Source: Lactiplantibacillus mudanjiangensis (GTDB taxonomy: Bacteria > Bacillota > Bacilli > Lactobacillales > Lactobacillaceae). Taken from it: 64,000 nt of DNA. The position numbers and the translations under genes are program-made. Where the stretch lies: positions 62,001-126,000 of the forward strand of contig NZ_BJDY01000005.1 of assembly GCF_005405385.1 (NCBI RefSeq). Reading direction: 5' to 3'. Below the pieces are notes generated by a model. The model had not been told where the DNA came from, made no database searches, and was given only the letters and a program-made list of their open reading frames with translations. The first letter of the stretch is position 1, and each line of letters starts with the position of its first letter. Shown here piece by piece: positions 1 through 64,000 of this stretch.

Positions 1-3000
1 CACTTAATCCAGTAATCAACGCCCCAACCAAAAGGCCGGGTGTCCGATAAACCAGCTTGATATGATGACGGCCAGCCGTTAGCTTGGCTCCCACAAAACC
101 AGTGTTTACCACTTGGGTCGCTACATTTTGACCATCAACTTGTAAATGCCAACCGGTCGAATACGGAATCGAGGTCGTTAAGACTTGAGCCTGCGTCTGA
201 TTAGTCGTCCCCGTCACTTGATTATTAGTGACTTTCAAATGCTGCAAGCCTTGTTGTTGCAGTTGCCTAGTTTGTCGATCATACGTCTGACCGAAGCGTA
301 CCGCTACCAACTTCGCGGTTTTAAAATGAATACCTTGAATATCAGCTAAGTTCAAATCAATCGTTTTCCGCAGACGATCACTATAGCCAAGATTGAAAAC
401 CGCCGTTTTCCGTGGTTCATAATCCGACATATTGGTCGTCCCTAGTTGATTAAAATCAACTGAACGATCAACCGTTTTTGCCGTTAACGTATATCCACTC
501 GCGCTCAAACTATCCTTCAAGCCATCACGCCAACGGTTTAGCTGATCTACCTTTGTATTTGGCCGACCACTAAAAATACTGTTATTGCCACCAATCGTTA
601 GTTGTTGACTGATTGATGAGCGATCATAGGTAATGCCAGTCAATGATAAGTAAAGCTCCGTGTGTCGATAATTCTCTGGATGCTTTATCGTGAGCTGCAA
701 TGGCATTGGTTGTCCCTGCACGTCACTCGTTAACGTCGTAAGCCCATTTTTGTTCGCTTGATTGGTCTGGCTAACCAGTTGTTGGTTTTGCTTAATCAAC
801 TGTTTAAGCGCCGTGGTTGGCTGTTGTAGTCCGGTAGCTGGTGCTAATGTTTGCCGCTCAGTTGCAGTTAGCTCAGTCGTCTTAGCCGGCAGACTTAGAT
901 CACCATTAGACGTTCCACTGGCATGTTGTACCCGATAAATCATGACTTTATCCAAACTATCTAGCACCGACGTATTGTCCACTTGGGCCGAATAAGCGAC
1001 TGACTCACTAGTCTTAGTCGGTGTAGCTGTTTTGACACCGGCCATGGTGGTGGTCGTCACAGCACCTTGTAACATTGCCTGTTCACGATCAACCGGTGAC
1101 AACTTTTGGTACGCCGCGGTAGTTAATTGTTGTGCTTGCGTATACACCAACGGTAAGGCATGCGTTGAGCGTAATAATACCGTACCCGTGTGATTACTCA
1201 AGCCATAAACATATTTATCGGGATAAACCTTAACTTGCCCCCCTGCCGTTTTAACCGGCGTGTATCCCGCTGGCAACGACTGCTTCTTCAACTCATCCGC
1301 ACGGGCAAACATGTAGGTCACACCCAACAAATTATTCAAAGTTGTTCGCGAATTTAGCGTCCCTAATGGCGCATTCATGGCGTAGTCTAAGTTACCTACC
1401 GATTGGCTCAATTGACCAACCGCACCACTTTGTACCGAATAGTATGAAGCGACACTATGGGTATTTAAGAGCATCGGAATATCATTACCAGCGGATCGTT
1501 GGGTATAATAATCCGGCGTATAATTGGTTCGATAAAACCCCGTTTTAGGTAACCCCTTTTGGGCGTCATCAAAGTAATGCTTTGCCCAGGTTAATGCCGT
1601 GCCCCGGCGCAATTGTTCCGCACTGCCAGCTGTGGTATTAATACTCAACCAACCAAGGCCGTTGGTAATTAAGTTAAGCATCACTAATCCCAATAAAAGA
1701 CTGACGAATTGTCGGCGGGTTAAGTTTAATTGTGCTTGCAAGATGACAAAAATCACCACTGCTAAAATCACTAAGTAAGTGGCAATATCGTGCTTGCGAA
1801 TATTCATGTAAAAGCCGTTGACCACCCAGATTAGTGCAATAAGTCCCAGACTAAGTCCAGCCAACCATTTTAAATCGGTCGTCGTTAGCTTGGTTAACTG
1901 ATCGACAAAAATCATCGTCGCATAGGCAAAAACCAACGTTGCCAACAGTAACCAGCGATTGGATGGTGACGATAAAACATTAAAAGTCGCCGCAAAACCT
2001 GGCACCAAGATGCCTACCATCATGACAATAATCACTAAGTTTAAATAAAAATACGTTTTAAAATGACGCAACGTGTAGATTAAGCCTAAAAAGCTCACAC
2101 CGCTCAATCCCAACGTCACCCAATACTGAACACCACCGCCATTAGTCAACAAGCGATTAGGCAGATTAACGTAATAATTAATTGGATACGTCCAGAGGCC
2201 ATTAGCAAAATCAAAACTCGTTCGTGTCGCATGTAACATCGTTAACAGTGTTGGCACCAATAGCACCACTGATAAGCCCACTCCGCCACTCACAGCTAAC
2301 ACTAACCGTGTCAGCAAAGCGCGTAAGTTAACGTGTAATTGTTGATCGGCCTTTAAATGCCAATAACGCACCACCAAATAAATCAAACTGCCTAGCGCTA
2401 ATAAATAAGCAAAATAGAAGTTGCTCATAATCACAATCGCAGTAACTAACGCTAATTGCCACCAACTTTGCCCACGTAAGACACGTTCGATCGTCCAACA
2501 CAATAATGGGAACCAGATCATCGGTAACAAGAAGAATGGATGGTGCATCCCCACGTAGAACGTGTATGCTGTAAAGGTATAAGTGAGCGTTCCGATTAAG
2601 CGACTGAGTCGACTAAAGTTAAATTGCCGACTAAACCCTAAGAAGGCTAAGCCAACTGTATAGAGCCGTAATAAAATGAGAAATTGATACCCAAATTCCA
2701 GCTTACTCGTTGGCATCAGGGCCACTAAGTAATTAAATGGATCGCCCACCACATAGTACGTAAAAGTCGTGAGCTGATCGGCACCTAAGCCCAGATTCCA
2801 TGACCAACTAAATAGCCCTTGCTGACTAGGATGCTGTAAAATCTTTTGAAATTCGACCAAGATCGGAAAATGTTGGGCAATCCCATCCACTTCCCAAATC
2901 AGTGTCCGACCGGCTAGAAAGAGACTGCCAAAAGTTAACGCAACAATCACCAGAAAGCCACCTGTATAAATAACCCATAATGGTAATTTTCTTAATTTAG

Positions 3001-3004
3001 TCAC
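1..3004 (-). CDS. YfhO-family polytopic membrane protein (3' end cut by window)
   Basis: One open frame runs from a GTG at 3004 to the left window edge, so at least 1001 codons are present and the C-terminus is missing. A G-rich ribosome site sits just before the GTG. The N-terminus is a short basic stretch and a membrane segment, followed by an extracytoplasmic loop (FLAGRTLIWEVDGIAQHFP) typical of YfhO proteins. Many hydrophobic segments fill 1700-3000, then a large hydrophilic domain spans roughly 250-1650, and the last visible residues (VGALITGLS) look like a closing membrane helix. I checked the frame in the middle and at both ends and saw no shift. Known of the family: YfhO proteins resemble GT-C glycosyltransferases and in Bacillus and Listeria take part in glycosylating teichoic acids. 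That role here is inference. It is longer than the roughly 860 residues usual for Bacillus YfhO. Confidence 0.8.
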   Translation of the reverse strand, partial: MTKLRKLPLWVIYTGGFLVIVALTFGSLFLAGRTLIWEVDGIAQHFPILVEFQKILQHPSQQGLFSWSWNLGLGADQLTTFTYYVVGDPFNYLVALMPTSKLEFGYQFLILLRLYTVGLAFLGFSRQFNFSRLSRLIGTLTYTFTAYTFYVGMHHPFFLLPMIWFPLLCWTIERVLRGQSWWQLALVTAIVIMSNFYFAYLLALGSLIYLVVRYWHLKADQQLHVNLRALLTRLVLAVSGGVGLSVVLLVPTLLTMLHATRTSFDFANGLWTYPINYYVNLPNRLLTNGGGVQYWVTLGLSGVSFLGLIYTLRHFKTYFYLNLVIIVMMVGILVPGFAATFNVLSSPSNRWLLLATLVFAYATMIFVDQLTKLTTTDLKWLAGLSLGLIALIWVVNGFYMNIRKHDIATYLVILAVVIFVILQAQLNLTRRQFVSLLLGLVMLNLITNGLGWLSINTTAGSAEQLRRGTALTWAKHYFDDAQKGLPKTGFYRTNYTPDYYTQRSAGNDIPMLLNTHSVASYYSVQSGAVGQLSQSVGNLDYAMNAPLGTLNSRTTLNNLLGVTYMFARADELKKQSLPAGYTPVKTAGGQVKVYPDKYVYGLSNHTGTVLLRSTHALPLVYTQAQQLTTAAYQKLSPVDREQAMLQGAVTTTTMAGVKTATPTKTSESVAYSAQVDNTSVLDSLDKVMIYRVQHASGTSNGDLSLPAKTTELTATERQTLAPATGLQQPTTALKQLIKQNQQLVSQTNQANKNGLTTLTSDVQGQPMPLQLTIKHPENYRHTELYLSLTGITYDRSSISQQLTIGGNNSIFSGRPNTKVDQLNRWRDGLKDSLSASGYTLTAKTVDRSVDFNQLGTTNMSDYEPRKTAVFNLGYSDRLRKTIDLNLADIQGIHFKTAKLVAVRFGQTYDRQTRQLQQQGLQHLKVTNNQVTGTTNQTQAQVLTTSIPYSTGWHLQVDGQNVATQVVNTGFVGAKLTAGRHHIKLVYRTPGLLVGALITGLS

Positions 3005-3148
3005 CTGAACCCCCCCAATTTTATGATGGCTACCCATCACCCCGATAATTGCTAAAAAGTCATGTTGTTATTCTATCATGAAATCGCGACCAGCTACCCA
3101 TACAACGATAATCTTCACCACTTGCTAACCTAATCTTTACACAAAACC

Positions 3149-3186
3149 AAAAAAGCTAACTAATCAGGACACCCGATTAGTTAGCT
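3149..3186 (-). terminator. Terminator after mutL
   Basis: A 12-bp perfect stem (AGCTAACTAATC with GATTAGTTAGCT) is followed on the minus strand by a T-rich run. It ends the mutS-mutL transcript before the YfhO gene. Confidence 0.85.
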
Positions 3187-3213
3187 CATCAACTTTATCG
3201 ATTCAGACAGCTG

Positions 3214-5214
3214 TTAATTATGCGTTTGTGATTCATGACTATCTTGAATTCGTTTAAACATTCGTTCCATATCAGTGTTCGTAAAATGCACCGTTACTGG
3301 TCGCCCGTGCGGACAGTTAAATGGATTCTCACAACCTGGTAATTTTTTGAGTAAAGCACGCGCCTGCTGATCATCCAAATGATGATTGGCTTTAATCGCC
3401 CGTTTACACGACATCATGATCGCCGTTTTCTCACGGAACTGGGCCACCGTCAAATGATCATCGGCCAATAACCAATCGACCATTTCCTTGATGGTGTCTT
3501 CTTCTTGCCCCGCTTTAAACCAGGTTGGATGTGCATGCACAATGAAGCTATTACCGCCAAACGGTTCTAAATGCAGACCCAATTGCGCTAACAACGGCAA
3601 TTGTTCTTTAATCTTCAACATATCACTCGTCGGATAATCTAAAATAATCGGCACTAGCAAGTTTTGCTGATCATCACTAACTTCGCCAATGGCTTGACGA
3701 TAGTATTCATAATTAATCCGTTCCTGAGCCGCGTGTTGGTCCAAGATATACATGCCATCATCGGCTTCTGCCAATAAGTAAGTCCCATGCATTTGACCTA
3801 AATAACGTAACGTTGGGAACCGTTCGCTCGCTTCAGGCGTCGCGGTCTCCTTGGTCGCTGGCTCAAAACCAGCAACGGGTTCAGGCCTTTCATCACCAAA
3901 CGGCAAGGACGGCGTTTCATGTTGATAGCGTTGATCAAAATCGGTCATCTGCCCTGAAGTTAATTCAGCCTTTTGGGCAATCATGATCGGTTCCGTTGGC
4001 GCACTCGACGGCGTTTGGGCCGCTAGTGTCGGGGCCGGCGCCATCGAAGTTGGCTGCAATTTAGGCGCCGGTGTGATCGTTGCCGATTCAACCGATTGCG
4101 GTTTAACCGCTGCTGGTTGTGAGACTGGCTGATATTGTGAAGACACCGCATTTAGGTCAATCGCCAGTTGATCCGTATTCAATCGTTCCCGTCGATGACT
4201 CCCCAAATTGGTTAGTGCCGAAGGAATTAAGTTAACATTGGCTAATCGATCCGTAATGGTTGTTGCGATTAATTTAGCCAATTCAGGCTCTTTACTCAAA
4301 CGAACCTCTTGTTTAGTCGGATGGACATTAACATCCACTAGCAGTGGGTCCATGGTTAACGCAATCACGGCAATCGGGTAGCGCCCGACCATTAACTTGG
4401 AGCCATAACCTTTAATCACTGCTTTGGTTAACTGCTGATTTTTAATGAAACGACCATTAATCAATAACGAGATGTATTGACGACTAGCTCGCGTTAGTTC
4501 TGGCAATGCCACATAACCGGTCACCTGATAATCGGCATCGTGGCCATCAATCGCCACCATTTTACGCGCATTTTGAACACCATAGATACCGGCAATGACT
4601 TGTTGTAAATCACCACGCCCCGCCGTTCGTAACACTTCTTTTTGATTATGCACCAACCGAAAAGCTACTTGTGGGTAGCTTAACGCCAACCGATTGACAA
4701 TATCTAAAATATTCGCCAATTCGGTTTGTTGAGATTTTAGATATTTTAGCCGCGCCGGCGTGTTAAAGAACAAGTCAGTTACGGTAATATCGGTCCCCGG
4801 CCGTAATGGCGCTGGTGACTGTTTTAATAACTTGCCACCACGATAATGAATCGTGGTCCCACTCGTTCCGGTACTGGTATGCATCACCACATCAGCGACT
4901 GATGCGATACTCGGCAACGCTTCACCACGGAACCCCAACGACCGTACTTTAAACAGATCCGTTCGTGACGTAATTTTACTAGTCGCATGGCGTTTAAAGG
5001 CGGTTAACACGTCATCATCATCGATGCCATCACCATCATCGATAACCCGGATCGATTTCACGCCGGCTTCGGCTACCATCACATCAATCTGAGTGGCATG
5101 CGCATCTAAAGCATTTTCAACTAACTCTTTCACGACTGAGGCTGGTCGCTCGATCACTTCACCAGCTGCGATTTGATCCGCTAACACGGATGATAATTCA
5201 TGGATTTTTGCCAT
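3214..5214 (-). CDS. mutL: DNA mismatch repair protein MutL
   Basis: MutL links mismatch recognition by MutS to strand incision. The N-terminal GHKL ATPase shows ENALDA, DDGDGI and GFRGEAL motifs. A Pro/Ala/Thr-rich linker (about residues 360-470) leads to the C-terminal dimerisation domain, which carries the endonuclease motif [12 protein letters not shown], then SCKRAIKA and CPHGRP, as in MutL of bacteria lacking MutH. It is therefore probably a nicking endonuclease. Two in-frame ATGs exist; the second (5214) is chosen because an AGAAAGG ribosome site lies 9 nt before it but only 3 nt before the first (5220). The gene follows mutS by a short gap and is co-transcribed with it. Confidence 0.96.
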
Positions 5215-5237
5215 TGCCATCAGCCTTTCTTACAAAC

Positions 5238-7886
5238 TTACTTCTCTAACTTTTGTTGCCATTTGTACAATTGATTCATGACATCCATCGGCGTCATCGC
5301 CATCAAGTTCAACGTTTTCAATTGTTGCAACACTTTTTCACCTTTTGGATCAGTCACCGTTGGTTCAGTAAATAACGATAATTGTTCCTCTGCATGAGCC
5401 ACTTCTGGCACTGGTTCAACTTGAGGTGCCGGCGCCGCGGCTACCGTTTCAGTGACCATCGGCGTTGCCGATTCAGCTGGTTCAGACGCAGACGTTGTTA
5501 CCGTACTACCTTGTTGTTCCAAGTCCGTTAAAATATGATTGGCTCGGTCTAGCAACGCATCTGGCATGCCCGCTAATTTGGCAACGTGCACCCCATAAGA
5601 CTTGTCAGCCGCACCAGGTTCAACTTTGTGTAAAAAGACCAGCTCGCCATTCTGTTCGGTGGCGCCAACATGAACGTTATGCAAGCCTGGCAATTCTTGA
5701 TCAAGGGCCGTTAATTCATGATAATGCGTTGAGAACAACGTTTTCGCATGAATATGATTGTGCACAAACTCAATAATGGCTTGGGCTAACGCCATCCCGT
5801 CATAAGTCGCCGTCCCGCGGCCAATCTCATCAAATAAAATCAGACTGTTCGCTGTTGCTGACTTAATCGCATTGTTGGCTTCTTGCATTTCGACCATAAA
5901 CGTACTTTGACCAGAAATTAGGTCATCAGTCGCGCCAATTCGGGTAAAGATTTGGTCAAAGATCGGCAACTTAGCCGCTTTCGCTGGTACGAAACAACCA
6001 ATCTGAGCCATAATAACCGTCAAAGCTAATTGACGCATATACGTACTCTTACCAGACATGTTAGGCCCTGTAATCAGCATCACGGTGTCGTCTGGTCCCA
6101 TCGTCACATCATTAGGCACATAGCTTTGGTTACCCATCACTTTTTCAACTACCGGATGCCGACCATCAGTTAAGGCCAAATCGTGTGATTTCGTCAAAGT
6201 TGGTCGCACAAAATGGTAGTCTTCACTGACCACGGCGAAACTTTGTAAGACATCAATCGCTGCGACCGCTTTGGCTAGGATTTGGAGCCGCTTGATGGCG
6301 CCTTTAACCGCTTCACGAACTTTGGTAAACAACGTATATTCTAGTTGTGTAGAATGACTTTCAGCCTCTAGAATCAAACTTTCATGTTCTTTTAACTCTG
6401 GGGTACTGAATCGTTCAGCGTTGGTCAACGTCTGTTTCCGTTCATAACGATCTTCAGGCAGTTGGACCAAGTTAGCCTTAGTCACTTCAATATAGTAACC
6501 AAAGACCCGGTTAAACCCAATCTTCAACGTCTTAATACCGGTTTCTTCACGTTCACGAGCTTCTAAAGCCGCAATCCACTTTTTACCGTTATTCATGGCA
6601 TCTCGATATTTATCAAGTTGGTCATCATAACCGTCTTTGATAACGCCACCATCAGTCACTGAAAGTGGGGCTTCGTCAACAATCGCCCGATCGATCAAAT
6701 CAGCAACATCTTCAACGGGGTCTAAATGGCTCACTTCATCACTAAAAACGCTAGCATCAAGTTCTGACAAAATATAACGTAATTTAGGAATTTGCCGTAA
6801 GGAAGTTTTTAATTGAATCAAATCACGACCATTGACGCTCCCAAAAGCAACGCGTCCGGCTAACCGTTCCAAATCATAAACTTTGACTAATTCTTCTTGT
6901 AAATTACTACGTTCAAAATAGTGATCTAACAAAACGGCCACTTTATTTTGACGTGTTTCAATATCGGCTTTAACAATCAATGGCCGTTCTAGCCACTGTT
7001 TGAGCAAACGCCCACCCATGGCCGTCTTGGTTTCATCGAGCAACCACAATAAAGTTCCTTGTTTTTTACCCGTTCGAATTGAACGCGTTAATTCCAAATT
7101 GTATTTCGAGTTGTGATCTAACTTCAAAAAGTACGATGGTTCATAAGCCACCGCTTTTTGTAAATGGGCTAAACTACGCTTTTGTGTGACGTTGATATAC
7201 ATCAACAAATGTTCAACCACTTGCTTCTCAAGTTCGACAGTCAAGTCTTGCGTCAAGTAGTTCAATTCAGATTGCGCTTCAACCTTATTTTGTTCAGAGA
7301 CCAAGATCCCTAACGCTTTAATTTGCTCACGCAACGCATCGTCAACACTAGCATCCACCACGATTTCCTTAGTTTGTAAACTTGTGACTTCGTTAATCAA
7401 CGTTTCGTTAGTGGTCAACAAACTCGTTTTAAGTTCACCGGTTGATAAATCAGCGTAGGCAAAACCAAATTGACCATCTGCTTGAACTAAAGCCGTTAAA
7501 TAGTTATTTGATTTAGCTTGATCCGCACCACGTTCTAACGTTGTCCCAGGGGTAACTAACTGGATGACTTCCCGTTTAACCATCCCTTTGGCCAATTTAG
7601 GGTCTTCCATTTGTTCACAAATCGCGACTTTATAGCCTTTATCCACTAAAATATCAATATAGTTTTGCACCGCACGATGCGGAACCCCACACATTGGAAT
7701 CGGATTAGTCGCCGAATGATTCCGGGTGGTTAAGGTCAATTCTAGTAATTGGGCCCCTTTAATGGCATCGTCAAAAAACATTTCATAGAAATCTCCGAGA
7801 CGGTAAAACAAAAAAGCATCGGGATATTGATCTTTAATGGCAAAATATTGCCGCATCATGGGCGTATCACTTGTCTTTTGTGGCAC
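5238..7886 (-). CDS. mutS: DNA mismatch repair protein MutS
   Basis: MutS recognises mismatches and small loops in DNA. The N-terminal mismatch-binding domain has the Phe-X-Glu wedge in GDFYEMFF (about residues 31-38). The C-terminal ABC ATPase has Walker [10 protein letters not shown] (near residue 620), the DEIGRGT Walker B region and STHYHELT. A low-complexity Ala/Pro/Glu/Thr tail precedes the final helix-rich segment, whose LSLF motif resembles beta-clamp binding peptides (inference). At 882 aa it is a full-length MutS1. It starts an operon with mutL and lies 22 bases downstream of ymdB on the same strand. Confidence 0.97.
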
Positions 7887-7908
7887 TATTTTTTCCTCTT
7901 TTCATCGC

Positions 7909-8715
7909 TTAGTCGTCAAAATAAGGGTGGTCTGGATTAATCAAAATCCGTTGAATTTTCTTGGCATGGCCAGTTTTGCCATCAAGATCAATCACACAGC
8001 CTGATAAGACTGCGGGACTATCTTCTTGCACATTAAACCGGGTCGGCATTTGTTCCAAGAATCGTTGAATGACATTTTCGCGAGTCATCCCCAAAATGCC
8101 ATTATACGGACCAGTAAAGCCAACGTCACTTAAAAAGGCCGTCCCACCAGGTAAGACACGATTATCACTCGTTTGAACATGCGTATGGGTGCCAATTACG
8201 GCACTTACTTGGCCATCAAGATACCAAGCCATCGCTTCTTTTTCACTAGTCGTTTCAGCGTGCAGATCAATGAAAATATTTGGGGTTGTTTCTCGTAATT
8301 CTTCCACTAGTGGCTGGACCGTCAAGAACGGATTAGCCAAGTTTTGTCCCATAAAGACATTGCCTTGTAAGTTAATCACTGCCAATTTTTCCGTATTCAC
8401 ATTCACAATCGTATAACCAACACCCGGCGTGGTTTCAGTCGGAAAATTCAAGGGACGCACTAATTTTTTAGCCCCACCAATAAAATCAAAGATTTCGTTG
8501 TTATCCCATGTATGATTTCCCATCGTAATGACATCCGCACCAGCCGTTAAAAAGGCTTTATAGACAGACTCATTAAGCCCACGACCTCGTGTGGCATTTT
8601 CACCATTGACAATCGTGACTTGTGGCTTGTAACGCCGTTTCAACTTAGGTAAGTAGGTCGCGATCGCTTCTTGACCCACATTACCCATGACATCACCTAC
8701 AAATAAAATTCGCAT
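7909..8715 (-). CDS. ymdB: YmdB-family metallophosphoesterase
   Basis: The protein matches the TIGR00282/YmdB family: calcineurin-like metallophosphoesterases acting on 2',3'-cyclic nucleotides. Visible metal-binding motifs are GDVMG at residues 7-11, NGENA near 38, GNHTWDN near 67, and the later DLHAE and GTHTHVQT motifs that complete a dinuclear metal site. The length (268 aa) is normal. In Bacillus subtilis, ymdB lies beside rny (ymdA) and affects biofilm and motility decisions; the same gene order is kept here with rny directly upstream, although a terminator separates them. It is followed at 22 bases by mutS. Confidence 0.92.
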   Translation of the reverse strand: MRILFVGDVMGNVGQEAIATYLPKLKRRYKPQVTIVNGENATRGRGLNESVYKAFLTAGADVITMGNHTWDNNEIFDFIGGAKKLVRPLNFPTETTPGVGYTIVNVNTEKLAVINLQGNVFMGQNLANPFLTVQPLVEELRETTPNIFIDLHAETTSEKEAMAWYLDGQVSAVIGTHTHVQTSDNRVLPGGTAFLSDVGFTGPYNGILGMTRENVIQRFLEQMPTRFNVQEDSPAVLSGCVIDLDGKTGHAKKIQRILINPDHPYFDD

Positions 8716-8818
8716 AATTACTCCCTTGTTTGACTGTTATAATCATCATTTTAGCATTAATTGCCATAAAATTGGCGGTTCCACCACGCTTTTTAACGAT
8801 GAATCAACTCATTTCATC

Positions 8819-8862
8819 GCAAAAAAATAAGTCTAAGACGCAAGCGTCTCAAACTTATTCTT
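8819..8862 (-). terminator. Terminator after rny
   Basis: Arms AATAAGT...AGACG and CGTCT...ACTTATT pair around a 4-base loop and are followed on the minus strand by a run of seven T. It separates rny from ymdB. Confidence 0.85.
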
Positions 8863-8865
8863 GGT

Positions 8866-10425
8866 TTATTTAGCGTAGTCTACAGCTCGAACTTCCCGAA
8901 TGACCGTCACTTTAATATGACCAGGATATTCGAGTTCATTTTCAATTTGCTTCTTGATATCGTGCGCCAAGACCGTTGCTTGTAAATCAGAAACGTCCTT
9001 AGGCTTGACGATTACTCGAATTTCACGACCAGCTTGGATCGCATAACTCTTCTTAACACCATCTTCAGCGTTCGCAATCGTTTCGAGTTTTTCAAGTCGA
9101 TGAATGTAGTTTTCTAATGATTCGCTCCGGGCACCAGGCCGGGCAGCTGAAATCGCATCACATGTGGCCACTAAGACCGCGATGATTGATTTAGCTTCCA
9201 CATCACCGTGATGTGAAGCAATCGTATTGATGACTACTGGATTTTCTTTGTACTTCGTTGTTAATTCCACGCCAATTTCAACGTGGGAACCTTCGATCTC
9301 ATGATCGACGGCCTTACCAATATCGTGTAATAATCCTGCGCGTTTCGCAACAGTAACATCTTCACCAAGTTCAGCGGCCAAGACACCCGCTAACTTCGCA
9401 ACTTCAATCGAATGGCTTAGTACGTTTTGACCATAACTGGTCCGATAGTTCAACCGACCGACAAGTTTAATTAAATCAGGATGCATCCCATGCAATCCTA
9501 AATCAAAGACCGCTTGTTCACCGGTTTCACGAATCTTTTCGTCCATTTCTTTCCGGGCCTTTTCGACCATTTCTTCAATTCGTGCCGGATGAATCCGACC
9601 ATCTTGAATAAGTTTTTCCAACGCAATCTTAGCGATCTCACGTCGGATCGGATCGAAACCACTCAAAACAACCGCTTCAGGGGTATCATCAATAATTAAA
9701 TCAATCCCCGTCAACGTTTCTAACGTCCGAATATTTCGGCCTTCACGACCAATAATTCGACCTTTCATGTCATCGTTTGGTAACGAAACGACAGAAACTG
9801 TGGTTTCAGAGACCATATCGGCGGCACTTTGTTGAATGGCTTGGACAATTAAGTTTTTAGCTTCCTTCTCGGATTGAGCCTTAACTTCATCCGTACTTTC
9901 TTTAATCATGACCGCACGCTCATGCGTTAATTGATTCCGCGTTTGCGTTAGGATCTGATCGCGCGCTTGTTCTTGGGACAAGGCGGCGACTTTTTCTAAT
10001 TCAGCCTGTCGTTGCGTGATTAGTGAAGCTGCACTTTGTTGCTGCTGTTCAACCCGTTTTTGCTCATTAGCAATTTTGTCTTCTTTTTTGCTAAGGGCAT
10101 CTTCGCGTTTCTCAAAAGTATTTTCCTTATGATCCAAAGTTTCTTCGCGTTGTAACAATCGGTCTTCTTGCTTTTGCACTTCATTCCGACGTTGTTTTAA
10201 CTCGTTTTCAACCTCAGTTCGGTAACGATGACTCTCTTCTTTTGATTCAAGAATCTTTTCTTTCTTGTGAGTCTCCGCTTGCTTCTTTGCTGAAGCAATA
10301 ATACCTTCAGCTGTATGTTGAGCCACATCCAATTGTTTTTCATGGACGTTCTTTCGAATCATATAGCCCAACACATAGCCGACAACAATTGCGATGACTG
10401 CGAGGATTATACCGAAAACATTCAT
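8866..10425 (-). CDS. rny: Ribonuclease Y
   Basis: RNase Y is the membrane-anchored endoribonuclease that starts mRNA decay in many Firmicutes. Residues 3-22 form the single N-terminal membrane helix. Residues 30-190 are a long charged coiled coil rich in Glu, Lys and Gln. A KH RNA-binding domain follows, with [15 protein letters not shown] near residue 225. The HD domain contains [12 protein letters not shown] (near 365), which supplies the metal-binding His-Asp. At 519 aa it is normal length. The start ATG is preceded by GCGGAGGTGG. A consensus promoter lies upstream, and a terminator follows the gene, so it is probably transcribed alone. Confidence 0.96.
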
Positions 10426-10514
10426 GTTTCCACCTCCGCATCACCAAAATCCAGTTAACTTAAAATCAACTATCAATTTTCAGATGTTATATTTTGATTA
10501 CTTACACACTTGTT

Positions 10515-10543
10515 ATTCTAATGTTTGAAACTACTAGTGTCAA
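10515..10543 (-). promoter_or_regulatory. Promoter of rny
   Basis: On the minus strand, TTGACA is separated by 17 bp from TAGAAT. This is a near-consensus vegetative promoter about 90 bp before the rny start. Confidence 0.75.
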
Positions 10544-10606
10544 CTTAAAGTCCTATGTGAAACAGCGCGAAACTGGCTTCAACCAAGGCTCAGCCTGCAT
10601 ATTTAT

Positions 10607-10643
10607 GTAAAAAAATACCCGTAGCACAACGGCTACAGGTATT
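10607..10643 (-). terminator. Terminator after recA
   Basis: Stem AATACC(C)GTAGC with GCTAC(A)GGTATT, followed on the minus strand by a run of seven T. Confidence 0.85.
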
Positions 10644-10653
10644 CATATCAAAC

Positions 10654-11727
10654 TTATTTATCGTCAGTTGTGGCATCATCTAAAGGCAATTCACTTGGAT
10701 CAGCTTCGGTTGCAGCTTCCTCAGCCTCGTCACCCTTAGCATCCATCCCATAAGCATCCCGCACTTTTTGACGAACTTCCGCCATCACATCAGGATGTTC
10801 AGCCAAGTATTTCTTCGCATTTTCACGGCCTTGACCAATTCGATCATCACCGTATGAATACCAAGAACCACTCTTCTTCACGATATCTTTATCAGCAGCC
10901 ATATCGACAATTTCACCCGTTTGTGAAATACCATGACCGTACATGATATCAACTTCAGCTCGTTTGAATGGTGGCGCTACCTTATTCTTGACCACTTTGA
11001 TTCGAACACGGTTCCCGATAATATCGGTCCCATCTTTAATCTGTTCAGCTCGACGAACTTCCAAACGGATCGTCGCATAGAATTTCAAGGCCCGACCACC
11101 AGGAGTCGTTTCAGGATTACCGAACATAACCCCAACTTTTTCACGAATTTGGTTAATGAATAACGCAATCGTCTTGGTCTTATTCAAAGTTCCTGAAAGT
11201 TTCCGAAGCGCTTGTGACATTAACCGTGCTTGTAAACCAACATGGGCATCACCCATTTCGCCTTCAATTTCAGCTCGTGGTACTAACGCTGCCACAGAAT
11301 CGACAACTAGAATATCAACCGCACCACTGGAAACCAAGGCATCAGCAATTTCCAACCCTTGTTCACCAGTATCTGGTTGTGATAACAATAGATCATCAAT
11401 GTTAACGCCTAAGTGTTCAGCGTAAACAGGATCTAACGCATTTTCCGCATCGATATAAGCGGCAGTCCCGCCTTGCTTTTGAACTTCCGCAACGGCATGT
11501 AAAGCCACCGTCGTTTTACCGGAACTTTCAGGCCCATAGATTTCCACAATCCGGCCGCGCGGATAACCGCCAACACCGAGCGCATCGTCCAAGGCTAAAG
11601 ACCCACTAGAGATTGTTGAAATTGCGGTATTTGCCGCATCCCCCATCCGCATAATGGAGCCTTTACCAAAGTTCTTTTCAATTTTTTTAAGGGCAGCATC
11701 GAGTGCTGCTTGCCGTGCATCAGCCAA
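10654..11727 (-). CDS. recA: Recombinase RecA
   Basis: RecA forms filaments on single-stranded DNA, carries out strand exchange, and triggers LexA self-cleavage. Walker A is GPESSGKTT (near residue 65), Walker B is [10 protein letters not shown], and the L2 region includes [14 protein letters not shown]. The C-terminal tail is acidic (Glu/Asp rich) as usual. At 357 aa it is normal. The start is TTG (TTG GCT GAT), set by AAAGGAGG 7 bases upstream. Its own promoter and a perfect LexA/DinR operator lie in the gap after cinA, so SOS induction is expected, with possible additional read-through from cinA. Confidence 0.98.
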
Positions 11728-11765
11728 ATTATTTCCTCCTTTGGTTCTCGCTCTTAACTCTTAAT

Positions 11766-11794
11766 ATCATAGCTGTTCAGTCACCGAATTGCAA
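11766..11794 (-). promoter_or_regulatory. Promoter of recA
   Basis: Minus-strand TTGCAA, 17-bp spacer, TATGAT. It lies 40 bases before the recA start and just downstream of the LexA box. Confidence 0.75.
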
Positions 11795-11802
11795 GCAAAA
11801 AG

Positions 11803-11816
11803 CGAACAAAAGTTCG
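11803..11816 (-). promoter_or_regulatory. LexA/DinR SOS operator of recA
   Basis: CGAACAAAAGTTCG fits the Gram-positive SOS box (CGAAC-N4-GTTCG) with both half-sites perfect. It lies about 9 bp upstream of the recA -35 hexamer. Confidence 0.85.
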
Positions 11817-11818
11817 GT

Positions 11819-13081
11819 TTATTTTTCAAGCAGCTTGTCCAGCACTAATTGCCGTCGTAACAAGTCTAATCCGGCCAAGACACTCCGTTCCCGAATTCGT
11901 TGCCGATCTCCAGCAAAGTGATACAACCGGGCAATCGGTGCTTTATCTCGATAGGCCAGCCCGATCCAAACGGTTCCAGCCGGTTGACCTTCGAGTGGAT
12001 CTGGCCCAGCTGAACCAGTAAAACTCAGCGCAACATCCGTCTGTAACTGCTGTTGGGCACCGCTTGCCATCGCCTTAGCTGTCGCTTCAGACACCACCCC
12101 ATCGTGATCAATTACCGCTTGCGGCACATTAACCAGCTGATGTTTAACCGCATTGGCATATGTCACAAAACCGCCGGGAAAAATGGCCGAAACGCCAGGA
12201 ACACTGCCAATCGTGCTTTGAAACATGCCAGCCGTTAAACTTTCAGCAGCTGTTATACTGAGTCGACAGTCAATTAAACGCTGCACCACAACTTGCGCTA
12301 ATGAGTTGTCGTCACCGTAACCATATAAATAGTCCCCGGCTGCCACTTTGATCTGCGTTTCAGTGGCATCTATTAGCTGCTTAGCCGCAGTTTGGGTATC
12401 TGCTTGAGCACTTAGTCGCAAGGTCACTTCATTGGCCTTAGCGTACGGCGCAATTGTCACTGCAGCTTGAGTCGCAATTAACGGTTGCAGTCGTGTGGCC
12501 AGTTCAGACTCGCTGATGCCAAAGAACCGCAACACCCGTGAATAGATCTGAGCCTGGTGACCATATACCGCTTGTAACTTTGGTTTAGCTTCCGTATCAA
12601 ACATCATCGTCAACTCGCGCGGTGGTCCTGGCAACAATAAGAAATCGGCCGAATCTGGCGATTGGTAAAAGGCCCCGACCGCTAGACCATTATGATTCAC
12701 TAACGGCGTTGCACCAGCTGGATACAAGGCTTGCAAGCGATTATTAGCAGTCATCACTTGTTGACTTTGATCGAAAAATGCCGTTATCTTTTGCATCGCA
12801 GTCGGCTCCTCAATCAGCGAGACATTCAAATACTGCGCGACTGTTTGCTTAGTTAAATCATCTTTTGTCGGCCCTAATCCCCCTGATAAAATCACGAGAT
12901 CATTACGTTGCGCCGCAATTTCAATCGCCGCTGTCAATCGTTTGGGATTATCGCCCACGACCGTTTGATAATAGCTATCAATTCCCAATTCGGCTAAACC
13001 TTGTGCAATGTACGTACTATTCGTATTGGTTATTTGGCCGAGCAAAATTTCGGTGCCGACCGCAATAATTTCTGCTTGCAT
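11819..13081 (-). CDS. cinA: CinA, competence/damage-inducible protein
   Basis: Two domains are visible. Residues 1-170 are the molybdopterin-binding-like domain with GTEILLGQITNTNS and LSGGLGPTKDDLT. Residues 260-420 are the CinA C-terminal domain with AAESLTAG and the FTGSAGP signature of nicotinamide-mononucleotide amidohydrolases. Family members deamidate NMN and in some species also hydrolyse ADP-ribose; which activity applies here is unknown. cinA upstream of recA is the classic Gram-positive arrangement in which the pair is induced in competence or DNA damage. A degenerate SOS-like site (13103-13116) lies just upstream. The stop is only 3 bases from the recA operator. Confidence 0.94.
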   Translation of the reverse strand: MQAEIIAVGTEILLGQITNTNSTYIAQGLAELGIDSYYQTVVGDNPKRLTAAIEIAAQRNDLVILSGGLGPTKDDLTKQTVAQYLNVSLIEEPTAMQKITAFFDQSQQVMTANNRLQALYPAGATPLVNHNGLAVGAFYQSPDSADFLLLPGPPRELTMMFDTEAKPKLQAVYGHQAQIYSRVLRFFGISESELATRLQPLIATQAAVTIAPYAKANEVTLRLSAQADTQTAAKQLIDATETQIKVAAGDYLYGYGDDNSLAQVVVQRLIDCRLSITAAESLTAGMFQSTIGSVPGVSAIFPGGFVTYANAVKHQLVNVPQAVIDHDGVVSEATAKAMASGAQQQLQTDVALSFTGSAGPDPLEGQPAGTVWIGLAYRDKAPIARLYHFAGDRQRIRERSVLAGLDLLRRQLVLDKLLEK

Positions 13082-13102
13082 TCTTGACTGACCTTCCTCT
13101 TT

Positions 13103-13116
13103 ATAACGTGTGTTCG
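13103..13116 (-). promoter_or_regulatory. Degenerate SOS-like box upstream of cinA
   Basis: Minus-strand CGAACACACGTTAT matches CGAACRNRYGTTYC at 12 of 14 positions; only the last two fail. It lies about 22 bp before the cinA start. Regulation from it is inference. Confidence 0.4.
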
Positions 13117-13153
13117 TTACGTTAAGTATATACGAAATTGATTTATGACCGCA

Positions 13154-13185
13154 CTAAAAAAGTTCTGCTTTTCAGCAGAACTTTT
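13154..13185 (-). terminator. Terminator after pgsA
   Basis: A 12-bp perfect stem AAAAGTTCTGCT/AGCAGAACTTTT with a 4-base loop and T-run on the minus strand. Confidence 0.88.
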
Positions 13186-13194
13186 GGTAGATAC

Positions 13195-13779
13195 TTATTT
13201 AAATCCATCTGAGAAGACATCGCGATTTTGCACGAAGTAATCAATCCCCGAGTAAATGACGAAGAAGAGACAGATGTAGAGCATGATACTGGCAAACGGC
13301 ACATTCAGCGCCGCAAAACCAACGTTGTTCAGTAACAACAAAATGATGGCAATCATTTGTGTGGTTGTTTTAATCTTACCAGGCATAGCTGCTGCCATGA
13401 CTTGACCGTTATTTTCGACAATCAAAAGTCGTAACCCAGTAACTGCTAATTCCCGGCACATGATAATCGCTACAACCCAGTCGGGTGCAGCATTCAACCG
13501 CACTAAGATGATTAAGGCCGTCATCACCAACATTTTATCTGCTAACGGGTCAGCAAACTTACCAAAATTAGTCACCAAATGTTGATGCCGTGCAATCTTG
13601 CCATCAGCTAAATCGGTTAGTGACGCCACCGCAAAAATGATGGTTGCCAATACTTGTGTCATCGGAATTGTCGTTCCTAGCCAAACGACTTGGCCCCAGT
13701 CTAAAGGTAAGACCATAATCAGAATAAAAACGGGAATTAAGATAATCCGAAACACGGTTAATTTATTGGGTAAATTCAA
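13195..13779 (-). CDS. pgsA: CDP-diacylglycerol-glycerol-3-phosphate 3-phosphatidyltransferase
   Basis: PgsA makes phosphatidylglycerol phosphate, the committed step to phosphatidylglycerol and cardiolipin, in the membrane. The CDP-alcohol phosphatidyltransferase signature DG-x2-AR-x8-G-x3-D-x3-D is present as LADGKIARHQHL...FGKFADPLADK. Several membrane helices fill the rest, and the C-terminus ends with a further amphipathic stretch. At 194 aa it is normal. The start is TTG, with AAAGGAG 10 bases upstream. It follows the rodZ-like gene by 22 bases and both are probably one transcript. Confidence 0.95.
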   Translation of the reverse strand: MNLPNKLTVFRIILIPVFILIMVLPLDWGQVVWLGTTIPMTQVLATIIFAVASLTDLADGKIARHQHLVTNFGKFADPLADKMLVMTALIILVRLNAAPDWVVAIIMCRELAVTGLRLLIVENNGQVMAAAMPGKIKTTTQMIAIILLLLNNVGFAALNVPFASIMLYICLFFVIYSGIDYFVQNRDVFSDGFK

Positions 13780-13801
13780 GGCTCAAACTCCTTTACAGCG
13801 C

Positions 13802-14698
13802 TTATTTAATGGTTAACGTAATCGTCCGTACTTGTGTGGTACTATTGTCGGGATTGAAATTAAACGTCTTACCATTAATTTTTGCTGAAGTTGCCGCTGC
13901 ATTCCCAAATTGGAATTTAACGGTGGTGGCATTACTTGGTAACGTTACGGTGTGTGACCCACCAGCTGTTAACGTCCCTTGCCAAGTTGTTGAACCATTG
14001 GTTGTGACAGAAGTCCAAGCAGCTTTAGACGCCTTTAAAACGATCTTGTTTTTCTTGGCGCCATTAGTCAACGTATAAGCTGTGGTACTGCTACCAACTG
14101 CTTTAATCGTTTGCTTGCTACTGCTCTTCTTAGTCGCAGCCTTCTTTGAACTAGCCTTAGCAGCACTACTGCTACTTGCAGCTTTCTTTGAGCTAGCTTT
14201 GCTACTAGTCTTAGAACTCGATACTTGAGTCGATGAACTGCTAGAACTAGCGGCCGTGCTTGAGCTAGAATGGGTCCGCACAGCCATAAACCAGATAAAC
14301 AATAAAATTAAAACGACAATCGCCGTAATAATAATCGTTGGTAAATAGTTCCGTACTCGATTCGTCGGACTAGTTGGCTGTTCACGTGTGGCCGTCCGTG
14401 TTGGTTGGACGTCATCCACGTTTTGCACATTCACTTCGGCATGAGTTGCAGGCAATTCATCGCGGTATTCTTGCAACAAGTCATTCCCATTCAAATCAAC
14501 CGTATCAGCATATTGCTTGATAAAGGCCCGAACATAAAAATCACCCGGTAACTTATCAAATTGCTCATCTTCAATCGCAATTAAATATCGTTTTTGAATC
14601 TTGGTGATTTGTTGCAAATCATCAATTGTTAACCCTTTAGCGGTCCGCGCGGCTTTTAACCGCGCCCCAATACTGCTTTTTTCTTCATTTTCACTCAT
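13802..14698 (-). CDS. RodZ-like helix-turn-helix membrane protein
   Basis: The order of parts is an N-terminal HTH of the RodZ/YmfM type (about residues 10-75: IGARLKAARTAKGLT, ...ISKIEDEQFDKLP-like spacing), a linker, one membrane helix (about 125-147, IIITAIVVLILLFIWF), a long Ser/Lys/Ala low-complexity linker, and a C-terminal beta-rich DUF4115 domain. RodZ tethers MreB to the membrane and helps keep rod shape. ATG at 14698 is chosen because GGTGGAG lies 9 bases before it; the upstream ATG at 14746 has none. Next to pgsA and ymfFH, as in Bacillus. The Ser/Lys linker (about 60 residues) is likely wall-spanning and prone to length variation. Confidence 0.88.
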   Translation of the reverse strand: MSENEEKSSIGARLKAARTAKGLTIDDLQQITKIQKRYLIAIEDEQFDKLPGDFYVRAFIKQYADTVDLNGNDLLQEYRDELPATHAEVNVQNVDDVQPTRTATREQPTSPTNRVRNYLPTIIITAIVVLILLFIWFMAVRTHSSSSTAASSSSSSTQVSSSKTSSKASSKKAASSSSAAKASSKKAATKKSSSKQTIKAVGSSTTAYTLTNGAKKNKIVLKASKAAWTSVTTNGSTTWQGTLTAGGSHTVTLPSNATTVKFQFGNAAATSAKINGKTFNFNPDNSTTQVRTITLTIK

Positions 14699-14801
14699 TG
14701 ACTTTTTCTCCACCCTAAGTCTATTTTCAAAAATCTTTCGTTTCATAGTATAGCACAGCCGTTGTCTCGTCGAAACTAATCACGCGAAATTTCAGACTTC
14801 C

Positions 14802-16103
14802 TTAACCCTTGGTTACCGGCTGAATCTGATACTCACTAATGGCTTGTGATGTCAGTAATTCACGCGCAATCGCTTGGATATCAGCCAACGTTAAACTGGC
14901 AATGATTGCGGGTTCATCAAACAACGTCCTGTTGCCAAATAGCTGCTGATCATAACGATTAGCCACCGCTTCAAGCGAATTCGCCATAAAGACAACTCGG
15001 CCAATCATTTCTTTTTTAATCATCGCTAGTAAGTTTTCTTGACCATCGACGGCCTGGGTCCAATTCTCTAAACCGGCAATAATCGCGGCATCAAATTGAG
15101 CTGGCTCATTAGTTTCACCACTAAAGGTCAAGAAATTAAACCCATTTTGCAGTTCAAAATCATAACCAAATGTATCATCGATGACGCCTTGATCATAGAG
15201 CTTTAGATAATTTTGAGAGGTATCGCCAAACAATAATTCTAATAAGACGTTAACCCCTGCTCGATATTTCAAGGCCGATAAGCCAACTTCAACGGGAGCT
15301 AGGCCCTTCACCCCAACAACGGTTTTAGCACGATTAACCGGCATATTAATCATCCGATACGGAATAATATCGTGGCCGTCAGTAATCGTGGCTGGCAGTT
15401 TACGTTCGATTGGTTGGAAAGCGTCAAAGTGCTTCTTAGCTTGATTATTATTGATCCATTCCAGAACTTCATCAGGATCTAATTTACCAACCACAAATAA
15501 CGTCATGTTCTCTGGATGATAGAAAGTCCGATAAGCGGCATATAAATCATCGGCCGTAATCTTAGCAATTGATTCGGTCGTCCCAGCAATATCATATTGC
15601 AACGGGTGGTTTGGATACAGATTGCCAATCATCCCAAAATACAAGCGCCAACTGGGATCATCATTGTACATTTCGATTTCTTGCCCAATAATCCCTTTTT
15701 CTTTTTCAACGGTCTGCTTACTAAAGTAAGGATCTTGAACAAAATCAAGTAGGGTCTCCAAATTTTCACGCAAGTTACGGGTCGCTGAAAATAAGTAACT
15801 CGTCCGTGTAAAGCTGGTAAAGGCATTCGCATTCGCCCCATATTGACCAAAGGTTTGAAATGCATCATGATCGGCTTTTTCAAACATTTTATGTTCCAAA
15901 AAGTGCGCGATACCATCTGGGAAACGACGTAATTCCGTTTCGCCAGCCGGAACGAAGGTGTTATCAATCGAGCCATAATTGGTCGTTAGCACCGCATAAG
16001 TCTTATGATAACCCGCTTTTGGTAACATCGTCACCGTTAAACCGTTAGTCAACTTGGTTTGATAACTGGTTTCATTAAATTGTTCATATTGCTTAACGTC
16101 CAT
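14802..16103 (-). CDS. ymfH: YmfH-type M16 zinc peptidase
   Basis: An M16 (pitrilysin) family protein of 433 aa. The inverted zinc motif HFLEH is intact (HxxEH, near residue 67), with a downstream glutamate expected in EKEKGIIGQEIEMY. It is therefore the catalytic partner of a YmfF/YmfH pair, where heterodimers of one active and one inactive subunit are typical. Its ATG overlaps the ymfF stop (TAATG), giving translational coupling. In Bacillus the related AlbE/AlbF pair processes the subtilosin peptide, but no peptide substrate is visible here. Substrate unknown. Confidence 0.88.
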   Translation of the reverse strand: MDVKQYEQFNETSYQTKLTNGLTVTMLPKAGYHKTYAVLTTNYGSIDNTFVPAGETELRRFPDGIAHFLEHKMFEKADHDAFQTFGQYGANANAFTSFTRTSYLFSATRNLRENLETLLDFVQDPYFSKQTVEKEKGIIGQEIEMYNDDPSWRLYFGMIGNLYPNHPLQYDIAGTTESIAKITADDLYAAYRTFYHPENMTLFVVGKLDPDEVLEWINNNQAKKHFDAFQPIERKLPATITDGHDIIPYRMINMPVNRAKTVVGVKGLAPVEVGLSALKYRAGVNVLLELLFGDTSQNYLKLYDQGVIDDTFGYDFELQNGFNFLTFSGETNEPAQFDAAIIAGLENWTQAVDGQENLLAMIKKEMIGRVVFMANSLEAVANRYDQQLFGNRTLFDEPAIIASLTLADIQAIARELLTSQAISEYQIQPVTKG

Positions 16104-17365
16104 TACTGCCCACCTCCATTCAAAAAGAAGCCGTTATTTAAAGTCACTAATTGGGCGACAGCTTGAACTTGTTCACGAGTAACGGCCTGAATTTGTTGTA
16201 GCCAGTCGTCATCCGTAATGGTGCGCTTGGTTAAATCGTCGATCAACGCTTGAATCGCAAACGTTCGTTGACTATCTAGACTTGATTCAAAATCATTAAT
16301 TAACCCTAGTTTAATTTGGGCCATTAAGTCATCAGTAAAGTCACCATGCTTAATCGCCGTCAGTTGCTCGTCAATAATGGCTAATACTTGATCGTGCTTA
16401 TGACCATCGATCCCGGCTTGAACTTTCATCACGCCACGGAACGTGTCCAGTGAACTGCTAGCATAATAGGCTAAACTAGCCTTTTCCCGCACATTCATGA
16501 ATAACTTCGACAACGGTGATCCACCAAAAAGCTCATTAAACACTAAAGCCGCATAGTAATGTTCACCGCGATAAAAGACTGGCAAATCATACCCCAAGTT
16601 TAACTTAGCTTGACTCAAGTCTTGCCGTTCTTGGATTTCAACGTAGCGACCTAGATTTTGATGTTTAAAAAACGGCGCTAACTGATCCGTTGGACGATCC
16701 GTAAAACCGACTGCTTGCCAACGAGCCGTCACATCGTCAACATCTACATCCCCCACCACGATAATATCAATCTGATCACGGGCCAATACCCGTTGATAGT
16801 AGGCATACAAGTCACGGGCATTGATCGATGCTAAATCGGTCGTCACCCCGTAACTTGGAATCTGTTGAGCTGGCATACCGTCAAACAACGCTTCGTTAAG
16901 CTTTTGCGCCGCATAGTATTGTTTATCATCAGTAACTGATTCAATCGATGCTTTTAAGTTAATCACTTGACGATCAAACGTTGCTTGGTCAAACTGGCTA
17001 TCTTTGACCAGTGGCCGATAAATAATATTTTGTAAAAATTGAATGGCACTGGCCGTTAAGGCGTCGTCAGTGTCTAAATAACGTTCATTTGGGACTGTAA
17101 TGGCTAATTGGAGGCTATGTGTCGGTCCCTTGCGACTCACACCAGCACCAAATGCCGCGCCATACATATTCGCTAACGCATGTGCTAAGGCCCGTTGGTC
17201 AGGATAGTCGGCCGAACTGGTCTCTAATAAATTGGTAATCAACGCCCGTTTTGTGATTTCATCACGTCGCAGTGGCGCTCTAAAATTAACGATAATTTGG
17301 TTGGTTTTAAATTGATGACTAGTTACCGTCGTCAACTGAACCCCTTTTGCTAATTGAACTTGCAA
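16103..17365 (-). CDS. ymfF: YmfF-type M16 peptidase-like protein (zinc site degenerate)
   Basis: This 420-residue M16 homologue aligns with YmfF. Where the active partner has HxxEH it has AHALANMYG, so the zinc ligands are lost and the chain is probably the non-catalytic half of the YmfF/YmfH dimer. An R/Y pair typical of the substrate-binding chain may lie in the C-terminal half (SLAYYASSSLDTF). The start is TTG at 17365: AAGGAGG sits 7 bases before it. A longer frame to 17437 lacks a ribosome site and overlaps the promoter. It is the first gene of the ymfF-ymfH(-rodZ-pgsA) group. Confidence 0.86.
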   Translation of the reverse strand: MQVQLAKGVQLTTVTSHQFKTNQIIVNFRAPLRRDEITKRALITNLLETSSADYPDQRALAHALANMYGAAFGAGVSRKGPTHSLQLAITVPNERYLDTDDALTASAIQFLQNIIYRPLVKDSQFDQATFDRQVINLKASIESVTDDKQYYAAQKLNEALFDGMPAQQIPSYGVTTDLASINARDLYAYYQRVLARDQIDIIVVGDVDVDDVTARWQAVGFTDRPTDQLAPFFKHQNLGRYVEIQERQDLSQAKLNLGYDLPVFYRGEHYYAALVFNELFGGSPLSKLFMNVREKASLAYYASSSLDTFRGVMKVQAGIDGHKHDQVLAIIDEQLTAIKHGDFTDDLMAQIKLGLINDFESSLDSQRTFAIQALIDDLTKRTITDDDWLQQIQAVTREQVQAVAQLVTLNNGFFLNGGGQ

Positions 17366-17393
17366 ATTCAGTCCTCCTTGATTGTATGTATAA

Positions 17394-17422
17394 ATAATAA
17401 GCGAAAGGCTATGTTGACGCAA
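17394..17422 (-). promoter_or_regulatory. Promoter of ymfF
   Basis: Minus-strand TTGCGT, 17-bp spacer, TATTAT, 30 bases before the TTG start. Confidence 0.65.
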
Positions 17423-17517
17423 CTTTGTCAGTCGCAATTATTTTCAAAAAAGTTGTCATTTGCAGTGTAACTGGTAAAAGTACTAAAAAATGAGAAGTTT
17501 ATGAGGTCAGTTTAACA

Positions 17518-17546
17518 TTGCAAACTCGCGGTTTGTCTGCTATTCT
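17518..17546 (+). promoter_or_regulatory. Promoter of aspartate kinase with possible operator
   Basis: TTGCAA, 17-bp spacer, TATTCT. The spacer contains the inverted repeat CAAAC-TCGCG-GTTTG (17521-17535), a possible repressor site. The leader before the GTG is only about 30 bases, so a lysine riboswitch or T-box is excluded. Confidence 0.6.
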
Positions 17547-17580
17547 TTTCATTATTGATAAAATTTAGGAGCGATTTAAT

Positions 17581-18933
17581 GTGAAAGTAATTAAATTTGG
17601 TGGCAGTTCGCTTGCCAGTAGTACTCAACTGCAAAAAGTCCTGTCGATCGTCCAAGCTGACGACCAGCGAAAATATGTGATTGTTTCCGCACCAGGTAAA
17701 CGGTTCGCCGGCGACACGAAAGTCACCGATTTATTAATTCAATATGCGCGCCAAACGATTCATCATCAAAACACGACTGCAGTGGTGGAAACGTTGATTG
17801 ATCGTTACGCCGAAATTGGTCATGGCTTCAATGTACCTGAGGCTCAATTAACACCAATCTTTGACATTATTCGCGACTTGCCACACCAAGACTATGCGGA
17901 TAATACTTATTTAATGGCTACTTTCAAGGCTCATGGTGAACGGCTCAACGCCCAACTCGTGGCCGCAGTCTTTGCGCAAGCCGGCTTAAATGCACGCTAC
18001 TTAGATCCTAAAGACGCTGGCATGGTCGTGACCGATGTCCCCGATGATGCTCAGATCATTGACAGCAGTTATGACCAACTGGCAAAATGGGCCAATAGTG
18101 ATCAGATTTTAGTTATTCCTGGCTTTTTCGCCTACAATCGTAATGGCCAAATTTGTACATTTTCACGTGGTGGCTCTGACATCACCGGTGCCATTATCGC
18201 GCGTGGTGTTCACGCTGATCGCTACGAAAACTTTACCGATGTTGATGCTATTTACGCAGTTAATCCCTCATTGGTCGCTCAACCAGCTGCCATTGCTGAA
18301 ATGACTTTTAGGGAAATGCGTGAACTTTCATACGCCGGCTTTTCCGTTTTCCATGATGAAGCCTTAATCCCAGCAATTCAAGGTAATATCACAGTCAATG
18401 TGAAAAATACGAACCATCCCGAGGCCCCAGGAACGTTGATCAAATCAACTCGTACTGCCAGCACGCAATACCCAGTCACGGGGATTGCCAGTTCATCGAG
18501 TTTCTGTTCCTTATACTTGCGTAAATACTTGCTTAATAAAGAAGTTGGCTTTGGGCGTAAAATTCTCACAATTTTAGAGGATCATCACGTGAGTTACGAA
18601 CACATGCCATCCGGGATTGATGATTTAACGATCATCTTTGATGAACATCAATTAACCCCAGAACTCGAAAAGACACTCACTGAAGAGATTTCAGACGCGG
18701 TTCATCCTGATGAACTTTATTTCACTCATGATTATTCCATTTTAATGATTGTTGGTGAAAGCATGCGTAATCGGGTAGGTATCATGTCTCGGGCTGCCAC
18801 GGCTTTAGCCAATAGTAACATTAAGCTAATCATGGTCAACCAAGGTGCTTCCGAAATTTCTATTATGTTCGGGGTTCATGACCACGATGCTGACCAAGCC
18901 GTCATTGCTTTATATAACGAATTTTTTAAATAA
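17581..18933 (+). CDS. Aspartate kinase (monofunctional, class III-like)
   Basis: Aspartokinase phosphorylates aspartate, the first step to lysine, diaminopimelate, threonine and methionine. The N-terminal amino acid kinase domain starts KFGGSSLASS and contains FSRGGSDITGA. Two ACT domains follow (about residues 305-375 and 385-450), the usual site of feedback inhibition. At 450 aa it resembles the LysC-III/YclM type rather than the alpha/beta LysC with an internal start. The GTG start has TTAGGAG about 9 bases upstream. It is one of few plus-strand genes here, stands divergent from ymfF, and has its own promoter and terminator. Confidence 0.93.
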   Translation: MKVIKFGGSSLASSTQLQKVLSIVQADDQRKYVIVSAPGKRFAGDTKVTDLLIQYARQTIHHQNTTAVVETLIDRYAEIGHGFNVPEAQLTPIFDIIRDLPHQDYADNTYLMATFKAHGERLNAQLVAAVFAQAGLNARYLDPKDAGMVVTDVPDDAQIIDSSYDQLAKWANSDQILVIPGFFAYNRNGQICTFSRGGSDITGAIIARGVHADRYENFTDVDAIYAVNPSLVAQPAAIAEMTFREMRELSYAGFSVFHDEALIPAIQGNITVNVKNTNHPEAPGTLIKSTRTASTQYPVTGIASSSSFCSLYLRKYLLNKEVGFGRKILTILEDHHVSYEHMPSGIDDLTIIFDEHQLTPELEKTLTEEISDAVHPDELYFTHDYSILMIVGESMRNRVGIMSRAATALANSNIKLIMVNQGASEISIMFGVHDHDADQAVIALYNEFFK

Positions 18934-18941
18934 TCTAATCG

Positions 18942-18969
18942 CATCGGCCATTACGGTCGGTGTTTTTTT
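18942..18969 (+). terminator. Terminator after aspartate kinase
   Basis: Stem CATCGGCC/GGTCGGTG (two G-U pairs) with a 5-base loop, followed by seven T on the plus strand. Confidence 0.8.
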
Positions 18970-18975
18970 GTATTG

Positions 18976-19343
18976 CTAAGGGTTAAAAGATAATGATGAT
19001 GGTCCCTTACCAGTATTCAGGCTAATGAGCCACCTACGTCAGCCAGTGATTCTGCCGGCTGTGGGGACCGATTTCAGCCAAAATGCGGGCTTCAATCTCG
19101 CTTGAAAGCCAAGCAAAAAACACTAGTCTTTCAAGACGTCCACGTCGTAAGTCCGGCAAAAACACCCGGACAACGACGTTTTCACGGCCGGCGCCATCAC
19201 TGCCTGACTCCGGTTGTTAATTAAGCTTGTGATCACCACTAAACCGAGAGCGAGCACACATCTTTGGCTGAACCGGCCCGCCCACAGCGTTCCGGCTCAA
19301 TGCGGGCGAACGGTAGGTGGCAAGTAAGTCTCTTTTCAATCAA
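18976..19343 (+). repeat. Structured dispersed repeat, copy A
   Basis: This fills the convergent gap between the aspartate kinase and the ABC binding protein. The core runs 19029-19321 between arms GCCACCTAC and GTAGGTGGC. Inside are a hairpin CGTCGT-AA-GTCCGG/CCGGAC-A-ACGACG (19143-19178) and a stem CTTGAAAG/CTTTCAAG (19101-19108 with 19128-19135). The left flank begins with the outer motif CTAAGGGTTAAAAG. The same blocks occur in copies B, C and D. No coding potential and no transposase are seen. Copies A and C are in one orientation, B and D in the other. Confidence 0.85.
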
Positions 19344-19344
19344 C

Positions 19345-19371
19345 AAAAAACGACCACCATCCGGCAGTCGT
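19345..19371 (-). terminator. Terminator of the amino acid ABC operon
   Basis: Stem ACGACTGCC/GGTGGTCGT read on minus with a 4-base loop and six T after it. Confidence 0.8.
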
Positions 19372-19382
19372 CATTTACTAGT

Positions 19383-20219
19383 TTAGTTTTCAACCTTTTG
19401 ATTACCAAACCACTTCTTATTAATTTTAGCTAACGTTCCGTTGGCCTTCAATGTTTTCAAACCAGCGTTGATTTTAGCCTTCATTGTCTTATCACCTTTG
19501 CGCATCCCAACCGCGAAATCTTCCGATTTAAAGGTGCCTTGGGTTTCTTGGTAATCGGCCGAGTTGGCTTCGTGCTTAATATAATAACTCGCATAAACAC
19601 TATCAATCAATAGCCCTTTAATCCGCCCCGCATTCAAGTCTAAGAAAGCATTCGTAAAGGTATCGTATTGAATTGGCGTCTTTTTAGCAATCTTATTTTT
19701 CAATAGTTTCGGATTGTTCTCCAAGGATTCGTAACCTGACGAACCTGATTGAACCCCTAATGTCTTACCAGTCATATCATTAAATGACGTGATGTGGTTC
19801 TTCTTTAACGAAACTAACACTTGTTTATTCTTCAAGTAAGTATCACTGAATGCCACTACTTTTTCCCGCTGTGGATTCTTGGTATACCCGTTCCAAATTA
19901 AATCAATGGTCCCATTACGTAATTCCGTGGCGTTCATTGACCAATCAATGGTTTGAAAACTCACTTTAATGCCATAAAGTTTAAAAACAGCCCGTGCTAA
20001 GTCAACATCATAACCAACTAGTTTCCCAGATTTTTCTCGAAAACCCATTGGGACAAAGCTGTCATCTAAGCCGACAACGACGGTACCACGCTTCTTGATT
20101 TTCGCCCAAGTATCTTGCGTATTCGCCCGTGTGGTGACACTTTCACAACCAGATAAGCTCCCAGCCATACCAATCAGTAAGATGAATAGCAGGCCGAGGG
20201 TCATGATTTTTTTCTTCAT
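19383..20219 (-). CDS. Amino acid ABC transporter substrate-binding lipoprotein
   Basis: A family-3 (polar amino acid) solute-binding protein. The N-terminal signal has a lipobox LSGC with Cys25, so it is anchored to the outer face of the membrane. The mature part begins TWAKIKKRGTVVVGLDDSFVPMGF and contains GYDVDLARAVF, the usual ligand-cleft elements. At 278 aa it is normal length. It is the last gene of a three-gene operon (permease, ATPase, binding protein) under a T-box leader whose specifier reads CAC. Histidine is therefore the best guess for the ligand; this rests on the leader and not on binding-site residues. Confidence 0.9.
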   Translation of the reverse strand: MKKKIMTLGLLFILLIGMAGSLSGCESVTTRANTQDTWAKIKKRGTVVVGLDDSFVPMGFREKSGKLVGYDVDLARAVFKLYGIKVSFQTIDWSMNATELRNGTIDLIWNGYTKNPQREKVVAFSDTYLKNKQVLVSLKKNHITSFNDMTGKTLGVQSGSSGYESLENNPKLLKNKIAKKTPIQYDTFTNAFLDLNAGRIKGLLIDSVYASYYIKHEANSADYQETQGTFKSEDFAVGMRKGDKTMKAKINAGLKTLKANGTLAKINKKWFGNQKVEN

Positions 20220-20230
20220 TCTGCCACCCC

Positions 20231-20872
20231 CTACTTCGATTGATTCGGTTCAACCCGTAACATGTCGTCTGCAATATTTTCCGCAAAGGTAAGATCATGG
20301 CTAACCACGATCTGTGTCATCCCATCCGCTTTTAATCCTAAGATTAGCTTTTCAACTTCTTGCCGTAAGTTAGGATCAAGTGCTGACGTTGGTTCGTCAT
20401 AACACAAAACGTTGGGTTTCATAGCTAATGCTCGCGCAATAGCAACCCGTTGTTGTTGTCCACCAGAAAGTTGATATGGATATTGATCGCCATGATCACC
20501 CAAATCTAACCGTTCCAACAATTTTTGGGCATTAGCTTGCGCATCCGCTTCACTTTCCTTTAAAACCATCGTTGGTGCCAAAGTAATGTTCTGCAAGACT
20601 GTTAAATGTGGAAATAATTGGAAATTTTGGAAAACCACGCCAATGACACTTTCATTGGTCCGATTGGTATATGGATCAAAAGGTTGGCCATCAATAAGGA
20701 ATTCCCCTTCATCCACTTTTTCCAAACCGGTAATGCAGCGGAGCAAGGTGGTCTTCCCAGCACCGGAAGGGCCGACAATACTCAAAACTTCACCATCTTT
20801 AACGGTTAAATCTAATTGGTCGATGATCGTCCGATCACCAAACCGTTTTGTAATATTTTTAAGTGTTAACAT
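20231..20872 (-). CDS. Amino acid ABC transporter ATP-binding protein
   Basis: A compact 213-aa ATPase of the GlnQ/HisP type. Walker A is GPSGAGKTT (near residue 33), the signature is LSGGQQQR, and Walker B is VLCYDEPTSALDP. It is somewhat short at the C-terminus compared with the usual 240 residues. It lies 11 bases before the binding-protein gene and 12 bases after the permease gene, consistent with one operon. Confidence 0.93.
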   Translation of the reverse strand: MLTLKNITKRFGDRTIIDQLDLTVKDGEVLSIVGPSGAGKTTLLRCITGLEKVDEGEFLIDGQPFDPYTNRTNESVIGVVFQNFQLFPHLTVLQNITLAPTMVLKESEADAQANAQKLLERLDLGDHGDQYPYQLSGGQQQRVAIARALAMKPNVLCYDEPTSALDPNLRQEVEKLILGLKADGMTQIVVSHDLTFAENIADDMLRVEPNQSK

Positions 20873-20884
20873 GCGACTACCTCC

Positions 20885-21526
20885 CTATTTCCAGTAACTA
20901 TAGTGTTTTTCGACCCGACCAAGTACAAAAGTCGTGACCGCCGTCAAGACTAAGTAGATCACCCCGACTAACAACAATGGAATTAACGTGACATCACGTG
21001 CGGTGGCCACGTTACCTGCACGAAGCAAGTCGCCCAATCCAATCACGTAAACCAACGATGAATCCTTAATCAAGTTAATGACTTCATTCCCAACCGATGG
21101 CAACACGATCTTGACCACTTGTGGGATCACAATCTTGCGAATCGTTTGTGCATAGCTTAGACGTAACACTCGGGCACTTTCATATTGGCCATTATCAATT
21201 GATTGTAAGCCCCCACGGAAGATTTCGGCAAAGTAAGCGGCGTAATTTAAGATAAACGCGAACAATGCTGCTTCATAACGTGGGAAGACAATGCCAATCA
21301 ATGGAAACCCATAAAAGACAACGATCAATTGAAGTAACAATGGGGTTCCTCGCATTAACCAAACGTAAAAGTTAATTAGCCATTGTAGCGGTTTGATATT
21401 GGAGATTAGCCCTAAACTCAAAATCAACCCTAATGGCAATGACCCGACCAACGTCCATAAAAAGACTTGCAGCGTCAAACCGGCGCCAGATAACAATGAT
21501 GGCAAAATTTCTAAAATATAATGCAT
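20885..21526 (-). CDS. Amino acid ABC transporter permease
   Basis: A HisM/GlnP-type permease of 213 aa with about five membrane helices. The coupling (EAA) loop is seen as ESARVLRLSYAQTIRKIVIPQ. TIGR01726-like N-terminal features (GAGLTLQVFLWTLVGSLPLG) fit polar amino acid permeases. Only one permease gene is present, so a homodimer is expected. It is the first structural gene after the tandem T-box leader; its start ATG is preceded by TAGGAGGG. Confidence 0.93.
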   Translation of the reverse strand: MHYILEILPSLLSGAGLTLQVFLWTLVGSLPLGLILSLGLISNIKPLQWLINFYVWLMRGTPLLLQLIVVFYGFPLIGIVFPRYEAALFAFILNYAAYFAEIFRGGLQSIDNGQYESARVLRLSYAQTIRKIVIPQVVKIVLPSVGNEVINLIKDSSLVYVIGLGDLLRAGNVATARDVTLIPLLLVGVIYLVLTAVTTFVLGRVEKHYSYWK

Positions 21527-21540
21527 GTGTATTCCCTCCT

Positions 21541-21930
21541 AATTCACTAAAACAGTCACAAAAAAAGTCCCCTTGAGCCTTAAGCTCAAGAGGACGATTG
21601 GACGCGGTACCACCTCAGTTCGTAGTCACTTCACAGTCACTACCTCAGGGAGTTTAGTGATAATAAAAAAAATCGCCCCTAGGCCTACAGCCTAAGAGGA
21701 CGATTTTTATCGCGGTTCCACCTCATCTTCATCAATTGCTCACGCAATTGAACTCAGCGAGTTTATCACTAAACTCCGCCGCTAACGAGGCCAACCGAAA
21801 TGACTTACTTCATTCAGTCATTCAACTCACAGATGTGGTTCGTCATTTAAACGTGATCGACTTTTCACCGCCGTCGACTCTCTGCTCACCGTCTAACCAA
21901 CTACTCTTCTGTTCTCTGTTTTTTAATGTT
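21541..21930 (-). promoter_or_regulatory. Tandem T-box leader, His specifier
   Basis: Read on minus. Stem I holds the AGAGAG element, then the specifier loop GAAC-CAC-A with CAC (His) at 21835-21837. The antiterminator T-box is TGGAACCGCGATA at 21708-21720, and terminator 1 spans 21665-21707 with eight T. A second antiterminator T-box TGGTACCGCGTCC (21600-21612) and terminator 2 (21567-21595, seven T) follow with no second stem I. The specifier is assigned by analogy with the Val and Met leaders here, which show the same GAA-N-codon layout. Uncharged tRNA should prevent both terminations. Confidence 0.9.
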
Positions 21931-21936
21931 GTTCTC

Positions 21937-21965
21937 ATACTAACGAAAACTTTGCTAGCCGTCAA
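21937..21965 (-). promoter_or_regulatory. Promoter of the T-box/ABC operon
   Basis: Minus-strand TTGACG, 17-bp spacer, TAGTAT, just after the minD stop. Confidence 0.75.
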
Positions 21966-21976
21966 GCCCTAATCAC

Positions 21977-22783
21977 TTATTTTCGATGAAAAATTCCAGC
22001 AATCCGTGACCAGACACCTGGCTTTTGGGTCTCTAAGTTCATCAATGGCACGGTTTCGCCTTCAATTCGACGAGCAATATTTCGATAACCCTGTGCCGCT
22101 GGATTTTTAGGATCAAGCACGATTGGTTCACCATTATTCGATGTCCGAATGACCGCATCATCATCAAACACAATCCCTAAAAGATCAATTGATAAATGGT
22201 GGGTAATTTCGTCAATATCCATGGTTTCACCATCTTGCATCATCCGTTGTCGAATCCGGTTGATCACCAACCGTGGCGCTTCAGCTAGTGGATATTGTTC
22301 CAATAACCCAACGACACGATCGGCATCACGAATCGCTGAAATTTCTGGCGTTGACACAATAATGGCCGCATCTGCACCGGCAATCGCGTTCATAAACCCG
22401 CGTTCAATCCCCGCTGGACAATCTAACAAAACATAGTCAAAGTCCGGTTTGAGTTCTTCTACCAAGGCTTTGACTTGATCAGGATTGAGATCATCCTTAT
22501 CCGCATTTTGAGCCGCTGGCAACAAATATAACAGATCATCAAAGCGCTTGTCTTTGACTAATGCCTGACGTAATTGCGCCCGATTTTTGACCACATCCAC
22601 GATGTCATACAAAATTCGGTTATCTAAACCTAAAATCACATCCAAGTTTCGCAAGCCGATATCTAAATCGACTAAACAAACTTTTTTGCCCATTAAGGCT
22701 AGTGCTGTCCCGAGATTGGCAGTCGTCGTTGTTTTACCGACGCCCCCCTTACCAGAGGTCACAACAATTGCTTTTCCCATCAA
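21977..22783 (-). CDS. minD: Septum site-determining ATPase MinD
   Basis: MinD is the ParA-type ATPase that recruits MinC to the membrane and blocks polar septation. The deviant Walker A is GKGGVGKTTTTANLG at residues 10-24. The C-terminus (GVWSRIAGIFHRK) is the amphipathic membrane-targeting helix. The length (268 aa) is normal. The ATG overlaps the minC stop by four bases (ATGA type), so translation is coupled. No minE is nearby; as in other Firmicutes, DivIVA presumably sets the topology. Confidence 0.96.
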   Translation of the reverse strand: MMGKAIVVTSGKGGVGKTTTTANLGTALALMGKKVCLVDLDIGLRNLDVILGLDNRILYDIVDVVKNRAQLRQALVKDKRFDDLLYLLPAAQNADKDDLNPDQVKALVEELKPDFDYVLLDCPAGIERGFMNAIAGADAAIIVSTPEISAIRDADRVVGLLEQYPLAEAPRLVINRIRQRMMQDGETMDIDEITHHLSIDLLGIVFDDDAVIRTSNNGEPIVLDPKNPAAQGYRNIARRIEGETVPLMNLETQKPGVWSRIAGIFHRK

Positions 22784-23448
22784 ATATGTCCTCCATTCTG
22801 AATGAATAATTTAGGTCGTACGCGTTTTAACTGATTCAACGGTTGATAATCCAAGGTTTGAATGTCATTGATATACACCACGTTGGTATCATCAACGATT
22901 TTAGCTGGATCAACTAACTCAAGCAGTTCACCAACCCGCACTTTTGGAACAGTTGCGAGCGGGCTCACAATCACGGCCTCATTATGATCAGGATAACCGG
23001 CTTCCAAAGCACCGGCGACTTCCCCCATCACAAAGATATTCCCACTTGCTTGCAAAACGCCGCCTTCATGAATTTTACCAAAGAACAGCACATCACCAGT
23101 AATTGTCACAACTTGTCCATTACGAATAATTTGATTGACCAAATGAACCGTTTCCCGGTCAATCATCGCTAACGCATCAGACGTTAACACCACATCGGAC
23201 GTTAACTTATGAATACTAAAGGACGGATAACGATTGATCAGCTTGGTCACTGCTTGCGTCTGATCGGCCGTTAACAACCGACCTTCGGTACTCATATCAA
23301 AAGAGATTTGTTTGTCAGTCGTATTGTCAACTTGCAACCGGTCTAATAAGGTCTTCAAATCAACCATAATCTCATCAAACCCGGCAGCCTGCCGAAAGAT
23401 TAATTCATAGCCATCATTACTGGCTTTTAAAACCACACTTTGTTGCAT
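22780..23448 (-). CDS. minC: Septum site-determining protein MinC
   Basis: MinC inhibits FtsZ assembly together with MinD. The C-terminal half contains the right-handed beta-helix repeats (GQVVTITGDVLFFGKIHEG, GGVLQASGNIFVMGEVAG), while the N-terminal 100 residues form the FtsZ-inhibiting domain. The length (222 aa) is normal. It is the penultimate gene of the mreB-mreC-mreD-minC-minD cluster, which ties rod elongation to division placement. Confidence 0.95.
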   Translation of the reverse strand: MQQSVVLKASNDGYELIFRQAAGFDEIMVDLKTLLDRLQVDNTTDKQISFDMSTEGRLLTADQTQAVTKLINRYPSFSIHKLTSDVVLTSDALAMIDRETVHLVNQIIRNGQVVTITGDVLFFGKIHEGGVLQASGNIFVMGEVAGALEAGYPDHNEAVIVSPLATVPKVRVGELLELVDPAKIVDDTNVVYINDIQTLDYQPLNQLKRVRPKLFIQNGGHI

Positions 23449-23470
23449 GTTGTGAATTCCTTTCTACCGA

Positions 23471-23995
23471 CTAACTAACTTTTAGATACAACTGCCGTAC
23501 TGGATAATACAAAATGACAAACAAGGCTAAGTTGACCGCAATGGTTGGGCCTAATGTATAGACCGCAAAGTCGGCTAAGTTACTCGTAATTACTTTACCA
23601 ATTAAATACCAAATATAAACGAAAGCTTCGACAATCGTTAAGTTGATAATATAGACCATCAGCATGGTCAGAAAGTTTAAGTCTAACCAAGGCTTAATCT
23701 GACGACTGATATAAACAACCAGTGGTAAGGCGACTAGATAGACCCCAAAAACACCGGTATAATACCAATCAAAAATTAACCCAGCAAAGGCTGCCCATAA
23801 ACCTACCGGCAGCTCCCCTCGATCATCCAAGAAGATTGCAAAGACAATCCATAATAGGACTAAATGCAACACACTGGAATAGGGATACTTAAACAAATGG
23901 CCCGCAAAAGCGTTAGATAACGAACCATCCAAAAAGAGGGCTAAGAACAACCCAATTGGGAAGATAATTTTCAAACGTGAATATCGCAAGTCCAT
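23471..23995 (-). CDS. mreD: Rod shape-determining protein MreD
   Basis: A small integral membrane protein (174 aa, about five to six helices) matching MreD: LKIIFPIGLFLALFLDG at the N-terminus and GLIFDWYYTG in the middle. It works with MreC and MreB in the elongasome. It follows mreC by 7 bases. Confidence 0.93.
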   Translation of the reverse strand: MDLRYSRLKIIFPIGLFLALFLDGSLSNAFAGHLFKYPYSSVLHLVLLWIVFAIFLDDRGELPVGLWAAFAGLIFDWYYTGVFGVYLVALPLVVYISRQIKPWLDLNFLTMLMVYIINLTIVEAFVYIWYLIGKVITSNLADFAVYTLGPTIAVNLALFVILYYPVRQLYLKVS

Positions 23996-24002
23996 ACCTC
24001 CC

Positions 24003-24848
24003 TTACTTCACGGCAACCGTGACCACCGTTAAATCACTCAAGTCGGCAGCTGGGGTAATGCGGACTTCCGAAGCCAACCCATAATCATCTTGTTTAACGC
24101 TGGCAACTGTCCCAACGTACAAGCCCTTAGGCGTCACACCACCCAAACCACTGGTGACAACTTTGTCACCCTTTTCGATCTTGGTCTTTGAAGTGACTGA
24201 ACCCATTTCAATCAAGTTGGTACTCTTATCATAACCCGTCACAATCCCATTGACCGTACTACCAGATTTATTGGTAACTTGAATGGCGAATTTATCCGCT
24301 GACGAACTGGTATTTGAAATCAATTCAACTTTTGAATTAGTTTGATTGACTTCAACCACTCGACCAATCAGACCTGATTGTGACATGACTGGCATATTCT
24401 TCTTAATCCCAGCAGTAGCCCCTTTAGAAATCACCAATTGGTTCATCCATGAAGATGGCGTCCGCGTCAAGACATTAGCCGTTACAGCTGTGTAGTCTGA
24501 CAAGGATTTATTTAATTTTAATTCTTTACGTAACTGCTTATTTTCCGCCGTCGCGGTTTGTGCATTGACTTTAACTTGTGCTAATTGGTCAACTTGTTTC
24601 TTTAACTTTTGGTTTTCTTGGTAAGTATTTAATAAATCAGATACCGAATTAGAAGCACCTTGGAGTCCATTGACCGGCCAAGCAACGACGCGATCAACGG
24701 CCCCCACTACATCGTTCCCGAATTGCTGGATCAATGGTGGTGTTGACTTCTTATTACGGATAGCGACAGAAACGCTCATCAAGCCGAGACTGACAATTAA
24801 CACAATAATCACGATTACCAGTTTACGGTTGGAAAAAAACTTTTGCAT
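24003..24848 (-). CDS. mreC: Rod shape-determining protein MreC
   Basis: MreC is an extracytoplasmic scaffold of the elongasome with one N-terminal membrane helix (residues 9-28), a coiled coil (about 65-105, LKKQVDQLAQVKVNAQTATA) and a C-terminal double beta-barrel with GLIGRVVEVN and GDKVVTSGLGG motifs. The length (281 aa) is normal. GGGGGTTC ribosome site 3-9 bases before ATG. A hairpin (24892-24911) lies between it and mreB. Confidence 0.95.
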   Translation of the reverse strand: MQKFFSNRKLVIVIIVLIVSLGLMSVSVAIRNKKSTPPLIQQFGNDVVGAVDRVVAWPVNGLQGASNSVSDLLNTYQENQKLKKQVDQLAQVKVNAQTATAENKQLRKELKLNKSLSDYTAVTANVLTRTPSSWMNQLVISKGATAGIKKNMPVMSQSGLIGRVVEVNQTNSKVELISNTSSSADKFAIQVTNKSGSTVNGIVTGYDKSTNLIEMGSVTSKTKIEKGDKVVTSGLGGVTPKGLYVGTVASVKQDDYGLASEVRITPAADLSDLTVVTVAVK

Positions 24849-24879
24849 GTTGAACCCCCGGTCGAAAATTCAATTTGTT

Positions 24880-24911
24880 AACAATAAATAAGCGGGAAGT
24901 CATCTTCCCGC
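24880..24911 (-). terminator. Hairpin between mreB and mreC
   Basis: GCGGGAAG/CTTCCCGC with a 4-base loop, followed on minus by an interrupted T-rich stretch. It may be a weak terminator or an mRNA-stability hairpin that raises MreB over MreC/MreD. Confidence 0.5.
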
Positions 24912-24918
24912 CCACTTG

Positions 24919-25923
24919 TTATCGCTTTTTCATAACATCGATGCTCTTAAGTGATTCACCAGTCCCAACGGCCACACAATCAAGTGGTTCGTTAGCAATG
25001 AATACTGGCACTTTAGTCGCATCAGCAATGACTTCGGAAAGATTCTTCAAAAGGGCGCCACCACCGGTCAAAACAATCCCGTGGTCAATCACATCAGAAG
25101 CGATTTCTGGGGATGTTTCTTCGAGGGTTTCCTTAATAGCCGAAATAATTTCTGAGACGATTTCTTGAATCGCTTCAGCAACATCAACCGCTGAAATTTC
25201 AACCGTTTTTGGTAACCCAGATAATAAGTCCCGGCCCCGAATCGTTGAACTTTCAATATCTTTAGCTGCTTCTAATGAAGCAGAGCCGACATCAATTTTT
25301 AATTGTTCCGCAGTCCGTTCACCAATTAACAGGTTAAACTTCTGACGGACGTGATAAATGATTGAATCATCAATCTTATCACCAGCCATACGGATCGAAC
25401 GACTAGACACAATTCCACCTAAGGAAATTGTGGCAACGTCAGTCGTCCCACCACCAATATCAACCACCATGCTACCGGTTGGATCCATAACTGGCAAACC
25501 AGCACCGATCGCAGCAGCAAATGGTTCTTCAATGACATAAGCATCACGTGCACCAGCAACTCGAGTTGCATCGATAACGGCCCGCTTTTCAACTTCAGTT
25601 ACACCACTTGGTACGCAAACCATGACATATGGTTTACCATTTGAGCGGCCTAACGTCTTTTGAATAAAGTATTTCATCATCGCAACGGTTGTATCGTAGT
25701 CTGCAATGACCCCATCTTTCATTGGTCGAATCGCAACAATACTTGCTGGCGTTCTCCCGATCATATCCCGTGCTTCTGAACCAACAGATACGATCTCACC
25801 AGTCTTCGTGTTCTTCGCAACCACGGATGGTTCTCGTAGTACGATTCCCTTGCCGTCAACGTACACAATCGTGTTGGCAGTACCGAGATCGATCCCGATA
25901 TTCTTTGTCCCAAATCCGAACAC
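24919..25923 (-). CDS. mreB: Actin-like rod shape protein MreB
   Basis: MreB forms membrane filaments that direct lateral wall synthesis. The actin-fold motifs are [17 protein letters not shown] (phosphate 1), [10 protein letters not shown] (phosphate 2) and [11 protein letters not shown] (adenosine). GTG at 25923 is chosen: GAAGGG lies 9 bases before it, and the product then begins [13 protein letters not shown] like other MreB proteins; the ATG three codons earlier sits directly on the ribosome site. First gene of the mreBCD-minCD cluster with its own promoter. A paralogue is at 59295-60290. Confidence 0.96.
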
Positions 25924-25982
25924 TACATTCATCCCTTCATCATTTACAAATTTATATTATTTTATTAGTCATAATAGTAAGT

Positions 25983-26010
25983 ATTATAGCATAATAGCCC
26001 AGCATAAAAA
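25983..26010 (-). promoter_or_regulatory. Promoter of mreB
   Basis: Minus-strand TTTTTA, 16-bp spacer, extended TGC-TATAAT. Confidence 0.6.
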
Positions 26011-26084
26011 ACTTGCCTGAAACCTAGCATACCGTAATCTATTAAAAAATACAGTCCCATTATTGAACTTAGATAAAATTTAAC

Positions 26085-26125
26085 AAAAAACGCGATTAGG
26101 CGAATAATATTCGTCCTAACCCCGT
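26085..26125 (-). terminator. Terminator after radC
   Basis: Long imperfect stem (CGGGGTTAGG with CCTAATCGCG, inner CGAATA/TATTCG-like pairing) followed on minus by six T. Confidence 0.75.
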
Positions 26126-26145
26126 TATTTTACCACATTCTTTTC

Positions 26146-26784
26146 TCAATCCGTATTACAATTTAACAACCCTTTTTCTGCAAAGCTAAAGTAATCGTTT
26201 TCACCAATAATCAAGCTATCCAAAACCGGTATGCCTAATAATTCACCACTTGAAACTAACCGATCGGTAAACTGGCGATCAGCTATTGATGGCGTCGCAT
26301 CACCACTAGGATGATTGTGGGCCACAACAATCCGAGCTGTCGTGGTTTGTAATGCTACTTGAAATAGTTCTCGTGGATGAACTGGACACGTATTGAGCGT
26401 CCCCTGAAACACAATTTGCCGACGAACAATCTGATTTTTAGTATCTAAACATAACAATAATAATTGTTCTTGTACTTGTTGCGCAAAATCGTGTTGCAAG
26501 GCACTTCCCAAACTTTGACTACCAAAAACTTGCCCTAAAACGACCCGGGGTTGGCGCTGCAGTAACTGCCCACATTGCAATGCGGTTAGTAAGCCTTGCC
26601 ACAAAGGATCTGTGACTGGTTGTTGTGACCAAGTTGCCACTTGATCAATCGGATAACGTCCCATAAATTGTTGCGTCGCGATAGCCGCCGGTTTGGGCGC
26701 CAATTGTGTCAAAAAATACGTCCCAATCAACTGTTTAATCTGTGCGGTCCAATCAGGATAAGTTACGATTGCAGTACTATTCAT
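26146..26784 (-). CDS. radC: RadC-family JAB/MPN domain protein
   Basis: RadC proteins carry a JAMM metal site, visible as HNHPSGDATPSIADRQFT near residue 165 (212-aa product), preceded by the characteristic helix-hairpin region. Historically linked to DNA repair, but the biochemical role is unsettled. ATG 26784 follows GAAGGTG by 6 bases; a GTG five codons upstream lies inside that ribosome site. The N-terminal helix-hairpin-helix part is weakly conserved compared with longer RadC proteins (about 225-230 aa). Position between folC and mreB matches other Gram-positives. Confidence 0.9.
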   Translation of the reverse strand: MNSTAIVTYPDWTAQIKQLIGTYFLTQLAPKPAAIATQQFMGRYPIDQVATWSQQPVTDPLWQGLLTALQCGQLLQRQPRVVLGQVFGSQSLGSALQHDFAQQVQEQLLLLCLDTKNQIVRRQIVFQGTLNTCPVHPRELFQVALQTTTARIVVAHNHPSGDATPSIADRQFTDRLVSSGELLGIPVLDSLIIGENDYFSFAEKGLLNCNTD

Positions 26785-26822
26785 CAGTGTCACCTTCACT
26801 TTCGTTAGGCAACTCCGTAAAA

Positions 26823-28142
26823 CTAGTCCTGAATTGTTTTAAAATACGCCCTGACCGCCGAAATAAAGTACAACGAACCAGTTAACAAGACCACATCTTC
26901 ACTCGACATCTGTTGTGTGACATGAACAAAGGCCGTTTGCCAATCGTCAAACTGAGGTGCCGATTGACCAGCTGGCAATTCTGCTTCTAAGGTTGTGGGC
27001 GTTGTTACAGCCCGTTTTCCTGGTCCAGCAAACTGCGTTAAGACTAATTGTACATTAGGCAATGCCGCTAGTGTTTGGATCATTTGGGCGTGCTGCTTAT
27101 CAGCTAAAACTGCCAAAATCACATAGACCGTTTGTTGTCCAAATCGCGCTTTCAACGTTGCCGCCAATTCCGTCATGGCAGGCTCATTATGGGCGCCGTC
27201 AATTAAAATCAGCGGGTCAGCATTCACAACTTCTAATCGTCCTGGCCAATTGGTTTGAGCTAGTGCTTGCCGAATATCCCGTGCATTGACCGGGGTTTGT
27301 TGTAAGCGGTGATAGGTCAAGTAAGCTTGCAACGCCACTGCCGCATTATCCACTTGATAATCACCTAATAATGGCGTCGTTAACCCTTTGAAATGCGCAT
27401 CAGCACTATCGAAGTCGAACCGTTCACCCCACCCTTGTGGCGCTAATAATCGCGTCGTAAAGTCTACGCCTAATGTCTGCAACGGTGCCTGCTTTTTTTC
27501 AGCAGTTGTCTCCATGACGGCCTGGGCTTCTGCAGGTAATTTTCCTACCACGACCGGCACTTCTGATTTAATAATCCCAGCTTTTTGCGTGGCAATTGCT
27601 GTCAAAGTATCGCCTAATATCTGCATGTGATCATAACCGATCGTTGTAATCGCACTTACTTGTGGTGTCCAAACATTGGTCGAATCATATAGCCCACCCA
27701 AGCCGACCTCAATCACCGCCACATCAATGGGCTGTTCAGCAAAATAGACAAACATCATCGCTGTGATAATTTCAAACTCAGTGGGACCACCAGTTGGCAA
27801 CTCGGCATCTAACGCTGCAACTACTGGTTCAATCTTTTGAACTAGCTGAACTAGCGCCGTATCACTGATTGGTTCTCCATCGACACTAATTCGCTCATTG
27901 AATCGAACAATAAATGGTGACGTAAAAGTGCCCACCGTTAGCCCATCAGCCATCAGTAAGTCACGTAAATTTGCAACCGTTGACCCTTTACCATTCGTCC
28001 CTGCGACATGAATGCCGGGTACTTTTAACTGAGGATCACCTAAACGTTGTAAAAAGGTCTGCATCCGCGACAACGTTGGGATCTTTTTAAATTGCGTCCG
28101 GCCGTGAATAAATGCTAATGCCGCATCATAATCTTGAATCAC
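26823..28142 (-). CDS. folC: Folylpolyglutamate / dihydrofolate synthase
   Basis: FolC adds glutamates to folates (and in bifunctional forms glutamate to dihydropteroate). Mur-ligase fold motifs: GTNGKGSTVANL (P-loop), TSPFIVRFNERI, EVGLGGLYDSTN and DGAHN. The GTG at 28142 is used because GGAGGAGATC lies just before it; the frame extends 14 codons upstream without a ribosome site. The valS terminator lies between valS and folC, so folC transcription depends on read-through or an unseen promoter. Confidence 0.94.
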   Translation of the reverse strand: MIQDYDAALAFIHGRTQFKKIPTLSRMQTFLQRLGDPQLKVPGIHVAGTNGKGSTVANLRDLLMADGLTVGTFTSPFIVRFNERISVDGEPISDTALVQLVQKIEPVVAALDAELPTGGPTEFEIITAMMFVYFAEQPIDVAVIEVGLGGLYDSTNVWTPQVSAITTIGYDHMQILGDTLTAIATQKAGIIKSEVPVVVGKLPAEAQAVMETTAEKKQAPLQTLGVDFTTRLLAPQGWGERFDFDSADAHFKGLTTPLLGDYQVDNAAVALQAYLTYHRLQQTPVNARDIRQALAQTNWPGRLEVVNADPLILIDGAHNEPAMTELAATLKARFGQQTVYVILAVLADKQHAQMIQTLAALPNVQLVLTQFAGPGKRAVTTPTTLEAELPAGQSAPQFDDWQTAFVHVTQQMSSEDVVLLTGSLYFISAVRAYFKTIQD

Positions 28143-28163
28143 ACGATCTCCTCCTCTGCCTAG

Positions 28164-28200
28164 CAAAAACGAGCTTGGGACCAAAAGCCCAAACTCGTCT
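28164..28200 (-). terminator. Terminator after valS
   Basis: Stem ACGAGTTTGGG/CCCAAGCTCGT read on minus, followed by five T. It falls between valS and folC. Confidence 0.8.
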
Positions 28201-28215
28201 TATACAGGTTAAAAA

Positions 28216-30885
28216 TTAAGCTTGCGCCTTAATATCAACTAACCGTTGTTTCGTAGCTGCTAATTTGGCTTCGTTATCCGCTAATTTTTCTTTTTCACTG
28301 GCAACCACATCTTCAGGGGCGTTGGCAACAAAGCGTTCATTACCTAGCTTCTTGGTGGCACGAGTGACTTCACTTTCAAACTTCTGTTGTTCTTTTTCAA
28401 GCTTTTTGATTTCATCGTTTAAGTCCACTAATTCCGCTAACGGAATGTAGACTTCGGCATCACTGATCACTTGCGTCATTGAGAGTTTTGGTGCCGTGAC
28501 ATCAGCGCCAATTGACAATGTCTTAGGATGAGCGAAACGTTGAATGTAATCTTCATTAGTCTTGAAGACATCTTGTAACCGTTGACTGTCCGTCTTAATT
28601 AAGACATCGACCGTTGATGACATCTTCGCGTTAGCTTCCGCCCGAATACTCCGAACGGCCGTAATCAATTCGATTAAGGATGCCATATTAGCTTCAGCAT
28701 CTTGATCGTCAAATTCTGGATGATCTACTGGATAAGCGGCGTTAACCAATGACTTGCCTTCATGTGGCATTGACAACCAAATCTTTTCAGTAACGAATGG
28801 CATGATTGGGTGTAATAACCGCAACGTTTGATCCAAAACATAGGCCAAAACATTTTGCGTATTGGTTTTAGCTTGCGCATCGTCACCAGTTAAGACTTCC
28901 TTACTCATTTCAATGTACCAATCACAGAAATCATTCCAAATAAAGTTATACAAGGCCCGGCCTGCTTCACCAAAGTCAAATTTGTCGAAGAGAACTGTTA
29001 CTTGTTTAACCGTATCGTTCAAGCGACTTAAGATCCATTTGTCAGCTAGGGTCCAATCAGCTTGCACTGGCAAGGTTGGTTGTGCCAAATCACCCAAGTT
29101 CATGATGACGTAACGACTGGCATTCCAAATCTTGTTAATAAAGTTCCAAGCCGCGTCCATCTTCGTATAACTAAAACGAACATCTTGCCCCGCCGTTGAC
29201 CCATTTGATAAGAACCAACGTAAGGAATCGGCCCCATACTTCTTGATAACGTCCATGGGATCAATCCCGTTACCTAAGGATTTACTCATCTTCCGACCTT
29301 GTTCATCTCGGATTAACCCATGTAACAAGACATGATCAAATGGTCGTTTACCCGTGAATTCAAGGCTTTGGAACATCATCCGTGATACCCAGAAGAAGAT
29401 AATGTCATAACCCGTCACTAACGTATTGGTTGGGAAATACCGTTTGAAATCTTCAGCATTTTCATCAGGCCAACCTAACGTTGAAAATGGCCATAAAGCA
29501 CTAGAGAACCAAGTATCTAACACATCAGGATCTTGTTCCCAGTTTTCGATATCCTTTGGTGGTTCAACATCAACATAGGTTTCGCCCGTCTTTTTGTTGT
29601 ACCAAGCTGGAATTTGGTGTCCCCACCAAAGTTGGCGTGAAATAACCCAGTCATGCACATTTTCCATCCATTGGTTAAAGGTGTCTTCAAAACGATCTGG
29701 CACAAAGTCAACTTTACCATCGGTTTGTTGATTCTTTAAGGCTTGTTCAGCAAGTGGTTTCATCTTCACGAACCATTGTGTCGACAAGCGGGCTTCAACT
29801 TGAACTCCAGTCCGTTCTGAATGGCCAACGCTATGGACGATTGGGTCGATCTTGAGCATTAAGTCTTGATCTTCCAAATCTTTAACCATCGCTTTACGCG
29901 CTTCAAATCGGTCTAAGCCTTCATATTTTCCGGCATTGGCATTCATTGACGCATCATCGTTCATCGTATTGATCCGTTTTAAATCATGACGATTCCCGAC
30001 TTTAAAGTCATTAGGGTCATGGGCTGGCGTAATCTTAACCATCCCAGTCCCAAATTCAGGATCAACATAAGCATCGGCGATAATTGGAATCTTGCGATCG
30101 GCTAATGGTAAGATCACTTCTTTACCGACTAATTCCTTATAACGATCATCACTAGGGTTAACCGCAACGGCCGTATCACCCATCATCGTTTCTGGACGAG
30201 TTGTCGCGATTTCAATATAATGTTGACCATTAAACGTAAAGTCTGGGTCAGCAAATGGGTATTTGACGTGGTAGAACGCGCCTTGGTCATCTTTATGAAT
30301 CACTTCAATATCAGATAACGCCGTCCGAGCTTGGGGATCCCAATTAATGATATATTCCCCACGATAGATTAAGCCTTTTTTGTATAAGTTAACAAAGACT
30401 TTTTTAACCGCGTCAGATAAGCCATCATCCATCGTAAAACGTTCACGTGAATAGTCTAATGACAACCCAAGTTTAGCCCATTGCTGTTTGATGATTGACG
30501 CATATTCGTCTTTCCAATCCCAAACTTGTTGAATGAACTTTTCACGGCCTAAATCGTAACGAGAAATGCCTTGCTCACGTAACTTGGCTTCAACCTTAGC
30601 TTGTGTGGCAATCCCGGCATGGTCCATCCCAGGAACCCAAAGCGTGTCGAATCCTTGCATCCGTTTTTGGCGAATGATGATATCTTGTAATGTCGTATCC
30701 CAGGCATGACCTAAATGCAACTTTCCAGTAACATTTGGTGGTGGAAGCACAATGGAATAAGGTTTAGCTTTTTTGTCGCCCGAAGGCTTGAATAAATCGT
30801 CGTCCAACCAAGCTTGGTACCGACCGGCTTCAACGGCGGTTGGATCGTATTTAGTTGGCATATCAGTGGTTAATTCTTCTGACAT
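28216..30885 (-). CDS. valS: Valyl-tRNA synthetase
   Basis: Class I synthetase of 889 aa. The HIGH box is GKLHLGHA in [16 protein letters not shown], and KMSKS is [14 protein letters not shown]. The connective-peptide editing domain has [11 protein letters not shown]. The C-terminal coiled coil ([18 protein letters not shown]) is typical of ValRS and binds tRNA. ATG 30885 is chosen (AAAGGA 9 bases upstream); the longer frame runs into the T-box terminator. Expression is controlled by the Val T-box directly upstream. Confidence 0.97.
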
Positions 30886-30913
30886 GGAGACACGTCCTTT
30901 CTGTTTTTGGGAC

Positions 30914-31167
30914 CAAAAAAGTCCACTCATCCTAACAAACTTAGGACGAATGGACTTCGCGGTACCACCTAATTTTAAAGTATCCAAACGATACTTTACA
31001 CTTAAACGTTGTTGTTAACGAACGGGGGTGCCGTCCGGTTGTCCCTACTATCAGTTCAGGGCAACAGCTCGCAAGCTACTTTCATTTAACGTTGAACGAA
31101 AACTTACAGTCCCGTTTTCTTTCTGAAGATCAACCGTTAAACTACTCTCTTGCTCATTGCTTGAATA
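30914..31167 (-). promoter_or_regulatory. T-box leader of valS, Val specifier
   Basis: Read on minus. Stem I has AGAGAG and the specifier loop GAAA-GUA-G, with GTA (Val) at 31077-31079. The T-box is TGGTACCGCGAAG at 30955-30967, and the terminator (AGTCCA...TCCTAA paired with TTAGGA...TGGACT) is followed by a T-run at 30915-30920. UGGU fits an A discriminator as in tRNA-Val. Confidence 0.93.
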
Positions 31168-31173
31168 AGCCTA

Positions 31174-31202
31174 TTGTAATGAATTTTTAATCGAACGTCA
31201 AT
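31174..31202 (-). promoter_or_regulatory. Promoter of the valS T-box
   Basis: Minus-strand TTGACG, 17-bp spacer, TACAAT, beginning right at the tpx stop. Confidence 0.78.
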
Positions 31203-31204
31203 CA

Positions 31205-31699
31205 CTATTCGAATTGTTTTAGTGCATCCAAGGCAGCGACATAATTTGGTTCATGAGTCATTTCTGGCACAATTTCGTGATAAACAACTTTACCGTCTGC
31301 ATCAACCACATAAATAGCCCGCGCTAACGTGCCATTGTTTGGCAGATACAAATTCGTGGCATAACCAAAGGATAATTCTTCATCAGAAACCACCGTTAAA
31401 TTCTTGACGCCTTCTTTAGCACACCAGCCAGCTTGTTCCGCAGTTGAATTGTTGGAAACGGCAATGAACCGAATGCCAGGATAACGATCAGCTTGTTGAT
31501 TAAACTTGCGCGTTTGAATTGAGCAGACCCGCGTATCAATATCGGGCATCACACTAATTAAAGTTGGCTTACCTAATAAGTCTTTAGTTTTTAACTTTTC
31601 GTTATGCGTCGTAAACACTTTAAATTTTGGTAATTGATCGCCATCTGTGAGTGGTTCGCCAACTAAATCTAAAGCTTGATCATGAAATAATACTTGCAC
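31205..31699 (-). CDS. tpx: Thiol peroxidase
   Basis: An atypical two-cysteine peroxiredoxin of the Tpx type (about 164 aa) that reduces hydroperoxides in the cytoplasm with thioredoxin. The peroxidatic cysteine is in DTRVCSIQT (near residue 59) and the resolving cysteine in GWCAKEGVKNL. GTG at 31699 has AAAGGGG 8 bases upstream; TTG 31705 or GTG 31708 are possible but sit almost on the ribosome site. Confidence 0.92.
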   Translation of the reverse strand: MQVLFHDQALDLVGEPLTDGDQLPKFKVFTTHNEKLKTKDLLGKPTLISVMPDIDTRVCSIQTRKFNQQADRYPGIRFIAVSNNSTAEQAGWCAKEGVKNLTVVSDEELSFGYATNLYLPNNGTLARAIYVVDADGKVVYHEIVPEMTHEPNYVAALDALKQFE

Positions 31700-31810
31700 C
31701 TTCAACACCCCTTTAAAAGATTAACGTCTCTGCTGGATCGCTAGTTCAATCTAGTATGTGTTAAATTTACCGCAAAGTTGCTCAGGCCGCAAATGATAGG
31801 ATTAACTTTT

Positions 31811-32533
31811 TTAATCGCCTTCACTGTCTTCATCCTCCCACCAAGGATACCCCGTCGCTTTAAACCAATAACCATGTTGAATTAATCCCGATTCAATACC
31901 GCTAGCCTCGAATCCGTCAAATAATTCGCCAGAGGCCGTCATCACTTCCGGTGACTCAGTTGTCATCGTGTATCGACTGTTCCGATTCGTTAAGGCATGT
32001 GGCTGTCGATCAAAAAATAAATGTGTTGCCATCGCCGTTACTGGATTACTGTAACCGGCCAAGTAGACTCGCATTGTAGCTATCGGGCTAAATCGAACTA
32101 TCCCACTAGCTAGCACTAATCCGACTAAAAGACCAGTTAACCACCGCCATGCCCTTTTTAAACTTGCATCCGGTAACCACCGTGCCATGATCACTTGAGT
32201 TTGTACCCAACACATCAATAAAGCAATTGGGACAACCAGCATCATAAAACTTGGATTTTCTTTTTGATAACCACGTAGCCACTCTGTTACACCTACTAAA
32301 ATACCAGCTAATAGTAGCCACCATTGACGCCGTTTTAGTCCCCAAAAGCCCTCAATAATCATGAGAACCCATGGCGCTGCTAATCCAAACAACGCAAGAT
32401 TCCATGTCGTGTCATCGTTACTCACTTCAACCAAAATTGAGCCATGATATAATCCCCAACTACAGCCAAGCCAAATTAATAAAACAATCAGTAGAACACC
32501 TAATTGCCGCCACATTACTTGTCTTTTTGTCAT
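31811..32533 (-). CDS. Membrane protein of unknown function, paralogue 1
   Basis: I do not recognise a named family. The product (240 aa) begins TKRQVMWRQLGVLLIVLLIWLG, has about five membrane helices in the first 150 residues, a QTQVIMARWLPDA segment, and a hydrophilic C-terminal domain (about 160-240) ending in an acidic tail. It is clearly paralogous to the next gene upstream: shared QTQ-I-A-R/H, the GYSNPVTAMAT block and the PWW near the C-terminus. Tandem genes, 43 bases apart, same strand. The second of two ATGs is chosen for spacing from GCAGGGG. Confidence 0.75.
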   Translation of the reverse strand: MTKRQVMWRQLGVLLIVLLIWLGCSWGLYHGSILVEVSNDDTTWNLALFGLAAPWVLMIIEGFWGLKRRQWWLLLAGILVGVTEWLRGYQKENPSFMMLVVPIALLMCWVQTQVIMARWLPDASLKRAWRWLTGLLVGLVLASGIVRFSPIATMRVYLAGYSNPVTAMATHLFFDRQPHALTNRNSRYTMTTESPEVMTASGELFDGFEASGIESGLIQHGYWFKATGYPWWEDEDSEGD

Positions 32534-32576
32534 CATTTTCCCCTGCTTACCTATTCTCTTTTATTAATTGCAACTG

Positions 32577-33275
32577 TTAAACCACCCACCACGGAAACTC
32601 AGTCACGTAAAACCAAAGTCCACGTTGATGCAACGTTAACTCAATACCTTTCGCCCCTTGTGTCTCTAAAACTAACAACGTGATCACTTTTGGTGATTTC
32701 GTATCCACGTCATAGTTACGGGTTCGTTTAGTCAACACCTGTGGTTGGTGATCAAAGGTTAATTTCGTGGCCATCGCTGTGATTGGATCACTATAGCCGG
32801 CCAAATAACCGCGCACCGTGGCCGTTGGACTAAGCCGTGTGAATCCACTGATTAATCCCAAAACAATGATCACTCCGATAAACCAACAACGTAGTGTCGT
32901 CAATTTTGCGGTTGGCATTCGATGTGCAATGATTGCTTGCGTTTGAACCCAGCACATGAGTAACCCCAACGGTACGATCAACATGACAATTGCTTGATTT
33001 GTTCGCTGATAGCTACGTAACCAATAGACAACACCAACTAAGATACCAGCTGTTAACATCCAACCTTGACGCCGTTTCACCCCTAAAAATAGTTCTCCCA
33101 GCATGAGCAACCATGGCGATATTAACCCCAACGTGCCAATATCTTCTTGCCAAGCTGTTTCACCGCCTGCAAACCAAATCGTGCTATGATACACACACCA
33201 AGTCCACCCCAACCAAATCAATAACACCACCAACAATACGCTTAATTGTGCCTGTATTACTTTCCGCTTCGTCAT
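32577..33275 (-). CDS. Membrane protein of unknown function, paralogue 2
   Basis: Unrecognised, 232 aa. Same layout as its downstream neighbour: N-terminal TKRKVIQAQLSVLLVVLLIWLG, about five membrane helices, GYSDPITAMATKLTFDHQP, then a hydrophilic domain ending PWWVV. It lacks the acidic C-terminal tail of paralogue 1. The ATG is preceded by AAGAGGG. The pair looks like a tandem duplication that has diverged. It faces repeat copy B upstream. Confidence 0.75.
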   Translation of the reverse strand: MTKRKVIQAQLSVLLVVLLIWLGWTWCVYHSTIWFAGGETAWQEDIGTLGLISPWLLMLGELFLGVKRRQGWMLTAGILVGVVYWLRSYQRTNQAIVMLIVPLGLLMCWVQTQAIIAHRMPTAKLTTLRCWFIGVIIVLGLISGFTRLSPTATVRGYLAGYSDPITAMATKLTFDHQPQVLTKRTRNYDVDTKSPKVITLLVLETQGAKGIELTLHQRGLWFYVTEFPWWVV

Positions 33276-33376
33276 CGTTAACCCTCTTAATTAATAATAT
33301 TATATTTATAATACCATTTAATTAATTGAGGACTGTTTAAGAATTTGTTAGGAACCTTTATAGATAGAAAATTATT

Positions 33377-33775
33377 TTTTAGTCATAATCGCTGATATGG
33401 CAAGCATTCACCGATCAAAAATGGTCATGCTTGTCACCTACCGTTCGCTTATCTTGAGCCTGAACGCTATGAGGCACGGTTACGATAGCGATTGTTAGAC
33501 TATTTAATGACCACCATACAACCGGAGTCAGTGATGACGCCGGCCGTGAAAACATCGTTAGTCCGGATGATTTTGACGGACTCTACGATGTGGACGACTT
33601 TTGAGACTAGCGGTTGGGGCTAGGCTCAAAAGCGAGGTGGAAGCCCGCATTTTGGCTGGAATCGGTCCCCACAGCTGGCAGAATCACTGACTGGCGGAGG
33701 TGACCAATTTAGCATAGTTCAAGCCGGTATCAGTATAGTGTCTATCGCCATAATTACCTTTCAACCCTTAGTTAG
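33377..33775 (-). repeat. Structured dispersed repeat, copy B
   Basis: Core 33433-33704 between arms GTCACCTAC and GGAGGTGAC. Both outer positions changed together relative to copies A and D (GCCACC/GGTGGC), so the arms still pair. It contains the hairpin CATCGT-TA-GTCCG/CGGAC-TCT-ACGATG (33553-33590) and the stem CTTTTGAG/CTCAAAAG (33598-33605 with 33625-33632). It lacks most of the GAGCTCAC module of copies C and D. The right end carries TTTCAACCCTTAGTTA. It occupies most of the 595-base gap after thiI; the rest of that gap is a terminator and the start region of paralogue 2. Confidence 0.85.
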
Positions 33776-33781
33776 AAACCT

Positions 33782-33814
33782 AAAAAAGGACTTGAGCAAT
33801 AAGCCCAAGTCCTT
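33782..33814 (-). terminator. Terminator after thiI
   Basis: Stem AAGGACTTGGGC/GCTCAAGTCCTT read on minus (one mismatch), followed by six T. Confidence 0.85.
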
Positions 33815-33870
33815 AGTTGGTTCGATATTATCTTGCTGAAACGTGTGTCAAACGGTTTGCCCCACTCTGA

Positions 33871-35088
33871 TTAAAGCAATTCCGCAAACACATCGGCTTG
33901 CGCGTTCATATAATCTTCACCAGGTTTGATTTCGCTAATCTTAATCCCGTCTAAAGCCCGTTGCATTAAGCCTTCAACATCGATCCGTTCTTCATAAGAC
34001 CGTGACCGATCCAATTTTGGATGAGTTTTAGGTGCTGGTGGCGCAAAGATCGTACAGCAGTCTTCAAATGGCATGATCGACAAGTTATACGTGTCGATGT
34101 TTTCAGCAATCTTAATGATTTCCGTCTTATCCATTGAAATAACTGGCCGTAAAACCGGTAGTGTAGTGACATCATTAATGGCAATCATACTATCCATCGT
34201 TTGTGATGCCACTTGCCCTAATGATTCCCCATTAAAAATGGCTTTACCATGCCGATCACGAGTGACCGCATCCATTAAGCGCATCATTAAACGACGTTGG
34301 ACCGTCATCAAATAACCTTCTGGTACCTTTTCTTTGATCTCTTCTTGAATTTCAGTAAATGGAATTTGGATAAACTTCACACTACCAGAATAACTAGCCA
34401 AAGTTGAGGCCAATTGTTTGGCTTTCGCTAAAGCTTGTTCACTCGTGTATGGCGGACTGAAAAAGTGAACCATTTCCATGTCAACGCCACGCTTCATGCC
34501 AAGATAACCAGCCACTGGTGAATCGATCCCACCAGATAACATTAGCATCCCTTTACCGGCAGTCCCTACAGGTAACCCACCGGCACCTTGAATGGTTTCA
34601 GAAGACAAGAAGATCCCGTTCATCCGAACTTCAACCCGAATGATCACATCTGGCTGTTTCATTTGAACTTTAATGCCATCAACGTTTTCTAGGATTTTCC
34701 CACCCAGCATATCGTTGATTTCATTCGTATCATATTCAAAATGATGGTCTGAACGCCGCGTATTAACTTTAAACGTCATCCCAGGTTTGAATTGGGCTTT
34801 CATCATTTCAATGGCCGTGGCATAAACCTCGTCCATATCTTGAGCCACTCGAATACTAGGTGAGAAGTTTTGAATTCCAAAGACCAACTTTAGACGTTCA
34901 ATAACGTCTGTAGCCGGTTCATCATTTAAACTAATGTGCATCCGATCACGATCAGCATGCACTTTTAAAGTTGGAAAGTCGTGCAACGCTTTGCGCACGT
35001 TACGACCCAAACTATCAATAAAGTTCCGTCGGTTTTTACCTTTGGTTGAGAGCTCACCGTAACGCACCATAATTTCAGTGTATTGCAT
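33871..35088 (-). CDS. thiI: tRNA 4-thiouridine synthase ThiI
   Basis: ThiI uses ATP and sulfur from a cysteine desulfurase to make s4U8 in tRNA (and in some species helps thiazole synthesis). Parts: ferredoxin-like N-terminus, THUMP domain (about 60-165), and a PP-loop adenylation domain with [19 protein letters not shown]. No C-terminal rhodanese domain is present, as in Gram-positive ThiI proteins that receive sulfur from the adjacent desulfurase. Here that gene is 19 bases upstream. At 405 aa it is normal. Confidence 0.96.
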
Positions 35089-35107
35089 TAAGTTATAGTC
35101 CTTTCAG

Positions 35108-36262
35108 TTAGGCATCCGCGTTAATCTTTGAGAATCTTTGATACAACCGATCAAAGACGTCATTGAATTCATCGGCTTCTGCCATGGTGTTATTTTCATC
35201 TAAACTAATCCGCACTGCGCTAGTTGCCACAGCTTCAGGCGTATGCATCGCCATTAACGTGCTTGACGCTAAATGCTTCTTCGACGAGCAAGCACTGGTC
35301 GTTGAAATAAAGATGCCTTGATCTTCGAACGCATGCACAATGGTTTCACCACGTACGCCATTAATGGTAAAGCACAAAATATGTGGTGCAAAGCCATCGG
35401 TTGGCCGACTAAAGATTTCAACCTTATCAAAATCCTTGATATGGTCATAAATCCGTTGCTTAATGGCCCGTTCTTGTGCCACTTTTTGATCTTCGTCCGT
35501 CAACAGTAACCGCAACGCTTTGGCCATGCCGGCAATTGCGGGCAAGTTTTCAGTGCCTGAGCGCCAATTATTTTCTTGACCACCACCGGCCATCAACGGC
35601 GCAATTTTACGGCCAGTCCGCGCATAAATAAAACCCACACCTCGAGTCGCATGGAACTTATGCCCTGAAAAAGTCACGAAGTCCACCCGATCATTCATGA
35701 TCATATTTTGAATGCCTTTACCAATTCCTTGGACAGCATCAATATGAAAATGGATCTTAGGATATTGTTTCAACACATCGGCCACCGCTTGCAACGGTTG
35801 AATCGTGCCAATTTCGTTATTCACAGCCATCACTGATACTAAAATCGTGTCCGGGCGAATTGCCGCCTTCAAATCGGCAATCGAAATCCGACCTTCTTGA
35901 TCAACTGGTAAATAGGTCACGTCAAAGCCTAATTCTTTCAATTGTTCCATTGAGTTATGAATCGCTGGATGTTCAACGGCCGTGGTAATCAAATGCTTAC
36001 CAAACGTCCGCTTTTCCATGGCGGTTCCTTTTAAAACCCAGTTATCACCTTCTGTACCACCCGAGGTAAAGAAGATTTCACGTGCTTTAACTCCCAGTAA
36101 ATCCGCAATCTGTTGTCGCGATTGTTCCAACAAGTGATAAGCGGATTCCCCAAAGTTATGCAAACTAGACGGGTTACCCCAAACTTGTTGGGACACCTTT
36201 GTATATGTCTCTAATACTGACGGTGCGGCTTGTGTCGTCGCACTATTATCAAAATAAATCAT
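35108..36262 (-). CDS. Cysteine desulfurase (NifS/IscS family)
   Basis: PLP enzyme of 384 aa. It starts MIYFDNSATTQ, and the PLP lysine is in FSGHKFHATRG. The catalytic cysteine lies in SACSSKKHLAS, a loop typical of NifS/IscS-like enzymes. ATG 36262 is used: AAGG sits 7 bases upstream; the 22-codon extension to 36328 has no ribosome site. Paired with thiI, it resembles the Bacillus NifZ-ThiI couple and most likely feeds tRNA thiolation rather than iron-sulfur assembly (inference from context). Confidence 0.94.
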   Translation of the reverse strand: MIYFDNSATTQAAPSVLETYTKVSQQVWGNPSSLHNFGESAYHLLEQSRQQIADLLGVKAREIFFTSGGTEGDNWVLKGTAMEKRTFGKHLITTAVEHPAIHNSMEQLKELGFDVTYLPVDQEGRISIADLKAAIRPDTILVSVMAVNNEIGTIQPLQAVADVLKQYPKIHFHIDAVQGIGKGIQNMIMNDRVDFVTFSGHKFHATRGVGFIYARTGRKIAPLMAGGGQENNWRSGTENLPAIAGMAKALRLLLTDEDQKVAQERAIKQRIYDHIKDFDKVEIFSRPTDGFAPHILCFTINGVRGETIVHAFEDQGIFISTTSACSSKKHLASSTLMAMHTPEAVATSAVRISLDENNTMAEADEFNDVFDRLYQRFSKINADA

Positions 36263-36375
36263 CTGTGAGCCTTCACTTTCCAAAAAGACCGCGGGCACGC
36301 CCGGATCTTCGAGCAGAATTCTTTGCAATTATACCAAATAATAGGCATGAAACAAGTATTTTTGTTTTCAGCCTA

Positions 36376-36408
36376 ACTAAAAAGCCACCGTTTCCGGTGA
36401 CTTTTTTA
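36376..36408 (-). terminator. Terminator after ezrA
   Basis: Stem AAAGTCACCG/CGGTGGCTTT read on minus (one G-U pair) with T-run; the A-rich left arm would also serve plus-strand transcripts. Confidence 0.82.
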
Positions 36409-36417
36409 CCAAACAAC

Positions 36418-38127
36418 CTAGTCTTCAGTGGTTGCTTTCGAACTATAATAACTATCTTCAATTCGTTTGTAAGAACCAGGATCAACTTTATCAACGGCAG
36501 CACCAATCAATTCAAGACTCTTCGTATAATCAAATTCTTCATTGAATAATCGTTGCGCTTCAACACTGGCCGCTTGAACGTCTTCATGACTGTTCTTGTA
36601 GCGGTTGGCATATTGCAACACTTGTTCCGCTAACACGGCCGCATCAGTCAAATCAGTCGTCTTTTCTTCCAAGGTCGCCATATCCGCCTGAATCACAATG
36701 AGTTGCTTGGTGATATCATCCATATTAATGACTAACTTGTTGATATCATGGTCCAACTTTTCGATTTCTTTGCTAACCACCATGAAGTAATCCAAATATG
36801 AGGCTGGTAAACCTGGCAAATTCATATTTTCAACTTGACGTTTAATCGCATGAATTTCAAAATCAAATCGTTGTAGCGTGTCATGCGCCTTCGATTCCTC
36901 TTCAGCCAACCCGGCCACGCCTTCATTAATTGCGACTTGTTCTTCTTCAATGCCTTTTAACTGTTTGTTTTGCTCTTCATAATGAGCCGCAATCGTACTA
37001 TAAACGGCTTGCTTGCTCGTTAATGCAGTCATATCAGCTTGATAAACCGATTGAATATTTTTCAGTTGTTCGTTTAACTCACGCGTTCGTTCAATCTCGT
37101 GATTGTTCAAGGTATAGCTTTGCGCCAAACGATCTAGTTCAACTTGCAGTCGATGATTTTGATTCATGGCGTGCGTCAAGAATTTGCTGATTTCGCTTTG
37201 TTGTTCATCCACAACGGCTTTAGCATCAATTTCAACTTGCATGACATCATATAAATGGTCAATCCGTTTTTCAATCGCATGATTACCGGTTTGGGCTTCT
37301 TCAACCTTTAACTCACCAAGCAACGCAGTGTTATCCGCAATCGCTTGTTTCAACGCCTGTAGTTCAGGTTCAATGGTCGCAACTTCAAAGTGAAAATGTT
37401 GCGCCACTAATTGATCATAACCCGTTTTGAGTTCGCCCAATTGGTCTGGGAACCCACTGACCAAATCTTTGTAAATTGGTGGAATCTGATCAATATCAGT
37501 TTCTAAGGCACTCGTATCATGGTGTAATTGATCGAGCACCCGTTCCGCAGCATCATGATCACCCGACTTGGCCAATTGCGAGAAGTTATCAAAATCGCTC
37601 TCTAAATTGGCTAATCGATCTTCCAATTGATCAATGCTAGGTCCAAACGAAAAGTTTTGTGATAGTAAGACTTTCCGTAAATCTTGATACTTCTTTTCTA
37701 AACTCGCTACAGCTTGGCGATGCGCTTGATCGGCCTGATCCAGATCATCTAGACCTGACTGAATCGTCGTCAACTTAGTTTTCAACTCAGCCAAGGTTCC
37801 ACTGATTTTGGTCAACGCTTGCTTCGCATCGACAACTCGTACACTACGCGCCTGTTGTTGCACTTGTTTAAGCCGTTCAATGATCGCTGGTAGCTGATCA
37901 TTTTCAACTGATTTGGCCTCAGCCTGCAGATCTTCAAACTTCGCTAATGACCCACCCGTTAGCCCTAGACGCTGAATTTTTTCAAAATCCAAGGCTTGCG
38001 TTTGCGTAACCAACTGCTGCTGTTGATCCGTTAATTGTCGAACCTGTTTATCTATGTACTTTTGAAAGCCCACAATGGCCGCATAAATGACGATGGCGAC
38101 CACCACAATGCCAATTGCTACTTGCAT
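36418..38127 (-). CDS. ezrA: Septation ring regulator EzrA
   Basis: EzrA is a membrane-anchored, spectrin-like protein that keeps FtsZ rings at mid-cell and is confined to Firmicutes. The N-terminal membrane helix is residues 4-22; the rest of the 569 aa is almost all coiled coil with many Gln, Leu and Glu. The C-terminal QNxN-like patch is replaced by NEEFDYTKSLELI followed by Val-Asp-Pro-Gly, the usual end region. It stands upstream of the desulfurase-thiI pair as in many lactobacilli. Confidence 0.94.
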   Translation of the reverse strand: MQVAIGIVVVAIVIYAAIVGFQKYIDKQVRQLTDQQQQLVTQTQALDFEKIQRLGLTGGSLAKFEDLQAEAKSVENDQLPAIIERLKQVQQQARSVRVVDAKQALTKISGTLAELKTKLTTIQSGLDDLDQADQAHRQAVASLEKKYQDLRKVLLSQNFSFGPSIDQLEDRLANLESDFDNFSQLAKSGDHDAAERVLDQLHHDTSALETDIDQIPPIYKDLVSGFPDQLGELKTGYDQLVAQHFHFEVATIEPELQALKQAIADNTALLGELKVEEAQTGNHAIEKRIDHLYDVMQVEIDAKAVVDEQQSEISKFLTHAMNQNHRLQVELDRLAQSYTLNNHEIERTRELNEQLKNIQSVYQADMTALTSKQAVYSTIAAHYEEQNKQLKGIEEEQVAINEGVAGLAEEESKAHDTLQRFDFEIHAIKRQVENMNLPGLPASYLDYFMVVSKEIEKLDHDINKLVINMDDITKQLIVIQADMATLEEKTTDLTDAAVLAEQVLQYANRYKNSHEDVQAASVEAQRLFNEEFDYTKSLELIGAAVDKVDPGSYKRIEDSYYSSKATTED

Positions 38128-38302
38128 ACGAATACCCCTTACTCTAGTTGCTAATTTTTAATGGCTTGGTTGTGCCCTCGCCTTGCCGAGTCGCAGCCTT
38201 GCTTTTTCCTTAAATTCCACTTAAAATCGATACAATAAAATTATAGCATAGTCGCAATTATCAATCAGTACGAATTTATTAACTTTCTAGGAGGATTTTC
38301 GC

Positions 38303-38764
38303 ATGTCAGAAACCCAAACTTCACTTATGAACCAACAACTGGACGCGCTACTTTATCAAGAAACCAATTTGGTCGCCAATTTAGCTAATGCAAGCGCTTT
38401 AATCAATGATACTTACACCGACTTAAATTGGGCTGGTTTTTACTTATATAATGACACTACTGATGAACTTGATCTGGGTCCCTTCCAAGGCAAGGTTGCT
38501 TGCATGCACATTAAACCAGGTGCTGGTGTTGTCGGCACAGCTTTCAAAGATCAACAAGTTCAGCGCGTCGCCAACGTTCATGAATTTCCAGGTCACATTG
38601 CTTGTGATAGTGCTAGCAACTCTGAGATCGTCGTACCGTTGACCAAAGGCGATCGCCAAATTGGGGTATTAGACATCGACTCACCGTCCCTTGATCGCTT
38701 CACGGCAGAAAATGAACAAGAATTAACTGAATTCGCCAAGATTCTGATGCAACACATTGACTAA
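38303..38764 (+). CDS. Free methionine-(R)-sulfoxide reductase (GAF domain)
   Basis: A single GAF domain (153 aa) of the fRMsr family. It contains NWAGFYLY, ACMHIKPGAGVVGTA, VHEFPGHIACDSASNSEIV and IGVLDIDSP. Of the three redox cysteines known in Escherichia coli fRMsr, the first (ACM) and the catalytic one (IACD) are present, while the middle one (GVCGTA in the enterobacterial sequence) is Val here. It may therefore be recycled differently. The stop overlaps the rpsD promoter. It is divergent from ezrA. Confidence 0.88.
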   Translation: MSETQTSLMNQQLDALLYQETNLVANLANASALINDTYTDLNWAGFYLYNDTTDELDLGPFQGKVACMHIKPGAGVVGTAFKDQQVQRVANVHEFPGHIACDSASNSEIVVPLTKGDRQIGVLDIDSPSLDRFTAENEQELTEFAKILMQHID

Positions 38765-38786
38765 CCACCGGTAAACATGCTATGCT
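38757..38786 (+). promoter_or_regulatory. Promoter of rpsD
   Basis: TTGACT, 18-bp spacer, extended TGC-TATGCT. It overlaps the last codons of the fRMsr gene. Confidence 0.7.
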
Positions 38787-38810
38787 ACTCTTTGTGTAAA
38801 ATATGCAGCA

Positions 38811-38918
38811 GTGAACGGGTAAGCTCGTCAACAGATTGGTGCCACTCAGTGGTCAGTTAGTAACCTGCGGCTGCAATGGTGAAACCTGCAGTCTAATCTG
38901 AACGAATATTGCGTTCAC
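38811..38918 (+). promoter_or_regulatory. Structured leader of rpsD (S4-type autoregulatory element)
   Basis: GTGAACG at 38811-38817 pairs with CGTTCAC at 38912-38918 and encloses CAGATT/AATCTG (38832-38837 with 38895-38900) and CTGCA/TGCAG (38871-38875 with 38887-38891), making a multi-branch fold. In Firmicutes S4 represses its own translation through such a leader. Assignment is from position and shape. Confidence 0.65.
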
Positions 38919-38963
38919 ATCGGCCTATTTTACTCCAACTAAAATTATTGGAGGAACCAATTT

Positions 38964-39572
38964 ATGTCACGTTATACAGGTCCAAGTTGGAAAATTTCCC
39001 GTCGTTTGGGAATGTCCCTTTCAGGTACTGGTAAAGAATTAGCTCGTCGCCCTTACGCTCCTGGTGATCATGGCCAAGGCCGTCGCGGTAAGCTTTCAGA
39101 ATACGGTACACAATTACGCGAAAAGCAAAAGTTACGGATGATGTACGGTTTAACTGAACGTCAATTCTCTAACTTATTCCTTAAAGCAGGTAAGATCCGC
39201 GAAGGTAAGCATGGTGTTAACTTCATGATCTTACTCGAACGTCGTTTAGACAACATGGTTTACCGTTTAGGTTTGGCTACGACTCGTCGCCAAGCTCGTC
39301 AATTAGTAAACCATGGTCACATCACTGTTGATGGCAAACGTGTTGATATTCCTTCATACGAAGTTAAAGTCGGCCAAGTTATCTCAGTTCGTGACAAGTC
39401 TAAGAAGTTAGTTGTCATCACTGGCGCCGTTGAAGCTGTTGTTTCACGCCCTAACTTCGTTTCTTTCGATGCTGAAAAGCTTGAAGGTTCATTAACTCGT
39501 TTACCAGAACGTGAAGAACTTGAAGCAGATATTGACGAATCATTAATCGTTGAATACTACAACAAACTTTAA
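38964..39572 (+). CDS. rpsD: Ribosomal protein S4
   Basis: Small-subunit assembly protein S4 (202 aa). It starts [17 protein letters not shown] and carries the S4 RNA-binding domain [20 protein letters not shown]. No zinc-finger cysteines appear at the N-terminus, so it is the C-minus form. As is usual in Firmicutes, the gene stands alone, away from the alpha operon, with its own promoter, leader and terminator. Codon use is notably optimised (GGT, CGT, TTA, GAA) compared with neighbours, consistent with high expression. Confidence 0.98.
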
Positions 39573-39583
39573 TTTCCGGTTTA

Positions 39584-39620
39584 CAAAAAAAGTCATCGCA
39601 AATGCGATGGCTTTTTTATT
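39584..39620 (+). terminator. Bidirectional terminator rpsD / yktB
   Basis: AAAAAAAGTCATCGCA and TGCGATGGCTTTTTT pair around a 2-base loop; T-runs are present on both strands, and the two flanking genes converge on it. Confidence 0.88.
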
Positions 39621-39624
39621 ATCC

Positions 39625-40239
39625 CTATTTTTCTCGAGTGGCGGCCATAATCGGGGTATAAATTGGTAATAGTCCGTTAACCGTCGCCAAAATAAAAGCC
39701 GTTAACGCCGCTTCATCATCAAATAACGGGCTATCAACTGGCACAGATCGCCCAGCGACTAATTCACTATGTTTGGTTTGGCCAAATTTATGAATCGCAG
39801 CGACAATATTTTCAGGGGTCGCCATATTAGTCGTTGCCACGCCATGATTATTGCTAATCACATAGTCAGCTGGTAATTGTTGATACCAAGTGAGTAATTG
39901 ATCAGGCGTTACTTGCGCTTGGACCGCCGCTTTACTCTCATCTAGGATATCTACATAAATGAATAACCGATCGGGCCAAAAGCCCAGTTCAAAATGCGGC
40001 AAGGCTTTGTAGCGCCGTTTATCTTCACTAAAGGCCACCCAAGTATCAACTGGTGGATTTTTAAACCGTCGTAAATGCTTGGCAACATGCGCGTAAAATG
40101 GTTGGCCAGTCACCGCCAATTGTTCAATCACCGTTGGCGCAATGGCCTCAAACTTTGGATCAATGATGGTTTTAATTAAGTGCATCCGTCCGGCTAATGT
40201 TGGATCGTCAAAAATTTCAAAGTCACTTTTGGTAAACAT
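39625..40239 (-). CDS. DUF1054 (YktB/UPF0637) protein
   Basis: A 204-aa soluble protein of the DUF1054 family: FEIFDDPTLAGRMHLIKTII at the N-terminus, then HVAKHLRRFKNPPVDTWVAF and HFELGFWPDRLFIYVDI. The function is unknown in the family. ATG 40239 follows AGGAAGTGAG; an upstream ATG lacks a ribosome site. Single-gene transcript converging on the rpsD terminator. Confidence 0.88.
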   Translation of the reverse strand: MFTKSDFEIFDDPTLAGRMHLIKTIIDPKFEAIAPTVIEQLAVTGQPFYAHVAKHLRRFKNPPVDTWVAFSEDKRRYKALPHFELGFWPDRLFIYVDILDESKAAVQAQVTPDQLLTWYQQLPADYVISNNHGVATTNMATPENIVAAIHKFGQTKHSELVAGRSVPVDSPLFDDEAALTAFILATVNGLLPIYTPIMAATREK

Positions 40240-40375
40240 TGGACTCACTTCCTTATCAAAATTAGCATACCGTAAACACTCCAACTTTTAAAGCCCAGTA
40301 TCATACCGGCTAATCATCGCCTTTCAGACTAGAACATGCTACAATTAAATGATTAGCTGAGAAAGGATGTTTGAT

Positions 40376-40834
40376 ATGGCTGATACAGAAAACCAAGCAG
40401 GCGAGCGATTACAAAGCGCCATGTACGGGACGCCGCAATTGCATCCCGATGAACAACACAAATATTTAGGCACATTTCGGGAACGTGTCGAAGTAGCGGT
40501 CACCGTTTATCAAATCAAACGACAACATTACGTTGACCAACTCAATCAGGCCTTTGCCGCCCACCCTGACTACCGACTACTCATCAATGGCAACCTCGAT
40601 GAAGATATCTTAGGCCCCTATTTGGCTGCTGTCGCCAAGGCCAATGTCCCATTCACATTAAAGACCGACAGCGTTTATCATACTGGCGATGATAACTACG
40701 CGTTAGTCTTCGCCGCCGATACCGCGATTAACGAGGATGTCATCGATATTGAAAAACGATATCCAACGACCACCCCAACTGATGATAAACCGGCCAGTAC
40801 CGGTTTCCTCAACAAACTAAAAAAATTATTCTAA
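40376..40834 (+). CDS. YueI-family (DUF1694) protein
   Basis: A 152-aa acidic soluble protein. It matches YueI by ERLQSAMYGTPQLHPDEQ, YLGTFRERVEVAVT, and LLINGNLDEDILGPYLAAV. Function unknown. ATG 40376 is preferred: AAAGGATG lies 9 bases upstream, while the ATG at 40367 is inside that site. Followed by a strong terminator, then repeat copy C. Confidence 0.88.
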   Translation: MADTENQAGERLQSAMYGTPQLHPDEQHKYLGTFRERVEVAVTVYQIKRQHYVDQLNQAFAAHPDYRLLINGNLDEDILGPYLAAVAKANVPFTLKTDSVYHTGDDNYALVFAADTAINEDVIDIEKRYPTTTPTDDKPASTGFLNKLKKLF

Positions 40835-40840
40835 ATACTC

Positions 40841-40880
40841 AAAAACGCTCAGGATTTCAAAATTCCTGGGCGTTTTATTT
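40841..40880 (+). terminator. Terminator after yueI
   Basis: AACGCTCAGGA pairs with TTCCTGGGCGTT (one G-U), followed by TTTTATTTT. Confidence 0.85.
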
Positions 40881-40884
40881 TGCT

Positions 40885-41370
40885 AACTAAAGGTTGAAGA
40901 ATAATTACGGCCATAATTACCAGTCTGAGTGATGCTAAATTGGTCACCTGCGTCAGCCAGCGATTCTGCCGGCTGTGGGGACCGGTTCCAGCCACAAAAC
41001 GGGCTTCCACCTCGCTTTTAAGCCTAGCCAAAACCGCTAGTCTCAAAAGTCGTCCACATCGTAAAGTCCGGTGCCATCACTGGCTGGCTCCGGTTGTATC
41101 GCAGAGACTAATCAATCTAGTTAATCACTAATATAACCGAGAGTGAGCTCACATTGAGCCCAGCTGTGGGAAGCTCTTAGCGATTTATCGCTTTTTGAAA
41201 CGCGGGTTTGGTGGTTCAAAACGACGGCTCAGACCGCTTTTTGGCTGAGCCGGTCCCATCCACAGCGTTCCGGCTCAAGGTGGGCGAACGGTAGGTGGCA
41301 CGGACGTCTAGTTTTGATCGATAAATACCTAGCATATCAACGCTTATTGCTAAAAAGTATCTTTCAATGG
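40885..41370 (+). repeat. Structured dispersed repeat, copy C
   Basis: Left end AACTAAAGGTTGAAGA. Core 40943-41299 between GTCACCTGC and GTAGGTGGC. It contains a CTTTTAAG/CTCAAAAG stem with an inner CTAGC/GCTAG, and a CGGCTCAG/CTGAGCCG stem (41225-41232 with 41245-41252). The central hairpin of copies A, B and D is missing: the two TCCGG halves are joined, as if the hairpin had been deleted. The right flank shares ATATCAACG-TTATTGCTAAAA with copy D. It fills the convergent gap between yueI and gshF; nothing else is seen there. Confidence 0.85.
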
Positions 41371-41386
41371 AAAGTCACTAATCCAG

Positions 41387-43639
41387 TTAGTCTTTTGGAA
41401 ATAACGTTGCTAATAACGTTGTCGCAACTGGTTGTGCATCGCCAAACATTGGAAATAGATGTGGGTAGAGATATGGCGTCGCGTGAATACCTAAATAAAC
41501 AGCCATTTCAGGATGTTCAGGTGTTAATTCAGCATACAAATTCGGAATCATCACATCAACCCCGGCAACTTGTAAATTCAATTCAGCGACTAATTTTTCA
41601 ACAGCTTGTACATATGATGGATGCATATCATCGGTGGCATCTAAGACATCCGCCCCATTACCAAAGGTTGCATCTTCTCGCAATAAGATTTGGGTCCCTC
41701 GACTGACCACAGTATCGAGATCTAGCTGATATGACGCTAAACGATAACGTTCAATCGTGCCTAGGGTCAATTGCGATTGTGGATACTTGAAGGCTGGCCC
41801 CCGTAAAGCGCGTGCGTTCTTGCGATCTAGTAACGTTTGCACGGTTGAGCGACCATCACCTACAATATTAGCCGGAATACGTTCAACAATCGCTTGAACC
41901 TGTCCACCAATAACCAAGAAACGATAACTGGCACCCACAATTAGTTCTTCGGCCATAACCGACTTGGTTTGTTCGAACAACTGACGAACCACTTGCTCAA
42001 ATAGTTGACGCTCAGGCATTATCCGAAAAGCAACCACCGCATGCGTCTGATCGGTTGCCTTCAGGACAATCCCACCCCCCTGAACATACCGATCATAATC
42101 GTCAATTAGCTGATTAGCAGATCGATAAGTCTGTGACGCTGGTACCATGACACCGTGTTCTGCCATAACCTGCTTAGCAGCAACTTTATGGCTGAGCACC
42201 GTTGTCAGCGCTTGTGGGTTCAAATCGGTTCCACTACCGTTAACCACTAACTGAGCCTGATCTTGGCGAGTCAAACGCAAAATGTTAGCTGTGGCATCGA
42301 CGACATCAACTTGAATGCCACGAGTGAGCGCTGGCGCAATCAACAATTGACTAGATAAATCTAGCTGATCGAATCCGGGCAATGTAAATGGCTGTTCGTT
42401 AGCTGCGGCCTGGTATTGCTTAGCTTGTTGGCAGCTCCAAGCTAAAGTATTTGCTTGTTGCGCAACAATCGCACTCGGTGTTTGCTTAGGATCGGTCACC
42501 CGTTGTTTCAAGTTCGCTAGCAACTGACGATCATGATCAGGTAACCCTTGTTCGGTCACGAAATCAGCTAAGGCCGTCAATACTTGTAATGCCGGTTGTG
42601 CTTGAGCACTGGCCGTTGTTGGATTTTCAGTCGTCACTTGCGTCATTAATGCGGTTGCCTGCTTACCAACTTGAGTGACCATGGCAGTTGGCAACCCTGG
42701 CATCATCGCAAAATAGCTCGCTAACAAACGAATAAAGGCCACCGCTTGTTGATCAACACCGGTCATCGTCGTTGGATCTAAATCTAAACCACGATATTCT
42801 AAATAATAGACTCCTTGTCGAGCTAACTTTTCTAAACTGCCCATACTTCTAAAACGCACTGGACCGTCAAAATCGCTCACACTCAACAAGTCACCTTTAC
42901 GCACCGCCGCTTGGATATTGGCCACATACCGATCAATCGAACTATAATCACCCGTAACCGCATTTAATCGACCAGCGGGGGTATGAACACTCGTCCGCTG
43001 CGGTTTGGTCTTCGTATCGGTCACTGCTAAAGTTGGCGTTGCACCAAATAAATACTGGATTAACCAGTCCATTCGTACAAGTCCTTGGGCCACTTTCAAA
43101 TACACGGCATTACGGAAGTCAACATAGCTACTGTACTGTTGATGGAATGTTTCGGTATATAGCCGCGTAAAAACTTGTTCATTGAAGCTCAGATTAACAT
43201 GGGTCCCAGTTGTCATTAAAGCCGTCATATCATATTTTTCCGCCTGCTGTTGACGGCGTTTAAAGCCAACTTCATCGGCTTCTGCCAATGGAATCGTGGA
43301 CAACTCAGCTGGTAATACTGGCGTACTCGACAACGGCCACAAAAACTCATCAGCCGCTAATTCTCGACGAACTGCCATATTCAATCCGGTTAAATAAGCC
43401 ATTAATTTTGATAAATCAGCCATGGCCGGGGTCATAAATTTCAATTGCGTTTGGGCAAACCCTGCATGTAATTGCCGATTATGTCGTTGATTGCCGAAAG
43501 CCTTTGGGTAAGGCTGAGTGGATAAATGTCCCTGACCATCAACTCGTTGCATCGTCACTTCCAATCCCAGATTGGATTGACTGACCAATGGGACTAAGTG
43601 GTACTGTTTAATTGCTTGACCAACTGCATCTAATGCCAT
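41387..43639 (-). CDS. gshF: Bifunctional glutathione synthetase GshF
   Basis: GshF fuses glutamate-cysteine ligase and an ATP-grasp glutathione synthetase in one chain. The N-terminal ligase region has SNLGLEVTMQRVD, HNRQLHAGFAQTQLKF and THVNLSFNE. The C-terminal ATP-grasp part (from about 480) has VLSHKVAAKQVMAEHGVMVP, VLKATDQTHAV and the late VSRGTQILLREDATFGNGAD and AELNLQVAGVDVMIPN. The length (750 aa) is typical. ATG 43639 has GAGG 9 bases upstream. Glutathione synthesis through GshF is patchy in lactobacilli and often taken as horizontally acquired; nothing in the local sequence proves transfer here. Confidence 0.93.
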   Translation of the reverse strand: MALDAVGQAIKQYHLVPLVSQSNLGLEVTMQRVDGQGHLSTQPYPKAFGNQRHNRQLHAGFAQTQLKFMTPAMADLSKLMAYLTGLNMAVRRELAADEFLWPLSSTPVLPAELSTIPLAEADEVGFKRRQQQAEKYDMTALMTTGTHVNLSFNEQVFTRLYTETFHQQYSSYVDFRNAVYLKVAQGLVRMDWLIQYLFGATPTLAVTDTKTKPQRTSVHTPAGRLNAVTGDYSSIDRYVANIQAAVRKGDLLSVSDFDGPVRFRSMGSLEKLARQGVYYLEYRGLDLDPTTMTGVDQQAVAFIRLLASYFAMMPGLPTAMVTQVGKQATALMTQVTTENPTTASAQAQPALQVLTALADFVTEQGLPDHDRQLLANLKQRVTDPKQTPSAIVAQQANTLAWSCQQAKQYQAAANEQPFTLPGFDQLDLSSQLLIAPALTRGIQVDVVDATANILRLTRQDQAQLVVNGSGTDLNPQALTTVLSHKVAAKQVMAEHGVMVPASQTYRSANQLIDDYDRYVQGGGIVLKATDQTHAVVAFRIMPERQLFEQVVRQLFEQTKSVMAEELIVGASYRFLVIGGQVQAIVERIPANIVGDGRSTVQTLLDRKNARALRGPAFKYPQSQLTLGTIERYRLASYQLDLDTVVSRGTQILLREDATFGNGADVLDATDDMHPSYVQAVEKLVAELNLQVAGVDVMIPNLYAELTPEHPEMAVYLGIHATPYLYPHLFPMFGDAQPVATTLLATLFPKD

Positions 43640-43768
43640 AAACGTTAACCTCATTTTTCTTAGTTTTAATTAATTGCGACTATCGCGACGTTAAACCGAT
43701 TACTCGGTTATGTTCCTTCTAAATGCTATAATAGTTGGGACTAGTTTTGCAAGGAGGAATCGAAAAAC

Positions 43769-45049
43769 ATGCAACAGCCATTAGCTTATCGCATGCGGCC
43801 CCAAACGATTGAAGACGTCGTTGGCCAACAACATTTGGTCGGCCCCGGCAAAATCATCGCCCGCATGGTCACGGCCAAACGCCTATCCTCAATGATTTTA
43901 TATGGCCCACCAGGTACCGGGAAGACCAGCATCGCCAGTGCCATTGCTGGATCGACCAAGTATGCCTTTCGGATGTTAAATGCTGCCACGGATAGCAAAA
44001 AGCAACTACAAATTGTTGCTGAAGAAGCCAAAATGAGTGGCACCGTGATTCTACTGCTTGATGAAATTCATCGACTCGATAAAACCAAACAAGACTTTTT
44101 ACTGCCCCACTTAGAAAATGGTCGTATCATCCTAATTGGTGCGACGACTGAAAATCCTTACATCAGTATTAATCCCGCCATTCGAAGTCGAACACAAATT
44201 TTTGAAGTTCATCCACTGCAACCAGCTGATATCAAAACGGCGATCGAACGCGCATTATCTGATGAAAAGAACGGTTTAGGCCAATATGATATCACGTTAG
44301 AACCAGCTGCCATGAGTCATCTCTGCAACGCCACTAATGGAGATTTACGTAGCGCACTAAATGGCCTAGAATTAGCCGTCTTATCAACAGTTAAACCTAA
44401 CGAAACCGCCGTCACTATCACCCAACCAATCATCGAAGAATGCTTGCAACGCAAAGCACTATCGGCGGATAAAGATGGTGATGCCCATTATGATGTCATT
44501 TCAGCGTTCCAAAAATCCATTCGTGGCTCTGATGCCAACGCCGCGCTCCATTATTTAGCTCGGTTACTTGAAGCTGGTGACTTAAAGAGTATCATGCGAC
44601 GACTAATGGTCATTGCTTATGAAGACGTCGGTTTAGCGAATCCCCCGGCATGTGCCCATACGGTGACTGCTGTGCAAGCAGCCGACCAGTTAGGTTTACC
44701 CGAAGCACGTATTCCATTAGCCAATGCCGTCATTGAACTGGCTTTATCACCGAAATCTAATTCAGCCATGGGCGCCATTGATGCGGCAATCGATCAAGTT
44801 CGTACTGGTCATTTCGGTGATATTCCTGCTGATTTAAAAGATGCCCATTATGCTGATGCCGCTAAATTAGGCCACGGGGTCGGCTACGATTATCCTCATG
44901 ATCATCCAGGCGACTGGGTGGCCCAACAGTATCTCCCTGATCGCATAAAAAATGCCACTTATTATCAACCAAAAACTAATGGCCGCTTTGAAGCAGCATT
45001 AGGTGAACAGTACGAAAAACTACTCAAAGCCAATGCGAAGAATCGCTAG
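43769..45049 (+). CDS. rarA: Replication-associated recombination protein RarA
   Basis: RarA (MgsA) is a clamp-loader-like AAA ATPase acting at stalled forks. Walker A is GPPGTGKTS (residues 46-54), Walker B is LLDEIHR, with a sensor GATTENP. The C-terminal tetramerisation region contains SDANAALHYLARLLEAGD and YPHDHPGDWVAQQYLPD. The length (426 aa) is normal. AAGGAGG ribosome site. The 6S RNA gene follows directly, as in other lactobacilli. Confidence 0.95.
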   Translation: MQQPLAYRMRPQTIEDVVGQQHLVGPGKIIARMVTAKRLSSMILYGPPGTGKTSIASAIAGSTKYAFRMLNAATDSKKQLQIVAEEAKMSGTVILLLDEIHRLDKTKQDFLLPHLENGRIILIGATTENPYISINPAIRSRTQIFEVHPLQPADIKTAIERALSDEKNGLGQYDITLEPAAMSHLCNATNGDLRSALNGLELAVLSTVKPNETAVTITQPIIEECLQRKALSADKDGDAHYDVISAFQKSIRGSDANAALHYLARLLEAGDLKSIMRRLMVIAYEDVGLANPPACAHTVTAVQAADQLGLPEARIPLANAVIELALSPKSNSAMGAIDAAIDQVRTGHFGDIPADLKDAHYADAAKLGHGVGYDYPHDHPGDWVAQQYLPDRIKNATYYQPKTNGRFEAALGEQYEKLLKANAKNR

Positions 45050-45071
45050 ATTAACGACCCTTGCAGAATGA

Positions 45072-45100
45072 TTGCAACTTCGAATCGATTATGCTAGACT
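45072..45100 (+). promoter_or_regulatory. Promoter of 6S RNA
   Basis: TTGCAA, 17-bp spacer, TAGACT, directly after the rarA stop. Confidence 0.65.
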
Positions 45101-45106
45101 AATAGT

Positions 45107-45345
45107 CGAAATTACTAAGGTGTGCGCATTGCTCTAACAAAAGCGTTGCCGAACAATTAATACTACTTTGGGATTACCTACAGGTTGCTATCGAACATGC
45201 CTTATCATTTGGTAGTTTTGTAGCTTCACAGCTGATCCCACCTGCCTTGAAGCGGGTCAACACTGAAGGGCGATTAACGGCACCACTAGTTTTTCCGGAA
45301 GCTTGCTTCCGCGAGTCAGGACTTGTTCCTGACTCTTTTTTTATT
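45107..45345 (+). ncRNA. ssrS: 6S RNA (Lacto-usp type)
   Basis: The non-coding gap between rarA and the small membrane gene has the outline of 6S RNA: an outer helix including GCCG...TTAAT paired with ATTAA...CGGC, a large central bubble, an inner stem closed by GGGAT/ATCCC, and a 3' hairpin. It ends in a strong terminator (GAGTCAGGA/TCCTGACTC plus seven T, 45316-45345). The position upstream of a usp gene is that of the Lacto-usp motif, later recognised as Lactobacillus 6S RNA. 6S binds the vegetative RNA polymerase holoenzyme like an open promoter. The exact 5' end is inferred from the promoter. Confidence 0.78.
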
Positions 45346-45376
45346 GATAACTTACACCAACCGGAGGCCTCGACCC

Positions 45377-45658
45377 TTGATTACTTTATTACTGATTATC
45401 TATACCGCGATTGCAGCGTTACTCGGCTATTATCTAGTTAGCCATCAAGCCAAGCCATTTTTAACGTTTGATCCAACAAAAACCCCAGCGGTCAAAAATA
45501 TCGCGCGCTATGGCGGCAGCTTGATGCTACTCGTTGCCATCGCCAGTTGCGTCAGTATTTTTTATCAAAACACAGCTTTGATCGCCCTCACCTTAGCTAG
45601 TGGCTGTATTATTATGATGGGCGTTGGCTTATTTTTGATGAGTTTTATGACCATCTAA
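45377..45658 (+). CDS. Small two/three-helix membrane protein
   Basis: A 93-aa product starting TTG ATT ACT, set by CCGGAGGCC 7-8 bases upstream. Longer in-frame starts would lie inside the 6S terminator. Three hydrophobic segments are visible: ITLLLIIYTAIAALLGYYL, GGSLMLLVAIASCVSIFY and TLASGCIIMMGVGLFLMSF. I recognise no family. It lies between 6S RNA and usp, with about 70 bases to usp. Confidence 0.75.
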   Translation: MITLLLIIYTAIAALLGYYLVSHQAKPFLTFDPTKTPAVKNIARYGGSLMLLVAIASCVSIFYQNTALIALTLASGCIIMMGVGLFLMSFMTI

Positions 45659-45727
45659 GAGAAAACGCTTTTTATTTTTCACGAAAACCTTTACAATATA
45701 AGTATAAAGTATTGAGGGGTGAGAGTG

Positions 45728-46210
45728 ATGTTACAACAATATCAAAACATCTTAGTTCCCGTTGATGGTTCTTACGAAGCGGAATTAGCATTTAAAAAAG
45801 CGGTCGCCGTTGCAAAGCGGAATGGCCCACGAGCAGCAGTTCATATGGTTCACGTCGTTGATACCCGGGCCTTCCAAAACATTTCTAGTTTTGACACGAC
45901 TATGGTTGAACAAGTAACCGACACAGCTCAAAAAACGTTAGACAAATATGTCGCTGAAGCCAAAGCTGACGGTTTAAACAACGTCGACTATTCGATCGAA
46001 TATGGGGCACCAAAGACCATTATCGCGCGTGATGTGCCTAAGGACTTAAACATTGATCTGATTATGATTGGCGCAACTGGTCTTAATGCCGTTGAACGAT
46101 TATTAATTGGTTCTGTCACCGAATATGTCACTCGGATGGCCGTTTGTGATGTCTTAGTTGTGCGGACCGATTTGGCCAACCAACCAGCACCAAAGCCTAA
46201 GAAAAAATAA
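45728..46210 (+). CDS. Universal stress protein (UspA family)
   Basis: A 160-aa single-domain Usp. It starts LQQYQNILVPVDGSYEAELAF and has the ATP-binding signature G-x2-G-x9-G-S in GATGLNAVERLLIGSVTEYV, so it is of the ATP-binding type. The C-terminus is Lys/Pro rich. ATG 45728 is used because GAGGGG lies 8 bases upstream; the GTG at 45719 overlaps that site. A weak TTTTTA-17-TACAAT promoter lies at about 45668-45696. Confidence 0.92.
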   Translation: MLQQYQNILVPVDGSYEAELAFKKAVAVAKRNGPRAAVHMVHVVDTRAFQNISSFDTTMVEQVTDTAQKTLDKYVAEAKADGLNNVDYSIEYGAPKTIIARDVPKDLNIDLIMIGATGLNAVERLLIGSVTEYVTRMAVCDVLVVRTDLANQPAPKPKKK

Positions 46211-46225
46211 GCACCATTACTAATG

Positions 46226-46257
46226 ACGTTACTAGTCGCTGACTAGTAGCGTTTTTT
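46226..46257 (+). terminator. Terminator after usp
   Basis: ACGTTACTAGT pairs with ACTAGTAGCGT (one G-U) around CGCTG, followed by six T. Confidence 0.85.
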
Positions 46258-46263
46258 GATTAC

Positions 46264-46797
46264 CAACTAAAGGTTGAAAGCTAGGTTTTAGCAATAATCG
46301 TTGATATGATAAGCACTCATCGATCAAAGGTAGTCATACTTGCCACCTACCGTTCACCCACATTGAGCCGGAACGCTGTGGGCGGACCGGTTCAGCCAAA
46401 AGGCGGTCTGAACCGTCGTTTTGAACCACTAAACCCGTGTTTCAAAAACGCCAGTCTCTAAGCGATAAATCGCTAAGAGCCTCCCACGGCTGGGCTCAAT
46501 GTGAGCTCACTCTCGGTTATAATAGTGATCGCTAATTAACTAGCATCCGCATGATAACCGGAGTCAGCCATTGATGGCGCCAGCTGTGAAAACATCGTTA
46601 GTCCGGATGGTTTTCCCGGGCTTACGATGTGGACGACTTTTGAGACTAGCGGTTCTGGCTAGGCTTAAAAGCGAGATGGAAGCCCGCACTGTGGCTGGAA
46701 TCGGTCCCACAGCCGGCAGAATCACTGACTGGCGTAGGTGGCTAATTTAGCATAGCTCAGACCAGTACTACTACCGTCACATTTAACTTTTAGTTAC
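46264..46797 (-). repeat. Structured dispersed repeat, copy D (longest)
   Basis: Outer ends AACTAAAGGTTGAAAG (46265-46280) and, inverted, AACTTTTAGTT (46785-46795). Core 46342-46742 between perfect arms GCCACCTAC/GTAGGTGGC. Internal stems: CGGTTCAG/CTGAACCG (46388-46395 with 46408-46415), CTCTAAGCGAT/ATCGCTAAGAG (around 46464-46487), CATCGT...GTCCGG/CCGGGC...ACGATG (46593-46629), and CTTTTGAG/CTTAAAAG (46637-46671). It holds every module found in A, B and C, so it is nearest to full length. It lies in the 631-base convergent gap between usp and the XRE regulator, with a terminator on each side. Confidence 0.87.
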
Positions 46798-46830
46798 AAA
46801 AAAACGACCAGTTACGAACAACTGGCCGTT
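46796..46830 (-). terminator. Terminator of the XRE regulator
   Basis: AACGGCCAGTT/AACTGGTCGTT read on minus (one mismatch/wobble) followed by seven T. Confidence 0.82.
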
Positions 46831-46841
46831 CACTAATTGAC

Positions 46842-47738
46842 TTAAGCTTCACTAGCAACTTGCAACGGTGCAATATGGTAAGTAGCCATATCTTGAATGA
46901 TCTGTTGCGTTAACTTAGTGTTGTGTGTAACCAAACTCAATGCATACGCCACATAATAATGATCATGCGCGGCTTGGACGTTGTTTAACACAACCTCGTT
47001 GGCCGCTTTTTGGGCATACAAACGATCTAACAAATACAACGATTGGCTATTTTGGGCCTTTTGTAAAGCCAAATCAATCAATTCTAGCGCTTCTTGCGGA
47101 AAGTTGATTTTGGCATACAACTGCGCCGCCGATGCATAGATTAGAATCTCATTTTGCAAATAATCATCGTCGCCTAACGTCACAGCTTGCGCATCCATGG
47201 CATGTAGCGTGGCGACGGCTTGCTTCACAAAAATCTCCGCTTTATCATATGACTGCTTGCGTTCATACGCCAGACCAGTACCCAAAGTGGCTAAAATCGC
47301 ATACATGTCATGGCTAGACTTAACAAACTGGTTCAGCAACATACCGAAGTTAAAAATCGCTTCATCGGGATTATGCTTTAAAACCAGTTGCAAATATCCC
47401 TCATAATAATAATACTGCTTTTTATCTGTATTACTGCGTAATTGCTTTGGCCGAATTTTTTCAAACACCGCTGCTGCATCAGTCAGTTGCTCATGACGAA
47501 TCAATTGATCAACTTTTTTAAAAGTCCGATATAATTGATCATCATTTTCAATAATGACTTCTGACAAACGAATTCCTAATCGATTGCAAATTTTCATCAT
47601 AATTTTCATACTTGGAATTTTGTTTTTCTTTTCAATTAAACTAATTGTGGCTTGCGTGCAAATACCCTCAGCCAGCTCCTTTTGTGACATGCCCTTCCGT
47701 TTCCGGAATTGGCGGACCTTTTCTCCTAATATTCTCAT
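46842..47738 (-). CDS. XRE-type regulator with C-terminal TPR-like repeats (RRNPP/Rgg-like)
   Basis: A 298-aa protein. The N-terminal HTH (residues 1-60) reads VRQFRKRKGMSQKELAEGIC, TQATISLIEKKNKIPS. The rest is helical-repeat rich, with TPR-like segments such as YYYYEGYLQLVLKHNPDEA and ALELIDLALQKAQNS. This layout is that of Rgg/PlcR/NprR proteins, many of which bind short peptides. ATG 47738 has GAGGGG 6 bases upstream. The gene has a very good promoter and a palindrome beside the -35 (47922-47940), suggesting control by itself or another regulator. No peptide gene was found beside it. Confidence 0.85.
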   Translation of the reverse strand: MRILGEKVRQFRKRKGMSQKELAEGICTQATISLIEKKNKIPSMKIMMKICNRLGIRLSEVIIENDDQLYRTFKKVDQLIRHEQLTDAAAVFEKIRPKQLRSNTDKKQYYYYEGYLQLVLKHNPDEAIFNFGMLLNQFVKSSHDMYAILATLGTGLAYERKQSYDKAEIFVKQAVATLHAMDAQAVTLGDDDYLQNEILIYASAAQLYAKINFPQEALELIDLALQKAQNSQSLYLLDRLYAQKAANEVVLNNVQAAHDHYYVAYALSLVTHNTKLTQQIIQDMATYHIAPLQVASEA

Positions 47739-47890
47739 CTTAAACCCCTCTTTTGTTAATTGCCTTAAACCTAACTCACGAATCATCCAAACTAACTCGA
47801 CCCCACGTACAAGTTAGCCGGTGTTAACCCAATTGCCACAAAATTATCAATTGTCCACCAACAAATTGGCCAATACCAATTATGCATATT

Positions 47891-47919
47891 ATTATATTAA
47901 GATAACACGTAATACGCAA
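47891..47919 (-). promoter_or_regulatory. Promoter of the XRE regulator
   Basis: Minus-strand TTGCGT, 17-bp spacer, perfect TATAAT. Confidence 0.75.
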
Positions 47920-47921
47920 GA

Positions 47922-47940
47922 AATAAGATTAATTCTTATT
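47922..47940. promoter_or_regulatory. Palindromic operator candidate
   Basis: AATAAGA-TTAAT-TCTTATT, 7-bp perfect arms, 2 bp upstream of the regulator's -35 box. Confidence 0.55.
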
Positions 47941-48146
47941 TAATATTAAGTTAGCATGTTTAATCATCGCCGTCACTCATAAATTATCATCACGCACGAT
48001 TAGTTAAGTGAGCTAATTTAAGCGATGTTCACTAACCTTAAAAGCGGTTTCTAACCGATTATCTCAAGCGTTATTGCCAGTCAAGTGATCACACATCTAG
48101 CCTATTGAGTCATCATAATGACGGACCCACAACTCTCATGATTTTC

Positions 48147-49691
48147 TTAACCGATTGATAACAAACTAATCACCCAATTCAAAAGTTGGGGCGTATAAAT
48201 CAAACGCGGCGCTCGCAATACCCGGCGCATTCGACCAGGCTGATTGGTAATCAACCCATCAGCGCCGAGAACGCTCAGCCGTTGCATCGCCAATGAACGA
48301 TCCACCGTCCATAGATAGACATGGCGGTGTTGCCGATGAGCCGCGGCTAATTGTTCACGAGTCACCGTTAAAGCTTGTAACGAATAGAAATCCGCGGCAT
48401 TCGCTTTGAAATTCGTTAAATAAAACGGCGTGATATAGCCCACTTTCAACTCAGGTACCTGTTGTTTCAACCGGGCAACAACAACGTAATCCAGCGAATG
48501 CACTTGGTGATGATCGCGTTGTAGTCGGTTGGCATAGCGCGTCGCAAAGGTCGGCATTAACTGTGCGGCCTGACCTAGGGGTTTAATCTCCACAATTAAG
48601 GCTTGTTTCAAGCGATGGGCCGTCTTTAAATAGCCCGAAAACGTACTCAATTGACCATGTCGCCCATTTTCAGTTAATGGTAACCCCGCTAACTGGGATT
48701 TTTTAAACTTAGTGACCGTACCAGGGCGTTTGGCTAAATTCATCAAGGTAGGATCATGTATCACAATCCACTGATCATCAGCAGTCGGTTGAATGTCCAT
48801 CTCAACAGCTGTCGGATGCGTGGCTCTATTCGTCCGTTTCAGCACGCTAGTCGTGTTTTGCACCCCATTGTGGCCATTGACACCACGATGTGCAATAACC
48901 GCTGGTGCGACAAAATTAGCCCCACTCAGCCACCACCCTGCTAAGATCAGCATTAAGCCGATATCACTCAGGACCACAAATAATCGTCGAGATAATCGCT
49001 TGGTCGTTGGACTCAACACCCCTGCAATTAGTGTCCAAAGAACAAGTTGTAACCCCACAAAAACACTCAGTGCCATTACTAGGCCGAAAGTTCGATTCAA
49101 TGACTCACTAAGGCCAACCACGCCTAGTCCTAATAGTGCCAACCCAAGCCAACCTAATACCAGACTCAAGCTACGACCGACTGTCCGCAAGCCTAACCAC
49201 CAAGATGTCCGCCAACCAGCTAACCACCAGGCTCGAATCGTCGTTGGCTGTCGAAATTGTTGGCGCCAACTTGGGAGCCACTTCCATGAAAATAACCACC
49301 AAACAAACCAGCCAACGCCAACCACCGGTAACCAGTGATAACGCGTCATGAATAACCAGTTTTGCCAGGAGGCCGGTAAAGCGACACTAGCTTGCAAACT
49401 CGCTAAATAGCCGCCCCAACCAAATGGCAACCAACTTAGTGCTAGCCCTAATTGACCTAACCACCGAACAATAAATTGGCGCCAACGCCATGGCTGTTCC
49501 AGCAAATGTCCCATTAACCATGGCAACCAACAACTTAATAGTATTATCCCAATTAAAGTTGACCAGCCCCCTAGCTGAACACCCATTATTTTAACCACGA
49601 CTGCCAGGGTCAGTCCGCCACTCCAAGCCCAACGATGCGACCCAGTTAACTGATCAAATCCCCGTTTTAAAACATGCTGCATCCGTCGCAT
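48147..49691 (-). CDS. Membrane-anchored glycerophosphodiester phosphodiesterase
   Basis: The first 270 residues carry about seven hydrophobic segments (GPDPase membrane domain, Trp rich), and the last 240 form a GDPD TIM-barrel. Motifs: AHRG at the barrel start, VEMDIQPTADDQWIVIHDPTL, IVEIKPLG. The usual ENT after HRG is QNT here, a change worth noting. Probable roles are turnover of glycerophosphodiesters or of glycerol phosphate polymers such as lipoteichoic acid (inference). ATG 49691 follows GGGGGGAAG; a GTG 21 bases upstream does not fit. 514 aa. Confidence 0.87.
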   Translation of the reverse strand: MRRMQHVLKRGFDQLTGSHRWAWSGGLTLAVVVKIMGVQLGGWSTLIGIILLSCWLPWLMGHLLEQPWRWRQFIVRWLGQLGLALSWLPFGWGGYLASLQASVALPASWQNWLFMTRYHWLPVVGVGWFVWWLFSWKWLPSWRQQFRQPTTIRAWWLAGWRTSWWLGLRTVGRSLSLVLGWLGLALLGLGVVGLSESLNRTFGLVMALSVFVGLQLVLWTLIAGVLSPTTKRLSRRLFVVLSDIGLMLILAGWWLSGANFVAPAVIAHRGVNGHNGVQNTTSVLKRTNRATHPTAVEMDIQPTADDQWIVIHDPTLMNLAKRPGTVTKFKKSQLAGLPLTENGRHGQLSTFSGYLKTAHRLKQALIVEIKPLGQAAQLMPTFATRYANRLQRDHHQVHSLDYVVVARLKQQVPELKVGYITPFYLTNFKANAADFYSLQALTVTREQLAAAHRQHRHVYLWTVDRSLAMQRLSVLGADGLITNQPGRMRRVLRAPRLIYTPQLLNWVISLLSIG

Positions 49692-49711
49692 CAAAACTTC
49701 CCCCCTGACCA

Positions 49712-49748
49712 TAAAAAAAGTGACTGAGAACTAAAAAGTCCCAGTCAC
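49712..49748 (-). terminator. Terminator after ddl
   Basis: GTGACTGGGA/TCTCAGTCAC read on minus with seven T after it. Confidence 0.83.
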
Positions 49749-49762
49749 CCTTGATGATGCCA

Positions 49763-50878
49763 TTATTCGGCGTCTAAAGCCACGAAATCATAATGAATCG
49801 CTGATTGTCGTTTAAATTCATCAAAACCTAATTGGATCAATTGATCAATTAAATCTGAATAACCGATGCCGGAAACTTCCCATAACTTCGGATATAAACT
49901 AATGTTGGTAAACCCTGGCAACGTGTTGATTTCACCTAAGTAAGGTTCGCCATCTTCAGAAACTAAGAAATCTACTCGAGCCATACCCTTTAAGCCTAAT
50001 GCTTTAAAAGCACCTAAAGACATGTCCTGAATCCGCTTCGTTAAATCAGCAGGCAATTCAACTGGTAATTCAAATGATACCCCACTCGCATCCACAAACT
50101 TATTATTGTAGTCGTAGAAGGTGTCACTCTTAGGCACATCAATCGCACCTAACTTAGAAGCCTTGGGATTTTCATTACCAAGAATTGAACATTCCACTTC
50201 ACGCGGATTGTCAATAGATTCTTCCACCAAGATCTTGAAGTCGTACTTAAACGCATCTGCCAAACCATCCAAGTATTCTTGTTCTGTTTCAGCTTTATGA
50301 ATCCCAACTGAAGAACCTTGGTTAGCTGGCTTGATGAACAAGTGATCACCCACATGTTCTTGTAAGTAAGCGTAAGTCATTTGATCCCGATTTTCAGGCG
50401 TCACAACCACGTACTTCGTGTTTTGAATATGATTGTGAGTCAAGATTTGTTTCGTAATGTCTTTATCAAAACTTGCAGCAGAAGCCAACACGCCACTACC
50501 GACGAATGGTTTCTTCAGTAACTTAAAAAGGCCTTGTAAGGTCCCATCTTCACCCAAGTTCCCATGCACGACTGGATAGAAAATATCAATATCCGTGGCC
50601 GTGGCCAAGTTCTTGATGGGTGCCAATGGATCACTTAGATCTAACTTTGGCATTTCGTCAGCAACGACTTGATCTTCCGGTTCTCCGGCAAAAATACGTT
50701 GGGTCGCGGCATTATCTAACACGATCCCGTCTTTCGTTAACAAGAATAAATCAACGTCATACTTCTCTTTATCCATGGCATCGTAAATATTATGCGCTGA
50801 ACGCTTTGAAACATCATGTTCCGAAGAGTTACCGCCAAACAACAAGCCAACATGGATCTTTTTTTGTGTCTCCATCAT
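49763..50878 (-). CDS. ddl: D-alanine-D-alanine (or D-lactate) ligase
   Basis: ATP-grasp ligase for the peptidoglycan C-terminal dipeptide, 371 aa. Motifs: LLFGGNSSEHDVSKRSA, VVHGNLGEDGTLQGLF, LFIKPANQGSSVGI, ARVDFLVSEDGEPYLGEINTLPGFT. In the active-site omega loop the region SVGIHKAETEQ...AFKYDFKILVEE carries KYDFKI: lactobacilli of this group have Phe here and make D-Ala-D-Lac (intrinsic vancomycin resistance), while Tyr marks D-Ala-D-Ala enzymes. Phe at this position therefore suggests a D-Ala-D-Lac ligase. The ATG at 50878 has AGG 9 bases upstream. Confidence 0.93.
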   Translation of the reverse strand: MMETQKKIHVGLLFGGNSSEHDVSKRSAHNIYDAMDKEKYDVDLFLLTKDGIVLDNAATQRIFAGEPEDQVVADEMPKLDLSDPLAPIKNLATATDIDIFYPVVHGNLGEDGTLQGLFKLLKKPFVGSGVLASAASFDKDITKQILTHNHIQNTKYVVVTPENRDQMTYAYLQEHVGDHLFIKPANQGSSVGIHKAETEQEYLDGLADAFKYDFKILVEESIDNPREVECSILGNENPKASKLGAIDVPKSDTFYDYNNKFVDASGVSFELPVELPADLTKRIQDMSLGAFKALGLKGMARVDFLVSEDGEPYLGEINTLPGFTNISLYPKLWEVSGIGYSDLIDQLIQLGFDEFKRQSAIHYDFVALDAE

Positions 50879-50976
50879 TAAGTTCATCCTATCAAGATTT
50901 ATTTCATACTACGGCTTCTCTAATTCTACAATATCTCGTCCCAATTGAAAATAGTTTTGCGCTTTTGTTAGCGTTA

Positions 50977-52005
50977 TCACCCGTTAAAAGGCGCGGTTAA
51001 CACAATTTTGCCTAACATTTGCCCGGTTTCAACGGTGCGATGAGCCGCAGTTAATGTGGCCGCATTGATGCCAGTCACCACTTGTTTCGTCGTGGCAACC
51101 AATACACCAGCATCTGCCAACGCCGCCACTCGAGCTAAAATCATTCCTTGTGTGGCCATCTCTGGGACTTGGTAGTTGGCTTTTGTAAACATGAACTCCC
51201 AAGCAAAGTTTAAACTTTTAGCCTTTAATAAAGCCATCGGTAATGGTTTCGCATTCGTCACCACCGCCACAATCGTGCTCAACGGCCGCATCAATGGCGC
51301 TATTTTTGGCAAGTATAAATCAGTTGAATGTAAGAGCACTGCACTATCGACCATCGCCACGCCTTGAGCTTGTAACTGGGCGGCTAAATCTTGATGATAA
51401 TCTAATACCATATCAGCCCCTAATTGCTTCACCCAAGTGGTGGTTTCTGGTCGACCAGTCGTGGTAATTACCGTCAACCCAGCCCACTTGGCCAATTGAA
51501 TCGCAATCGAGCCAACACCACCAGCACCATTCACGATTAACACGCTATGCCCACTATTAGCATCCTTTTCAGGGACCCAACCAAGCTTTTCAAATAAAGC
51601 TTCCCAAGCGGTCAAGGCGGTTAACGGCACTCCCGCAGCATCCGTGACCGACCAATTTTGGGGTGCCAACGCAACTAGTCGTTCATCGACCAGTTGATAT
51701 TCAGCATCACTACCTGGCCGATCAACGGCTCCTGCGTAGTAGACGATATCATCAGTCATCACTGAGGTGACCGCTTCACCAACAGCCAATACTTTACCGA
51801 CAGCATCAAAACCTAAAACTCGTGGCGTGGTTACCGCTGGTTGAGCTTGTCGTTGTTTAGTATCAATCGGATTAACAGAAACCGCTTGGACCGCCACTAA
51901 TATATCACGGCCGGTCGGCTTAGGTACTTCAATGGTGACATCTTGAAATCCTGATTCAGCATCAATTGCTGCCCCTTGATAAATGCCAACTGCTTTTGCT
52001 TGCAT
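50977..52005 (-). CDS. Zinc-type alcohol dehydrogenase-like / quinone oxidoreductase
   Basis: Medium-chain dehydrogenase/reductase of 342 aa. N-terminal GroES-like domain (VSVNPIDTKQR, PRVLGFDAVGKVLAVG) and a Rossmann fold with NGAGGVGSIAIQLAKW for NADPH. The zinc ligands of true alcohol dehydrogenases are absent, so it is of the quinone-oxidoreductase/crotonyl-reductase-like type (TIGR02817 group). Substrate unknown. GAAAGGAAG ribosome site. It lies 19 bases downstream of the DUF2785 gene on the same strand. Confidence 0.87.
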   Translation of the reverse strand: MQAKAVGIYQGAAIDAESGFQDVTIEVPKPTGRDILVAVQAVSVNPIDTKQRQAQPAVTTPRVLGFDAVGKVLAVGEAVTSVMTDDIVYYAGAVDRPGSDAEYQLVDERLVALAPQNWSVTDAAGVPLTALTAWEALFEKLGWVPEKDANSGHSVLIVNGAGGVGSIAIQLAKWAGLTVITTTGRPETTTWVKQLGADMVLDYHQDLAAQLQAQGVAMVDSAVLLHSTDLYLPKIAPLMRPLSTIVAVVTNAKPLPMALLKAKSLNFAWEFMFTKANYQVPEMATQGMILARVAALADAGVLVATTKQVVTGINAATLTAAHRTVETGQMLGKIVLTAPFNG

Positions 52006-52024
52006 CTGACTAGCTTCCTTTCAA

Positions 52025-52999
52025 TTAACCTAAAAACTCTAATTCTTCATCCAAATAGTCACTCACATCCGTTGGAAAGTCCGTGTGAAGTGCCATAGCT
52101 TCTAACAGCCGATTCCGATTAAAGATCCGCGTCCAAGCGACTTCACTCTTGGGAGCTGGCTGCATAACCAATTGTTGATGCCAGCGCTTTAACGCCATTA
52201 ACAAATAATCAGTATAAACATCATCTTTAGACGTAATCATCGCCAAGTATGACGAGAGTCGTTCTGGTTCCCCAAAGATTAACGGTTGATCTAATCGTTG
52301 GTAGCGTTCAATTAAGGTCGCTAACATCATTAATTTATCCGCACGAGTCAACCGCGCGTCTTCACCAAGCTCCTCCAACAAGTTGCCAATATGCGTATAG
52401 GCATGGGCCCAACCGTTAGTCCCAATGAAACCACGCGTATCGCGTTCTAACATGAGGTAAACGGTAAACTGTTGAACCAATTGTTCTAAGCGGGCCGTCG
52501 TCATAAACCGAAAACTTGCATGATCAGCATACAAAAGGATGGCCAAAATTAAAACCGTAAACGACCGCTGATAAATCGCATCGTTTTCTGGTTCATCAAT
52601 ATGCGCAAATAATTGTTGATCTTGAATGAGCGTATCAAAAATCAATCCCAGTTGGTCGTTACTCAACAATTGTTGTTGAAACGCTTCATTGATTAAATAA
52701 TAACAGCCACTATCTCGAATGGCGGGATTCAATGAGCCAAGATGCGGCAACAACTGCATGAGTTGCTCATCGGTAATCTCCCGCAACGTGCCATCATCCA
52801 AGCCTTTATGTAGCTGGTTAATTAACGTCAGCACGTCACCATCAGGTACTGCAATCACGGTGGTTGCCGGAACGATTTCGATCTGATTAATTAAATAGCC
52901 AATCCGCTGTGGCAATGATTGGTACAAATCACCTGCGCGGATATGCTGTCGTAATTGCAGCACATTGGCCTTTAGTGTGGTTAATTTCTGTTTATCCAT
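52025..52999 (-). CDS. DUF2785 protein
   Basis: A 324-aa helical protein matching DUF2785 by RDSGCYYLINEA and RDTRGFIGTNGWAHAYTHIGNLLEELG. The function is unknown. It has no signal peptide or membrane helix and probably forms an alpha-solenoid in the cytoplasm. It seems to be co-transcribed with the oxidoreductase that follows. Confidence 0.87.
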   Translation of the reverse strand: MDKQKLTTLKANVLQLRQHIRAGDLYQSLPQRIGYLINQIEIVPATTVIAVPDGDVLTLINQLHKGLDDGTLREITDEQLMQLLPHLGSLNPAIRDSGCYYLINEAFQQQLLSNDQLGLIFDTLIQDQQLFAHIDEPENDAIYQRSFTVLILAILLYADHASFRFMTTARLEQLVQQFTVYLMLERDTRGFIGTNGWAHAYTHIGNLLEELGEDARLTRADKLMMLATLIERYQRLDQPLIFGEPERLSSYLAMITSKDDVYTDYLLMALKRWHQQLVMQPAPKSEVAWTRIFNRNRLLEAMALHTDFPTDVSDYLDEELEFLG

Positions 53000-53070
53000 G
53001 CCAGTCTCCTATTGATCAATTTAATGTCTATTTTAGCATGCTTCACGTCAATTGCGGGTCCCAAACACAC

Positions 53071-53115
53071 TAAAAATGGTTCACCCATGCTGTCTTGCGC
53101 ACAAGTGAACCATTT
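53071..53115 (-). terminator. Terminator after hicD
   Basis: 11-bp perfect stem AAATGGTTCAC/GTGAACCATTT with a 20-base loop and T-run on minus. Confidence 0.78.
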
Positions 53116-53130
53116 GCCAATATCAGTCCC

Positions 53131-54057
53131 TTAATCAACGGGTAAGACATCGACATTTTCTTTAATGAATTTGGCTGAAGCTGCAAGTGACGCTTTTTCA
53201 GCTGTCGTTAAATCTAAACGAATTAAGGATTCAATCCCATTTTTACCGATAATCGCTGGCATACCGACATAGGTCCCTAATTCTGGATCAAAAGCGGAAA
53301 CGGGACAAGCTAATTGGGCATCAGCACTAACTGCCTCAGCTAAGCGAACACCACAAGTCGCAATTGCAAAGTTGGTATAGTGTTTACCATTCATAACCGC
53401 GAACGCCCCTTGCCGCGCATCTTCTTCTAATTGATCTAAATCCAAGTTCGCATTCTTTTGGAAATGGGCAATTGGTTGACCGTTAACACGCACCGTTGAC
53501 CAGGCCACAAATTGAGAATTACCGTGTTCACCATAAACGTAGCCGTCCACGTTTTTACTGTTGGTATGTAACGCTTGACCGACACATTTTTGCATCCGCG
53601 CCGTATCTAAGAACGTCCCAGTCCCAAACACCCGATTGTGATCAAAACCAGTTAACCGTTGTAAGTAATCCGTCATCACGTCACAAGGATTCATAATATC
53701 AATTAAGATACCTTTGAAGCCGGAAGCCACAATCTTGGGCGCAATATCACGAACAATCGCTTGATTCGAGTCGTATTCACCAAAACGACCCTTTGAGCTA
53801 TTCATGTCAATGGCTTTAATATTACCACTCGCAATGATTAGCACTTCAGCATCGGCTAAGGCCGAATAATCATTTAAAATGATTTTAGTCGAAGTTGCCA
53901 ACCGGGGTGACGCATCTTCCAAATCAATCTTTTGTGCTTGGGCTAGGGCCTCGTTATGATCGATCAATACTAATTCATCGACCGTCCCACGTTGAACTAA
54001 CGTATAAGCAACCGTTGCACCCACTTGGCCTAAACCAATAACACCATATTTACGCAT
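53131..54057 (-). CDS. hicD: L-2-hydroxyisocaproate dehydrogenase (lactate dehydrogenase family)
   Basis: NAD-dependent 2-hydroxyacid dehydrogenase of the LDH/MDH fold (308 aa). GLGQVGATVAY binds NAD; GTGTFLDTARMQ and GEHGNSQFVAWSTV hold the catalytic Arg and His. The active-site loop reads SGNIKAIDMNSSKGRF instead of the LDH type with Gln-Arg, as in Lactobacillus/Weissella L-HicDH, which reduces branched 2-oxo acids from leucine, isoleucine, methionine or phenylalanine. ATG 54057 is used (GGGGC 8 bases upstream) over a longer frame. It has its own promoter and terminator. Confidence 0.9.
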   Translation of the reverse strand: MRKYGVIGLGQVGATVAYTLVQRGTVDELVLIDHNEALAQAQKIDLEDASPRLATSTKIILNDYSALADAEVLIIASGNIKAIDMNSSKGRFGEYDSNQAIVRDIAPKIVASGFKGILIDIMNPCDVMTDYLQRLTGFDHNRVFGTGTFLDTARMQKCVGQALHTNSKNVDGYVYGEHGNSQFVAWSTVRVNGQPIAHFQKNANLDLDQLEEDARQGAFAVMNGKHYTNFAIATCGVRLAEAVSADAQLACPVSAFDPELGTYVGMPAIIGKNGIESLIRLDLTTAEKASLAASAKFIKENVDVLPVD

Positions 54058-54095
54058 TTTATTTGCCCCATTCTGCATTTTATTTGACTAGCATT

Positions 54096-54124
54096 AGCGT
54101 ACCTTGGAAGCGATATAAAGTCAA
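54096..54124 (-). promoter_or_regulatory. Promoter of hicD
   Basis: Minus-strand TTGACT, 17-bp spacer, TACGCT. The -10 is imperfect. Confidence 0.5.
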
Positions 54125-54156
54125 GCGGGACGCGGTCTCATGAGATTTTAATGTTC

Positions 54157-54191
54157 AAAAAAAAAGCCGACCAGGTTATCCCTAGTCGGCT
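54157..54191 (-). terminator. Terminator after metQ
   Basis: AGCCGACTAGG/CCTGGTCGGCT read on minus (one wobble) followed by nine T. Confidence 0.87.
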
Positions 54192-54208
54192 CAAACATGC
54201 TAATCGTT

Positions 54209-55039
54209 TTAATCACCAGATACTGGTAAAATGGCGCCCTTGTACTTCTTCTTGATCCAAGCTTGCGTGCTCTTAGAACGTAAGGCTTTCATTAATTTCT
54301 TAATGGCTGGCTTATTTTGGTCACCCTTCCGAACGGCCACAATATTTGCATATGGCGAATCAGATTTTTCAAGTGCAATGGCATCTTTAGTTGGATTCAA
54401 TCCAGATTGAACAGCGTAATTAGCGTTAATAACAACCGCATCGCCTTCGTTATTCTTGTAAAACTGAGGCATTAACTTGGCTTCGTAAGAATGCTTAAAG
54501 ACCAAATGACGTTTATTTGTCTTGATATCACTGAAAGTGGCCGACGTAATATCGGTCCCCTTCTTCAACGTGATCAACCCGGCATCCTTGAACAAGGTTA
54601 AGACCCGACCATAATCGGCAACGTTGCTGCTGACCAAAACGGTAGCGCCCTTCTTCAAGTCTTTCAAACTCTTAACTTTTTTAGAGTACACACCGATTGG
54701 TTCCAAATGAACGGCCCCAGCGGATACAATCGTGCCATTGTTTTCCTTATTCCAGTTCTTTAAGAATGGGATGTGTTGGAAATAGTTGGCGTCTAATTCT
54801 TTTGAGGCCAATGCTTTGTTTGGCAAGACGTAATCTTGGAACACTTTAATCTTTAAATTAACGCCTTCCTTTTTCAATTGTGGTTGCACATGCTTCAAGA
54901 TTTCGGCATGTGGCACAGCGGAAGCCCCCACCGTAATGGTTGTGGTCTTACTTGATGAAGAAGATGATTTACCACAACCGACTAATAAAAATGCGGTCGC
55001 AGCTACTGCTAATAACCCTAAAATTCCCTTTTTTTGCAT
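54209..55039 (-). CDS. metQ: Methionine ABC transporter binding lipoprotein
   Basis: NlpA/MetQ family. Signal peptide with lipobox LVGC (Cys22) and a Ser-rich linker, then TITVGASAVPHAEILKHVQ, ELDANYFQHIPFL and NYAVQSGL. 276 aa, normal. Last gene of the metN-metI-metQ operon under a Met T-box, which makes methionine (or its derivatives) the ligand. Confidence 0.94.
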   Translation of the reverse strand: MQKKGILGLLAVAATAFLLVGCGKSSSSSSKTTTITVGASAVPHAEILKHVQPQLKKEGVNLKIKVFQDYVLPNKALASKELDANYFQHIPFLKNWNKENNGTIVSAGAVHLEPIGVYSKKVKSLKDLKKGATVLVSSNVADYGRVLTLFKDAGLITLKKGTDITSATFSDIKTNKRHLVFKHSYEAKLMPQFYKNNEGDAVVINANYAVQSGLNPTKDAIALEKSDSPYANIVAVRKGDQNKPAIKKLMKALRSKSTQAWIKKKYKGAILPVSGD

Positions 55040-55079
55040 AACTAAATGCCTCCTATGTGATTAAAAACCCTAACTAAAT

Positions 55080-55769
55080 TTATGCCCGTTTATCAATATG
55101 CTTAACAGCAAAGTCACCGATAAATTGGAAAATAAACACGATAATAACAATAATAACGGTTGCCACTAACGTGATCGCATTATTATTAGATTGGAACCCA
55201 TCTTGATAAGCAAGGTTACCGAGCCCCCCGGCCCCGATCGCCCCAGCCATCGCGGTATAGCCAATTAACGAAATCGTTGTCACGGTAATCCCGGAAACTA
55301 ACGCTGGTAAACTTTCAGGTAATAAGACCTTCCGAATAATTTGCCAACGGGTTGCCCCCATTGATTCGGCGGCTTCAATCACCCCATGATCGAGTTCATG
55401 AAAGGCCAATTCGACCATCCGTGCATAGAACGGTGCCGCTGAAATAATCAATGACGGTAACGCCGCCCGTGGACCGATAATCGTCCCAACCAATTTTTGA
55501 GTAATTGGTAATAACAACACGATCAGAATGATAAATGGAATTGACCGAAAGACATTGACGAACAGCGAAACGACCCATTTGAGTAACTTCACTAGTGGAT
55601 TGTTGCTGCCAGTACTTTCAAATAACAACAACCCTAAGGCAATGCCTAAAATAGCGACGACAATCATCGAAACTAAGGTTAACCAAATGGTTTCCCATGT
55701 TGAGGTCATCATGTTGCCCCAGTCGACATTAGAAAACTTAAAATATGAGCTGAGTCCTTGATCATTCAC
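55080..55769 (-). CDS. metI: Methionine ABC transporter permease
   Basis: MetI-type permease (229 aa) with about five to six helices and the EAA loop [23 protein letters not shown]. The start overlaps the metN stop by eight bases, so translation is coupled. Confidence 0.95.
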
Positions 55770-56796
55770 GATTTAAAACCTCCGTTTCGACGCGTAACTT
55801 TTGTAAGTAAGCTAAGGCGCCATCAATATCTGCCTGTTCACCAGTAATTTGAAGATACAACGTCCCAATCGCACCTTCTTGGGTTTGATGAATAGTCCCT
55901 TCAATAATGTTCAAATCCAAATTACCATATTGTTTTAAAACTTCTGAGACAATTGGTAACTTCGCTTGATCACCATGGAACGTCAATTGTACGATCGTTC
56001 CCTTAGGATACTTCGTCAACAACTGGTCAACGACAGCGGTCGTATCAGTTAAGGACGGCGTCACTTCTTCATTAACGAAGCGCTTCGTGACTGCCTGTTG
56101 TGGGCGCTTGAAGACATCCAAGACAGGACCTTGTTCGACAATCTTCCCAGATTCCATAACCGCTACATGATCCGCAATCTTACGAATAACGTGCATCTCA
56201 TGAGTAATCAAAACAATCGTTAAATTGAGCTTTTTATTAATATCCAACAACAAGTCCAAAACTTCATCGGTCGTTTGCGGATCTAACGCACTAGTTGCTT
56301 CATCAGATAGTAAAATTTGAGGATCATTAGCTAACGCCCGAGCAATCCCAACCCGTTGCTTTTGACCACCAGATAATTCTGACGGATAAGCTTGTTCGCG
56401 ACCAGCCAAGCCAACCAAATCGGCTAAGTGTTCCGCTTGCTTTTTGGCTTCGGCTTTAGATTTGCCAGCAATTTCCAGTGGAAACATAATGTTTTGTAAC
56501 ACAGTTCGTGACCAGAGTAAGTTGAAATGTTGGAAAATCATCCCAATGTGTTGTCGCTGTTCGCGTAATTTTGAGCCGCCTAACGCTGAAATTTCAACGT
56601 CATCAATACTAACAGATCCTTCAGTCGGCGTTTCCAAACCATTGAGCATCCGAATTAAGGTACTCTTCCCAGCACCGGAATAACCAACGATGCCATAAAT
56701 ATGACCATCTTCAATTTTCAAATTAACGTCTTGGACCGCATGAACCGTGCCTTGCTTGGTCTCAAAGGTTTTGGTCACGTCTTTAAATTCAATCAA
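55762..56796 (-). CDS. metN: Methionine ABC transporter ATP-binding protein
   Basis: MetN ATPase (344 aa). Walker [10 protein letters not shown], signature LSGGQKQR, Walker [14 protein letters not shown]. The C-terminal NIL (ACT-like) domain (about 265-340) gives methionine trans-inhibition in related transporters. The start is TTG at 56796 with AAGGAGG 7 bases upstream; the longer ATG frame begins in the T-box terminator region. Confidence 0.95.
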
Positions 56797-56821
56797 TGCA
56801 ATTCCTCCTTGCGCCTGTATC

Positions 56822-57120
56822 AAAAAAAGCTGCTCATCCTAATTATTATAAGTTGCTTATAATAATAGGACGAGCAGCTGGGTCTCGTGGTACCACCTAT
56901 ATTTATAACTGACTCACGCCAGTTATCTCAAGAGTTAAAAATTAACTCTGCACGGTAATGGGTGCCACCAAGGCCGGCTTACTTACGCTCACCAACCTAC
57001 ATTGATTCAAGACCATCTTCAGTTTCACGATTAATCTCCTTTACACCAACCGGAGACTCGCTTGGTAATCGTAGCCACTTACTCATCTTTTCAAAATGTT
57101 ATTTTTTAATGATTTATTAA
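56822..57120 (-). promoter_or_regulatory. T-box leader of metNIQ, Met specifier
   Basis: Read on minus. Specifier loop GAAG-AUG-G with ATG at 57014-57016. T-box TGGTACCACGAGA at 56883-56895. Terminator 56822-56880: a very long stem (AGCTGCTCATCCTA...TTATAA paired back) and seven T. UGGU fits the A discriminator of tRNA-Met. Confidence 0.93.
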
Positions 57121-57127
57121 TGTTTCG

Positions 57128-57156
57128 AGTATACCGAGGCGCTTTGAAATTGTCAA
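57128..57156 (-). promoter_or_regulatory. Promoter of the metNIQ T-box
   Basis: Minus-strand TTGACA, 17-bp spacer, TATACT: close to consensus. Confidence 0.82.
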
Positions 57157-57177
57157 GTCCTTGCAAACTAATTAAAT

Positions 57178-57474
57178 TTAGTCAACATCAACTAACCAAG
57201 CAACCCCATCTTCAAGACTGTTCAATGCATCAAAGTTATCCTTTAACGCAGGATTAACGGCAACAACCGTCCCGTTAATCGGGCAATTAAATTCAGAAAC
57301 GGCCTTGGTCGCTTCCACGCTAAGGAACGCCTTATTTTGACTAACTTTATCACCAATTACTGGTAATTCAGCATACTTGATTTCACCTAACGCTTCGTGG
57401 GCTGACTTCGTTAAGCCAATCCGGGTATGACCATCAGTATCTTTTGTCCAGAAATAAGTTGCATCTTCACTCAT
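57178..57474 (-). CDS. Short GcvH-like lipoyl protein
   Basis: A 98-aa glycine-cleavage H-protein homologue with the lipoyl-lysine region LSVEATKAVSEFNCPINGTV. Full GcvH proteins have about 125 residues; the N-terminal part is shortened here. No gcvP or gcvT is near. In Firmicutes, GcvH also acts as a lipoyl carrier for 2-oxoacid dehydrogenases, which may be its role (inference). It follows rodA by 29 bases on the same strand. Confidence 0.85.
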   Translation of the reverse strand: MSEDATYFWTKDTDGHTRIGLTKSAHEALGEIKYAELPVIGDKVSQNKAFLSVEATKAVSEFNCPINGTVVAVNPALKDNFDALNSLEDGVAWLVDVD

Positions 57475-57503
57475 TTAAAACACCCAACTTTCCTTGATTT
57501 TAG

Positions 57504-58709
57504 TTATTCAAACCGATCATTACGGCTGAACATGTAAGACTTGTAGTGGAATCGCATCGACATCATTAAGCCGATCCCGGCCATATTGGCAATCAACGCC
57601 GAACCCCCTTGACTAATAAAAGGCAACGGAATCCCAGTCATTGGTAGCAACCCAATACTCATCCCAATATTTTCAAACACGTGGAACAAGATCATCATAA
57701 TAACCCCGGTTGAAATATACGCATAAAATTCGTTTTTCGTATCAAACGTGACCCGAATCATTTGGTAAATCAACAAGAAGTACAATAAAATGACAACGAC
57801 ACAACCGATAAACCCAAAGTTTTCCCCAATGACTGAGAAAATCATATCAGATTCTCGCACCGGCACCGTCACGTGTGACACGTTAAAGCCCCGACCCGTG
57901 ATTTGACCAGATCCAATGGCTTTCATACTTTGCCACACTTGATAGGCATTATTAGACGTATCCGTTGATGGATTCAACCACGTATCGATCCGAGCAAACT
58001 GATAGGCTTTAAACCCGATGGCTTCTAGCACTTTCCGGCCACTATCAGAGATAACCAAATACAGGGCAGTCCCAGCAATGGCAAATACAATGCCAAAGGT
58101 TGGTGCCAATAATCTCCAAGAGATACCTGAAACTAAGATGACCCCACCTAAAATGGCAAAGAACACCAACATCGTCCCAAAGTCATTTTGTAACTTTAAG
58201 AGTACGGCAACAGGAACTGTGTAAGCAATCAGCTTCCCAATCAATAACCAGTCGCTTGACATCGAATGAACGGGATTTTCGGTATTATGCATCGTCACCA
58301 CGCGTCCCAACATCAAAATAAACGCGGGTTTCATAATTTCCGACGGTTGGAAGGTCAGTGACCCAACTGCAAACCAACTTTTAGCCCCGGTGCTATCAAA
58401 CATTGCTTTACTATACAAAAGCAGCACCGCAACGAGTAGGAAGATCCCAAACCAGTAGGCAATTGGTGCCACGCGCCACATTTGTTCGGAATCAAACTGC
58501 ATAATAATCACGGCCAAGGCCGTCCCAATAATAAACCACATTATTTGGGTAATAACTTGTTTTGTCACGTTGACGGAACTGGAATCATGACTAGCGGCAA
58601 CGTAAATTGAGGCTAGCCCGATTAGGCCCAACATCATGACTGAAAATATGATACCGTAATCAATTCGTGACTCTTCTTCTTGAGTACGGAGTCTGGATTC
58701 TTCTGCCAC
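57504..58709 (-). CDS. rodA: Peptidoglycan polymerase RodA (FtsW/RodA/SpoVE family)
   Basis: SEDS glycosyltransferase of 401 aa with about ten membrane helices. The hallmark segments are WFAVGSLTFQPSEIMKPAFI (catalytic loop region) and GIPLPFISQGGSALIANMAGIG near the C-terminus. GTG 58709 is used (AAGGAGCG 8 bases upstream); a 22-codon extension has no ribosome site. It lies in a cluster with an MreB paralogue, YidD and DUF2969, so the elongation form (RodA) rather than FtsW is likely. Confidence 0.93.
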   Translation of the reverse strand: MAEESRLRTQEEESRIDYGIIFSVMMLGLIGLASIYVAASHDSSSVNVTKQVITQIMWFIIGTALAVIIMQFDSEQMWRVAPIAYWFGIFLLVAVLLLYSKAMFDSTGAKSWFAVGSLTFQPSEIMKPAFILMLGRVVTMHNTENPVHSMSSDWLLIGKLIAYTVPVAVLLKLQNDFGTMLVFFAILGGVILVSGISWRLLAPTFGIVFAIAGTALYLVISDSGRKVLEAIGFKAYQFARIDTWLNPSTDTSNNAYQVWQSMKAIGSGQITGRGFNVSHVTVPVRESDMIFSVIGENFGFIGCVVVILLYFLLIYQMIRVTFDTKNEFYAYISTGVIMMILFHVFENIGMSIGLLPMTGIPLPFISQGGSALIANMAGIGLMMSMRFHYKSYMFSRNDRFE

Positions 58710-58751
58710 AATAACGCTCCTTATTTTTCTAAGATATCCTTGATTATACAA

Positions 58752-58782
58752 CAACCTGGTACCGATTAACGACACCAGGTTG
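58752..58782. repeat. Inverted repeat between DUF2969 gene and rodA
   Basis: CAACCTGGT (58752-58760) and ACCAGGTTG (58774-58782), 9-bp perfect arms, 13-base loop. On minus it is followed by TTGTATAATC, not a proper T-run, so it is either a weak terminator or an operator next to a TATAAT -10 for rodA. Confidence 0.6.
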
Positions 58783-58798
58783 CAAGGTTAACTAAAAA

Positions 58799-59029
58799 TT
58801 AGCCTTTGTGTAAATGATAGGCGGATAAGACTTCTTGTAAACTTTCATCAAACGATTTGGTATGGGCAAATGCTTGATTACTACTTGCCATTTCAGCATC
58901 AAATCGATCAGCGGCAACTTCGGTCACTTGACCAATCAATTGCTTGCCAATTAACACTTCGGTAACGGTTTGACCATTAACTTGCGTTTCGTTTAATGCG
59001 ACAGAAACAGCTTTATCTTTTTTTGACAC
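58799..59029 (-). CDS. DUF2969 protein
   Basis: A 76-aa acidic protein: [48 protein letters not shown]. Function unknown; found mainly in lactobacilli. GTG 59029 is used: AAGGAGG lies 9 bases before it. The gene overlaps the yidD end by 17 bases. Confidence 0.82.
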
Positions 59030-59291
59030 GCGTCGGTTCCTCCTTGAATTCAGGCTGCTGACGTCGCAGGGAGAATTGGGTTGGAACAGGATCAAACCCA
59101 CCCTTTACAAACGGGTGACAGCGCAAAATACGCGCTAACCCCATTAAACTGCCCTTAGCGGCGCCAAAACGTTCAATCGCCGTAACCGTATAACTGGAAC
59201 ATGTCGGCCAATAGCGGCAATGTGGTGCTGTATTCGCTGAAATCACTCGTTGATACCAGTGAATACTCTTAATTAATAACCGTTGCATCAC
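59013..59291 (-). CDS. yidD: Membrane protein insertion efficiency factor YidD
   Basis: A 92-aa YidD with the cysteine-containing motif [21 protein letters not shown] and [12 protein letters not shown]. It assists YidC in membrane protein insertion. It lies 3 bases after the mbl gene and overlaps the DUF2969 start, so all are one transcript. Confidence 0.94.
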
Positions 59292-59294
59292 GGC

Positions 59295-60290
59295 TTATTT
59301 TTTACCTGCTTTTTGCATGTGTTCCAATAAAATCCCGGCCCCTTGGGCAACGTTATTTAATGGATGTTCGGCAACGACCACGGGTATTTTCAAGTTTTGG
59401 CTAATTAATTGATCTAAGCCACTTAAAAGCGCACCCCCACCAGTTAACGTGATGCCACGATCAATGATGTCTGAGGCAATCTCAGGTGGTAAGGTTTCCA
59501 TCACATGATGAGCTGTGTTGACAATTTGCATCAACGTTTCATGAATGGCCGTTTCAACTTCATTCGAGTCGATTTCTAATGACCGTGGCATCCCAGTAAC
59601 GGTATCACGACCACGAACTTGCATATGCTTGTCCGCATCGCCTTCTTGTTTGAAGACCTGGGCGATTTGAATCTTAACTTGTTCGGCACTACGTTCACCA
59701 ATCAACAAGTGATGTTGATCTTTGACATAATTGACGATGTCTTGATTCATGCGATCCCCAGCCATGCGCAATGAACTGCTGGCCACGATATCACCTAATG
59801 ACAAGACCGCGATATCACTCGTCCCACCACCAATATCAATCACCATGTTTCCACGTGGTTGGAAAATATCCATACCGGCACCAATTGCCGCCACTTTAGG
59901 TTCAACTTCCAAATAGACCTTGTTACCACCAGACTTTTCAGCTGCCTGTAAAATCGCCTTGCGTTCGATTTCGGTCGTGTTGGTTGGCGTACAAATCATA
60001 ATACTTGGCCGTGACATAATGCCGCGGACGTTTAATTTTTTAATGAAATAAGATAGCATTTCTTCGGTCACATCAAAATCCGAAATAACGCCATCCTTCA
60101 ATGGCCGGATTGCCCGAATGTTGCTAGGAGTTTTACCAACCATTTGGTAAGCTTCTGACCCCACCGCTAAGACTTGATTCGTGTTCGTATCAATCGCAAC
60201 GACAGAAGGTTCGTTTAACACGATCCCTTTCCCCGAAACGTAAATCAAAACATTGGCAGTACCCAAGTCGATACCAATATCTAAAGCCAT
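59295..60290 (-). CDS. mbl: MreB/Mbl actin-like protein (second paralogue)
   Basis: An MreB-family protein of 331 aa. It starts [21 protein letters not shown] and has NMVIDIGGGTSDIAV and [12 protein letters not shown]. Compared with the MreB at 24919-25923 it lacks the FGFG N-terminal extension and differs throughout, so it is a separate paralogue of the Mbl type. ATG 60290 has AGAGGAG upstream. Clustered with yidD, DUF2969 and rodA, it probably guides RodA-driven side-wall synthesis. Confidence 0.93.
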   Translation of the reverse strand: MALDIGIDLGTANVLIYVSGKGIVLNEPSVVAIDTNTNQVLAVGSEAYQMVGKTPSNIRAIRPLKDGVISDFDVTEEMLSYFIKKLNVRGIMSRPSIMICTPTNTTEIERKAILQAAEKSGGNKVYLEVEPKVAAIGAGMDIFQPRGNMVIDIGGGTSDIAVLSLGDIVASSSLRMAGDRMNQDIVNYVKDQHHLLIGERSAEQVKIQIAQVFKQEGDADKHMQVRGRDTVTGMPRSLEIDSNEVETAIHETLMQIVNTAHHVMETLPPEIASDIIDRGITLTGGGALLSGLDQLISQNLKIPVVVAEHPLNNVAQGAGILLEHMQKAGKK

Positions 60291-60397
60291 GTTTTTTCTC
60301 CTCTCAAACTTACAGTTATACAACAGACAATTATAGCATACCTAATTGGCGTCTGAACACCCAAGCAATTGGGGTCTGACACCATTTTACTCTTGAT

Positions 60398-60952
60398 TTA
60401 GTCGTCTTGACGTTGTGACCATTCATCGACAGTTAGTGAGTAAATGACTTCGTCAACATAATGACCGTTGATAAAGGCATGCTCTGGTAAGGTAGCATCT
60501 AAATGATACTGACGACGCTCAGCCACTGCCCGACTTGCCGGATTATCAACATCAGCATCCAATTGCAATTTGTGCAATTCTAGTTCAGTAAAGGCAATTT
60601 CTTCCAAGCGTTCCAAAGACTTGGTCATGACCCCTTGACCGACAAACGCTTTACCAAGCCAGTAGCCGATCTCACCGCGATGATTAGCTTGATCAATATT
60701 GTGAATATCTAGCATTCCGGCAACTTCACCGTCAACAATAATGGTCGTGATAAAAACTTCACCACGCGCTTGTTTCGTCAGCATACTTTCAATAAAGTGC
60801 CGTTCATCAGCAACTGTTTTAGTGGCATCCACCCAAGGCATCCAAGGGTGTAAATGTTCACGGTTCGCATCCACTAAGTTAAATAAGGGTTCGGCGTCCC
60901 CAATTTCAGTGGGTTTTAATGAGATATGTTGGTCAATAATATTAATAAACAT
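60398..60952 (-). CDS. GNAT acetyltransferase (RimJ/RimL-like)
   Basis: A 184-aa N-acetyltransferase. Motifs: ISLKPTEIGDAEPLFNLVD, GEIGYWLGKAFVGQGVMTKSL (acetyl-CoA loop), LQLDADVDNPASRAVAERR. It probably acts on ribosomal protein N-termini or a small amine; the substrate cannot be told. ATG 60952 has AGGAGG 6 bases upstream. It follows the murA terminator. Confidence 0.88.
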   Translation of the reverse strand: MFINIIDQHISLKPTEIGDAEPLFNLVDANREHLHPWMPWVDATKTVADERHFIESMLTKQARGEVFITTIIVDGEVAGMLDIHNIDQANHRGEIGYWLGKAFVGQGVMTKSLERLEEIAFTELELHKLQLDADVDNPASRAVAERRQYHLDATLPEHAFINGHYVDEVIYSLTVDEWSQRQDD

Positions 60953-60984
60953 AAATTTCCTCCTGAATGATCGTGCAATTTCCG

Positions 60985-61028
60985 TAAAAAAACCTTCAAA
61001 CACGATTTTATCGTATTTTGAAGGTTTT
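60985..61028 (-). terminator. Terminator after murA
   Basis: AAAACCTTCAAA/TTTGAAGGTTTT with inner CGAT/ATCG, followed on minus by T-run. Confidence 0.83.
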
Positions 61029-61047
61029 GGTTAGACCTAATTTGTGA

Positions 61048-62364
61048 CTATTCGGCCGCTTCGTTCGCAAAATCGGGATTTAAAGCATAAACTGAGGCGT
61101 CAGGGACTTTAATGCGTTTAATTTCAGCCCCTAATTTCGCTAACTTACCATGGAAATTAAAGTAACCACGATCCAAATATTTTAAGTTCGTCACTTCTGT
61201 ATAACCACGACTGACCAAGCCAGCGATCACTAATGCCGCTGCTGCTCGTAAATCAGTTGCCGCCACTTGGGCCCCACTAAAATTAGTTGGCCCATACATA
61301 ATGACCGAACGTCCTTCAATTTTGAAGTCAGCATTCATCCGGCGCAACTCATCTAAATGCATGAACCGATTTTCAAAAACGGTTTCCGTCAACAAACTCG
61401 TGCCTTGCGCACAAAGTTGTAAGATCGTCATTTGTGGTTGCATGTCGGTTGGAAAACCAGGATGAGGCATGGTTTTCACTGAAGTCGGTTTCAATGTCAA
61501 TGGTCCAATCACGCGAATACCTTCAGGTTCTTCAGTGACACTGACACCCATTTCGCGCATCTTAGAAATTAACGGCTTATTGTGTTCGGCAATAGCATCT
61601 TCAATCAACACGTTACCTTGGGTCACAGCTGCCGCCACCATAAAAGTTCCGGCTTCAATTCGATCTTGCACGATGCTATGATCACACCCATGCAAGGCAG
61701 GTACGCCTTCAATCCGAATGGTTTCGGTACCAGCGCCGGTCACATTAGCCCCCATCTGATTTAGCAAGTTCGCTAAATCAACAATTTCAGGTTCACGAGC
61801 CACATTCTCCATCACGGTGGTCCCTTCGGCGAGCGTGGCTGCCATCATGATGTTTTGAGTCGCCCCCACACTTGGAAAGTCTAAATAAATTGAAGCACCG
61901 TGTAATTTTTCGGCAGTGGCTTCAACGTAGCCATCGTGGCGTTCAATTTCAGCACCCAAGGCATTTAAACCTTTCAAGTGTAAGTCAATTGGTCGCGACC
62001 CGATCGCACAACCACCAGGCATCGCAACTTTAGCATGTCCCAAACGTGCCAACAACGGTCCCATCACAACGATTGAGGCCCGCATCTTTGACACATATTG
62101 AAACGGTGCTTCAGAAGATAACTCATGGCTAGCATCGATACTAACTTCTTTATTGATTTCATCAAAATTAACTTTTGCATTCAAAAAACGTAAGACATTA
62201 TTCATGGTAAACACGTCGGACAAAACCGGCACATTGGTCAGATTGGTTGTGCCACTACTAGCTAACAGTCCTGCTGCTAAAATGGGCAAAACCGCATTTT
62301 TGGCACCTTCAATATGCACATGACCTGCTAAACGCCGACCGCCATGAACCAAAATTTCTTCCAT
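61048..62364 (-). CDS. murA: UDP-N-acetylglucosamine 1-carboxyvinyltransferase
   Basis: MurA adds enolpyruvate to UDP-GlcNAc, the first committed step of peptidoglycan synthesis. It starts [27 protein letters not shown]; the catalytic, fosfomycin-reactive cysteine is in [19 protein letters not shown] (near residue 117). 438 aa. ATG 62364 has GGAGGG 8 bases before it. It lies after atpC as the MurA1 type of Gram-positives. A leader with several pairing elements lies upstream. Confidence 0.96.
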
Positions 62365-62415
62365 GGATAAACCCTCCATACACTAACGATTATTAACATA
62401 CCAGCTACACTAGTT

Positions 62416-62548
62416 TTTGGATTGCATCAAGAATTGACTAGTTGGCTAGTCAATAATCATTGGTCATTACATTTACGATTTGGGTCATATTGACACACTA
62501 TCTATAAAATAAACCACAATAGTTGCCATACCCAAAAAGCAATCCAAA
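62416..62548 (-). promoter_or_regulatory. Long-range pairing in the murA leader
   Basis: TTTGGATTGC (62416-62425) is perfectly complementary to GCAATCCAAA (62539-62548), enclosing about 113 bases including the ATTGACTAG hairpin. It may shape a regulatory leader RNA. Confidence 0.45.
62433..62454. repeat. Perfect hairpin/operator near murA
   Basis: ATTGACTAG-TTGG-CTAGTCAAT, 9-bp arms, 4-base loop, about 70 bases before the murA start. It is not followed by T. Confidence 0.6.
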
Positions 62549-62549
62549 T

Positions 62550-62612
62550 AAAGAAAAACAGCCTAACAAGTTTTGATCACGTTTAAACACTTATCTCGTG
62601 CCTTAGCCTGTT
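62550..62612 (-). terminator. Attenuator-like hairpin in the murA leader
   Basis: AACAGGCTAA pairs with TTAGGCTGTT on minus (one mismatch), with CACG/CGTG inside the loop, and TTTTTCTTT follows. It is about 185 bases before murA. Confidence 0.45.
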
Positions 62613-62728
62613 GGTTTCCTAATCATCATAACATAGGAAGGCCGCCGCAAATATTACATTTTACAATTTCGTTACATTTTTGGGTTAGCCGGTATTAACC
62701 ATAGTTAGTTAATCGAATATGACGGCAC

Positions 62729-62769
62729 AAAAAAAGTACCAACAACCAACTTGGTTGTGGTACTTTTTG
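62729..62769 (-). terminator. Terminator of the atp operon
   Basis: AAAAGTACC...CAACCAA pairs with TTGGTTG...GGTACTTTTT on minus, ending in seven T. Confidence 0.88.
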
Positions 62770-62779
62770 GTGACCGACA

Positions 62780-63208
62780 TTAACGCCGAGCCACATTCAA
62801 TCGGTTCATAGCCCGTCGCAAGGCAACTTGGGCGCGAGACAACTCAGCATCATCATGCTTTTGTTGTGCCGCTTGAATCCGACTTTCAGCACGTTTCCGT
62901 GCATTTTCCGCCCGCGCAACATCAATATCATTTTGACGTTCAGCACTATCAGCGACAATGGTTGCCGTGTTATTACTGAATTCTACGAAACCACCGTTAA
63001 CGGCAATTTCATCGTCTTCTTGATCTGATTCGAGTTGTTTGATACGGACCTCGTCAATTGCCAACGATGCAATAACTGGAATATGGTTTGGTAAAATCCC
63101 CAATTCCCCGTTAATCGTCCGAACAATCAACATCGGTGTTTTATTTTCGTAGACCTGACCGTCGGGAGTTACGATGCTAACGGTTAATGAGTTTGCATTG
63201 TCAGCCAT
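62780..63208 (-). CDS. atpC: ATP synthase epsilon subunit
   Basis: F1 epsilon subunit (142 aa): beta-sandwich N-terminus with LTVSIVTPDGQVYENKTPML and GELGILPNHIPVIASL, then the two-helix C-terminal domain (RAENARKRAESRIQAAQQ). It couples rotation to the membrane ring and inhibits hydrolysis. Last gene of the atp operon, 11 bases after atpD. Confidence 0.96.
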   Translation of the reverse strand: MADNANSLTVSIVTPDGQVYENKTPMLIVRTINGELGILPNHIPVIASLAIDEVRIKQLESDQEDDEIAVNGGFVEFSNNTATIVADSAERQNDIDVARAENARKRAESRIQAAQQKHDDAELSRAQVALRRAMNRLNVARR

Positions 63209-63219
63209 ATTAACCCCTC

Positions 63220-64000
<781 letters not shown>

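Follow-up and report, generated by a model that had tools for sequence, protein, structure and literature searches.

The four copies in the window

The window analysed here, a stretch of 64,000 nucleotides from Lactiplantibacillus mudanjiangensis, contains four copies (A to D) of a repeat whose stems differ in sequence from copy to copy and still pair, which raises the question of what kind of element this is and what has kept its stems complementary. All the stem words listed in the original prediction were recovered in the four copies, and they are given below with the bounds of each copy and the scores of its arms against two covariance models, R1 and R2.

18976-19343, minus strand: copy A, shortened and decayed, a member of the blastn family of 95 places; left terminal repeat CTAAGGGTTAAAAG with 2 mismatches, right end degenerate (read directly from the sequence)
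19056-19193, minus strand (outward strand minus): arm III of copy A, R1 148 bits, R2 136.3 bits
19029 GCCACC with 19316 GGTGGC, 19143 CGTCGT with 19173 ACGACG, 19101 CTTGAAAG with 19128 CTTTCAAG: stems of copy A
33377-33771, plus strand: copy B, left terminal repeat lost, right terminal repeat CTTTCAACCCTTAG at 33758-33771
33538-33677, plus strand: arm III of copy B, R1 159.7 bits, R2 127.7 bits
33433 GTCACC with 33699 GGTGAC, 33553 CATCGT with 33585 ACGATG, 33598 CTTTTGAG with 33625 CTCAAAAG: stems of copy B
40887-41370, minus strand: copy C, left terminal repeat CTAAAGGTTGAAGA at 40887-40900, right end decayed
40970-41089, minus strand: arm III of copy C, R1 105.2 bits, R2 91 bits
41158-41267, plus strand (outward strand plus): arm I of copy C, R2 39.8 bits (E 1.1e-7), R1 a partial match only (18.9 bits)
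41225 CGGCTCAG with 41245 CTGAGCCG: stem of copy C
46267-46793, plus strand: copy D, 527 bp, close to full length, in the blastn family; terminal repeats CTAAAGGTTGAAAG at 46267-46280 and CTTTTAG ending at 46793
46374-46495, minus strand (outward strand minus): arm I of copy D, R1 37.2 bits, R2 65.6 bits
46578-46715, plus strand (outward strand plus): arm III of copy D, R1 152.8 bits, R2 131.2 bits
46342 GCCACC with 46737 GGTGGC, 46593 CATCGT with 46624 ACGATG, 46388 CGGTTCAG with 46408 CTGAACCG: stems of copy D

Copies A and C are oriented opposite to B and D, and arm III of copy A belongs to the subfamily bearing the CTTGAAAG/CTTTCAAG hairpin. The repeat had been described as non-coding, and no ORF of at least 100 aa, the length at which the ORF list started, lies inside any of the four copies, a TTG frame (41314-41706) overlapping the end of copy C. 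Folding of copy D is far stronger than chance on either strand (z = -7.7, with none of 100 shuffles equally good). The four-copy repeat proved to be real and to belong to a larger family, blastn finding 95 copies or pieces in 939,717 bases of the same genome, a sample whose selection was partly guided by the copies.

A MITE with an IS4-family partner

The complete element is about 540 bp long, non-coding, bounded by 14-bp terminal repeats (CTAAAGGTTGAAAG) and flanked by target duplications of 7-8 bp. In 424 kb picked irrespective of copies (two contigs, the window included) there are 23 copies or pieces, which extrapolates to about 178 per genome, and the element makes up about 2% of the sampled sequence. 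Matches to the terminal repeat with at most one mismatch number 132 in the own genome, against none for the reversed pattern. Among 59 copies with both ends located, the flanking 8 bases are identical in 14 and agree at seven positions in 7, and several further copies have flanks readable as 7-bp duplications offset by one. Several internal deletions have endpoints that overlap by about 12-14 bases, that is, short direct repeats, near the feet of hairpins.

The same repeats bound an IS4-family insertion sequence of 1.5-1.6 kb, found in congeners and in other genera. Copies with facing terminal repeats (at most one mismatch each) occur in 5 of 21 genomes of the genus, and both ends are exact in three genomes of the family (G077, G156 and G201), with target duplications ACAGTAAA in G077 and TTATTTGA in G201; one of the two G156 copies has none. 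Its transposase carries Pfam DDE domains and matches NF049925 (NCBIfam transpos_IS4_4) with 435.9 bits, the cut-off being 250. Since an IS4-family insertion sequence shares its terminal repeats with this non-coding mobile element, the repeat is a MITE of Lactobacillaceae, decayed in the four copies of the window. An origin from ISL3 or IS256 was rejected, the corresponding transposases (PF01610 and PF00872) giving no match in the own genome.

In the own genome just a deleted relic of the IS4-family insertion sequence was found, and the element loci examined yielded no autonomous version. An IS4_4 match at E 1e-30 is absent from 41 of 54 arm-bearing genomes, a figure which assumes that the arm and IS4_4 surveys drew the same 201 genomes. 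None of 34 insertion sequence loci, some of them the same copy, contains an arm, so that the insertion sequence itself does without arms.

Two outward arms conserved as a fold

The interior of the element consists of two outward-pointing, multi-branched arms of about 200 nt each, which are diverged copies of one module inverted to each other; on the outward-reading strand the fold of the module comprises three hairpins, a closing stem and a conserved A.G mismatch. The several stems and hairpins originally predicted do pair, but they are not separate hairpins, being nested parts of the two arms and of an outer stem. The duplex of the outer stem has an energy of -26.7 kcal/mol, against a weaker -14.8 kcal/mol once its sides are swapped between arms (163 arms).

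Covariation, on which the original prediction hinged, is very strong in the multi-genus arm alignments, model-fitted alignments being biased towards structure. With 67 arms (alignment A5, 4 of them from the own genome), 94.2% of cells are paired, against 67.8% after shuffling, and 40 of 43 pairs show changes on both sides; with 110 distinct arms (A6) the values are 93.1%, 68.3% (at most 43.9% when slid) and 41 of 43. Double changes from one Watson-Crick pair to another on single branches number 300, 150 of them transversional, and are spread over 40 of the 43 pairs, whereas a tree-keeping, re-paired null gave a mean of 12 and a maximum of 49 in 300 trials. Among the 61 own copies, no pair exceeded the maximum of a home-made null resembling that of R-scape, for which subfamilies and uneven rates may be responsible. 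When the 147,153 column pairs are simply ranked, the first three are structural; the first 20 include only 6 structural pairs, and 7 that lie off the structure, more than 20 columns apart and mostly in the right subterminal region.

Arms were detected by covariance model in at least 54 of 201 genomes of the family and at least 11 of 40 genera, and in none of 298 genomes sampled from the rest of the class. At most 16 candidates per genome were scored in the former survey and at most 10 in the latter (up to 150 in another arm search), under stricter filters, so that the counts are floors and the zeros may conceal weak matches. Where arms neighbour each other in other genomes, they point outward in 43 of 50 distinct pairs. 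An outward terminal repeat within 2 mismatches accompanies just 20 of 143 arms (reversed control 1), and within 3 mismatches 23 (control 8); such ends are therefore shown in Lactiplantibacillus and assumed in other genera. Of the inverted repeats flanking arm pairs there, only two scored (20 and 19) above the mixed-pair control maximum of 15, and these were arm stems, the known terminal repeat scoring 9-14.

It had also been considered that the repeat might belong to a known Rfam family, which was not borne out: Rfam release 15 recognised two T-boxes only in the whole window, its best score for copy D was 15.1 bits against 33 required, and the loci of three relatives gave no match at the arms. 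The plasmids and phages searched likewise had no match. An arm is present in one viral contig.

One strand folds, and selection acts during spread

Pooled wobble changes appeared symmetric (GU 188, AC 176), and a double-stranded DNA reading of them was dropped because the counts for each arm are strong and opposite. At the tips of the 61 own copies, read on the plus strand, arm III has 151 GT and 52 AC changes and arm I has 89 AC and 35 GT; the outer stem (GT 39, AC 27) and the terminal repeats (GT 32, AC 17) have no clear polarity. On the outward strand the ratio of G-U to A-C is 46:11 among inherited changes and 25:25 among private ones (Fisher p = 0.001), and on the internal branches of A6 it is 44:18. 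Private changes per 1000 cells amount to 6.4 and 7.4 in stems and to 9.4 and 8.1 at unpaired arm sites. At unpaired sites of both arms, read in arm sense, C-to-T changes exceed G-to-A, possibly a mutational bias; private stem changes lack such an excess.

The G-U preference of inherited changes, absent among private ones, means that one strand folds and that it is selected during spread and not at resting sites, and the near-equal private rates with the 25:25 wobble indicate that resting copies are hardly constrained. This suggests that the fold, rather than the sequence, helps the element to spread. The original prediction that drift of a dead repeat hardly accounts for the paired changes is thereby upheld for inherited changes, which keep pairing as private ones hardly do, and its proposal of either a selected RNA fold or a foldback form needed for spread is supported by the covariation and by the split between inherited and private changes. 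That selection falls on spreading lineages rather than on single resting copies goes beyond it, as do the MITE bounded by terminal repeats and target duplications, the IS4-family partner and the two-arm element as the unit.

Proposed mechanism and alternatives

The bounds, the copy number, the insertion sequence with the same ends, the fold, its covariation and strand polarity, and the inherited/private split were computed here. They are probably best explained jointly by a MITE moved in trans by an IS4-family transposase, with two outward folding modules selected in the lineages that spread. In this mechanism a transposase of the transpos_IS4_4 type would act on the common 14-bp terminal repeat, each insertion creating the 7-8 bp duplication. 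The fold may aid transposition, for instance as a binding site near the ends for the transposase or a host factor, and resting copies would decay almost neutrally while the fold is selected in spreading lineages. The folded form would be RNA, from transcription leaving the element, with single-stranded DNA as the runner-up; of the two, RNA is somewhat likelier.

An alternative without RNA, in which single-stranded DNA of the arms folds in the course of transposition or lagging-strand synthesis and the transposase or a host protein binds it, is possible, if doubtful. In DDE elements the strand transferred at each end is the outward one, and the deletion overlaps near hairpin feet look like slippage over DNA hairpins. 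Near the arms there is no clear signal of a promoter or terminator: TATAAT-like words about 60 to 20 nt before the arms number 39 and 39 per 20-nt bin, other bins having 5 to 32, and a strict terminator adjoins 7 of 55 copies against 53 of 2768 random positions not confined to intergenic gaps, an excess that is suggestive only. The G-U share, 4.5% of cells against 13.6% in RNase P RNA, is low, and on terminal branches the wobble ratio of the arms (77:44 and 68:41) is weaker than that of RNase P RNA (49:5 and 40:5); this would be expected from the decay of dead copies, and also from DNA. Against a DNA form, the wobble asymmetry on internal branches has a similar strength in arms and in RNase P RNA, the same procedure giving 46:21 and 51:12 for the former and 43:15 and 32:11 for the latter; moreover, no single-stranded stage is known in IS4-type transposition.

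The RNA reading can be taken further, to a new class of structured RNA on which DNA transposition would depend as a cofactor. It would be a selfish module of a non-autonomous element that a host factor or an IS4-type transposase could mobilise only with the module folded, and it would have spread through Lactobacillaceae independently of stem sequence. In this extended form we consider it unlikely.

A service to the host at each site, the folds being bidirectional transcript ends or stabilisers for convergent genes, would fit the enrichment of copies between convergent ORFs (45 of 84 classified copies against 64 of 433 other gaps) and their rarity between divergent ones (5 of 84 against 102 of 433). 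It is already disfavoured and very improbable, given private stem changes nearly as frequent as those at unpaired arm sites, the even private wobble, and an orientation that in tandem gaps is independent of gene direction (17 versus 17). Least credible of all, to the point of near dismissal, is that no function is involved and that template switching or gene conversion copies one stem side onto the other: many double changes do sit on single branches, but such copying would remove an A.G mismatch retained in 101 of 110 arms of A6, yields no strand-specific wobble and should hit resting copies too, where private changes on both sides that leave the pair intact occur in only 3 cells, and private changes on one side in 84.

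Relation to known systems and significance

MITEs are usually regarded as hardly more than the ends of insertion sequences. REP/BIME elements, which are associated with RAYT transposases, consist of paired inverted folded modules at intergenic sites, in the form of short simple hairpins that are not known to have terminal repeats or target duplications. The present element is also intergenic and made of paired inverted folded modules, but it has terminal repeats and target duplications, and identity with REP/BIME was rejected on the latter. With the IS4-family insertion sequence (NF049925) it shares the 14-bp terminal repeat and the 7-8 bp duplication; that insertion sequence has the transposase and lacks the arms, the element being the reverse.

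Bacterial MITEs are described, in the part of a review considered here, as short, non-coding, multicopy sequences with terminal repeats and target duplications, at AT-rich intergenic sites and with transcripts predicted to fold (PMC10969869). The element resembles them in being short, non-coding, multicopy and intergenic with such ends, and differs in its interior, where two arms form a module with a multi-helix structure that covaries across genera; the text of that review uses neither "compensatory" nor "covariation" (PMC10969869). Among the intergenic repeats bcr1-bcr18 of the Bacillus cereus group, as far as the available account goes, bcr1-3 are MITE-like and some families have conserved secondary structure, namely bcr10 and bcr18, which are distinct from the MITE-like ones (PMC3446304). 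The likeness, drawn from descriptions and not from sequence, lies in the intergenic position, the MITE-like character and the conserved structure, in another genus (PMC3446304).

The interior of the element is thus kept across genera by its fold rather than its sequence, under a selection seen in spreading lineages and hardly at rest. This adds a structured family without Rfam match, and offers a direct way to test IS4-type transposition for the participation of a folded RNA or of a single DNA strand.

A repeat family of the genus

The four window repeats (copies A, 18976-19343; B, 33377-33771; C, 40887-41370; and D, 46267-46793), which the original prediction had grouped into one family, are all copies of a single intergenic element measuring about 540 bp at full length. 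The nearly full-length copy D, used as query against the own genome (3.29 Mb in 13 contigs), gave 224 first-look candidates, 40 of which were scored, and a model of one of the folded arms described below matched all 150 of its scored candidates, a lower bound. A stretch of 424 kb from two contigs (C1 and C5), which takes in the window, contains 23 copies or pieces, making up 2.0% of their sequence and extrapolating to about 178 per genome. Shorter copies correspond to internal deletions with joints falling at short direct repeats, some joints being common to several copies (e.g., consensus positions 118/360 in three).

The element ends, CTAAAGGTTGAAAG, were matched in the own genome (at most one mismatch) 63 times in forward and 69 times in reverse orientation, with no match in either for the reversed pattern used as control. 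In 59 copies with both ends located under a loose rule, the 8-bp flanks were identical in 14 and agreed at 7 of 8 positions in 7, several of the remainder showing 7-bp duplications out of register. Among named records, pattern matches were found in L. fabifermentans and L. herbarum (Lactiplantibacillus; family Lactobacillaceae, class Bacilli), and one in Companilactobacillus huachuanensis.

With genes taken from simple ORF calls, 84 of 95 places could be classified: 45 copies lie between convergent ORFs (64 of 433 other gaps) and 5 between divergent ones (102 of 433). In tandem gaps the orientation of the element was independent of gene direction (17 vs 17). The window also holds two T-box leaders:
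21693-21925, minus strand, T-box leader (121.7 bits)
30939-31166, minus strand, T-box leader (123.1 bits)

Relation to an IS4-family insertion sequence

When six congeners without arm matches were searched for the terminal repeat, four had a match, and in one of them (G019) two facing repeats bound a 1,559-bp element encoding an IS4-family transposase (type IS4_4, NCBIfam NF049925). This IS is present in 5 of the 21 genomes of the genus, broken in some, with facing repeats at 1,460-1,567 bp in every one. Across the family, the transposase occurs in 24 of 201 genomes. In three of these (G077, G156 and G201) there are IS copies whose two ends both carry exact repeats. Perfect 8-bp duplications flank the G201 copy and one copy in G077, and one G156 copy has no target duplication; several other IS copies have other ends or none recognisable. 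The own genome gave no IS4_4 match, and carries an internally deleted relic in which 48 N-terminal residues (71% identity) adjoin a C-terminal piece and the IS end is matched at 41 of its first 46 bases:
G000:C2:537758-538069 (L075 7758-8069), IS4_4 IS relic (terminal repeat, C- and N-terminal transposase pieces)

Arms are commoner in IS-bearing genomes (13/24) than in those without the IS (41/177; Fisher p = 0.003). The element is thus a MITE belonging to an IS of this type. The IS itself has no arms, none being found in 34 IS loci, some holding the same copy.

Two outward-pointing folded arms

The terminal repeats enclose two arms separated by a hairpin. Arm I is read from the minus strand and arm III from the plus strand, and both therefore point outward. 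R1, a covariance model built on the core of arm III in 47 own copies, found arms in at least 15 of the 21 genomes of the genus, and R2, a second model built from 67 matches, found them in at least 54 of the 201 family genomes (own included) and 11 of 40 genera. R2 was also run on 298 further genomes sampled from the class, two or more of them Lactobacillaceae, and none of the candidates scored there was an arm. In other genomes, neighbouring arms pointed outward in 43 of 50 distinct pairs, and for 47 of 144 distinct arms a neighbour was not found within 600 nt.

Window copy A and the loci L054 16706-16885 and L069 19141-19320 carry a distinct arm III subfamily, marked by the hairpin CTTGAAAG/CTTTCAAG and by exchange of the central hairpin. 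In several genomes (loci L098, L099, L113, L114 and others) some arms measure about 108 nt and lack hairpin C, and these may represent a second type. One arm (L196 245-380, minus strand, R2 107.1 bits) comes from a 4.9-kb contig that IMG/VR lists as viral and that may be host DNA.

Stem sequences vary freely between arms, and the claim that matched changes keep them paired was borne out. An alignment of 67 arms (A5, 4 own) had 94.2% of cells paired (67.8% shuffled) and a covariation of 0.624 (0.167 shuffled, at most 0.108 slid), and one of 115 rows (A6; 15 own, 110 distinct) had 93.1% paired (68.3% shuffled) with both-side changes in 41 of 43 pairs, both alignments being biased towards the modelled structure by their fitting to it. 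Double changes numbered 300, half of them transversional, against a mean of 12 and a maximum of 49 in 300 trials that kept tree and columns and re-paired the columns. The arm feet pair as well (-26.7 vs -14.8 kcal/mol with swapped partners, 163 arms), and a single A.G mismatch within hairpin B is conserved in 101 of 110 arms. The Rfam comparison originally proposed gave no match, and a literature search, mostly of titles and abstract openings (also PMC10969869, PMC2267715 and PMC3446304), met no such element of lactobacilli, which does not establish its absence from print.

Strand polarity and timing of selection

Changes leaving the Watson-Crick pair were scored as G-T or A-C in 61 own copies. 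On internal branches, arm III had 27 G-T and 7 A-C, and arm I 19 A-C and 4 G-T, A-C in arm I being G-U on its outward strand. Pooled by outward strand, the ratios were 46:11 on internal and 112:68 on terminal branches. The central hairpin follows arm I (AC 51, GT 9 at the tips), and no clear direction was found at the outer stem (GT 39, AC 27) or terminal repeats (GT 32, AC 17). Changes private to one copy showed no preference (25:25). Shared variation per 1000 cells was 39.7 and 54.1 at paired arm sites and 113.6 and 98.3 at unpaired ones (ratios 0.35 and 0.55); private variation at paired sites (6.4 and 7.4) was nearly at the unpaired level (9.4 and 8.1).

Thus, a single defined strand of each arm folds. 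The wobble bias is inherited, shared variation is reduced and private changes are unbiased; selection therefore acted in the lineages founding new copies, where the fold mattered, and resting copies decay nearly freely. A mutational bias behind the polarity is possible, since C-to-T exceeds G-to-A at unpaired sites in both arms read in arm sense.

RNA or single-stranded DNA

RNase P RNA from 30 family genomes was put through the identical procedure. Its internal-branch wobble ratios (43:15 and 32:11) compare with 46:21 and 51:12 in the arms, which agrees with RNA. On terminal branches the ratios were 49:5 and 40:5 for RNase P RNA and a weaker 77:44 and 68:41 for the arms, the pattern expected of copies in decay. 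Overall, G-U is rarer in the arms, at 4.5% compared with 13.6%, and this suits DNA better than RNA. An RNA fold, one of the two forms originally envisaged, is ranked somewhat above single-stranded DNA.

What stands firmly is that the element is a MITE sharing its ends with an IS4-family IS and that it carries two strand-polar folds under selection. The fold must favour its spread, and the likeliest role would be that the transposase or a host factor binds the fold near the ends.
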